Positions 1 to 32,057 of a stretch of 32,057 nucleotides of DNA are shown in pieces. Positions within the stretch are counted from its first letter, which is position 1, and each line of letters opens with the position of its first letter. The stretch spans positions 1-32,057 of the forward strand of contig JAHJDE010000064.1 in NCBI GenBank assembly GCA_018812525.1, read 5' to 3'. The stretch is from Gammaproteobacteria bacterium. GTDB lineage: Bacteria > Pseudomonadota > Gammaproteobacteria > Chromatiales > Chromatiaceae. The notes beneath the pieces were generated by a model. The model searched no databases. It saw nothing but the letters and a program-made list of their open reading frames with translations, and was not told the DNA's origin. The translations under genes and the position numbers were made by a program.

Positions 1-10
1 CAGCGGATTT

Positions 11-105
11 GTAGGATGCCGGTGAGCGAGAGCGAACCGCATCGTTCGTGCCGGTATCGCCCGCGATCGGTGCGGTTCGTACCTCACCGCTCCCTACGGC
101 CCTCG
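11..105. repeat. Dispersed ~90-bp repeat, family 1 (copy 1)
   Basis: The ends are imperfect inverted repeats: it begins GTAGGATGCCGGTGAG and ends with the near-complement of that sequence. The centre carries GCGGTTCG-type inner repeats. Related copies lie at 6128-6186 (right half), 7110-7198 (nearly full) and 11652-11690 (right end). All are intergenic, so this is a dispersed REP/MITE-like unit. A short AGACCTGACCCCGTCTC motif follows at 124-140 and recurs at 11701-11717. Confidence 0.7.
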
Positions 106-168
106 AACAGAAGACACGGAGCAAGACCTGACCCCGTCTCATTCCGTCTCAGTTTCAGAGCGTCTCTC

Positions 169-203
169 CCTGCATTCCCACGCCAAAGCCTGGGAATGCA
201 GGG
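169..203. repeat. Palindrome of repeat family 2, possible terminator
   Basis: CCTGCATTCCCACGC and its near-complement form a hairpin just past the stop codon of the minus-strand DUF4384 gene. It shares the GCATTCCCACGC core of the larger repeats at 7216-7354, 9293-9324 and 9481-9590. Its position suggests it may also act as the 3' end of the operon. No clear U-tract follows on the minus strand. Confidence 0.55.
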
Positions 204-214
204 AGGGACGGCGA

Positions 215-934
215 TCAGCGTATCCGCAGGTTCATTTCCTTGATGACAATGCCGCGGGGCAGGCGGTGGCCCCGGCCTCTGCCGCTGTCACCATCGCCGC
301 TGTTGCGGATGCGGATGGCCTTGTCGCCGTAGCTCTCGCCGATGGCATCGTCAAGGGCGTCGAGGGGGGCCTCCATTTCATAGAAGTCGCCCACGGATTT
401 GCTGCGCGACTTGCTCAACAGGCGGTCCACGTCGAGATAGCGCTCGGAGGCCACCATGATGATGCGCTCGTGGCCGGCGCGGTCGCTGTAGAATTCCAGG
501 TTCTCGTTGGGCACGACGTACCAACGGCCGTCGCCGGGGTATTTGATTTTGTGGTGGGTCTGGAGCCGGTTGGGCAGGATGGCCACGGCCCTGCCGGTAC
601 GGGGGTCGATATTGATCATGTAGAGATAGAACTCGTTGTTGCCCCGCACCTTGAAGCGGATGGCCTCGCCCGCCCGGTAGCTGGAGCGTCCGGCGCGGAT
701 ATCCACACGGAACTTGCCGGCGTGTTCCGGACCCGAACCGCCGCCGCCTTCGTCATCGGCGTGACGGATGCGGATCAGTTTGTCGGATGCCGCCACGCTC
801 TCCAGGGCGTCGGCCTCCTGCGCCATGGCAGGGGCGCCGATCCCGAGCGCGGCCAGCATGGCCGCCGCCCCGGCACAACGCAGGATACGGTTGTAGAGGT
901 GGTTGTAGAGATGATTCTGGTTTTCTGGTTTCAT
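215..934 (-). CDS. Exported DUF4384-domain protein
   Basis: This is a 239-residue protein with an N-terminal export signal: a basic start, then a hydrophobic stretch around residues 20-37 ending in APAMAQ. A DUF4384-type domain follows at about residues 75-170, recognisable from YRAGEAIRFKVRGN, FYLYMINID, the ILPN motif, the YVVP segment and RIIMVASE. DUF4384 is a beta-rich domain of unknown biochemical role that often accompanies bacterial caspase and kinase genes. The start is supported by an AGGAG motif about 12 bases upstream. It is the last gene of a four-gene minus-strand run and resembles the Tat-exported DUF4384 protein just upstream, so the two are probably paralogues. The residues after 170 (GDFYEMEAPLD, GIVIKEMNLRI) match the equivalent region of that paralogue. 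The domain call is firm and the function is unknown. Confidence 0.8.
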   Translation of the reverse strand: MKPENQNHLYNHLYNRILRCAGAAAMLAALGIGAPAMAQEADALESVAASDKLIRIRHADDEGGGGSGPEHAGKFRVDIRAGRSSYRAGEAIRFKVRGNNEFYLYMINIDPRTGRAVAILPNRLQTHHKIKYPGDGRWYVVPNENLEFYSDRAGHERIIMVASERYLDVDRLLSKSRSKSVGDFYEMEAPLDALDDAIGESYGDKAIRIRNSGDGDSGRGRGHRLPRGIVIKEMNLRIR

Positions 935-1033
935 TTTCCTAGCTCCTGGTTGGTTGAGTCTGGGGTGTGGCCAAGGATCATGGGACGAAGCATCCCACCC
1001 CGAATGAGGAAAAGCCGCCTCATCCCTTGATCG

Positions 1034-1064
1034 TTCCCTCTCCCCGACCCTCTCCCAGAGGGAG
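1034..1064. repeat. CCCTCTCCC palindrome
   Basis: CCCTCTCCC, a three-base loop and GGGAGAGGG form a perfect stem between the two DUF4384 genes. It resembles other GC-rich palindromes at 5241-5272, 20244-20280 and 27917-28025. It could attenuate transcription or stabilise mRNA within the operon, but this is inferred from structure and position only. Confidence 0.6.
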
Positions 1065-1100
1065 AGGGGGCAAAGGCGCGCTTGCGGCGCGTATTATACG

Positions 1101-2072
1101 TTAGCGCGATAGAGAGTAATCACGATAGCGAGAGACACGGATAGTCTGGACATCGACGCCGAATCCTTCGGGGGGGGCATCCATGGCCCGCTGGGGATCG
1201 ATGGCAATCGCGGCGATCCGCTCCTCCTTGATCTCGGCCTGTTCGCTGTATATGGCAATCAGGTGGTGCATGCCATAGGGCCCCTCGACGCGGGTCTTGA
1301 GCCGTTCGGTCCGGTCGGCGGCGACCTTTCGGGTTTCGAGCCAGTCGAAGCTGCCGCCCGGTTCCACCACATAGAGGTGGACCCAGCCCGGCCGATCCGC
1401 GCCGAAGAGGAGGGTCAATTCCTCCCCGGCAACGTATTGGTACTTGGCGGTGGAGAGGAAGACGGCCGGCAGATCGAGGGGCGGCCGTTGCCAGGGGTCC
1501 TCCTCGATCAGGAGGTTGAATTCGCGTACCACGACGTTCTTCCCCTCGACCGCCGGCCCCCTGTCGCGGATGCGGATGCCCTTGGCGCTGAAGAGCTGTT
1601 CCAGCTCCTCCGGGCCGATGAGGGAAAAGTCGCCGCTCGGGCGATAGGGGGAGAGGTCGAAACTCAGATCGTCCTTGCTGGCGACCATGACGAGCCGCTC
1701 ACGCCCCGGTTTGTCGCCGACGAACTCGACGGTGCGACCGGGCACGATGTAGCTGCGGTTGGCGTTGAAGTGGTTATCGGGCGCCCGGCGGTTGGGCAGG
1801 ATCAGGGTGGAGGCCCCGCCCGCTCCATCATCCAGGCTGTAGAGGTAGAGATAGAAGGGCTGGTTGCCGCGCACGCGGAAACGGATCGGTTCGCCAACGC
1901 GATAGCGCGTCTCCAGGGGATCGATGTCCACCCAGAAATCGCCATCGGACCTTTTCGCTCTCACTATGCCCCCATGGCCCGCCAATCCCCATGCGCCCAG
2001 ACCGGCCGCCACCAGGCCTTGTAACAAACGGCGCCGGCCGAGTCGATATTCGTTCTGATCTTGCTCTTTCAT
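1101..2072 (-). CDS. Tat-exported DUF4384-domain protein
   Basis: A 323-residue protein. The start has a twin-arginine-like motif, GRRRLLQGL, followed by a hydrophobic AAGLGAWGLAG stretch, so export by the Tat route is likely. A DUF4384 domain covers about residues 45-150 (YRVGEPIRFRVRGN, FYLYLYSLD, LILPNRR, RLVMVASK). A second beta-rich segment around 205-300 (YVAGEELTLLFGAD, WVHLYVVEPGG) looks like a weaker repeat of the same fold. AAGGA eight bases before the ATG supports the start. It lies about 90 bp downstream of the anti-sigma-like gene and 166 bp upstream of the second DUF4384 gene. The paralogue uses an ordinary Sec-type signal, so the two may reach the envelope by different routes. 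The biochemical role is unknown. Confidence 0.8.
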   Translation of the reverse strand: MKEQDQNEYRLGRRRLLQGLVAAGLGAWGLAGHGGIVRAKRSDGDFWVDIDPLETRYRVGEPIRFRVRGNQPFYLYLYSLDDGAGGASTLILPNRRAPDNHFNANRSYIVPGRTVEFVGDKPGRERLVMVASKDDLSFDLSPYRPSGDFSLIGPEELEQLFSAKGIRIRDRGPAVEGKNVVVREFNLLIEEDPWQRPPLDLPAVFLSTAKYQYVAGEELTLLFGADRPGWVHLYVVEPGGSFDWLETRKVAADRTERLKTRVEGPYGMHHLIAIYSEQAEIKEERIAAIAIDPQRAMDAPPEGFGVDVQTIRVSRYRDYSLSR

Positions 2073-2164
2073 TTCGCGGTTCCTTGTCGGTTGGCTGGTA
2101 ATTCAATCTGTCGGTGATAGGAACGGATGCCAGGGGTTGAAATGACAAAGAGGTCGGTGACGGC

Positions 2165-3079
2165 TCAGCGCAGGCCCCAATCCAGGAGCGAGGTCACCTG
2201 TTCGCAACCGCCGAGCCCCTCCGCCAGCTCCCGCACCTGGGGCACGGGGCCCTCGGGATTCAGTCTGAGCCAGCGGTCGCGGAGCCCTTCGGTCAGGGTG
2301 AAGACGCCATCCTCGGCGCTTCCGGATGCCAGGCATTGGCCAAAGGCCGCGACCGCCCAATAGCCTGTGTCCCGCGCCAGCCGCACCTGTTCCCGGCAGG
2401 CCCCATCCTGGGGGCCGCATTCCGGAAGATGCCTGGGCAGGCGTTGCAGGCTGGCCTGCCCGTCCGTGCCTGAAAGTCCGGCCTTTTCCAATCCCTGCCG
2501 AACGCCGTAGCGGAAGGCGGTTTGCGGGGGGGAGAGGGGCGCACGGCCGGCGTCGGGCCAGAAATCGAGCCCCTTGGTCTGGCCGGCGGCCCGCCAGGGC
2601 CAGTCCGCCAAGGGGATGGGTTTGCCCTCTTTCAGATAATAGCCTTCGAGCTGCTGGTCGAAATCCGGGGGACCGGACAGGGGGAGTATGACCGCCACCA
2701 GGGCCAGGCAGGCCGCCATGATCGCCACGGGCCGCATCCAGCCGCTGCCGGCGATGGCATCGAGCCAGCCGGACAAGGACCGCAGCCAGCCTCGCCGCTG
2801 TTCCGCCAGGCCGAGGTCCCCGGTCTGGGCCAGCGCCGGTTCCAGGCGGGCCAGAACCCTGTCCGCCATCTCCAGCTCCTCAAGCTGGCGCATGAGTTGG
2901 GGGTCGCCCAGGAGCTTTCGCTGAATCTCCGCCGCGCGGTCCTTGTCGAGCCTGCCCTTCCGCCAGAGGTCCAGCTCCTCCAGTTCGCCCGGAGCGCCAT
3001 CCGGCCGCTTTCTGGCGGCCAAAAGCAGCGCCAGCGCGATCAGGCCCTTTTCGTTATCGGTAGTCGTGGAGTGGGTCAT
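2165..3079 (-). CDS. Single-pass membrane protein, likely anti-sigma-like
   Basis: From the ATG at 3079 this is a 304-residue protein. The first ~110 residues are soluble, charged and helical, and contain a segment (ELDLWRKGRLDKDRAAEIQ, then LLGDPQLMRQLEEL) like the cytoplasmic part of many anti-sigma factors. One membrane helix lies at about 115-137 (PVAIMAACLALVAVILPLSG), followed by a C-terminal domain with several cysteines. It sits directly downstream of a sigma-like gene, the usual place for a membrane anti-sigma factor. No zinc-binding HxxxCxxC is visible, so it would be a non-ZAS type. A longer version starting at 3136 is possible, but neither start has a good ribosome-binding site. 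The topology is well supported; the anti-sigma role is inferred from context. Confidence 0.6.
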   Translation of the reverse strand: MTHSTTTDNEKGLIALALLLAARKRPDGAPGELEELDLWRKGRLDKDRAAEIQRKLLGDPQLMRQLEELEMADRVLARLEPALAQTGDLGLAEQRRGWLRSLSGWLDAIAGSGWMRPVAIMAACLALVAVILPLSGPPDFDQQLEGYYLKEGKPIPLADWPWRAAGQTKGLDFWPDAGRAPLSPPQTAFRYGVRQGLEKAGLSGTDGQASLQRLPRHLPECGPQDGACREQVRLARDTGYWAVAAFGQCLASGSAEDGVFTLTEGLRDRWLRLNPEGPVPQVRELAEGLGGCEQVTSLLDWGLR

Positions 3080-3202
3080 TTTCCGGCCGTTGTCTGGATT
3101 CGGTGCGTCTTGATGAACAATAGCCCAAAGGGGCATTCATCGCCGGGAGTGGCGCGAGAAGCGATCTAACGCCGGACTCTTATCCAAAGAACGGAATGCA
3201 TC

Positions 3203-4099
3203 TCACGAACTGACAAAAGATTCGATCCCTTCCGCTGCCTGTCTTTCGACGATCAGTTCGTCCAGGTCGATTCCCGCCTCCCGCAGCAAGGATTCCAGCA
3301 CCTTCAGCGCCTGCTCCCGGCGGTAGCGGACCTGGCGGACCGTCAGTCCGCCCAGGAGTTCGCCGATGCGCTGCTCGGTCAAGACACCCGTGAGGGTCGA
3401 TTGAAGAATGAAGTATTGGTCGTCATCGATCGCGTACCCCTTACCCAAGCGCTGCCGTGCCCCCGCGATCCTCTCGACGAAGGCCTTCACGGCCTTGAAA
3501 TCGCCCGTGGAAATCCCCTGGAACAACAGGGCCTGTATGCCCAGGGATTGCTCGCGCATCAGCTCGAACTCGGGGGTGATGGCGTTCGGGATATCCATGG
3601 GCGCGCCATCCTCGTCATGAATAGACTGTTCATGACGCCGTTGGGATTCGCATTCGCCCTCCCGGTCCATTTCGTCCAACAGACCCGCTACCTGTTCTTC
3701 CGAGGCACCCAGGGAATAGAGCCCCGTATCGCGCCGAAGGTCCTTCAGGATATCGCCCCGGCTGCGGCGGCCCAGGCAATACTGTTCGAAGAGATAGCTC
3801 CCGAGACCGCCGAACGCCTTCAGCCAGGCGCGCGGACCTACCCTGCCCGACCGCTGGCGGTTGAGGTCGGTCATGCTGTTTTTGAAGGCGACGAGGATAT
3901 AGCTGGAAGAGAGGAGGACCGGCGCCGCTTCACGGGACTTGCGGTCAAGGGAGATGGCCAGTTGCTGGCGGGCATCCTCCATCAGTTGATGGGGATCGGT
4001 GATATGGCCGTACTTGTCGATGGCAAGCCGCGTCAGAAGGGCCGTCCAACGATCCGAGTAAAGTCTGCTGATCCAATCGCCTGCTTTAGCATCGTTCAT
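3203..4099 (-). CDS. Sigma-70-like regulatory protein (putative)
   Basis: A 298-residue soluble protein. The C-terminal third holds a helix-turn-helix-like stretch (LTEQRIGELLGGLTVRQVR, then YRREQALKVLESLL) that reads like region 4 of an RNA polymerase sigma factor. The N-terminal half, with LLSSSYILVAFKNSMTDL and an RRSRGDILKDLR motif, could hold a degenerate region 2. The start at 4099 is chosen because TAGGA lies seven bases upstream; the frame stays open to 4219 but the extra 40 residues have no such support. It heads a minus-strand run leading into an anti-sigma-like membrane protein and two exported DUF4384 proteins, so it likely controls that envelope operon. The sigma assignment is by pattern only; another HTH regulator is possible. 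Confidence 0.55.
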   Translation of the reverse strand: MNDAKAGDWISRLYSDRWTALLTRLAIDKYGHITDPHQLMEDARQQLAISLDRKSREAAPVLLSSSYILVAFKNSMTDLNRQRSGRVGPRAWLKAFGGLGSYLFEQYCLGRRSRGDILKDLRRDTGLYSLGASEEQVAGLLDEMDREGECESQRRHEQSIHDEDGAPMDIPNAITPEFELMREQSLGIQALLFQGISTGDFKAVKAFVERIAGARQRLGKGYAIDDDQYFILQSTLTGVLTEQRIGELLGGLTVRQVRYRREQALKVLESLLREAGIDLDELIVERQAAEGIESFVSS

Positions 4100-4348
4100 C
4101 CGGCAGATCCTAATATCCCCCCGCTGCTGGTTACCGGAGATTAACAGTCGGAATCGAATTGAACCAGCCAAAATCAAAATCACGATCATCCCAGGGCAAT
4201 TGCGCGAAGTTACTGCCACGCAGTATCAGGCCACGCGACGGCTCCCCCAATCCCACATGCCAAAGCCCTGGCGCCGATGCGGGATCGCAGCAGTGCGTCC
4301 CCTGGGGCATAATGGCCCCGAGACGCCATTCCCGATACGAGGCCCCCC

Positions 4349-5197
4349 ATGCGCTTTCTCGATGTCAAGACCGACTACGCCTTCAAGCGCGTCTTTGGCG
4401 CCGAAGGCTCCAAGCCCCTGCTCATCAGCTTCCTCAACGCCATCCTCGAATACGTGGGCGATCAGGCCATCGTCGATCTCGCCATCGTCGATCCCTACCA
4501 GATCCCTCTACTCAAGGGCATGAAGGACACCTACGTCGATGTCAAGGCCCGCCTGGCCAACGGCAAGCAGGTCATCATCGAGATGCAGGTCCTCAACGTC
4601 GCCGGTTTCGAAAAGCGCATCCTGCACAACGCCGCCAAGCAGTATGCCACCCAGTTGCAACAGGGCGAGGACTACAACCTCCTCAACCCCGTCATCGCCA
4701 TCACCCTCACCGACTTCATCCTCTTCGACGACAGCCCCGAACACCTCAGCCGTTTCCGCCTGATCGAACGGGAGCGATTCATCGAATACAGCGACGACGT
4801 GGAACTGCTCTTCATCGAGCTGCCCAAGTTCCGAAAGGAACTGGGCCAACTGCGCGACATCCAGGACCGCTGGATCTACTTCGTCAAGAACGCAGGCAGT
4901 CTCGAATACATCCCCGACAGCCTGGGCAGCGACCCCTGCATCCACGCCGCCTTCGACCAGATCAACGAGGCCGCTATGTCCCTGGAGGAGCTGGAGCTGC
5001 AACACAAGCGGCACGACTTCATCATCCTGCAACGGGGATCGCTGGCGCTGGCGGAGGCCAAGGGCGAACGCCAAGCCCAGCTCGCCATCGCCCGCAACCT
5101 GCTGGATGTTCTGGACGACGCCACCATCTCCGTCAAGACGGGGCTGAGTATCGAAGAGGTTCAGGGGTTGCGGGCCGCTAAAGGAGTGCCCCTCTAG
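4349..5197 (+). CDS. Rpn-family PD-(D/E)XK nuclease / putative transposase
   Basis: A 282-residue protein of the PDDEXK_2 (Rpn, recombination-promoting nuclease) family. The diagnostic start is present (FLDVKTDYAFKRVFG), as are the nuclease core residues Asp64 in TYVDVKA and the E-x-Q pair Glu78/Gln80 in IIEMQ, then the family segments RILHNAAKQYATQL and NPVIAITLTDF. Characterised Rpn proteins cut DNA and promote RecA-independent recombination. The length is typical and the frame is intact. It is divergent from the sigma-like gene across about 250 bp that hold no other gene I can identify. Notably, a 151-bp internal piece of this gene (4785-4935) recurs at 9326-9476 with one mismatch, and a 21-bp piece (4809-4829) recurs at 6107-6127. 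Mobility or recombination activity is inferred from family and these copies. Confidence 0.85.
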   Translation: MRFLDVKTDYAFKRVFGAEGSKPLLISFLNAILEYVGDQAIVDLAIVDPYQIPLLKGMKDTYVDVKARLANGKQVIIEMQVLNVAGFEKRILHNAAKQYATQLQQGEDYNLLNPVIAITLTDFILFDDSPEHLSRFRLIERERFIEYSDDVELLFIELPKFRKELGQLRDIQDRWIYFVKNAGSLEYIPDSLGSDPCIHAAFDQINEAAMSLEELELQHKRHDFIILQRGSLALAEAKGERQAQLAIARNLLDVLDDATISVKTGLSIEEVQGLRAAKGVPL

Positions 5198-5225
5198 TCA
5201 AGGGAGCTTCAGTTTTCATCATTCG

Positions 5226-5288
5226 CGATTGAGAGTATCCGTTCACTCCCCCTCCCTTTGGGAGGGGGCTGAACGGTTACGATTGAGA
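5226..5288. mobile_element. Short palindromic insertion element with 9-bp direct repeats
   Basis: A GC-rich palindrome (CCCCTCCC, TTT, GGGAGGGGG) is bounded by inverted ends GTATCCGTTCA and TGAACGGTTAC. The whole unit, about 45 bp, is flanked by direct repeats CGATTGAGA at 5226-5234 and 5280-5288. The same inverted ends bound a longer two-hairpin element inside the M4 peptidase gene at 27908-28035. This looks like a very small non-autonomous element with target duplication. It may also terminate rpn transcription, since it lies about 40 bp past the stop. Confidence 0.6.
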
Positions 5289-5355
5289 AGTAGTGCAAGG
5301 ATGCACCGGTTACGGACCAAAGGATGGAAAGGAGGTTTTTAGGTTCAGGCATTCG

Positions 5356-6027
5356 CTAAGCAAAATGTTCCGATCCAACAAGGCTCATGATCTCGCGTTC
5401 GCTCAGGCATCTTGTTAATTCAGGACAGCACCTGGCTCTATATGTATTTATCAGCGACATATAATTTTCAGCAAATAGATCTCTAAAATACGCCTCAAAT
5501 TCGCTTTTATATGTTTTCGCATTTTGGCTTTCCAGCCTTCCCTTCTGAATTAACGAAATAACATTATCAGGCAGCACATCATCATCGACAGACGCCTTAT
5601 CCTTATGTCCAATAAGATAGCCATAAATAATCTCTATTTTTCGTGATATATCGCTATCGACCCGAAGAATTTCAATTATTGTCCTCAACTTCATCAGGTC
5701 TGTATATTTGTCGCTTAGTTCGATTAGGTAACGGTCTGACCATTTCACGTCCAACGCGCCCTTGATATGACCGCAGATGTAGCCAAATGACCACCCGGGA
5801 ATGGACTTCTTTTCCATCGACTTATCATTTACCAGCGAGTCAATGGCCGACGACAATTCTTCGACAAAATCATTCTCGACCTCTATCTCGTCGAACCCAA
5901 GACCTTCAATATCCGCAACATCATATTGAGCCATGGCACATTCAAACCATTGGGATGCCAATTGAACAGCTAATTTTCTGAGTACGAACCTTAGACTCGA
6001 ACTTCTTATGTTCTCCTGATAACTCAT
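5356..6027 (-). CDS. AT-rich hypothetical protein
   Basis: A 223-residue soluble, acidic, largely helical protein that I do not recognise. The start at 6027 is chosen because GGAG sits seven bases upstream; a start at 6060 would lack a site. Composition is clearly more AT-rich than its neighbours, with codons rarely used around it, which suggests acquisition by transfer. No signal peptide, membrane helix or known catalytic motif is visible. It lies between a palindromic insertion element (5226-5288) and a 21-bp rpn fragment joined to a family-1 repeat (6107-6186), so it may have arrived with a rearrangement at repeats. Function cannot be assigned from sequence. Confidence 0.75.
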   Translation of the reverse strand: MSYQENIRSSSLRFVLRKLAVQLASQWFECAMAQYDVADIEGLGFDEIEVENDFVEELSSAIDSLVNDKSMEKKSIPGWSFGYICGHIKGALDVKWSDRYLIELSDKYTDLMKLRTIIEILRVDSDISRKIEIIYGYLIGHKDKASVDDDVLPDNVISLIQKGRLESQNAKTYKSEFEAYFRDLFAENYMSLINTYRARCCPELTRCLSEREIMSLVGSEHFA

Positions 6028-6106
6028 AATCATCTCCAAGATGTTCCACGCCGGTACCACTTGATTTCATTATCATCAGGCTTGAAGCAAATGTCGATAA
6101 ATCGCA

Positions 6107-6127
6107 TCTTCATCGAGCTGCCCAAGT
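6107..6127 (+). other. 21-bp fragment of the rpn gene
   Basis: These 21 bases match 4809-4829 inside the rpn gene exactly and adjoin a family-1 dispersed repeat starting at about 6128. By itself the match is short, but it falls within the same part of rpn that is copied at 9326-9476, which makes chance less likely. Confidence 0.45.
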
Positions 6128-6186
6128 CGTGTCGGCGTCGCCCGCGATCGGTGCGGTTCGTGCCTCACCGCACCCTACGGCCCTTC
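6128..6186. repeat. Dispersed repeat, family 1 (right half)
   Basis: This matches the right half of the repeat at 11-105 (CCCGCGATCGGTGCGGTTCG onward to CCCTACGGCCC). Its left half is missing and is replaced by the rpn fragment. It overlaps the end of the downstream minus-strand caspase gene by a couple of bases. Confidence 0.6.
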
Positions 6187-7081
6187 ATTTACGGCCGCCC
6201 AACGGCTCCCCCAATCCCACATGCATAAGCCTGCGACTCCCGGTGAGTACCGGGCTGAACCACTGCCCCCTGGGGACGCTTTGTTTGATCTCTCCGGCGA
6301 TGGAGGCTTGCAGTTGATGCAGACTGAGTCCCGTTCCCTCACGGGCGGCGCGCTGCACATCGCGATACAGAATCCGGGTAAAGAGGCTTCCCTGTTCGCC
6401 TGGCAGGGCCTCCTCCCCATCCCCCGCCGCCGACAGCGCCGCATAATTCCCCTCGTCCCCCTGCTCGACCGGCGCCGCCGCGTCGGCGGGACCCTGGGGC
6501 ATGCCGGCGTAACGGAACAACTTGCCGGGGATGGCCTCCTGGGAAAAATCGGGCACCGCCTTGGTCGCCGTGCCGCTGTGGCAGGCATCGATGAGGATCA
6601 GGACATGGCGGCTCGGCATCCCGCGCAGCAGCCGGTTGAAGTCGTCGTCCACCAGCACGCCCCGGAGTTTCGCGCCCCCCGGCCCCTGAACCACCTCGGC
6701 GTCGTGCAGCAGCAACACCTCATCGGCACGATCCTCGGTCTCGTCGCCGTTCTCGTCCGCGACCCGGCTGCCGTGACCGGAAAAATAGATCAACAACCGA
6801 TCCTCCGGATCGACGCCCCGCGTCAGCCATTCCTCCAGGGTCCGCCTCACCGCCGCCAGGCTGGCCTCCTCGTCCTTGAGAATCCGGATGTCGTCGCTCT
6901 CGAAACCCAGGGTCCGGGCGACCTCCTCCATCATCCGCAGATCATGGCCGATGCCCGGCAGCCGCGTGCCCACCCTGGGATAATCGCCCACGCCGATCAA
7001 CAACGCCCGATCCGCCGCCGGCGCCGGAGCGGCCCAGAGCAGCAGAAGGGAGAGAAGTCCCGCGCCAAGGTTTCTATTCAT
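6185..7081 (-). CDS. Exported caspase-family (C14) protein
   Basis: A 298-residue caspase-like cysteine protease with a Sec signal peptide (residues 1-22, ending APAPA). The p20-like domain follows at once: RALLIGVGDYP, then the catalytic His103 in YFSGHGS and Cys167 in LIDACHSG. An acidic DENGDETEDRADE loop after the histidine is typical of metacaspase-like bacterial proteins, some of which are calcium-dependent. Both catalytic residues are intact, so it is probably active in the periplasm. The start at 7081 is chosen because it gives a clean signal peptide and AGAG lies about 10 bases upstream; the 35 codons before it run into a dispersed repeat. It is a single gene between repeats rather than part of the long operon, though it belongs to the same family as three other caspases in the window. 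Confidence 0.85.
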   Translation of the reverse strand: MNRNLGAGLLSLLLLWAAPAPAADRALLIGVGDYPRVGTRLPGIGHDLRMMEEVARTLGFESDDIRILKDEEASLAAVRRTLEEWLTRGVDPEDRLLIYFSGHGSRVADENGDETEDRADEVLLLHDAEVVQGPGGAKLRGVLVDDDFNRLLRGMPSRHVLILIDACHSGTATKAVPDFSQEAIPGKLFRYAGMPQGPADAAAPVEQGDEGNYAALSAAGDGEEALPGEQGSLFTRILYRDVQRAAREGTGLSLHQLQASIAGEIKQSVPRGQWFSPVLTGSRRLMHVGLGEPLGGRK

Positions 7082-7109
7082 CGCAATATTCTCTTGTGAA
7101 ACTCGCCAG

Positions 7110-7198
7110 GTAGGATGCCGGTGAGCGGTAGCGGACCGCATCGTTCGTGCCGGTATCGCCCGCGATGGGTGCGGTTCGTGCCTCACCGCACCCTACCG
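7110..7198. repeat. Dispersed repeat, family 1 (near-full copy)
   Basis: A near-complete copy of the repeat at 11-105, with inverted ends GTAGGATGCCGGTGAG and CTCACCGCACCCTAC. It lies immediately upstream of the exported caspase gene and could influence its promoter. The stretch 7082-7484 has no gene and consists mainly of this repeat and the family-2 repeat that follows. Confidence 0.7.
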
Positions 7199-7215
7199 GG
7201 CGCGCTGCGCCATAG

Positions 7216-7354
7216 GATCGTTCCCAGGCTCCGCGTGGGAATGCCGCCCGCGACGCTCCCGCGTCGCGGATTGCCGGATACCGGCGGCATGGGCCGGTCT
7301 CGGGACGCGGGAGCGTCCCAGGATGCATTCCCACGCCGGAGCGTGGGAACGATC
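7216..7354. repeat. Composite palindromic repeat, family 2
   Basis: It starts GATCGTTCCCAGGCTCC and ends with the near-complement GGAGCGTGGGAACGATC. Inner hairpins GGGAATGC/GCATTCCC and GGGACGC/GCGTCCC lie between. The same arrangement recurs at 9481-9590, and a minimal two-arm version at 9293-9324. It is a dispersed REP/BIME-type unit. Confidence 0.7.
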
Positions 7355-7484
7355 GGGGAATTCTGAATCGCCAGGGGGCTCCGCCCCCTGGACCCCCAGT
7401 GGCCTGCCCTTCTTCCCCACGCCTCTTCGCTACCCCGCCCATGTCAGAGAAACTTCTGTAAAGTTAATAGGATAAAGAATAAAG

Positions 7485-8447
7485 TTAATCCTGGAGGAGG
7501 CGGAAACCGATGAGGTTGCCGCGGAAGTCGGGCGCCCAGAAGCTGCGCTCCGCCGAGCGGACGTACCCCGGCTTGTCGTACCAGGAACCGCCCCGCAACG
7601 CACGGTAGCCGCTGGCATCATTTTTGCCAGAGCATTGCTTCTCGCTGCCGCCATAGTCTTTGTCATAGGCCGAGCAGGTCCATTCCCAGACGTTGCCGCT
7701 CATGTCGGAAAGGCCCCAGCCATTGGCCTGCTTGCCGCCCACCGGATGGGTCTTGACGCCGCTGTTGCCGCTATGCCAAGCCAGGGCATCCAGGTCGTTG
7801 CCGCCACAATACAAATCCTGGCCCCCGGCGCGGCAGGCGTATTCCCATTCGGCCTCGGCCGGCAGCCGGTAGGTCTTGCCGGTCTGCTGGCTCAGCCACC
7901 CGGCATAGGCGGTGGCGTCGCTCCAATCAACATCGACCACGGGCAGGTTGTCGCCCTCGCCACTGTCGTGGCCGGGCTTGAATTTCCGGTATTGGCCGTT
8001 GGTGACTTCGTGCTTGGCCAGCCAGAAATCGCCGACGCTGACCCTGTGTTGTTTTTCGTCCTCATACCGGCCCTCTTCGCCCGAGGGGCTGCCCATTTGG
8101 AAACTGCCGCCTTCGATCCGCACAAATTCCATGCCGGACTTGGGCTCGCGGTAGGCATTGCCTTCGCTGGCGGGGGGCTCCGGCGCGGGCTTGGGCCGCT
8201 CCGCCGGGGGCGGTTCGCTGGCCTTTTTCAGGGCGCGGATCTTGAGTTCCGCCAGTTGCACGAAGCGACCCTGGGGGTATTGATCCCGATAGGACTGGAG
8301 CTGGGCTAGGTCGCCGCTCTCCTTGACGGAGTCCCAGTAGCTCAGTTCGACGACGGCGGGGTCGGGGGTAGCTTGCGGGGGGGGGGCGGGGGGATGGCCG
8401 TGGGCTCGCGAAAGTAGAAGTCGCCGAGGATGACGCCTTCCTGCCAA
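7485..8447 (-). CDS. FGE-sulfatase-like (C-type-lectin fold) domain, out of frame with upstream caspase
   Basis: This frame encodes a linker (ELSYWDSVKESGDLAQLQSY, then RDQYPQGRF), a proline-rich segment and an FGE-sulfatase-type domain from about residue 104 (GMEFVRIEGGSFQMGS, AKHEVTNGQYRKF, RLPAEAEWEYACRAGG, MSGNVWEWTCSAYD, RGGSW, GFRLL). The first ~25 residues are frame-shifted caspase sequence, and the YWDSV linker normally sits between a caspase and such a domain in one polypeptide. So this is most likely the C-terminal half of the caspase gene at 8342-9151, split at the C10 tract 8377-8386. The paired cysteines that bind copper in true formylglycine-generating enzymes are not visible near RGGSW, so a binding rather than enzymatic role is likely. 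Its last ~35 codons are rich in NNC triplets, as in retroelement-diversified variable regions. Confidence 0.7.
   Translation of the reverse strand: MAGRRHPRRLLLSRAHGHPPAPPPQATPDPAVVELSYWDSVKESGDLAQLQSYRDQYPQGRFVQLAELKIRALKKASEPPPAERPKPAPEPPASEGNAYREPKSGMEFVRIEGGSFQMGSPSGEEGRYEDEKQHRVSVGDFWLAKHEVTNGQYRKFKPGHDSGEGDNLPVVDVDWSDATAYAGWLSQQTGKTYRLPAEAEWEYACRAGGQDLYCGGNDLDALAWHSGNSGVKTHPVGGKQANGWGLSDMSGNVWEWTCSAYDKDYGGSEKQCSGKNDASGYRALRGGSWYDKPGYVRSAERSFWAPDFRGNLIGFRLLQD
7488..7592 (-). other. Candidate hypervariable region (DGR-like) of the FGE-like domain
   Basis: Between the conserved RGGSW and IGFRL motifs the coding strand is dominated by NNC codons (for example TAC, GAC, AGC, TTC, GGC, AAC, CTC). 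These could all derive from AAC by change at the two adenines, the signature of adenine-directed mutagenesis in diversity-generating retroelements. A CTTTA-rich stretch follows the stop codon, and a similar one follows the equivalent region at 11800-11905. No template repeat or reverse transcriptase is in the window. Confidence 0.4.
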
Positions 8448-9151
8448 GGGGTCTGCTTTTGGCCGGAGGCCTGATCGACCGCCAGGGCGGTCTGCTTGAA
8501 GACCTCTTCGACCTTGAGCCCCGGCTGGTCGAGGCTGGCCAGGAGCTTTTCGGTGAAGAGGCCGTTGCGGCCCTTGCCATCTTCGGCCACGTCGCCCGGC
8601 AGGGTCGCGTAGAGCACCAGCGAGCCCTTGGCGGGGTTCATGCGGGTCAGGCCCCGGCTGCCGCCGCTGCGGAAACTCCGCGCATAGGGGTTGTTGCGGC
8701 AGGCGTCGAGGATGACGAGGTTCATGGGGTTGCCGGCGGCGCGCATGCCGTCCAGGACGTAGCCGGCCGAGATCGCCTTGTATTTGACATCCATTTCGCT
8801 CTGGATGTCGGCGCCCACCGGCAGCAGGTAGTTTTCGCCGCCCATTTCAATGCCGTGGCCGGCGAAGTAGAAGAGCCCGACGCCATCCTGCCCCAGGGCG
8901 CGGGAGAAGTCGCGCACGGCCGTTTCCATTTTGCGCTGGTCGGCGTCGATGAGTTCGGTCACCGTAAAGCCGAGACTTCGCAACTTGACGGCAATGTCGC
9001 GGGCGTCGTTGGCGGGGTTTTTCAACCGCGCGTCGGCATAGGCGCCGTTGCCGATGACCAGGGCCTGCCTCTGACCGGCCCAGGACAGGGGCGCGGCAAG
9101 CAGCAGGACGAGGATCATCAGCAGGCTTGGATAGCGTCTTTCATGCTTCAT
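8342..9151 (-). CDS. Exported caspase-family (C14) protein, frame lost at a C10 tract
   Basis: A 269-residue product with a signal peptide (residues 1-25, ending PLSWAG) and a complete caspase p20-like domain: RQALVIGNGAYAD, catalytic His99 in YFAGHGIE and Cys151 in LDACRNNP. It continues through the small-subunit-like part (GRNGLFTEKLL, LAVDQASGQKQTPW). GGGAG about nine bases upstream supports the start. After FREPTAIPPPPP the frame passes into a short nonsense tail ending in SSN. One more C in the tract at 8377-8386 would restore a 555-residue caspase/FGE-like protein continuing to 7485. The two pieces read as a typical fused architecture. Whether the break is phase variation, ribosomal slippage, a fixed mutation or an assembly error cannot be decided here. 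Confidence 0.8.
   Translation of the reverse strand: MKHERRYPSLLMILVLLLAAPLSWAGQRQALVIGNGAYADARLKNPANDARDIAVKLRSLGFTVTELIDADQRKMETAVRDFSRALGQDGVGLFYFAGHGIEMGGENYLLPVGADIQSEMDVKYKAISAGYVLDGMRAAGNPMNLVILDACRNNPYARSFRSGGSRGLTRMNPAKGSLVLYATLPGDVAEDGKGRNGLFTEKLLASLDQPGLKVEEVFKQTALAVDQASGQKQTPWQEGVILGDFYFREPTAIPPPPPRKLPPTPPSSN
8377..8386 (-). other. C10 homopolymer tract at the frame break
   Basis: The coding strand has ten Cs in a proline-codon stretch, followed (on the plus strand) by one C and six Gs. The caspase frame and the FGE-like frame meet exactly here and differ by one base: adding one C or losing two would fuse them. Shorter C8 runs in intact genes (for example 15151-15158) keep their frame. 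Confidence 0.75.
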
Positions 9152-9292
9152 GGCGGTCGGCTCCCGTTTCGATGATTCCTGAAGGCCCTATGTTACCTGT
9201 GGATAGGCCGCTGGGGTTAGGGGCTCAATCCTACCCAATAACGGCAAGCGGATGGCGAAGTGACAAACCCGTAGGGTAATCGTCCCCCCCTT

Positions 9293-9324
9293 TATCGTTC
9301 CCACGCTCCGGCGTGGGAACGATA
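9293..9324. repeat. Minimal family-2 palindrome
   Basis: A perfect 14-bp stem with a four-base loop: TATCGTTCCCACGC, TCCG, GCGTGGGAACGATA. It immediately precedes the rpn fragment at 9326-9476. With the larger repeat at 9481-9590 it frames that fragment on both sides. Confidence 0.8.
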
Positions 9325-9325
9325 A

Positions 9326-9476
9326 AATACAGCGACGACGTGGAGCTGCTCTTCATCGAGCTGCCCAAGTTCCGAAAGGAACTGGGCCAACTGCGCGACA
9401 TCCAGGACCGCTGGATCTACTTCGTCAAGAACGCAGGCAGTCTCGAATACATCCCCGACAGCCTGGGCAGCGACCC
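9326..9476 (+). pseudogene. 151-bp internal copy of the rpn gene
   Basis: This segment equals 4785-4935 of the rpn gene with a single synonymous difference (A at 4804, G at 9345). It encodes the stretch from KYSDDVELLF through SLGSDP and has neither the start nor the end of the gene, nor the nuclease active site, so it is a fragment. The near-identity indicates a recent copy. It sits almost flush between two family-2 palindromes (two bases on the left, four on the right), as if it were captured between them. The whole 9152-9702 interval contains only these repeats and this fragment. Confidence 0.85.
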
Positions 9477-9480
9477 TTTT

Positions 9481-9590
9481 TTATCGTTCCCACGCTCCGC
9501 GTGGGAATGCCGCCCGCGACGCTCTGCGTCGCGATTCGGGACGCAGAGCGTCCCTCCCTGCATTCCCACGCCGGAGCGTGGGAACGATAA
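9481..9590. repeat. Composite palindromic repeat, family 2
   Basis: It opens TTATCGTTCCCACGCTCC and closes with the complement GGAGCGTGGGAACGATAA. Inner palindromes GGGAATGC/GCATTCCC and ACGCTCTGCGT/ACGCAGAGCGT lie between. It is the closest relative of the copy at 7216-7354 and bounds the rpn fragment on its right. Confidence 0.75.
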
Positions 9591-9702
9591 ATTTCGGCAT
9601 CTGTTGTCATTGCGGCCCCCCGGCACCGTTCCCTGATGGTGAGTATCGATGTACCGGCCGCCCCTTGCGGCCGGGAATGGCACAGACCACGAGGGGACAG
9701 AG

Positions 9703-10320
9703 ATGAAGACGATGAAAGGCCTATTCGGCGTTGGTTTGTTCGGCGCCTTGATCCTCGCAGGATCGGCAATGGCGCTTCCGGCCCAGGCAAGCCCGGTTTC
9801 CCGACCCCGGACCGCTGAACTCGAAGCGGTGATCGATCTGCGCGCCCAGCGGATGCAGGTCTATATCAACGACGCGCTGAAATATACCTGGAAGGTATCG
9901 ACGGCGCGGCCCGGCTATGTAACGCCCAAGGGCTCCTACAGACCCATCTGGCTGGCACGGATGCACTATTCGAGGAAATATGACAACGCGCCCATGCCAC
10001 ATGCCGTCTTTTTCCATGGCGGCCATGCCGTGCATGGCACCAGCTCCCTCAAACAACTCGGCCGCCCCGCCTCGCACGGCTGTGTACGGCTGCATCCCGA
10101 TAACGCTCAGGCGTTCTTCTCCTTGGTCCAGAAATATGGCAAGGCCAATTCGAAAATCATCGTGGTCGATCATTCCCGCCCGGCAGTGGCTCAGAGGGGA
10201 AATCCCCCGCCGCGCGCCGCGAGCGGCAGACCCAGCCCACGGGGAAGAAATGGCGGCATGGCGGGCTATTACGAGGTCGTGGCCTCTGCCTTGGCCCGCT
10301 ATATGACACCAACCCCGTAG
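9703..10320 (+). CDS. L,D-transpeptidase (YkuD family), exported
   Basis: A 205-residue exported enzyme with a signal peptide (about residues 1-30, ending LPAQAS) and a YkuD domain. The catalytic motif is intact: His108 and His111 in FHGGHAVHGT, and SHGCVRLH with Cys127. Such enzymes form 3-3 cross-links in peptidoglycan or attach proteins to it, in the periplasm. The domain lies at about residues 40-155, and the C-terminal ~50 residues are basic and proline/glycine-rich without a recognised fold. The start at 9703 is chosen for the signal peptide and a GAGGGG motif eight bases upstream. It is a single plus-strand gene following the repeat cluster, and no link to the caspase genes is evident beyond the shared compartment. 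Confidence 0.9.
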   Translation: MKTMKGLFGVGLFGALILAGSAMALPAQASPVSRPRTAELEAVIDLRAQRMQVYINDALKYTWKVSTARPGYVTPKGSYRPIWLARMHYSRKYDNAPMPHAVFFHGGHAVHGTSSLKQLGRPASHGCVRLHPDNAQAFFSLVQKYGKANSKIIVVDHSRPAVAQRGNPPPRAASGRPSPRGRNGGMAGYYEVVASALARYMTPTP

Positions 10321-10400
10321 CCCCCTGTGTCCCATGAGCGTCCGGCTTCCCTGTCATGCTAGCATTTGCCCCTGCATGCGTTGAAATAAGGGGAAATGCA

Positions 10401-11012
10401 ATGCCACCGTTAGCGCACCGGCTGGAGCACATCAGCGTCATGGATTACCTCGCGGGTGAGCGCGAGAGCGAAGTCAAGCATGAATATATCGAGGGCCGGG
10501 TCTATGCGATGGCGGGGGCGAGCCTCAATCACAACCGCATTACCCGCAATCTTTCCGCCTTGCTGTGGAATGCCCTGCAGGGGCAGCCCTGTGAGCCTCT
10601 GACCAACGACATGCTGGTGAAAACGGCGGCCGAGCGTTTCCGTTACCCTGACCTGATGGTGGTGTGCAACGACGACCCCTCCCCAGACGACTCTGTGCGG
10701 GAAAGCCCCATCCTCCTGGTGGAGGTGCTTTCCGCCAAGACACACCGCAAGGACAAGACCGAGAAACGCGCCGAATACCTCGCCCTGCCGGGTCTGCTGG
10801 AATATGTGCTGATCGAGCAGGACATCGCCGAGGTGGTGGTGCAACGGCGCAGCGAGGGCTGGCGTTCTTCCTATTACTATCCGGGGCAGCAACTGACCCT
10901 GGAATCCATCGGGCTCAGCCTGGCGGTCGAGGCGATTTATGAGCGGGTGGAGAATGAGGACATGCGGGTGTTTCTGGAACAGCAACAGGCAGAGCGGATG
11001 GGTGAACGATAG
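10401..11012 (+). CDS. Uma2-family (DUF820) putative restriction-endonuclease-like protein
   Basis: A 203-residue protein of the Uma2/DUF820 family, which has a PD-(D/E)XK nuclease fold. Landmarks are MDYLAGERESEVKHEYIEGRVYAMAG, split by me as MDYLAGERESE and KHEYIEGRVY, then the active-site PD pair at residues 83-84 (RYPDLMVV) and Glu108 in LLVEVLS, followed by the family's KDKTEKRAEYL segment. AAGGGGA about seven bases upstream supports the ATG at 10401. Members are abundant in cyanobacteria and purple sulfur bacteria, usually as scattered single genes of unknown role. This copy is intact and stands alone between the L,D-transpeptidase and a small membrane protein. Confidence 0.85.
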   Translation: MPPLAHRLEHISVMDYLAGERESEVKHEYIEGRVYAMAGASLNHNRITRNLSALLWNALQGQPCEPLTNDMLVKTAAERFRYPDLMVVCNDDPSPDDSVRESPILLVEVLSAKTHRKDKTEKRAEYLALPGLLEYVLIEQDIAEVVVQRRSEGWRSSYYYPGQQLTLESIGLSLAVEAIYERVENEDMRVFLEQQQAERMGER

Positions 11013-11111
11013 CCCAACAGGCGGCGTGGCGGTGTCATGATGGGCTTCGTGCCTCAGCCCAACCGGGCTACAGAACAACGAAACTACGGAACTGAAATGG
11101 GAGATCGTCAG

Positions 11112-11531
11112 ATGATCAATCGCAAGTATTACCGCTCTCCATTGGCCCTGGCGCTGGGGGTCGTATTATCCCTGGCGGCGGTCCTGATCACTTATCGCAT
11201 GAGCGGGGAGGACTCACCCATGGCGGAGGGGCAAGACAATCAATCGCATGGCGGGGGGGATTTCCTGGCCAAACTGGAAGGCCCCCTGGCCGCCTGGGCG
11301 AAGGAGGACCGCCCCGGCCCCATCGCGGTGCTGGTCGTTCTGGAAAAGGGGGGCGATGCCCCGGCGGTGATCGCAAGGATCGGGCAACTGGGCGGGAGGG
11401 TCACCACCCAGTTCGAAGGCAATATCTATGCAGAGGTGCCGGCTGCCGCATTGGCGGCGCTGGCCGGTGACCCCAATGTCTGGGGCGTCCGGCCGACGCC
11501 GGTCCACGACAGAATCGATTCACTGAAATAG
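11112..11531 (+). CDS. Small membrane-anchored protein with a propeptide/I9-inhibitor-like domain
   Basis: A 139-residue protein with one N-terminal hydrophobic segment (about residues 8-27, SPLALALGVVLSLAAVLI), then a polar linker and a C-terminal domain of about 70 residues. That domain (IAVLVVLEKGG, IARIGQLGGRVTTQFEG, IYAEVPAAALAALAGDPNV, WGVRP) has the spacing of subtilisin propeptides and I9 inhibitors, where the fold both chaperones and inhibits a protease. Strong GGGAG eight bases before 11112 sets the start over earlier ATGs. No protease gene follows; only a short open frame that looks like a broken gene start (11551-11607). The domain assignment is by pattern and moderately secure. 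The target protease, if any, is not in this window. Confidence 0.7.
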   Translation: MINRKYYRSPLALALGVVLSLAAVLITYRMSGEDSPMAEGQDNQSHGGGDFLAKLEGPLAAWAKEDRPGPIAVLVVLEKGGDAPAVIARIGQLGGRVTTQFEGNIYAEVPAAALAALAGDPNVWGVRPTPVHDRIDSLK

Positions 11532-11550
11532 GGCATCGGGAGGAAGCGAC

Positions 11551-11607
11551 ATGAAGACGAAATTGCAGCAGGACGGGGGGGTCACACGACGCACGACGGG
11601 GGTCTAA
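11551..11607 (+). pseudogene. Possible truncated gene start (18 codons)
   Basis: An excellent ribosome-binding site (GGGAGGAAGCGAC) leads into an ATG and 18 codons beginning MKTKLQQDGG before a TAA. Such a strong start on so short a frame suggests the head of a gene whose body has been lost, possibly partner to the propeptide-like gene just upstream. The stop overlaps an inverted repeat at 11601-11635 (GGTCTAA / TTAGACC). It could also be a genuine tiny peptide. Confidence 0.3.
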
Positions 11608-11651
11608 TATTCCAATATATGCTGGATGTTAGACCTGACCCTGCTTTTTCT

Positions 11652-11690
11652 GGGTGCGGTTCGTACCTCACCGCACCCTACGGCCCTCGA
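11652..11690. repeat. Dispersed repeat, family 1 (right end)
   Basis: GGGTGCGGTTCGTACCTCACCGC and the following CCCTACGGCCCTCG match the right end of the repeat at 11-105. It is preceded by AGACCTGACCC (11631-11641) and followed by AGACCTGACCCCGTCTC (11701-11717), so this gap of about 250 bp between convergent genes is made of repeat debris. I see no gene in it beyond the short frame at 11551-11607. Confidence 0.6.
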
Positions 11691-11788
11691 ACACTTCTCG
11701 AGACCTGACCCCGTCTCTTCTCGGTTCCCGCTTTGCTTCTACTCATCGCTCACCTGCTGGATTTTCAAGGGGTAAAGGAGTAAAGGGC

Positions 11789-14062
11789 CTAAGGTGAAAC
11801 GATCCTGGCGAGACGAAAGCCGGTGATGTCGTACCGTAACGCCGTGACGTCCCTGATGCGTCTGGCGGAGCGGACGCTCCACGGTCCGTCGTCCCAGGAA
11901 CCGCCGCGCAGCACAGGAGCGACACTGGCATCATTCTTGCCGGAGCACTGTTTCTCACCACCCCCATAATCCCTGTCATAGGCCGAACAGGTCCATTCCC
12001 AGACGTTGCCCAGCATGTCGTTCAAACCCCAGGGATTGGTTTCAAAACTCCCCACCGGGGCGGTGGCCGCCTGGCTGTCGTCACAGTCGTGATGCGTCCA
12101 GGTGAAGCCCTTGTTGACCCGTCTCGAGGTCTGGTCGTGGACGTTGGCGTAGCGGCAGGCACGGTCGGGACTATCGCCCCAAAAACGCGCCGTATCGGTC
12201 CCCGCCCGCGCCGCGTATTCCCATTCGGCCTCGGTCGGCAGGCGGTAGTTCTTTCCCGTTTCCTTGCCGAGCCATTCGGCATAGGCGGTGGCGTCGTTCC
12301 AACTGACACAGGCCACGGGGTGATTGTCCCCCTGCCGGAAGCCGGGGTCTTTCCAACTGCGACCCGCCACATAGCCAAAGTCGCCCTGGGCCTTCTCGGA
12401 AAAACAGCCTTCATTGCCGCCGGCATTGCGTTCGGCATCGGTCCGGTAACTCGTGGCGTTCACGAAACGCCGGAATTGGCCCACCGTGACCTCGTGCTTG
12501 GCCAGCCAGAAATCGCCGACGCTGACCCGGTGCTGTTTTTCATCCTTATCCCTGCCCTCTTCGCCCGAGGGGCTGCCCATCTGGAAACTGCCGCCTTCGA
12601 TCTTGATGAATTCCATGCCGGTCTTGGGGTCGCGGTATTGCTTCTCTTCCAGGGGCTTGAGTTCGGCCGTGACCTGTTTCCATTCGCCCCGGCGGATTTC
12701 AACCTGACCCTCCCAGGGCTGGCGCCCCTCGGCCTCGATGCGGATTCGGTGGCTGCCGGCGCTGATGCCTTCTTTGTTGAGGGGGGCGTTGGGGCCGGCG
12801 CTGCCGATATCCTTGTCATCGAGCCAGACGCGGGCGTTGGGGGCATCGACGTTGAGCTGGAGCTGGCCGGTCATGGGGAGGGGCGCGGGCTGGGGCTCTT
12901 GTGGCGCGGGTTGTCCTTGGCCCGCTTGTTCGTAGTCGGGCGGGATGATGATCTCTATCCGGCCCCGCCCGTTGTCGCGCTGACCCATGAGGAAGGCGAT
13001 GACGATGAGGGCAAGGATGAGGATCCCGGCGCCCATGGCCTTCAGGGTTCTGCCTCGCCGCTGTCTGGCCTTGCGCTGGAGCCCCTGAAATCGTTCGCTC
13101 TCTTCGACCCGGCAGGTCTTGTCATTGCCGTCGCCGGGCGGGGGCGGGTCTGGCAGGGACTGCGGCTGGCCGCCGCCGGTTTGGAAGATTTGCAGGACTT
13201 CGCCACAGCCCTGCGGCCGCTCCTTGGATTTGATGGCGAGCAGGCGGTCGGTAAGCTGCAACAGCCAGGGTTCGGCCCGGCCTTGGCCGGCCTGTTGGGC
13301 CGGGATGAGGGGATCGGCTTCGTCTTCGTTGAGCTGGTGGCTGCGGACCACGGATTCAATCGGGACCTGGCCGGTGATGAGACGGTAGAGGACGGCGCCC
13401 AAGGCGTAGAGGTCGGTGTAGGGGCCTTGCTTGCCGTGGCTGCTGTATTGCTCGGGCGGGGCGTAGCCTTGGCTGACGATGGCGCTGAGGCTTTTGCTGA
13501 CATCGAGCAGGGCGTGCCTTGCCGCGCCGAAGTCGATGAGGAGGGGGCCGCCTTCGTCGCGCAGGTAGATGTTGCCGGGCTTGATGTCGCGGTGCAGGAG
13601 CCCGGCTTGATGGACCTTTTCGAGCCCTTGCAGCAGGGGGACGATGAGTTCGAGGATCTGGCCCTGGTCGAGGGGCCTGGGGTCTTGCAGGCGCTCTTCG
13701 AGGGTCTGGCCCGCCTCGTAGTTCATGACGATGTAGGCGGTGCCGTTGGCCTCGAAGTGATCGAGGATCTGGACGATGTTCGGGTGGGTGAATCGGGCCA
13801 GGGCCTTGGCCTCGTCCAGGTAGCGCTCCAGGCCGTGGCGGTAGTCGGCCTCGCGGTTGGTGCGGGGGCGTACCGTGATGGAGTCGCTGGCGCGGGCGCC
13901 CATCTCGGCCGGCAGGTATTCCTTGATGACGACCGTCCGCTCCAGCCGTTGATCCCGTGCCGGGTAGGTGATGCCGAAGCCGCCTTCGCCCAAGACCCGC
14001 TCGATACGATAGCGCCCTTTCAGCAGGGTGTCGGGTGTCAGGCTGTGGGCGATGGTTTCCAT
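11789..14062 (-). CDS. Ser/Thr protein kinase, TM, PEGA and FGE-like sensor domains
   Basis: A 757-residue single-pass membrane kinase. The Hanks-type kinase domain covers about residues 18-290: GEGGFGITY loop, Lys47 in VVIKEYLP, HRDIKPGN at 157-164, DFG at 177-179 and YAPPEQY, all intact. A basic stretch (RKARQRRGR) precedes a membrane helix at about 343-360, so the kinase is cytoplasmic and the rest periplasmic. A PEGA domain (about 398-470) and an FGE-sulfatase-type domain (about 482-755; AKHEVTVGQFRRF, RLPTEAEWEYAARAG, MLGNVWEWTCSAYD, RGGSW, GFRLA) follow. The copper-binding cysteine pair of true FGE is not visible near RGGSW, so this is probably a ligand-binding lectin-like fold. The gene follows a small exported protein by 16 bp and ends the long minus-strand series. 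Unlike the kinase-FGE paralogue at 16880-19042, it contains a PEGA domain. Confidence 0.88.
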   Translation of the reverse strand: METIAHSLTPDTLLKGRYRIERVLGEGGFGITYPARDQRLERTVVIKEYLPAEMGARASDSITVRPRTNREADYRHGLERYLDEAKALARFTHPNIVQILDHFEANGTAYIVMNYEAGQTLEERLQDPRPLDQGQILELIVPLLQGLEKVHQAGLLHRDIKPGNIYLRDEGGPLLIDFGAARHALLDVSKSLSAIVSQGYAPPEQYSSHGKQGPYTDLYALGAVLYRLITGQVPIESVVRSHQLNEDEADPLIPAQQAGQGRAEPWLLQLTDRLLAIKSKERPQGCGEVLQIFQTGGGQPQSLPDPPPPGDGNDKTCRVEESERFQGLQRKARQRRGRTLKAMGAGILILALIVIAFLMGQRDNGRGRIEIIIPPDYEQAGQGQPAPQEPQPAPLPMTGQLQLNVDAPNARVWLDDKDIGSAGPNAPLNKEGISAGSHRIRIEAEGRQPWEGQVEIRRGEWKQVTAELKPLEEKQYRDPKTGMEFIKIEGGSFQMGSPSGEEGRDKDEKQHRVSVGDFWLAKHEVTVGQFRRFVNATSYRTDAERNAGGNEGCFSEKAQGDFGYVAGRSWKDPGFRQGDNHPVACVSWNDATAYAEWLGKETGKNYRLPTEAEWEYAARAGTDTARFWGDSPDRACRYANVHDQTSRRVNKGFTWTHHDCDDSQAATAPVGSFETNPWGLNDMLGNVWEWTCSAYDRDYGGGEKQCSGKNDASVAPVLRGGSWDDGPWSVRSARRIRDVTALRYDITGFRLARIVSP
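11800..11905 (-). other. Candidate hypervariable region (DGR-like) of the kinase's FGE-like domain
   Basis: It occupies the same position as 7488-7592, between RGGSW and GFRL. Several codons are NNC (GAC, AGC, ATC, TAC) where the paralogue has a different NNC codon. Framework codons such as those for GGSW, VRSA and GF are shared. A CTTTACTCCTTTACCCC stretch follows the stop, similar in pattern to that after 7485. Confidence 0.35.
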
Positions 14063-14078
14063 GGGGGAACTCCTCGGG

Positions 14079-14456
14079 TCAGGGGGCGCTGTAGATGCCG
14101 ACCAGCCCCCAGTTGTTCTTTTCGGAGGCTGATCCGGCGTAGTGGAGTTCGCCCTTGTACCAGCCGGAGATGGTGATCTTTTTGACCCGCGGGCAGATCA
14201 TGCCCATGACGGCCCTGGATTTGCCGACGACCATCGTCTGCAGATACTCCCCGTCGGGGGGGACGAAGATCGAGGCGTCCTCAAGGGCGGTGATCTTGAG
14301 GGCGACCTCTTCGCCACACCAGTCGGTCCGTACTGAAACGCCAGAGAAGTGGGGCAGGTCGTTGAATCTGAATTGCGCCGCCAAGGCGTTCCCCGACGGG
14401 ACCAACAGGATGAGGGGCAGCAACAGACGCGGCAAGATTCTGGCATTGGTGGACAT
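14079..14456 (-). CDS. Small exported protein of unknown function
   Basis: A 125-residue protein with a clear signal peptide (residues 1-27, LLLPLILLVPSGNALAA). The mature part is about 100 residues, beta-rich, with two cysteines (DWCGEE and MICPRVKK) that could form a disulfide. The ATG at 14456 is preferred because the GTG at 14465 lies too close to the AGGAT motif that serves it. It sits 16 bp upstream of the PEGA/FGE kinase gene and after the SH3 protein gene, so it probably belongs to the same transcript. It could be a periplasmic partner of the kinase sensors, but I do not recognise the family. Confidence 0.7.
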   Translation of the reverse strand: MSTNARILPRLLLPLILLVPSGNALAAQFRFNDLPHFSGVSVRTDWCGEEVALKITALEDASIFVPPDGEYLQTMVVGKSRAVMGMICPRVKKITISGWYKGELHYAGSASEKNNWGLVGIYSAP

Positions 14457-14486
14457 GGGATTCACATCCTACTTTTCAAAATTACC

Positions 14487-14578
14487 GTAGCCCGGATGAA
14501 ACACAGTGTAAGCCGAGAGGTGCGCGGCACCGATCCTCCCGGATTACGCTTCGCTCCATCCTGGCTACGCGCGGAATC
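14487..14578. repeat. GTAGCCCGGATGAA repeat, family 3
   Basis: The unit runs from GTAGCCCGGATGAA to its near-complement CCATCCTGGCTAC, with GGATTACGC inside. A second copy lies at 21982-22064. This is a widespread style of dispersed inverted repeat. It separates the SH3 protein gene from the small exported protein gene within the long operon. Confidence 0.65.
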
Positions 14579-14592
14579 TTGGTTTGCCTGCA

Positions 14593-15405
14593 TCAGGACC
14601 AGGTGCCATCGGGCTGCTGACAGGCCTGGATGGTCTGGGAGACCACTTTGCCTTTCTTGTTGGTGACCTGCTGTTCGACGGAGCGGCAGGTCTGCTTCGC
14701 GGTGACCTCGACGGCGGCGATGCTCTCGTCCCCCTTTGCTGGCTTATGGGTCGCATCCACGGGGACACCGGTCGCCTCCAGGTATTTCGAATCGACGAAG
14801 CCCACGGCGGCGCCATTGCGCGACATGACATACCAGGGTTTGTTTTCCACCTTGGCGATGATGTCCACCGTCTGATCCTTTTTCAGATCCTCGTGGGATT
14901 GATAGTCATCGCCCGGCCCACCCCTCAGGTTGGCATCTTCGATCAGCTTGTACTGACCACCGACGTTCAACTCCAGGGGCGGCAGTTCGGCGATGCGGTC
15001 CTTCATGTAGGTGGCGGTTACGGTCTTGTCCGCTACCTTTTCCTCCTTGACGGCGGTTCTTCCCCTGACCCCGGTCTTCTTGTCGTGCCATTCCGACGAT
15101 TCGCCGGTGACCAGCGAGGTCTGGGTCGAACGCACCATGCGCCGCTTGTTGGGGGGGGTGAGGGCCTTGGCGATGCCGTAGCCGACCAGGCCGCCGACCG
15201 CAGCCCCCAGCAGGTTGTTGTCGGCAAGCTTCATGCCCACGACAACCCCCGCCCCGACCAGCAGCTCCTTCTTGTGCTTTTTCACGAAGCGGCCCACGCC
15301 ACTGGTCGCCTTCTTGACCCCACCCATGAAGGAGGCATCCACCGGCGGCGCGCCGAGGACAAACACCAGGCACGAAAGGACTACCCATGCTGATTTTCTG
15401 ATCAT
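14593..15405 (-). CDS. Exported SH3-domain protein with glycine-zipper-like segment
   Basis: A 270-residue exported protein: signal peptide at residues 1-24, then a basic helix (RFVKKHKKELL) and a glycine-rich hydrophobic stretch (LLGAAVGGLVGYGIAKAL, about 65-82) resembling a glycine zipper that could insert into a membrane. A bacterial SH3 domain lies at about 150-210 (ANLRGGPGDDY, VDIIAKVENKPWYVMS, GFVDSKYLEA), a fold that often binds peptidoglycan or peptides. The C-terminal QTIQACQQPDGTW resembles the end of 17-kDa surface-antigen-type lipoproteins. AGGAG eight bases upstream supports the start. It lies 27 bp downstream of a kinase gene, so co-transcription is likely. A role in anchoring the envelope-spanning signalling proteins is possible but inferred. 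Confidence 0.75.
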   Translation of the reverse strand: MIRKSAWVVLSCLVFVLGAPPVDASFMGGVKKATSGVGRFVKKHKKELLVGAGVVVGMKLADNNLLGAAVGGLVGYGIAKALTPPNKRRMVRSTQTSLVTGESSEWHDKKTGVRGRTAVKEEKVADKTVTATYMKDRIAELPPLELNVGGQYKLIEDANLRGGPGDDYQSHEDLKKDQTVDIIAKVENKPWYVMSRNGAAVGFVDSKYLEATGVPVDATHKPAKGDESIAAVEVTAKQTCRSVEQQVTNKKGKVVSQTIQACQQPDGTWS

Positions 15406-15432
15406 CTCTGTTCTCCTAGTTACTCACACCTA

Positions 15433-16845
15433 TCACTTTCTCAGTATCACCATTCGCTCGCGGGCCGCCGAGGCATGCCTTCCATCCGGATATTTGCGCA
15501 GATAGAGCTGGTAGGCGTAAGAGGTATCGATTTCCCGCACGACGGCATAGTCGGCCTCATCTGCCGGTGGTACTGCCGCCTCCGGTGTTACTGCCGCTAC
15601 AGACAGTGACCCGGCCGGGGGCGATCCCTGCCGATCAGCGACCGCTGAAGCGGGCGGCAAGACCTCGATGGTGTCCACGCCAGTTCCCTGGACCGCTCCC
15701 TGCTGGAGCAGGGGTTCGATGCTCACGCCAGAAAGGCCCCGGCCGACGAAGTAATAACCCAGGGCGATAATGGCGCTAACCCCCACAAGACTAGCCAGGA
15801 CAGGATTGGTCCAGCGCTTGCGCATCCCGCCCCCGATTCCCGTTGTCGAGGCATCCCGGAACCGTTCCGCCTCGTCCATCACCAGTGTGGCCTGGCGCGT
15901 CACGGGGTGGGCGGTAACAACCGGCGCCAAATCGGGCGCACGCTCCCCTTCCCAATGGGTGGCGATGACCTTGAGTACCTCATCGCAGTCCTGGGGGCGG
16001 TCCCTGGATGGGATGCGCAGCAGCCAGTCGTCCAGTTCGAGCAGCCAGGGCGCCACCCTGCCCTGGCCAGCGGTCTGGGCGGAAGGGAGGGGATCGGGCT
16101 CGCCCTCGTTGAGGCAGTGGCTGCGTTCCACCGATTCCAGGGGGGCCTCGCCGGTGATCAGTTCGTAGAGGACGGCGCCTAGGGCGTAGATATCGGTGAA
16201 GGGTCCCTGCTTGCTGCGGTTGCTGTACTGCTCCGGCGGCGCGAAGCCCTGGCTGACCACGGCGGAGATGCTCTTGCTGTGCTCGCCCAGGGCATGGCGC
16301 GCGGCCCCGAAATCGATCAGTAGGGGGCCGCCGGATTTGCGCAGAAAGATGTTGCCCGGCTTGATGTCGCGGTGCAGAAGGCCCGCCCGGTGTACCTCGC
16401 GCAGCCCTTGCAGCAGGACGATGAAAAGGGAGAGGATCTCCTCCTCGTTCAGGCGGCTGCCGCGCTTCTTGAGATGGTCGGCCAGGGTCTCGCCCTCCTC
16501 GTACTCCATGACGATGTAGGCGGTGCCAAAAGCCTCCAGATGATCGATGATGCGGACGATGTTGGGATGCTGGAAGCGGGCCAGGGCCTTGGCCTCGTCC
16601 AGGTATTTGTTGAGCCCGTAGAGGAAGTCGTCCTCCCGATTGGTGCGGGGGAGCACCCGCAGGGTATCGCCGTCGCGCACCCCCATCTCGCCCGGCAGGT
16701 ACTCCTTGATCACCACCAGGCGTTCGAGCTTCTCGTCCCAGGCCCGGTAGGTGATGCCGAAGCCGCCCTCGCCCAGGATGGCCTGGACCCGGTAACGACC
16801 GCCGACCTTTTCGTTGATGGGCAGGGTATGGCTGTAGCTCTTCAT
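15433..16845 (-). CDS. Ser/Thr protein kinase with one TM helix
   Basis: A 470-residue kinase. All Hanks motifs are intact: GEGGFGITY, Lys47 in VVIKEYLP, HRDIKPGN, LIDFGAAR and FAPPEQY. A membrane helix lies at about 348-367 (ASLVGVSAIIALGYYFVG) after a basic RKRW, giving a cytoplasmic kinase. The ~100-residue periplasmic tail has no FGE-like domain; instead it is proline/alanine-rich and ends in a YQLYLRKYPDGRHASAARER motif. That motif resembles the linker found after caspase domains (compare QSYRDQYPQGRF in the 7485-9151 locus). The ATG at 16845 has GGAAGGA just upstream; the 44 codons before it overlap the previous gene's end. The gene follows the kinase-FGE gene by 34 bp, consistent with tandem duplication. 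Confidence 0.85.
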   Translation of the reverse strand: MKSYSHTLPINEKVGGRYRVQAILGEGGFGITYRAWDEKLERLVVIKEYLPGEMGVRDGDTLRVLPRTNREDDFLYGLNKYLDEAKALARFQHPNIVRIIDHLEAFGTAYIVMEYEEGETLADHLKKRGSRLNEEEILSLFIVLLQGLREVHRAGLLHRDIKPGNIFLRKSGGPLLIDFGAARHALGEHSKSISAVVSQGFAPPEQYSNRSKQGPFTDIYALGAVLYELITGEAPLESVERSHCLNEGEPDPLPSAQTAGQGRVAPWLLELDDWLLRIPSRDRPQDCDEVLKVIATHWEGERAPDLAPVVTAHPVTRQATLVMDEAERFRDASTTGIGGGMRKRWTNPVLASLVGVSAIIALGYYFVGRGLSGVSIEPLLQQGAVQGTGVDTIEVLPPASAVADRQGSPPAGSLSVAAVTPEAAVPPADEADYAVVREIDTSYAYQLYLRKYPDGRHASAARERMVILRK

Positions 16846-16879
16846 GCTTTCCTTCCCGATTGTGTAATAGCTCCGGCCA

Positions 16880-19042
16880 TCAACGGGCGACCCGGAGGAG
16901 ACGGAAACCCAGGCCAAAAAAGCGTAGGGCAGCGATTGCCTGGCGGCGGTCGGCGGAACGGACCTCGCTGGGGCCACTCATCCAGGCGCCATCCCGAATC
17001 ACGCGCGGCGCCTCGTCGCTCCCCCCCGTGCAGCGTGTCTCCCTGTTCTCGTACTCTTTGGCATAACCGGAACAGGTCCACTCCCCCAGGTTGCCCGACA
17101 TATCATAGAGGCCAAAGGGATTTGGCCGGTATTGCCCTACGGGCGCGGGCAGGGCGTAGCGATCATTGCAGTCGTGAATGTATTTCCATCCACCCCAGCG
17201 CGCCTTCGCCGTCTGATCGGCCACATTACCATAGAGACAGGCGTGTTCGGGGGCATCCCCCCACCAGCGCGCGGTCTCGCTTCCCCCTCGCAGGGCATAT
17301 TCCCACTCCGCCTCCGAGGGCAGGCGATAGTTCTCGCCCGTTTCCCGGCTCAGCCACTCGGCGAAGGCCATGGCATCGTTCCAACTGACGCAGGTAACGG
17401 GGTATTCATTACTCTGTTCGTAGCCCGGATTGCGCCAACTCAGCCCCTTGACGAAGCCCAACTTCCCCCGCCGGGTGATGCCGGCACATCCCTTCGCCCC
17501 CCCCGCGGACCGCTCCGCGTCGGTCTTGTACTGGGCCGCCTCGACGAACTTGCGAAACTCCCCGACCCGCACCTCGTATTTCCCCATGGCGAAATCCTCC
17601 ACGCAGACCGGGTGCCGCTGTTCATCGTCATCGCGGCCCTGCTCGGATTCGGGGCTGCCCATGGGGAAACAGCCGCCCTTGATGGGTACGAAGGCCATGC
17701 CGGTCAGGTCGTCCTGGACCTCCTCCGGTGAATCCAACCGCGGCGGGGCCGGACTCTCAAAAGGAACCCCGGTTGTCTCCTCCAACCGTGGCGCGGCCGC
17801 TTCGCTCTCCTCGCCCGATTCGAACGCCTCGCCCGATTCGAACCCCTGTGACAGATCCCCCTGGGCGGCTTCGCTCTCCCCCATCAGGCCCTGGACCTGT
17901 TCCGGTTGCAGGATCTCCACCTTTCCGCCGTTCCCGCCCCCGAACAGGGACGCACCGATGCCAAGGACCACTATCACCACCAGAACCCCCGCCACGAGTA
18001 TGCCCCATTCCGTCGATTTGCCTTTCGCGGCAGCCGGCTTGGACTGGCCAAAACGCTCGGCCTCGGGCAACTGATAGGTTCCCTGGCGCGCCAATAGGTC
18101 TTCGTGCCCTGGCGGAATAAGGGATGGATGAGGCATACCTCCGCCTTGAAGCTCGCTTCCGACGCACTTCAGCACCTCGGCGCAATCCTGCGGGCGATCC
18201 TTGAAGGAGAGGCACAACAGGCGGTCGATGAGGTCGAGCAGCCAGGCCGAGGCCCTGCCCTGCCCGGCCTTCCTTGCCGGCGTGATCGGATCGGGCTCCC
18301 CTTCGCTGAGGGCATGACTGCGCACCACGGATTCGAGCGGTATCTTGCCCGTCACCAGTTCGTACAACACCGCGCCGAGGGCATAGAGATCGGTGGCGGG
18401 CCCTTGTTTGCCACGGCTGCTGTATTGCTCCGGCGGGGCATACCCCTTGCTGAGGATCACCGAGAGGCTCTTGCTGTGTACGCCCAGGGCGTGACGCGCC
18501 GCGCCGAAATCGATCAGCAGGGGCCCGCCCCCCTTGCGCAGGAAGATGTTGTCCGGCTTGATATCGCGGTGAAGCAGTCCAATCCGATGGACCGACATCA
18601 ATCCTTGCAGGAGGGGGATGAGGAGATCGCGTATCTCCCCTTCACCCATGGGTGCCCCGCGCCCCCGGAGGTGGTCGAACAGGGTCTCTCCCTCCTCGTG
18701 CTCCATCACGAGATAGGCGGTGCCGTTGGCCTCGAACCAGTCGAGGACCTTGACGATGTTGGGGTGGCTGAACTGGGCCAGCGCCACGGCCTCTTCCAGG
18801 AACTTCTCCAGGCCATAGCGCAGATCCCCCTCCCGCTCGGTGCGGGGAAGGATGGTCTGGGCATCCCTGTCACGTATCCCCATCTCGGCCGGCAGGTATT
18901 CCTTGATGACTACCTGCCGGCGCAACCGCTCGTCCCATGCCTTGTAGGTGATACCGAATCCCCCCTCCCCGAGGATTTCTAAAATGCGATAGCGGTCGGT
19001 GATCAGCCCGTTGGTGGGGAGTGCATGACGGTATGTCTTCAT
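16880..19042 (-). CDS. Ser/Thr protein kinase, TM and FGE-like sensor domain
   Basis: A 720-residue membrane kinase. The kinase domain (about 18-295) keeps every catalytic motif: GEGGFGITY, Lys47, HRDIKPDN at 158-165, DFG at 178-180 and YAPPEQY. A membrane helix lies at about 345-367. An acidic, proline-rich linker leads to an FGE-sulfatase-type domain at about 447-717 (GMAFVPIKGGCFPMGS, GKYEVRVGEFRKF, RLPSEAEWEYALRGG, YDMSGNLGEWTCSGY, GFRLL), which would face the periplasm. The usual RGGSW is RDGAW here, and no FGE copper-binding cysteine pair is visible. Its end is less NNC-rich than in the paralogues at 7485 and 11789, so it may be a fixed, non-diversified sensor. The gene lies 22 bp after the pseudokinase gene and 34 bp before the next kinase. 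Confidence 0.87.
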   Translation of the reverse strand: MKTYRHALPTNGLITDRYRILEILGEGGFGITYKAWDERLRRQVVIKEYLPAEMGIRDRDAQTILPRTEREGDLRYGLEKFLEEAVALAQFSHPNIVKVLDWFEANGTAYLVMEHEEGETLFDHLRGRGAPMGEGEIRDLLIPLLQGLMSVHRIGLLHRDIKPDNIFLRKGGGPLLIDFGAARHALGVHSKSLSVILSKGYAPPEQYSSRGKQGPATDLYALGAVLYELVTGKIPLESVVRSHALSEGEPDPITPARKAGQGRASAWLLDLIDRLLCLSFKDRPQDCAEVLKCVGSELQGGGMPHPSLIPPGHEDLLARQGTYQLPEAERFGQSKPAAAKGKSTEWGILVAGVLVVIVVLGIGASLFGGGNGGKVEILQPEQVQGLMGESEAAQGDLSQGFESGEAFESGEESEAAAPRLEETTGVPFESPAPPRLDSPEEVQDDLTGMAFVPIKGGCFPMGSPESEQGRDDDEQRHPVCVEDFAMGKYEVRVGEFRKFVEAAQYKTDAERSAGGAKGCAGITRRGKLGFVKGLSWRNPGYEQSNEYPVTCVSWNDAMAFAEWLSRETGENYRLPSEAEWEYALRGGSETARWWGDAPEHACLYGNVADQTAKARWGGWKYIHDCNDRYALPAPVGQYRPNPFGLYDMSGNLGEWTCSGYAKEYENRETRCTGGSDEAPRVIRDGAWMSGPSEVRSADRRQAIAALRFFGLGFRLLRVAR

Positions 19043-19064
19043 GACCCGGTCCCCTGCCTGGAGA

Positions 19065-20153
19065 TCATGAAAAGGCCTTCCAGAGCCAGAACAATGCCAA
19101 GAGGACTGCGATGACCACTAGAAACTTCAGGACCAGCCCCTCGCGGCCGCCACCGGAGGGCGCCTCTTCGGCGGTAAAATGCTCCTCCTCCTGCAGGATG
19201 CGCGTCGTGGCATCGACCTTCTCTTCACTCTCGGGCAGCATCATTCCCCCCATGTCCAGCCGGTTCTTCATGATGATTCGCAGTACATCGTCGCAGCTCT
19301 GCGGCCGCTGGGCCACCTTGAGGGCCAGCATGCTGTCGATCAACTTGAGCAGCCAGGGGGCCGCCCTACCCTTTCCCGCCTCCACTGCCGGCGATAGCGG
19401 ATCGGGGTTTCCCTCCATCAACTCCTGGCCTCGCTCCACGGAATCGACCGGCATCTGGCCGGTGATGGCCCGATAGAGTACGGCCCCGAGGGCATAGAGA
19501 TCGGTATAGGGCCCCTGTTTGCCGCGGCTGCTGTATTGCTCAGGCGGTGCATATCCCTGATTAACGAAGACCGAGAGGCTCTTGCTGTGCTCTCCCAGGG
19601 CTTGGCGGGCGGCGGAGAAATTGATCAGGAGGGCATCGCCCGCATCGCGCAGGAAGATGTTGTCCGGTTGGATGTCGCGGTGGAGCAGCCCCGCCTTGTG
19701 AACCTCTCGCAACCCTTGCAACAGGGGGACGAAGATCTCGATGATCTCGACCTCGGGTAGGGGGCCGGCATGCTCATCGAGCCGCTTCGCCAGTGTCTTC
19801 CCCTCCTCATGCTCAATAACGATGTAGGCGCTGCCGTTTTCCGCGAAGAAGTCGTGTACGCCGACAATGCTGGGGTGTTTGAACTTGGCCAGCACCTTGG
19901 CCTCGTCCAGGTATTTTTTGAGACCATACAGAAAATCCTTCTCTCGCCCCGGAAGCGGCGCCACCTTGCCAGTCTCGCTGTCGCGGACCGCCATCTCGAC
20001 TGGAAAATATTCCTTGACCACTACCGGCCGTTCCAGCCGCTCATCCCAGGCCTGGTAGGTGGCGCCGTAGCCACTCTCGCCCAATACGTCCTGGACCCGG
20101 TAACGGCGTCCGATCACCTCGTTGATCGGTAATTTGTGGCTATATCTCTTCAT
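19065..20153 (-). CDS. Membrane-anchored pseudokinase of the Ser/Thr kinase family
   Basis: A 362-residue protein with a full-length kinase fold but degraded catalytic motifs. The glycine loop is GESGYG, the lysine is kept (Lys47 in VVVKEYFP), the HRD aspartate is kept, but the catalytic-loop lysine is Gln162 (HRDIQPDN) and the magnesium-binding DFG is NFS (residues 178-180, LLINFSAAR). Loss of the DFG aspartate normally abolishes phosphotransfer. Regions that shape the fold (YAPPEQYSSRGKQGPYTD, LGAVLY) are conserved, so it appears maintained by selection. It ends in a membrane helix (about 337-358) with almost nothing beyond it. It sits between an active kinase gene (22 bp downstream) and the caspase-FHA gene. 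A scaffold or allosteric partner role is likely, by analogy with other pseudokinases. Confidence 0.85.
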   Translation of the reverse strand: MKRYSHKLPINEVIGRRYRVQDVLGESGYGATYQAWDERLERPVVVKEYFPVEMAVRDSETGKVAPLPGREKDFLYGLKKYLDEAKVLAKFKHPSIVGVHDFFAENGSAYIVIEHEEGKTLAKRLDEHAGPLPEVEIIEIFVPLLQGLREVHKAGLLHRDIQPDNIFLRDAGDALLINFSAARQALGEHSKSLSVFVNQGYAPPEQYSSRGKQGPYTDLYALGAVLYRAITGQMPVDSVERGQELMEGNPDPLSPAVEAGKGRAAPWLLKLIDSMLALKVAQRPQSCDDVLRIIMKNRLDMGGMMLPESEEKVDATTRILQEEEHFTAEEAPSGGGREGLVLKFLVVIAVLLALFWLWKAFS

Positions 20154-20243
20154 TGGCTAGATTCCTGCGTTATAGGTCCCATCGCAATATCGTCTCGTCT
20201 CAGGTCCAGCAGCCCTTCCCGTGAAAAACGTGAAGCACCTTTG

Positions 20244-20280
20244 CTCCCTCTCCCTCTGGGGGAGGGTTGGGGTGGGGGAA
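20244..20280. repeat. GC-rich palindrome between caspase-FHA and pseudokinase genes
   Basis: CTCCCTCTCCCTCTGGGGGAGGG forms an imperfect stem and is followed by further G-runs. It resembles the CCCTC palindromes elsewhere in the window. It may modulate expression within the operon, but nothing more can be read from it. Confidence 0.5.
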
Positions 20281-20283
20281 TGT

Positions 20284-21729
20284 TCAGCCGCCCTCGATCC
20301 GGTCCTTGTGGGCAATCACCACCAGAGGCGTCCTCTCGTCCGCCAGATAGAACACCCGGCCCGACTCCAAGGGATAACGCTTGCCGGGCTCCAGGCGATC
20401 CTTCTTACCCCACCAGGTGCCGTTGGATGAATTCAGATCCTCGATCCAGAAGCGCCTACGCTCCTTGTCCCAGCCCAGACAGGCATGTTGACCGCTGATG
20501 GTGTCGCGGCCGATTACCAAATTGACGTTCTCGTTCCGCCCCAGGACAAGATCGTACCTTGGGGTAACCAGGGCCAGGAGCTTTTTCTGCCGCACATCCT
20601 TGACGTAACCGACGATATCCTCCGTAACCAGGCGGCTCTTCTTCTTGACCTCTTCCAGGACCTGGGCATCGACCACCAGCTTCTCGGTCAGATCGATACC
20701 GCGCGTCCAGGCCATGCGGCCGCGATACCGGTAATAGAAGAAGACGAGCAGCAGGCTCAATAGCGCCGCAATCCCGTAGATGACGCGCAGCCAGAGCGGC
20801 GTCTCTTCATAGGTGGTATTGACCAGGATTCGCGAACCGGGAATGAACATGAAGTCGCGCACCAGCGAACCACCGGTCTCAGGCGTCTGCGCGGAACGGG
20901 TTTCATCGTCCACCGCCGCCGTCACCTGCATCATGAGCTGGTTCACTGTCGCCCCCTCGATGCCGATCCGTTCCAGGATGTGCTTGGTAAAGACCCCGTT
21001 ACGGCCGCTGCCATCGGCGGCCGTCTTACCGTAGCCCGTGCCGAATGCCCAGAACAGCCCCTTGATGTTGAAAGAGGCACGCGGCTTGGCCCAGCCCTTC
21101 ATGCTCAGGGGATTGTCGCGGCAGGCATCCAGGATGATTAGGTTCGAACCCTGCTTGTTGCCGGCATCCAGGATCTGCCGCAACACCCGGTCCAGCTCGA
21201 TCAGATTCACGGCCCCTTCCGGCCCCTCGGCCGGATCGATCCGCTGCATGCCTCGGCCCCCCTGGCCCCCGGCACCCTTCCTGGCGGAGGAATCGGCAGG
21301 CCGGGCATCCACCGGCACGATGAAATTGGTATTGTCGATCTGCACCCCATGGCCGGCGTAATAGAACAGACCGACCGCCTCCGGCCCCAGTTGGTCGAGC
21401 TTCTGGCGGAAGACCCGCAGCCGTTCCAGGAATTCGCCCTGGGTCAGGTCGATGCCGCAGATCACACCAAAACCGAGCCGGGATAGCACAGCGGCCATGT
21501 CACGGGCATCGTTGACGGCGTTGGGGGTAGGGCTGAAAGCCTGGTATTGGGTATTTCCGGCCACGAAGGCGAGGCGCGGCTCCTTGGCGCGGACGATCGG
21601 CAACGTGCCGACCAAACGCCCGATCTCGGGAGAGGCATCGCAGTGCCCGGCGGCCCATGCCCCATTCAGGCCGAGCAGCAAGCCCACGGCTGCCACCACC
21701 TTGGCCAACGTAAAACGGAATTCCATCAT
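20284..21729 (-). CDS. Periplasmic caspase linked through a TM helix to a cytoplasmic FHA domain
   Basis: A 481-residue protein with an unusual order of parts. A signal peptide (residues 1-27, GLNGAWAA) leads to a caspase domain (about 50-300) with catalytic His127 in YYAGHGVQ and Cys203 in LDACRDNP. A membrane helix follows at about 313-333 (LRVIYGIAALLSLLLVFFYY), immediately trailed by RYRGR, so the chain re-enters the cytoplasm. A forkhead-associated domain fills about 392-475: LGRNENV, then IGRDTISGQHACL and the LNSSNGTW loop; the Gly-Arg, Ser-x-x-His and Ser-Asn elements are those that bind phosphothreonine. Thus a phosphopeptide reader inside the cell is joined to a protease outside the inner membrane. 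Neighbouring genes encode membrane Ser/Thr kinases, plausible sources of the phosphothreonine. Two adjacent ATGs follow an AAGGGA site; either may be used. Confidence 0.9.
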   Translation of the reverse strand: MMEFRFTLAKVVAAVGLLLGLNGAWAAGHCDASPEIGRLVGTLPIVRAKEPRLAFVAGNTQYQAFSPTPNAVNDARDMAAVLSRLGFGVICGIDLTQGEFLERLRVFRQKLDQLGPEAVGLFYYAGHGVQIDNTNFIVPVDARPADSSARKGAGGQGGRGMQRIDPAEGPEGAVNLIELDRVLRQILDAGNKQGSNLIILDACRDNPLSMKGWAKPRASFNIKGLFWAFGTGYGKTAADGSGRNGVFTKHILERIGIEGATVNQLMMQVTAAVDDETRSAQTPETGGSLVRDFMFIPGSRILVNTTYEETPLWLRVIYGIAALLSLLLVFFYYRYRGRMAWTRGIDLTEKLVVDAQVLEEVKKKSRLVTEDIVGYVKDVRQKKLLALVTPRYDLVLGRNENVNLVIGRDTISGQHACLGWDKERRRFWIEDLNSSNGTWWGKKDRLEPGKRYPLESGRVFYLADERTPLVVIAHKDRIEGG

Positions 21730-21856
21730 CGTTTTCCCTTGAAAATGACGCGATCAAGCAGGGCTACATACCCTCACGGCTGGCAGGGAGTTTACTCAAT
21801 CCCTTCCAATCCACTCAACCCAGATTTTCCATTAGCCGATTAGTCATGCCAACAGC

Positions 21857-21940
21857 CGTTCGTGGTGAGCTTGTCGAACCATGAACGGCCCTTCGACAAG
21901 CCTGTCCTGCAGCGAAGACGAAGGGCTCAGGGCGAACGGT
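21857..21940. repeat. Dispersed repeat with TTCGACAAG core
   Basis: CCGTTCGTGGTGAGC, then GTCGAACC, the complementary TTCGACAAG and a closing GGGCGAACGG form nested inverted repeats. This style of repeat is common in proteobacterial genomes. It fills much of the 331-bp gap between the PDZ-WD40-caspase gene and the caspase-FHA gene, together with the family-3 repeat, and I see no gene there. Confidence 0.65.
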
Positions 21941-21981
21941 TTCCAGGCTAATGGATAATCCGGGCTCAATCGAAATTACCC

Positions 21982-22064
21982 CGTAGATCGGTTGAAGCAA
22001 AGCGCAATCCGGGAAGCGCCTGGCCCGGATCATCCCGGATTACGCTGCGCTTCATCCGGGCTAC
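21982..22064. repeat. GTAGCCCGGATGAA repeat, family 3
   Basis: It ends CTTCATCCGGGCTAC, the complement of the start of the copy at 14487-14578, and shares its GGATTACGC segment. The last bases of the repeat supply the stop codon of the PDZ-WD40-caspase gene, so the repeat may have slightly altered that gene's end. Confidence 0.65.
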
Positions 22065-25000
22065 TGCACCCGAAACAACGGATTATCCCGCCCAAAGTTG
22101 ATGATATAGGGCGTCTGGGGGTGTCCCAGGGTCTTGGAGATCGCGGTGGTCTCTTGCCGTGCCCGCTGGCCCAGTTCGATCACGCCGACCTGGTTGTCCT
22201 GGTTGCTGTCGGTCTTGACGGCCTCGTTCATGCCTTTGAGCAGGCTGTGGGTGAAGAGGCCGTTGCCTTGGTAGCCGTCCAGGGCCTCTTGGACGCTGCC
22301 GGCGGAGGCGTAGATGTGCAGCCCCATCTTTTTGGCCAGGACGGACATGCGGGCGTCGTAAAGGCCGCTGACGATGTTGTCCACGCCGCCGGCGTGGCAG
22401 GTGTCGAAGACGAGGAGCTGGGACAGGGCCTTGATGCCCTTGGAGAGTTCGACGATCTCGTTGGAGCTGATGAGGCTGCCGGGTTCGAGTTTGCCGTCGA
22501 AGCCGGCAGTGACGATGTAGTACTGGTTTTCCAGCAGTACGCCGTGGGAGGCGACGAAGAGGATGAAGCTGTCCCAGGGTTTGATCTGGGTGGAGAGGGC
22601 CTGGATGGCCTGCTGGATGCCTTCCTTGCTGGCCTGGGCGTCGCTGAGCCCCTGGATGTGGATGTGCTCGGGCTTGAACAGGCCTTGCGCCTTGTCGCGG
22701 ATCAGGGCCTGGAAGTCGTTGGCGTCCTTGGCGGCGTATTGCAGGCTGATGCCGGGGTCGCGGTAGTGGTCGATACCGATGCCGAGGACGTAGAGGTGGG
22801 GCTCTTCGGGTTTTCTATCAGCCTGGAAGCGGATGGTTTCCAGGCTGCTCTGGACGCTGTTGGTGGCGTTGAAGGCGGCCAGGCCGATCTCGTTTTCGCC
22901 GGGGAGGGTCTCCACCTCCAGGCATTCCTCGAAGCTGTCGCCCTTGTCGCGGGCGGTCACGGCGGCCTGGGACATTTCCGTCCGCTGTAGCCCGCGCAGC
23001 GCACGGTAGATGGCCGTGCCGTCGAGGCTGGCGAGTTGAAGTTTATCGTCGGCCTTGCGGGCGGTGGCCTCGCGGTAGAAGCCATCGGATTTGATCAGCT
23101 TACCGTTCTGGAACAACCGCACCTCGCCGATGCCGCCGCCCGTGCTGGCGATCTCATAGCAGATCCGTTCCTTGTCGCTCCGGGAACTGCTGGGGGCTTG
23201 GGTAAAGCGGGGCGTGGGCGGCGGGTTCTTGAGGGCCTCGGCGGCGGTCAATGTAATCAGGCCGGCGATCTCCTCGCCCCGGAACTTGGCCTGGACGATG
23301 TCAGGCCGGTAGAAGACATCGTAGAACTGGTTGAAGGGAAAGAAGCGGGCGGCCTTGTCCTTGCCCTGGTTCAGGTGCCAGCCGACCAAGCGGTCGGCGC
23401 CGGGCGAGGCGTCGTAATAGCCCTCGGGGGTCCAGAGGATCCACTCCTTGGTCTCCTTGTGGACGAAGAGGGCCAGGAGTTCCTGGCCATCTGAGTAGCG
23501 GTACCAGCGGATGGTGCCATCGCCGAATGCGGCCACGGCCAAGCGGCCGTCTTGGCTTAGGTTGACGCCCCAGGCAGGGTTGAGCACGGGGATTTTCCAC
23601 TCCAGCCGGCCCTTCCGGTCGAAACGACGCAAGAACCACTCGGTGCCCAGCAGCAGACTCTTCCCATCAGTGGCCACCGCCAGGGCGCGGGAGGTCTCGT
23701 ATTGCTTCAGGGCCAGGGCCTGGCCGTTGAGTTGGGGGCTGTCCGCGTTCTTCCAGCCGCTGACCTTAAGCCCCTTTGCCTTCAGCCGGGGCGGGTGCAG
23801 CCCAGCGGGCAGGGTCTGGGCCTCGCTTAGTTGCCGCTGGGCCAGGTCGAAGAGCAGGGGTTCCTTGCCGCCAAAGCCTAAGCCGAAGCGCACTTGGCGG
23901 CCATCGGCGCTGAGGAGGAAGTTTTTGTCCAGTTTCTTGCGCAGATCGGCGATCACCGCCCGCTGCTGCCCTTGCAGCTTGCCGTCGCGGTCGAACCGCA
24001 GCCAGGCCGGGTCGGCGGCCCCCACCAGCAGGCCGCCGTCCGGCAGGGGGCGCAGGTCCATGATCGTATTGTTGGCGGCGGGCCAGAGGGAACGCGGGCC
24101 GCGCCCGCCCTGCCCCCAGACCACTACCGGACGGTTGCCATCTTTGTAAAACCTTCCCCCCGTGAACATCCCCCCCGCGAACAGCCGCCGTCCGTCGGCG
24201 GACCAGGCGACCCTGCTCAGGTTCCCGATATCGATCCCCTGGGTGTCGGGCTGGAACAGGGGCCTGAGGTCCCGGCCCGAGAGGACGGCGACGGCGGTTG
24301 AGTCGTCAAAGCCCACCGCGATCCGGGTGCCGTCGGGGGAGAAGACGGCAGCGAAGGGCCGTTCGCCCCCCGGCGCCTTCCGCTTGGCGATCAGTTTCAG
24401 GTCGGCGTCATAGAGGCGGAGATGGCCGTCGATAGAGCTGGTCAGCAGCCGCCCCGCGCCATCGAACTGGCACCAATAGCTTTGATCGCCGTAGTCGCTA
24501 TCGGCGCCGGTCTCGCGCCCGCTCTGTGTCTCCCAGACTCGGATGCCATTCTTGCCCCCCAGGCCGGCGGCCAGGCGGTGGCCGTCGGCGGAGAAGCAGA
24601 GGTGGTTGATGACATTGGGCAGGCCGGTCAGGCGCCGGCGCAGCTCGCCGCTGGCGCGGTCGAAGAGGTAAATTTGACCATCATTGTCCCACTCTTTACC
24701 TGTCCAGCCCCCTGCGGCGATCCAGCGCCCGTCCGGGGAGATCGCCGTGGCGTAGAGCTTGCCCTCATCGCCCGCGCCGATGGGGGGGCGCAGGGTCTGG
24801 AGCAGACGCCCATCTTCAAGCGACCAGAGACGCAGGGTCTTGTCAAGGGAGGCCGTGACCAGGAAGCGCCCCGCCCCGGCCACCCCGATGCGTTTGATCT
24901 GGCCCGTGTGCATGCCGGTTTCCAGCCGCAGGATGGGCTCCTTGGGCGGCTCTTTATTGACAGGGACAAGAGATACTATCGCCACTCCTATCTTGCCCCC

Positions 25001-25477
25001 TTTGATCCCCACCCCATGCATCAGGCCGTTGCGCAGATAACAGAGGAAGACATCTTCCTTGACGCCTGTCTTTCCCGTCAGTTCGATCAGATGCTCATTG
25101 CTGTGCAAGGGCTGGCCGGCATATCCAACCAGGATATCTCCAGGCCACAACCCCACTTTCTCCCCCTGGCCGCCCGGCACCACCACCTGCACCAGCACCC
25201 CGCCCGCTTTACCAAAGAGTTCAGGCTGGGAAATCCTGAGTTGCCGGGCGTTTTCCCATAAGACATTTTTCTTTTCATCCTCTGTCTGCTTGCCCCGCAG
25301 GATGCCTTGTAAAGCAGCCTGGGCCTGGCGGTCAGACTCCGATGTCCTCTTTACCGCCAAACGACAGATATCGGCCTCCCCGCCCTCAGCCTGGGCGGTC
25401 TGTGCCGAGGCGATGACAGGCATCGAGGCCGAAATTCCAATCAGCGCAAATACCAAGAAATATCGAACCATGCTCAT
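22061..25477 (-). CDS. Exported PDZ-WD40-caspase protein
   Basis: A 1138-residue exported protein. A signal peptide (about 1-25) is followed by a helical segment, a PDZ-like domain at about 90-155 (GVLVQVVVPGGQGEKVGL, PGDILVGYAGQPL) and a run of WD40-type repeats at about 190-660 (RFLVTASLDKTLRLWSLEDG, FSPDGTRIAVGFDD and similar). Next comes a signature region (EWILWTPEGYYDASPGADRL, FYRPDIVQAKF) seen in other WD40-caspase proteins, and a C-terminal caspase domain at about 890-1130 with His978 in FVASHGV and Cys1027 in FDTCHAGG. Catalytic residues are intact. The propeller probably recruits partners or substrates and the protease acts in the periplasm. GGAGAG about seven bases upstream supports the start. 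It follows the FGE-like gene by 32 bp and is separated from the caspase-FHA gene by repeats. Confidence 0.9.
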   Translation of the reverse strand: MSMVRYFLVFALIGISASMPVIASAQTAQAEGGEADICRLAVKRTSESDRQAQAALQGILRGKQTEDEKKNVLWENARQLRISQPELFGKAGGVLVQVVVPGGQGEKVGLWPGDILVGYAGQPLHSNEHLIELTGKTGVKEDVFLCYLRNGLMHGVGIKGGKIGVAIVSLVPVNKEPPKEPILRLETGMHTGQIKRIGVAGAGRFLVTASLDKTLRLWSLEDGRLLQTLRPPIGAGDEGKLYATAISPDGRWIAAGGWTGKEWDNDGQIYLFDRASGELRRRLTGLPNVINHLCFSADGHRLAAGLGGKNGIRVWETQSGRETGADSDYGDQSYWCQFDGAGRLLTSSIDGHLRLYDADLKLIAKRKAPGGERPFAAVFSPDGTRIAVGFDDSTAVAVLSGRDLRPLFQPDTQGIDIGNLSRVAWSADGRRLFAGGMFTGGRFYKDGNRPVVVWGQGGRGPRSLWPAANNTIMDLRPLPDGGLLVGAADPAWLRFDRDGKLQGQQRAVIADLRKKLDKNFLLSADGRQVRFGLGFGGKEPLLFDLAQRQLSEAQTLPAGLHPPRLKAKGLKVSGWKNADSPQLNGQALALKQYETSRALAVATDGKSLLLGTEWFLRRFDRKGRLEWKIPVLNPAWGVNLSQDGRLAVAAFGDGTIRWYRYSDGQELLALFVHKETKEWILWTPEGYYDASPGADRLVGWHLNQGKDKAARFFPFNQFYDVFYRPDIVQAKFRGEEIAGLITLTAAEALKNPPPTPRFTQAPSSSRSDKERICYEIASTGGGIGEVRLFQNGKLIKSDGFYREATARKADDKLQLASLDGTAIYRALRGLQRTEMSQAAVTARDKGDSFEECLEVETLPGENEIGLAAFNATNSVQSSLETIRFQADRKPEEPHLYVLGIGIDHYRDPGISLQYAAKDANDFQALIRDKAQGLFKPEHIHIQGLSDAQASKEGIQQAIQALSTQIKPWDSFILFVASHGVLLENQYYIVTAGFDGKLEPGSLISSNEIVELSKGIKALSQLLVFDTCHAGGVDNIVSGLYDARMSVLAKKMGLHIYASAGSVQEALDGYQGNGLFTHSLLKGMNEAVKTDSNQDNQVGVIELGQRARQETTAISKTLGHPQTPYIINFGRDNPLFRVQ

Positions 25478-25509
25478 GCCATTACTCTCCTCGATGGATT
25501 TTCGTTGCT

Positions 25510-26856
25510 TTATTTCCTCGGCCTGCCTTCGAAGACCTCCACCCTTTCCTCCGTGGCACCGGCTGCCGATCCCAGTGGGTGATTGTCGCTTGGCGACGCC
25601 TGACGGACCAGGCGAAATCCCCCCACAGGACCGGATCTTCGGCTGGCCGAGCGGCAGCCCGACGGGAAATCAGTAAATCCCCCACCGCGAAGCACCCGGC
25701 TTTCACCCTCAAGGGGTCCGACCGGATCCTCTGTCGGGCTGTGGGCATAGCTGTTTTCCGCGTACCGGTCCTGCACCCACTCCTCGACATTGCCGTAGGT
25801 GTCGTACAGTCCCCAGGGATTGGGCCGTTTCAGGCCGACGGGGTGGACATGGTTTTCCCCCACATCGACGCTGTTCTTTCGGTACCAGGCGTGTTCACCC
25901 AGGTGGGTGATGGCGGAGCTGTCGCCAAAGAAGTATCGGGTAGAGGTCCCGGCGCGGGCGGCATACTCCCACTCCGCTTCGGTCGGCAGTCGGTAGGATT
26001 CGCCGCCTTCCTTGCGATTCAACCAGGCGACCAAGTCCTGGGCGGTCCGCCAGGAGACATCGGCCACGGCGGCCTGATCTCCCTGCCCATTGGCTTCCAT
26101 GAAATCGTTTGTCAACAGATGGCGGCGTCCGGTATCGGCGATGTATTTCTTGAATTGCCCCAGGGTGACCTCATGCATGCCCATCTGAAAGCCTTTAGTG
26201 ATGCGCACCAAGTGCTGGGGGGTTTCGATGGCATCGGCATCGCCATCCACCCCCGCGCCCGACGGACAGGGGACCCCCGCCGTGGTTTCACCCATGAAGT
26301 CACGCCGTTGATCCTCGAATTGCTGCGCCGGGCTGTACATGCAACTCCCCATGTAGAAACTGCCGGGCGGCAGGTTGACGAATGCCATCCCCAGAGTGTT
26401 GACATAGTCCGGCGTCCGCTGTGCTGGTTTGCCGCGATCCGGTTGTCTCTCAGGGGTGGCATCGGCCTTGTTCAAGTCGTGGAGCACATGCCTGAGCGGT
26501 CGTGAAGAGAGGGTGACATTGACATGGCTCTCGTCGATCTGGAGTCGCCCCCCCTGGCTGGAGAGGGTAATCCGCACCTTGCCGAACGCCTCGATGCCGA
26601 TACCCTGTTCCGGGGCGCTAATGACCTCTTTGACTGACGAGTAGAGGGTCGCCCGACCGTTATCCAAGAGCTCCACCCGCTTGATGGTCCGCTTTTGACT
26701 GATCCGTTCCCTACTGGTAATGCCCCAATCCCGATCCAGTCCCAACAGATACTCCTCTTTATTCTGGGTGATAGGTACTGCGCCAGGGGCTTGCGGCGTG
26801 GTCATTTTGAAGTGGAAGACCGCGTGATCCGAGATCAACGCACGCACCGCCTCCAT
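25510..26856 (-). CDS. FGE-like protein with N-terminal NTF2-like domain (leader out of frame)
   Basis: The intact frame gives 448 residues. The N-terminal ~130 residues, together with upstream codons ending in IALIESWDQAETRKD, look like an NTF2/SnoaL-type domain. An FGE-sulfatase-type domain occupies about 155-420 (MAFVNLPPGSFYMGS, GMHEVTLGQFKKYI, RLPTEAEWEYAARAG, YDTYGNVEEWVQDRY, RVLRGGGFTD, GGFRLV). There is a single cysteine after RGGGF (SGCRSASR) rather than the pair of a working FGE. The in-frame ATG at 26856 is probably not the natural start: 155 bp upstream a good start and signal peptide are one base out of phase across a C9 tract. With one extra C the gene would run from 27011 and encode 500 residues. 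The gene lies between an exported protein and the WD40-caspase, 32-37 bp from each. Confidence 0.78.
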   Translation of the reverse strand: MEAVRALISDHAVFHFKMTTPQAPGAVPITQNKEEYLLGLDRDWGITSRERISQKRTIKRVELLDNGRATLYSSVKEVISAPEQGIGIEAFGKVRITLSSQGGRLQIDESHVNVTLSSRPLRHVLHDLNKADATPERQPDRGKPAQRTPDYVNTLGMAFVNLPPGSFYMGSCMYSPAQQFEDQRRDFMGETTAGVPCPSGAGVDGDADAIETPQHLVRITKGFQMGMHEVTLGQFKKYIADTGRRHLLTNDFMEANGQGDQAAVADVSWRTAQDLVAWLNRKEGGESYRLPTEAEWEYAARAGTSTRYFFGDSSAITHLGEHAWYRKNSVDVGENHVHPVGLKRPNPWGLYDTYGNVEEWVQDRYAENSYAHSPTEDPVGPLEGESRVLRGGGFTDFPSGCRSASRRSGPVGGFRLVRQASPSDNHPLGSAAGATEERVEVFEGRPRK

Positions 26857-27011
26857 ATCCTTCCTGGTCTCCGCTTGATCCCAGGATTCAATCAGGGCAA
26901 TGACGGCACCTTGGGTCAGCGGCTGTTCCGCCGCGTTGGAAATCAGGGGGGGGGTAAAAACAACATCGCAAGGAAAAATACCAAAGACCTATCAAATACC
27001 GCCAGTTGCAT
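26857..27011 (-). other. Displaced signal-peptide leader and C9 tract of the FGE-like gene
   Basis: AAGGAG six bases before the ATG at 27011 begins a frame MQLAVFDRSLVFFLAML that ends in FLPPP and a TGA at the C9 run 26946-26954. One extra C (or two fewer) would continue into LISNAAEQPLTQ and then the frame of the FGE-like gene, creating a classic signal peptide with a likely SNA-A cleavage site. The break is the same type and direction as at 8377-8386. Confidence 0.7.
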
Positions 27012-27048
27012 TCCTGTCTCCTTTGCCCAGATTCACACAGAGTTCAGC

Positions 27049-27636
27049 TCATTCCGCCAAGAAGATCCACCCCTTGTCGAGCCGTCGACCGGGGAAGCTT
27101 TCCCATACGGCCACCATCATCGGCATGCCGCCAAACTTCCCTTCCCGGTATTTTTGCAGAACCGCCTTGGCCCCCGGCTTCAGAGCGTATTTGATCACGC
27201 CTTGCTCTACTGTCTGCTGGAAGGGTTCCTGGAGATAGTATTTCAGGCACCAAACCCTGTCCTTATTTTCCTCATCGTTGCAGGGCGGGCCAAAGCCATA
27301 GAGGTCGAATCCCTCCCAGGTGAGGATATTGGTACCGAAGGAGAGGTAGATCTCTCCTCTGTAATCACCCTTGAGATGGAATTCCTGCAAGGCATCTATG
27401 GCCATATGCGCCACATCAGCCGCATCCGCAATGACGGTGGGCGAATCCGCTTCCCGTTTGTAGGTCCAGTCGATCCCAACCAGGCGGGGGCGAAGGGTGC
27501 AATAGTGGACGTCTTTTTCCTGCAAGAATTGGTTGCCATTGAGGTAGATGCCGTCGTTAACGTACTCGGCGGCCTGCCCGTTTCCGGCAATCGGTAGCAG
27601 GCACAAGGCGGATAGCGCCATTATTGCCTTCCTCAT
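27049..27636 (-). CDS. Exported protein of unknown function
   Basis: A 195-residue protein with a signal peptide (residues 1-23, MALSALCLLPIAGNGQAA). The mature part has three cysteines, many aromatic residues and no motif I recognise; landmarks are YVNDGIYLNGNQFL, LSFGTNILTWEGFDLYG and the closing GWIFLAE. GGAGGAGGA directly precedes the ATG. It appears to be the first gene of the long minus-strand series, 37 bp upstream of the FGE-like gene's natural start, so a periplasmic role in the same system is plausible. The family is unknown to me. Confidence 0.75.
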   Translation of the reverse strand: MRKAIMALSALCLLPIAGNGQAAEYVNDGIYLNGNQFLQEKDVHYCTLRPRLVGIDWTYKREADSPTVIADAADVAHMAIDALQEFHLKGDYRGEIYLSFGTNILTWEGFDLYGFGPPCNDEENKDRVWCLKYYLQEPFQQTVEQGVIKYALKPGAKAVLQKYREGKFGGMPMMVAVWESFPGRRLDKGWIFLAE

Positions 27637-27699
27637 TCCTCCTCCGCTGGAGTTTTCAAAACAGTCATTACAACCTCCATCATTATCCAGCCCCCCCCT

Positions 27700-28660
27700 T
27701 TAACGACCCAGTGCATCGCGCAAGGCATCGATCACCTGTTGTTCGTCTTCTTCAAACTACTGGTCCCCGGAAGGCAAGACATCCATTTCCATGGCACTGG
27801 CAGGAGAGTCGGATATCCGCTGTTTCCCGCCGGTTCTCACAGGAGGCAGCTTATTCATTTCAACGGCATCGGTGGCCGCGCGAACCTGGGTGCAATCGTC
27901 GGCGGTGGTACCCGTTCAGCCCCCTCCCCCTGTGGGGGAGGGCTGGGGAGAGGGTGATCTAATAAATTCAAGGCAGTATCCTCGATCGCCCTCCCCCCAG
28001 CCCCCTCCCAAAGGGAGGGGGAGTGAACGGATACCGGCGGTGATGCCCGATGCATGGTCACGAACCAGATTCTGACAGCCTTGGTAGAGTGCATTATATA
28101 GTGTCTGATAATCCGCAGCCTGCGTCAGCAGATTAGTCTGTACATCGTAGTAAATTTTGGCGGTTTTAGTAATGCCGATCCCCTTGACCGTTATGCCATT
28201 AAAAGTATCGCCATCCACCATGAGGTAAACCGCCTTATTGTTGATGCCACTATTAGTGTGGACACCGCCATTGCCTTCTTCTTCACCACTATAGAAATAC
28301 TCGCTGGACACCTTATCTGGCTGCTTGAAGAATGTTGGGTCCTTCATGTTGCGTAGAGGAGAAGAAACATTAGGGGCACTAAGGTCTTCACCTATCAACC
28401 AACGCGAGGCGGCGCTGTCGGTACCACTGTTATTGCCGAGATCGACGAATTCACCCCACAGATCGGAAAATGATTCGTTAATGGCGCCGGAGAGATTTTT
28501 ATATAACAGTTTCGACGTGTGCTGTGTTACACCGTGGGTTAGTTCATGGGCCACGACATCGTCTGCCAGCATACCGACGCAGTAGGAGATTTGCTTTTTA
28601 TCAGGGTCCCAGGATGCATTTTGACAACCCCAGAAAGCCCGTTCAGTGAGTGTATCTCTC
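27700..28660 (-). pseudogene. Decayed M4 (thermolysin-family) metalloprotease
   Basis: The frame encodes the C-terminal two thirds of an M4 peptidase: DDVVAHELTHGVTQHTS with the zinc-binding HELTH, NESFSDLWGEF with the third zinc ligand and GGVHTNSGINNKAVYL. The gene is broken in three ways. Its 5' part (propeptide and start of the catalytic domain) is missing beyond about 28660, where transposase sequence begins. A palindromic element (27908-28035) is inserted near the 3' end and introduces a stop at 27916-27918. Beyond the element the original end resumes in frame (DDCTQVRAATDAVEM) to a further TAG at 27757-27759 and a TAA at 27700-27702. The longest open part is 27916-28572. Active protein is unlikely. 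Confidence 0.82.
27901..28042. mobile_element. Two-hairpin palindromic element with target duplication in the M4 gene
   Basis: A 128-bp unit (27908-28035) has inverted ends GTACCCGTTCA and TGAACGGATACC and contains two CCCTCC/GGGAGG hairpins. GGCGGTG flanks it on both sides (27901-27907 and 28036-28042). Removing the element and one flank (135 bp) restores a normal M4 C-terminus, SGITADDCTQVR. It shares ends with the smaller unit at 5235-5279. Confidence 0.7.
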
Positions 28661-29467
28661 GACCGGGTCAGCGTTCCAATGGAGGAGCCTCGAGATCGCC
28701 CCGTTGGCCGCCCACCGAAGGGGGCGCCGAAGAACCCGATAGCGCGAAACTTTCGTATGGCGTACTGCGGAACGGTAACGGTTCACGATGAAAATGGGGA
28801 GGCCCTTCATACCATCCGCTATGGAGCCATGCCGGGCGGGGATATCATCGGATTGCGTAATCGTCTTGTGGCTGACGTAGCCACACTCGTCAGCAAGCGA
28901 CGAGACCTGAAACTCCAGTTACTCTGTGATGGAGCCCCGGAGATGTGGAACCTCCTGGAGGAGGGATTCACCGAAGAGCGATTTGGTTGTGAGATTCACC
29001 GCCTGATTGACCTCTACCATTTAACCGAAAAGCTGGGGGCCGCAGCCCGGATAATCGGCGACGGGTCAGATGCGCTCATCAACAGATAGAAAATATCGCT
29101 TCTCAACAAGAGTAGTGCCGCGAAGGGTATTCTCGGAGAGCTGATCGCCTCTGAAATGGATGAGGGGCCAGGTGCTGGTCATCCCGTCCATGCCGTTATC
29201 ACCTACTTGCAAAGCCACCATGAAAAAGCGGATCGGATGAACTACGCAAAGGCCCGTCAACTCGGCTTACCGCTGGGAAGCGGGAATGTAGAAGCCACAT
29301 GCAAGAGCCTCTTTGAGATGAGATTGAAGCGGTGTGGTGCGCGATGGAAAAACGAAACGGGTCAACATATTGTTCTGCTTCGGGCACTTGCACTCAGTGA
29401 TCGATGGGGGCGGGCGGTTGAGCTTACGCTTCGCCCGTTGCGCAAGGCAGTCCGCTTGGCAGCATGA
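28646..29467 (+). pseudogene. Truncated transposase, ISKra4-like, with in-frame amber stop
   Basis: One frame carries the core of a transposase: NFRMAYCGTVTVHDENGEAL, the LKLQLLCDGAPEMWNLLEEG segment, LIDLYHLTEKLGAAARII and, near the end, LPLGSGNVEATCKSLFEMRL and CGARWKNETGQHIV. These resemble ISKra4-family transposases. The 5' end is lost at the junction with the M4 gene fragment (about 28650-28690). A TAG at 29087-29089 interrupts an otherwise open frame (ALINR, stop, KISLLNKSS), where relatives would be expected to have a residue such as tryptophan, one base away. The ORF pieces are 28646-29089 and 29156-29467. No terminal inverted repeats are recognisable. It is an inactive remnant. Confidence 0.75.
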
Positions 29468-29517
29468 TCAGTATGGGAACCACTCCCTTTTCAAGTGCCT
29501 CAAGAGCGGCGCATAAA

Positions 29518-29715
29518 ATGATCGAAGTGCATCCAAACATTCTGGAACGTGATGGCAAGAAGGAATTTGCTGTTCTTCCTTATGAGGAGTTTGAAAGCCT
29601 CATGGAGGCTCTTTCCGACTATGAGGATTTGCGTGACTTGAGGGAAGCCAAGGAAGCAGAGGGCGAGAATTCTGGTACGCCATTATCAGAAGTGCGCAAG
29701 AAGCTGGGAATTTGA
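29518..29715 (+). CDS. Antitoxin-like protein without adjacent toxin
   Basis: A 65-residue protein starting MIEVHPNILERDGKKEFAV and containing LPYEEFESLMEALSDYEDL and LREAKEAEG, the pattern of small Phd/YefM-related antitoxins that pair with RelE/ParE-type toxins. The frame is open from 29464, but the upstream codons are transposase flank, so the ATG at 29518 is preferred. The stop codon is followed directly by an attC-like site, with no room for a toxin gene. It is therefore an orphan cassette gene. The upstream end of its cassette, which should carry a box complementary to TGACGAAC, appears to have been removed by the neighbouring transposase remnant. Confidence 0.7.
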   Translation: MIEVHPNILERDGKKEFAVLPYEEFESLMEALSDYEDLRDLREAKEAEGENSGTPLSEVRKKLGI

Positions 29716-29777
29716 TGACGAACAAGTCCATGCAGCCGACACTCGTCCCTCGCGTGGCTGATGGCTGGCGTTATGTT
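29716..29777 (+). other. attC-like recombination site (a)
   Basis: The R'' box TGACGAAC (29716-29723) and R' box GTTATGTT (29770-29777) enclose arms CCATGCAGCC and GGCTGATGG that pair with an unpaired G, as in folded attC sites with extrahelical bases. It begins at the first base after the orphan antitoxin's stop codon. Confidence 0.7.
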
Positions 29778-29804
29778 GAAAAAGCGTACGCCTTGTCGTA
29801 CGCT
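29776..29804 (+). promoter_or_regulatory. Cassette promoter with palindromic operator for yefM-yoeB
   Basis: TTGAAA (29776-29781), a 17-base spacer and TACGCT (29799-29804) form a plausible sigma-70 promoter. Between and overlapping them is a perfect inverted repeat, AGCGTACG / CGTACGCT with a 6-base loop (29783-29804). YefM-type antitoxins repress their own operon at palindromes, so this is the likely operator. AAGGAGG at 29810-29816 serves the gene. Confidence 0.5.
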
Positions 29805-29824
29805 ATACCAAGGAGGGCAGATTC

Positions 29825-30067
29825 ATGACTATTCTCAACGCCACTGAAGCGCGGTCAAAGCTCTACAGTTTGATCGACGAAACCGCGAATACGCATCAAC
29901 CAATTGTTATTACAGGAAAAAGAGGAAATGCCGTTCTCGTCTCGGAAGAGGATTGGAACGCCATTTCAGAAACCTTGCACTTGATGTCAATCCCAGGAAT
30001 GAGGGAATCGATTAAGGGGGGAATGAGAACGCCTGTTTCTGAATGCTCTGAGGAGCTTGATTGGTGA
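29825..30067 (+). CDS. yefM: Antitoxin YefM
   Basis: An 80-residue Phd/YefM-family antitoxin: the N-terminal DNA-binding part reads NATEARSKLYSLIDETANTHQPIVIT, which I split as NATEARSKLYSLI and HQPIVITGKRGNAVLVSEEDW, both hallmark segments. The C-terminal tail (PGMRESIKGGMRTPV, EELDW) wraps and neutralises the toxin in relatives. AAGGAGG lies nine bases upstream. It overlaps the toxin gene by four bases (GTGA), which couples their translation. YefM-YoeB complexes bind and repress their own promoter; the palindrome at 29783-29804 is the candidate site. The pair sits in an integron-type cassette bounded by matched boxes at 29770 and 30332, and such modules stabilise cassette arrays. Confidence 0.92.
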   Translation: MTILNATEARSKLYSLIDETANTHQPIVITGKRGNAVLVSEEDWNAISETLHLMSIPGMRESIKGGMRTPVSECSEELDW

Positions 30068-30327
30068 GTCGGAAACTTGTCTATACGAAACAGGCACAAA
30101 AAGATGCGAAAAAACTCACCTCGTCAGGCCTAAAGAAAAAAGCCCAAGAGCTACTTCGTGTTATCGAACAGAATCCATACCAAAATCCACCACCCTACGA
30201 AAAACTGGTGGGGGATCTTTCCGGGGCATATTCGAGGCGCATCAACATCCAGCATCGAATCGTTTATCAGGTCTTAGAAACCGAGCAAGTGGTGAAAGTA
30301 TTGCTGCTCTGGACGCACTATGAATAA
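30064..30327 (+). CDS. yoeB: mRNA interferase toxin YoeB
   Basis: An 87-residue RelE-superfamily toxin of the YoeB type, which cleaves mRNA on the ribosome. The usual catalytic residues are present: Glu46 in PYEKLVG, Arg65 in INIQHRIVY and the C-terminal His-Tyr (LLWTHYE). Family segments YTKQAQKDAKKL, NPYQNPPPYEKL and LSGAYSRRIN are complete, so the toxin should be active. The start is the GTG at 30064 that overlaps the yefM stop; a TTG three bases earlier is less likely. The length is standard. Five bases after the stop is the R'' box of the cassette (AACATAAC), confirming that it is the last gene of its cassette. Confidence 0.92.
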   Translation: MSRKLVYTKQAQKDAKKLTSSGLKKKAQELLRVIEQNPYQNPPPYEKLVGDLSGAYSRRINIQHRIVYQVLETEQVVKVLLLWTHYE

Positions 30328-30331
30328 TAAA

Positions 30332-30353
30332 AACATAACATTGGCGTTAGGTT
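30332..30353 (+). other. Collapsed attC-like site (b)
   Basis: R'' AACATAAC (30332-30339) is the exact complement of the R' GTTATGTT that begins this cassette at 29770. R' GTTAGGTT (30346-30353) follows after only six bases. The hairpin arms of a normal attC are absent, so the site looks like an internal deletion. Confidence 0.6.
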
Positions 30354-30394
30354 CCAAAGCTAAGTAGGGTTATTCCAAAAGGAGATAACATACA

Positions 30395-31006
30395 ATGTCA
30401 GTGGAATTTTGTAACCGCGTGGGAAAACGGTATTATCTTAAAGAAGGGAAAACCAAGACAGGAAAGCCTAGGTATTTTTTTTCGTCCAATCAAGAAGGAA
30501 AGGGAGAGGCTGTTAGCTCAATACCTGAAGGTTATGAAATTTATGAACACCCAGAAAATGCACAGGTATTCTTAAGGAAAATACAACCTCGACTTATTAC
30601 AGATATGGAAAAGCAATATGTAAAGAAATTACTAGACTCATTAAATAATACAAAGAGATACATCGTAGACTGCAAAAGCCGAACTTTGACTATCTATGAG
30701 TCAAGCACAGATAGTGAAAATTTAAAAAGTGTCTTTGGTAGCTTACTTGGAAATTATCCTATGCGTCCAGGTATCTCTGCTGATGATATGATGCCTACTC
30801 TAACCAAAATCACTGACCAACATTATACGGCGGTACTAAGATTTACTCTAGAAGACAAAGAAAGAAGGAAGTTTACTGCTGAACGTTTTTGCTTTAGAGG
30901 GTCGATAGATGACTGGATTTACGTATCTGGCCCAGACGATTTTAGGAATATAGTGAAGAAACATGCAAGCACTCTTGGGAAAGATGAGTTTTTCGAACAA
31001 TACTAA
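30395..31006 (+). CDS. Cassette-encoded hypothetical protein
   Basis: A 203-residue soluble, lysine-rich protein that I do not recognise. Landmarks are NRVGKRYYLKEGKTKTGKPRYFF at the start (split here as GKRYYLKEG and TGKPRYFFSS), FLRKIQPRLI in the middle and RFCFRGSIDDWIYV near the end. AAGGAG about ten bases before the ATG is a good ribosome-binding site. It is far more AT-rich than the first 27 kb. It is the sole gene of a cassette that starts with GTTAGGTT (30346) and ends with the complementary AACCTAAC (31014). No signal peptide or membrane segment is visible, and no function can be given. Confidence 0.8.
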   Translation: MSVEFCNRVGKRYYLKEGKTKTGKPRYFFSSNQEGKGEAVSSIPEGYEIYEHPENAQVFLRKIQPRLITDMEKQYVKKLLDSLNNTKRYIVDCKSRTLTIYESSTDSENLKSVFGSLLGNYPMRPGISADDMMPTLTKITDQHYTAVLRFTLEDKERRKFTAERFCFRGSIDDWIYVSGPDDFRNIVKKHASTLGKDEFFEQY

Positions 31007-31013
31007 CAAATAA

Positions 31014-31076
31014 AACCTAACAAAGACTTCCAGCCGCGCGCCAAAGGCGCGCGCGGCTGAAGTTTGCCGTTAGCGC
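31014..31076 (+). other. attC recombination site (c), complete
   Basis: R'' AACCTAAC (31014-31021) complements the cassette's first bases GTTAGGTT at 30346. R' GTTAGCGC is at 31069-31076. Between them CTTCCAGCCGCGCGCC pairs with GGCGCGCGCGGCTGAAG apart from an unpaired C and a GC-run slip, the expected imperfect hairpin. This is the clearest attC in the window. Confidence 0.82.
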
Positions 31077-31091
31077 AATAAGTCCTCAGCC

Positions 31092-31745
31092 ATGGCAAGA
31101 CAAAAACAGAAACTTACGTCCGCACAAAAGCGAGCGAGAAAGAAAGCAAAAGAGGAACGGCAACAAAAGTACACATGGGTCTTTATGAACGGTAAGCAGG
31201 TTAGATTGAAGCGCCCTGAGACAATTGATGGGCTGGAAGCGGAGGAATTTCTAAGAAATAACGCCGATCCAATCTGGCTCCATCAAAATGAAATGCGGGA
31301 ATACATGGACCAGGAAGAAGAACAGCTAAAGAATATAGAGGAATCGGGCTTGGATCTATACATTAACCACTATTGTGGCGAATGGGAAAATGAGGAAGGC
31401 CATTTCCTTCTTATAGAGCCAATCGATGAAGTGCATGTGCACGTAACGTATATGCAGTCTGCTGAAAAAGGTCCTCTGTTACGTCCATGGCTTAACAATA
31501 TGCCAGCTTCCATGATGATTGGCACCTGTCAAGAAGAAATTGACACCTCGTTGGACGTGGAGCTATCAAACCCGGGTGATCGATTTGTCCTCAATCTCGA
31601 TATTAGCTTTCAATTTGATGATTACAATACGATGTTGCAATCAATAATTCGCTATGAGGCAGATCGGCACTTTCAAAAATACTATCGTTTATTCGGCGCT
31701 TTGAAGCCATTCCGCAGAAAGAACTGGAATGGCGCTAACAAGTAG
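31092..31745 (+). CDS. Cassette-encoded hypothetical protein
   Basis: A 217-residue protein with a strongly basic N-terminus (LTSAQKRARKKAKEERQQK) and then VFMNGKQVRLKRPETIDGL, PIWLHQNEMREYM and YINHYCGEWENEEGHFLLIE. I do not recognise a domain. The basic start could bind nucleic acid, while the remainder is acidic and likely globular. No clear ribosome-binding site precedes the ATG, which is common for cassette genes. It is the only gene of a cassette starting at the R' box GTTAGCGC (31069). The matching R'' GCGCTAAC lies at 31732-31739, inside the last codons, with the stop at 31743-31745. Thus the coding end and the recombination site overlap. Confidence 0.78.
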   Translation: MARQKQKLTSAQKRARKKAKEERQQKYTWVFMNGKQVRLKRPETIDGLEAEEFLRNNADPIWLHQNEMREYMDQEEEQLKNIEESGLDLYINHYCGEWENEEGHFLLIEPIDEVHVHVTYMQSAEKGPLLRPWLNNMPASMMIGTCQEEIDTSLDVELSNPGDRFVLNLDISFQFDDYNTMLQSIIRYEADRHFQKYYRLFGALKPFRRKNWNGANK

Positions 31746-31770
31746 ATTCAACCGACGCCCAACTCTCCAG
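31732..31770 (+). other. Broken attC-like site (d), left half only
   Basis: R'' GCGCTAAC (31732-31739) is the exact complement of the R' box at 31069. The left arm GATTCAACCGACGCC follows. The expected right arm and R' box are not found; an unrelated palindrome begins at 31772, so the site seems interrupted. Confidence 0.6.
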
Positions 31771-31771
31771 G

Positions 31772-31882
31772 AAAAAGGGGACGTTACCCTTTTTTCTTCT
31801 GGAAGATGAATAAAAGGTGGGAAAAGGGAGGCGTCCCCTTTTCCTCCTTGGGGTCAGAGTATATTAAATCGGGTCTGATCCC
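31772..31882. repeat. Palindromic repeat debris before the final gene
   Basis: AAAAAGGGGACGTTACCCTTTTTT (31772-31795, given here as AAAAAGGG / CCCTTTTT around GACGTTA) is one inverted repeat. GGGGTCAGA and TCTGATCCC (31850-31882) form another, related to the GACCTGACCCC motif at 124-140 and 11701-11717. The 276-bp stretch 31746-32021 contains these and no gene I can support. Confidence 0.5.
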
Positions 31883-32021
31883 ATTATTCTGGCTGACGAG
31901 ATGGGCCAAGGCCCATATATTGCCCGGCTATGAGTTAACTGAACATTTATTTAGAAGAATAGTCATCTATAAACTATACTTCAATATAATCTGAATGAAG
32001 TGCGATTAGGAGAATGCAGTC

Positions 32022-32057
32022 ATGAGTGAAGAATGGCTAAGCGATGCGAGAAAGATA
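32022..32057 (+). CDS. Partial CDS, possibly transposase or HTH protein
   Basis: Only 12 codons (MSEEWLSDARKI) are inside the window. AGGAG about nine bases upstream makes this a convincing start. The sequence resembles the beginning of some IS630-like transposases with an N-terminal helix-turn-helix, but too little is visible to be sure. It is AT-rich like the cassette region before it. Confidence 0.5.
   Translation, partial: MSEEWLSDARKI

Follow-up and report, generated by a model that had tools for sequence, protein, structure and literature searches.

The window analysed here is a 32,057-nucleotide stretch of a gammaproteobacterial contig, in which all ten open reading frames of the series between positions 11789 and 27636 are present on the minus strand; genes are referred to below by their first coordinate. 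Five of the nine intergenic gaps measure 16-40 bp, in keeping with the close spacing given in the first-pass annotation, and the remaining four measure 127, 130, 192, and 331 bp; since three of these long gaps contain repeats, a single operon for the island is not established. The promoter scan (2 promoter-like sites versus 3.8 expected) and the terminator scan (23 terminator-like sites versus 13.8 expected) were both dropped as support for one. Curated Pfam cut-offs were exceeded by Pkinase in 11789, 15433, 16880, and 19065, by FGE-sulfatase in 11789, 16880, and 25510, by PEGA in 11789, by Peptidase_C14 in 20284 and 22061, by FHA in 20284, and by WD40 in 22061. Other contigs of the same genome (G000) are denoted C30, C37, C50, C65, C66, and C91, and G001 is a genus-mate.

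The four kinase genes are tandem paralogues, as indicated by their 65-77% likeness in DNA over three 300-base blocks, and hydropathy places one transmembrane (TM) segment in each product, always inside residues 339-367. Kinase 11789 (11789..14062) combines a Ser/Thr kinase domain (18-284), a TM (342-360), a PEGA domain (400-470), and an outer domain of the FGE/C-type-lectin fold (484-753), as judged from Pfam, hydropathy, and a fold model. By Pfam and hydropathy, 15433..16845 encodes a membrane Ser/Thr kinase without an FGE domain and 16880..19042 a kinase-TM-FGE protein. VIKEY, HRDIKP, and IDFG, read by eye, are intact in these three, so that catalytic Lys, HRD, and DFG motifs of the Hanks type occur in three of the four island kinases; the fourth, 19065..20153, departs at DFG, carrying HRDIQP and INFS (DFG to NFS, HRDIK to HRDIQ), and is a membrane pseudokinase. 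The division into three intact membrane kinases and one pseudokinase was thus correctly drawn from the start. PADLOC matches of the kinases to the PD-T4-6 and mad6 models lie mainly over the kinase domain and were not counted as membership, and those of the caspases reach 70 bits at most.

Gene 20284..21729 joins a caspase through the membrane to an FHA domain, as had been proposed: a signal-peptide-like segment (6-24) precedes the caspase domain (52-293; PF00656, 100.5 bits), followed by a TM (312-330), RYRGR directly after it, a linker, and FHA (395-462). The modelled caspase domain adopts a paracaspase fold (MALT1, Z 27.8) and contains the His/Cys dyad (H127/C203), which is unchanged across six aligned caspases; model confidence is low in the linker-FHA part. 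MALT1 undergoes proximity-type activation, a property drawn on for 20284 by analogy. In contrast to MALT1, 20284 is bacterial, predicted to be exported, and fused across the membrane to FHA. Assignment to Caspase with EACC1 (NCBIfam NF047832) was rejected, with 27.8 bits for 20284 and 51.6 bits for 22061 against a cut-off of 140. The protein encoded by 22061..25477 has a signal-peptide-like start, WD40 repeats, and a C-terminal caspase (898-1093); the PDZ domain also ascribed to it reaches 19.5 bits against a cut-off of 27 and is merely plausible.

Kinase 15433 opens a triad completed by an SH3-like protein (14593..15405) and a small protein (14079..14465), both with signal-peptide-like starts. 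The SH3 assignment is plausible at 22.7 bits, below the cut-off of 27. A second small protein with no family (27049..27636), likewise described at first as exported, was judged so by eye alone and was not flagged by the hydropathy scan. Gene 25510..26856 encodes an FGE-like protein without a recognised signal peptide; with 11789 and 16880 it makes up the FGE-like lectin-fold set, with which the modelled fold agrees. The topology in the first-pass annotation, with kinases and FHA inside and sensors and signal-peptide-bearing caspases outside, agrees with hydropathy and Pfam.

The same domain theme extends below 11789, where Pfam identifies caspases 6185 and 8342, FGE protein 7485, and two DUF4384 proteins. 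Gene 6185..7186, a predicted exported caspase, belongs to a caspase/DUF4384 cluster. On the same strand, a caspase-FGE gene is split in two: 8342..9151 is its caspase half, with a signal-peptide-like start, and 7485..8447 its FGE half. The split occurs at 8377..8386, a G10 tract that reads C10 on the coding strand and falls within the overlap of the two frames. PP2C was not found among the 20 window proteins by Pfam scan; it flanks FHA genes on C50 and at G001:C25.

As a unit, the eight-gene island was not recovered from the genus-mate, and the conserved co-occurrence of eight gene types anticipated for it was not found elsewhere, the caspase-FHA, SH3, and WD40-caspase searches all arguing against it. 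Only the kinase-SH3-small-protein and caspase/DUF4384 modules recur in the genus-mate, the former being present at three places (the window, C50, and G001:C4) and the latter as a separate cluster at G001:C7. This separate recurrence corresponds in part to the scattering in relatives that had been named as evidence against the island. The caspase-FHA query matched four of 92 genomes at 1e-20 (own included), and none of the matches in G001, G036, and G053 spans both caspase and FHA, that of the genus-mate covering the linker-FHA half only. The SH3 protein was found at E 1e-10 in two of 142 genomes (own included), both of the same genus. The WD40-caspase matched nine of 142 at 1e-60 (own included), with no genus-mate match at that threshold and with a match in G090 covering residues 169-1127.

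A complete diversity-generating retroelement (DGR1), comprising target, Avd, reverse transcriptase (RT), and template repeat, is located on C30, and its target is a second kinase-PEGA-FGE gene. The RT (RVT_1, E 1.1e-18) is 45% identical to that of the genus-mate and holds GNLTSQ and YVDD in alignment, which we take to be DGR-type motifs. Avd scores 109.9 bits with NF033474 (cut-off 80) and 64.5 bits with PF22296 (cut-off 40); RT, Avd, a template/variable-region pair, and a C-type-lectin-type fold are thus all present. A kinase-PEGA-FGE gene is also the target of an intact DGR in the genus-mate (17 of 19 mismatches at adenines). The C30 neighbours appear housekeeping-like, with a conflict-system gene in none of the seven scanned.

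Comparison with the C30 template shows that this element has a second, remote variable region (VR), which occupies the 3′ end of the gene for kinase 11789-14062 (11805..11924, minus strand; 120 bases, codons 713-752). The VR of the C30 target itself spans C30:4574-4694. Mismatches fall at template adenines in 20 of 20 cases for the C30 target (p 6e-15) and in 18 of 20 for 11789 (p 6e-11), two changes in the latter lying elsewhere, with no excess at C, G, or T; by codon position, the adenine changes in 11789 are distributed 9/8/1. Non-adenine sites agree with the template at 89/89 in the C30 target and 86/88 in 11789 (98-100%), versus 59-78% in ten non-target FGE genes used as controls. Targets were defined by adenine bias together with non-adenine identity, bias alone having been dropped because non-target FGE genes display moderate bias too. 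By this definition 16880 (51/80 non-adenine sites for template 1, 58/87 for template 2) and 25510 (29/44 and 30/49) were rejected as current targets. The DGR variable regions had gone unnoticed in the first-pass annotation. The number of proteins that template 1 could specify is about 10^16.6. The 32,057-nt window yielded no RT, and any diversification at its VR must therefore act in trans. The region after this VR has no hairpin beyond chance (z 0.48), and a hairpin was accordingly dropped as support.

Aligned with each other, the C30 and window targets have a DNA identity of 0.45-0.58 immediately ahead of PEGA, rising to 0.76-0.93 across almost every 60-base step between PEGA and the VR, a jump indicating that the outer module moved between kinases. 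Between the two targets, conservation of the non-adenine VR sites (86/89) is just marginally higher than that of the upstream region (271/300, p 0.08). The modelled FGE domain of 11789 (pLDDT 90) resembles Treponema variable protein 1 (Z 26.8, rmsd 2.3, 219 aligned), TaqVP (Z 13.6), and Mtd (Z 13.4). Active formylglycine-generating enzymes carry an active-site cysteine pair near the C-terminus. Because codons 713-752 contain no Cys, the outer domain is read as a putative FGE-fold binding domain rather than an active enzyme. The variable residues are predicted to lie in this C-type-lectin-fold domain outside the inner membrane, with the kinase domain inside, which lends strong independent support to the external-ligand input first suggested for these kinases.

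In the caspase-FGE pair 7485-9151, a template match likewise shows at the sequence level that the FGE part holds a variable region of a second DGR type. This region (7488..7613, minus strand) differs from the genus-mate template at 26 positions, 18 of them adenines and eight not, and is identical at 87/95 non-adenine sites, versus 75/92 for C37 and 63/78 for C91, a contrast weaker than that of DGR1. The DGR2-type element is intact in the genus-mate only. An intact RT with template is lacking in the own genome, where the C66 copy has a template 24 bases short and an RT frame that stops within a dispersed repeat, ahead of YVDD.

Related DGR loci provide a wider view of target content. Among the 24 RT-related loci considered first (L070-L093), targets were scanned at 19, L080, L081, L082, L084, and L087 being excluded because target fragments only, or none, are visible; L112, L118, and L132, whose RTs are 72-73% identical over part of their length, were also excluded. 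Effector-type domains occur in eight of the 19 targets (caspase 3, TIR 2, kinase 1, AAA 2), and the other 11 have no caspase, TIR, kinase, or AAA domain. An adenine template/VR pair was seen at 17 of the 19 loci, the exceptions being L079 and L093. At the nearest relative, L070 (RT 80% identical), the target is a caspase-FGE protein with 16 of 17 mismatches at adenines.

Taken together, the most likely reading is a surveillance array in the cell envelope that uses hypermutated receptors, and the balance of probability leans modestly towards the island belonging to such a sensor-effector array, with a retroelement diversifying the receptor domains. Briefly, the RT would copy the template and alter it at random where it has adenines, and the mutated copy would be written into the two kinase genes, giving sibling cells different receptors. 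Binding of an outside ligand would then dimerise and activate the kinase, the FHA domain of the caspase-TM-FHA protein would read phosphothreonines and cluster the outer caspase domains, proximity would activate these as in paracaspases, and the exported caspases would damage or remodel the envelope, with cell death or defence as the outcome. Of these steps, that of the receptor is likely, and the FHA-caspase step is the weakest link, the kinase-FHA-caspase relay being one that we infer. The full circuit, in which the retroelement, acting both in cis and in trans, would hypermutate outer lectin-fold domains of single-pass receptor kinases as well as those of a secreted caspase, with FHA reading phosphorylation through the membrane and gating a periplasmic paracaspase, is put forward tentatively and is on the doubtful side.

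The best-surviving alternative, possible though held at low probability, is that the DGR and kinases serve ligand recognition, adhesion, or regulation directed at neighbour cells, surfaces, or nutrients and have nothing to do with killing, the adjacent caspases being housekeeping or regulatory. This would suit the kinase-PEGA-FGE genes on C30 and C65, where the contig stretches examined contain no caspase, and also the available portions of two papers, which tie the targets of cellular DGRs chiefly to cell-cell and cell-particle binding (Roux et al. 2021, PMC8144416) and propose tuning of regulatory kinases (Vallota-Eastman et al., PMC7517822). However, caspase and TIR domains occur in targets of the same RT clade, and DGR-type FGE domains in the window are either paired with a caspase (7485-9151) or part of the caspase-FHA gene series. 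The window VRs could instead be fossils, that is, FGE modules related by paralogy, dispersed through recombination in the wake of past DGR activity and now fixed; the decay of DGR2 in this genome, the off-adenine changes in 7485, and the clear recombination of PEGA-FGE modules fit this reading, which is nevertheless unlikely in view of the apparently intact DGR1 and the near-identity of the 11789 VR to its template at non-adenine sites. A conventional Hanks-kinase signalling cluster, its chance FGE paralogy mimicking a DGR, is very improbable and, given the controls, strongly disfavoured, for although FGE C-termini resemble N-rich templates and non-targets have moderate adenine bias (16880: 25/54 mismatches, p 9e-6), a complete DGR with Avd is present and an automatic test of 80 related loci found repeat pairs with mismatches at A in 64, C in 0, G in 0, and T in 2 (the 16 loci without an adenine pair including L145, whose pair lies in opposite orientation).

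If the surveillance array is real, programmed receptor diversification would be tied directly to single-pass receptor kinases and exported caspases, in a layout nearer to animal receptor-kinase or Toll-like signalling than most DGR-linked systems in the cited literature. The vague question of what exported bacterial caspases and FGE-kinases sense would become a set of testable ones, namely what ligand selects each VR allele and whether the caspase is switched through FHA binding, and the template/VR pair is a concrete marker for DGR activity in metagenome reads.

Among known systems, DGRs of sulfur-oxidising Gammaproteobacteria have been described with target functions unknown in the part of the report available (PMC10686091), and a literature search for DGR, serine/threonine, and periplasmic found no paper. 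Pfam detected no vWA, MoxR ATPase, or STAND NTPase in the 20 window proteins and seven C30 neighbours; a VMAP/STAND-type ternary conflict system, for which the accessible text of PMC7159879 requires such a component, was rejected. In the metacaspases of Asplund-Samuelsson et al. (2012, PMC3501461), the caspase is, as here, joined to FGE or WD40, and hydrophobic segments occur at the N-terminus of some; in the text available, FHA has no occurrence and a DGR link is not seen. Closer are the DGR antigen sensors of Thiohalocapsa PB-PSB1 (Dore et al. 2024, PMC10907252), which, in the sections at hand, resemble the present case in the several classes of DGR within one genome, in targets for which action in trans is the best explanation, in degenerate loci that MITE-like repeats have damaged, in target domains that include a kinase, and in a CLec sensor with conflict effectors, but are built around STAND NTPases or MoxR-vWA. 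Cyanobacteria are already known to have serine/threonine kinases and orthocaspases diversified by DGRs (Vallota-Eastman et al. 2020, PMC7517822), in which, as here, a C-terminal CLec/FGE domain with the VR is joined to a kinase or caspase and remote targets lie elsewhere in the genome. As far as the available part of that paper extends, its targets are mostly predicted to be cytosolic, and a TM or secretion has some support, whereas here one TM is predicted to place the variable domain outside, after PEGA, in series with a caspase-TM-FHA protein.

By eye, the formylglycine-generating-enzyme/C-type-lectin-fold (FGE) genes 7485 and 11789 of the window are similar until about their last 40 codons and divergent thereafter. 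Such C-terminal divergence is typical of diversity-generating retroelement (DGR) targets, which prompted a genome-wide search for reverse transcriptases (RTs) and FGE domains. A complete DGR was found on contig C30, comprising a kinase-PEGA-FGE target (2512-4710), an Avd protein (4875-5273; NF033474, 109.9 bits against a cut-off of 80), an RT (RVT_1 at 5653-6291 within an ORF at 5311-6717), and, overlapping the RT frame, a template repeat (about 6521-6641). All 20 differences between this template and the adjacent variable region (VR) fall at adenines (p 6e-15) and 89 of 89 non-adenine sites are identical. For the VR of window gene 11789 (11805-11924), 18 of 20 differences fall at adenines (p 6e-11), 86 of 88 non-adenine sites are identical, and the adenine changes are distributed 9:8:1 over codon positions 1, 2, and 3. 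The ten FGE genes used as controls, none of them considered a target (16880, 25510, one each on C37, C69, C65, C175, C91, and C72, and one each from the relatives G039 and G032), retain 59-78% of the template's non-adenine sites. Adenine bias alone is no proof, since several of these controls also display it moderately; the joint pattern counts as proof. At the level of sequence, the complete DGR, the membership of the window VR in it, and the catalytic residues can be regarded as established. With 17 variable codons, two of which admit a stop, the template has a coding capacity of about 10^16.6 different proteins. An FGE gene on C6 of the genus-mate G001 also matches it: 79 of 83 non-adenine sites are kept, and adenines account for 16 of the 20 changes. 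Among seven loci examined, five (L070-L073 and C30 itself) have the template nested in the 3′ end of the RT ORF and read in the frame used by the VR of the target; this arrangement is absent from L076 and L077.

The predicted fold of the variable domain agrees with that of known DGR products. A model of the 11789 FGE domain built with 35 other sequences (mean pLDDT 90) groups with PvdO and formylglycine-generating enzymes at Z about 31 (Foldseek, VIA-align), and also matches three DGR variable proteins: variable protein 1 of Treponema denticola (Z 26.8, rmsd 2.3, 219 residues), TaqVP of Thermus aquaticus (Z 13.6, rmsd 3.5, 189 residues), and the major tropism determinant of a phage (Z 13.4, rmsd 3.4, 157 residues). 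No cysteine was found in its VR (model residues 236-275), which makes it a binding domain rather than the enzyme. DNA identity between the C30 and 11789 targets, in 60-base steps, is 0.55-0.88 across most of the kinase part, dips to 0.45-0.58 just ahead of PEGA, and is 0.76-0.93 from PEGA to the VR apart from one step of 0.45, indicating that the outer module moved onto a different kinase.

A second DGR type is intact on C55 of G001, where its target is again of the kinase-PEGA-FGE kind (adenines account for 17 of 19 mismatches, and 93 of 95 non-adenine sites are identical). Its orthologue in the window's genome (C66, 15858-17514) has decayed: 24 bases are missing from the template, an insert separates it from the RT body, and the RT frame enters a dispersed repeat, also present in the window, C30, C93, and elsewhere, ahead of the YVDD motif. 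This is reminiscent of the MITE-damaged DGR loci of Thiohalocapsa. Window FGE gene 7485-8447 differs from the G001 template at 26 sites, 18 of them adenines (p 4e-8), and is identical at 87 of 95 non-adenine sites; we read it as a former target of this type. The contrast is weaker here because 75 of 92 and 63 of 78 non-adenine sites of the same template are retained by the FGE genes on C37 and C91, respectively. The latter two genes (about 8050-8200 and about 9400-9570) show a mild adenine bias and are possibly older DGR targets. Gene 7485-8447 overlaps a caspase gene (8342-9151) in a different frame, with a run of ten G within the overlap (8377-8386), and in G032 the same caspase-FGE architecture forms a single 548-residue ORF; the window frameshift could be genuine, subject to phase variation, or an artefact of assembly.

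The 3.5-Mb genome comprises 215 contigs, of which C145 is the window. In the range given by the first-pass annotation, 11789-27636, the ten minus-strand genes are all present, and Pfam bore out their domain content except for SH3 and PDZ, which score below their cut-offs. The catalytic motifs are, as it proposed, intact in three kinases and not in the fourth, and all four are tandem paralogues at the DNA level. The spacing of mostly 16-40 bases holds for five of nine gaps, but the other four lie outside that range. Hydropathy backs the predicted topology, with kinases inside and their tails outside, and the 20284 caspase outside and its FHA domain inside. The caspase theme extends below 11789 with two further caspases, one more FGE gene, and DUF4384 proteins. 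The minus strand at 215-4219 encodes two DUF4384 proteins together with a protein that has one TM and another with weak similarity to sigma-70 (12.8 bits, cut-off 42.9), which may regulate the caspase cluster. A 151-base repeat occurs at 4785-4935 and 9326-9476 (99% identical), and a partial thermolysin-type (M4) metallopeptidase lies at the island's upstream edge (27916-28572).

The model of the 20284 caspase domain is good in parts and matches MALT1 paracaspase (Z 27.8, rmsd 2.7, 215 residues); ten-residue pLDDT means are 81-94 (residues 51-140) and 78-89 (221-290), falling to 41-75 for most residues in between. All six aligned caspases share His127 and Cys203. The FHA part of 20284, modeled with low confidence, contains the GR, SxxH, and NGT residues characteristic of FHA domains. 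The linker-FHA half is 46-47% identical to caspase-free FHA proteins on C25 of G001 and C50 of the window's genome, both adjoined by a PP2C phosphatase gene; hence a kinase/phosphatase system appears to have supplied the FHA module to which the caspase is fused. No full-length equivalent was found in 91 other genomes at 1e-20.

The eight gene types in the same order, whose co-occurrence had been proposed as a check, were not found elsewhere. Parts do recur: the kinase-SH3-small protein triad on C50 (kinase frameshifted) and on C4 of G001, and the DUF4384-caspase cluster on C7 of G001. In addition, C68 of G032 carries three caspases together, one with FGE, and C40 of G039 groups PP2C, several kinases, a kinase-PEGA-FGE protein, and an FHA protein, with no caspase in the stretch seen. 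The window thus reads as a junction of modules mobile within this lineage.

With the two RTs as queries, at least 586 stretches of genome contigs matched, at least 521 encoding a relative; when the window genome and its relatives were searched, 10 of 142 genomes had a related RT (1e-50). In 64 of the best 80 loci, automatic testing detected a repeat pair whose mismatches are biased to adenines, compared with 0, 0, and 2 for C, G, and T. The presumed targets scanned with Pfam, from 19 of the first 24 loci, carry caspase in three (L070, L074, L089), TIR in two (L077, L088), kinase in one (L075), AAA with leucine-rich repeats in two (L092, L093), and none of caspase, TIR, kinase, or AAA in 11. 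The closest among the matches listed, L070, has an RT with 80% identity and, as its diversified target, a caspase-FGE protein; the start of this protein is signal-peptide-like by eye but, lying at the hydropathy-scan threshold, was unflagged. The L075 kinase has a TM ahead of its FGE domain and weak VR support (6 of 7 at adenines, p 1e-4); L101 has a caspase-FGE target, and kinase-FGE targets also occur outside this RT clade at planctomycete loci L134 and L145. The targets at L074 (854-3247) and L089 (1886-5065) carry a hydrophobic segment, caspase, then peptidoglycan-binding and FGE domains, plus PEGA in L089, with 14 of 15 and 19 of 20 VR mismatches at adenines. At L077 (5408-7534; Acetobacteraceae MAG contig CAIRCM010000039.1), the target combines TIR, a single TM that follows RPKR, and an FGE domain containing the VR (15 of 16 mismatches at adenines), and reads like a Toll-like receptor in the membrane whose outer lectin domain is hypermutated.

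The function with the best support is surveillance of an external ligand. In the proposed mechanism, the 11789 VR would be rewritten in trans, ligand binding would activate the kinase, FHA would read the signal, and clustering would switch on the periplasmic caspase. Defence by cell death is plausible because effector domains are found across the RT clade, and adhesion or regulation may instead be served. In a literature search mostly outside subscription journals, no description was found of single-pass PEGA-FGE kinases that are diversified by a DGR and lie beside a caspase-TM-FHA protein. At some loci of Thiohalocapsa PB-PSB1, diversification is best accounted for by activity in trans (PMC10907252), remote kinase targets of DGRs are described in cyanobacteria (PMC7517822), and Roux et al. 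report a TM or signal peptide in most clusters of cellular DGR targets (PMC8144416). DGR-diversified kinases and caspases (PMC7517822), caspase-FGE proteins (PMC3501461), and DGR-linked conflict systems (PMC10907252, PMC7159879) are already in print.
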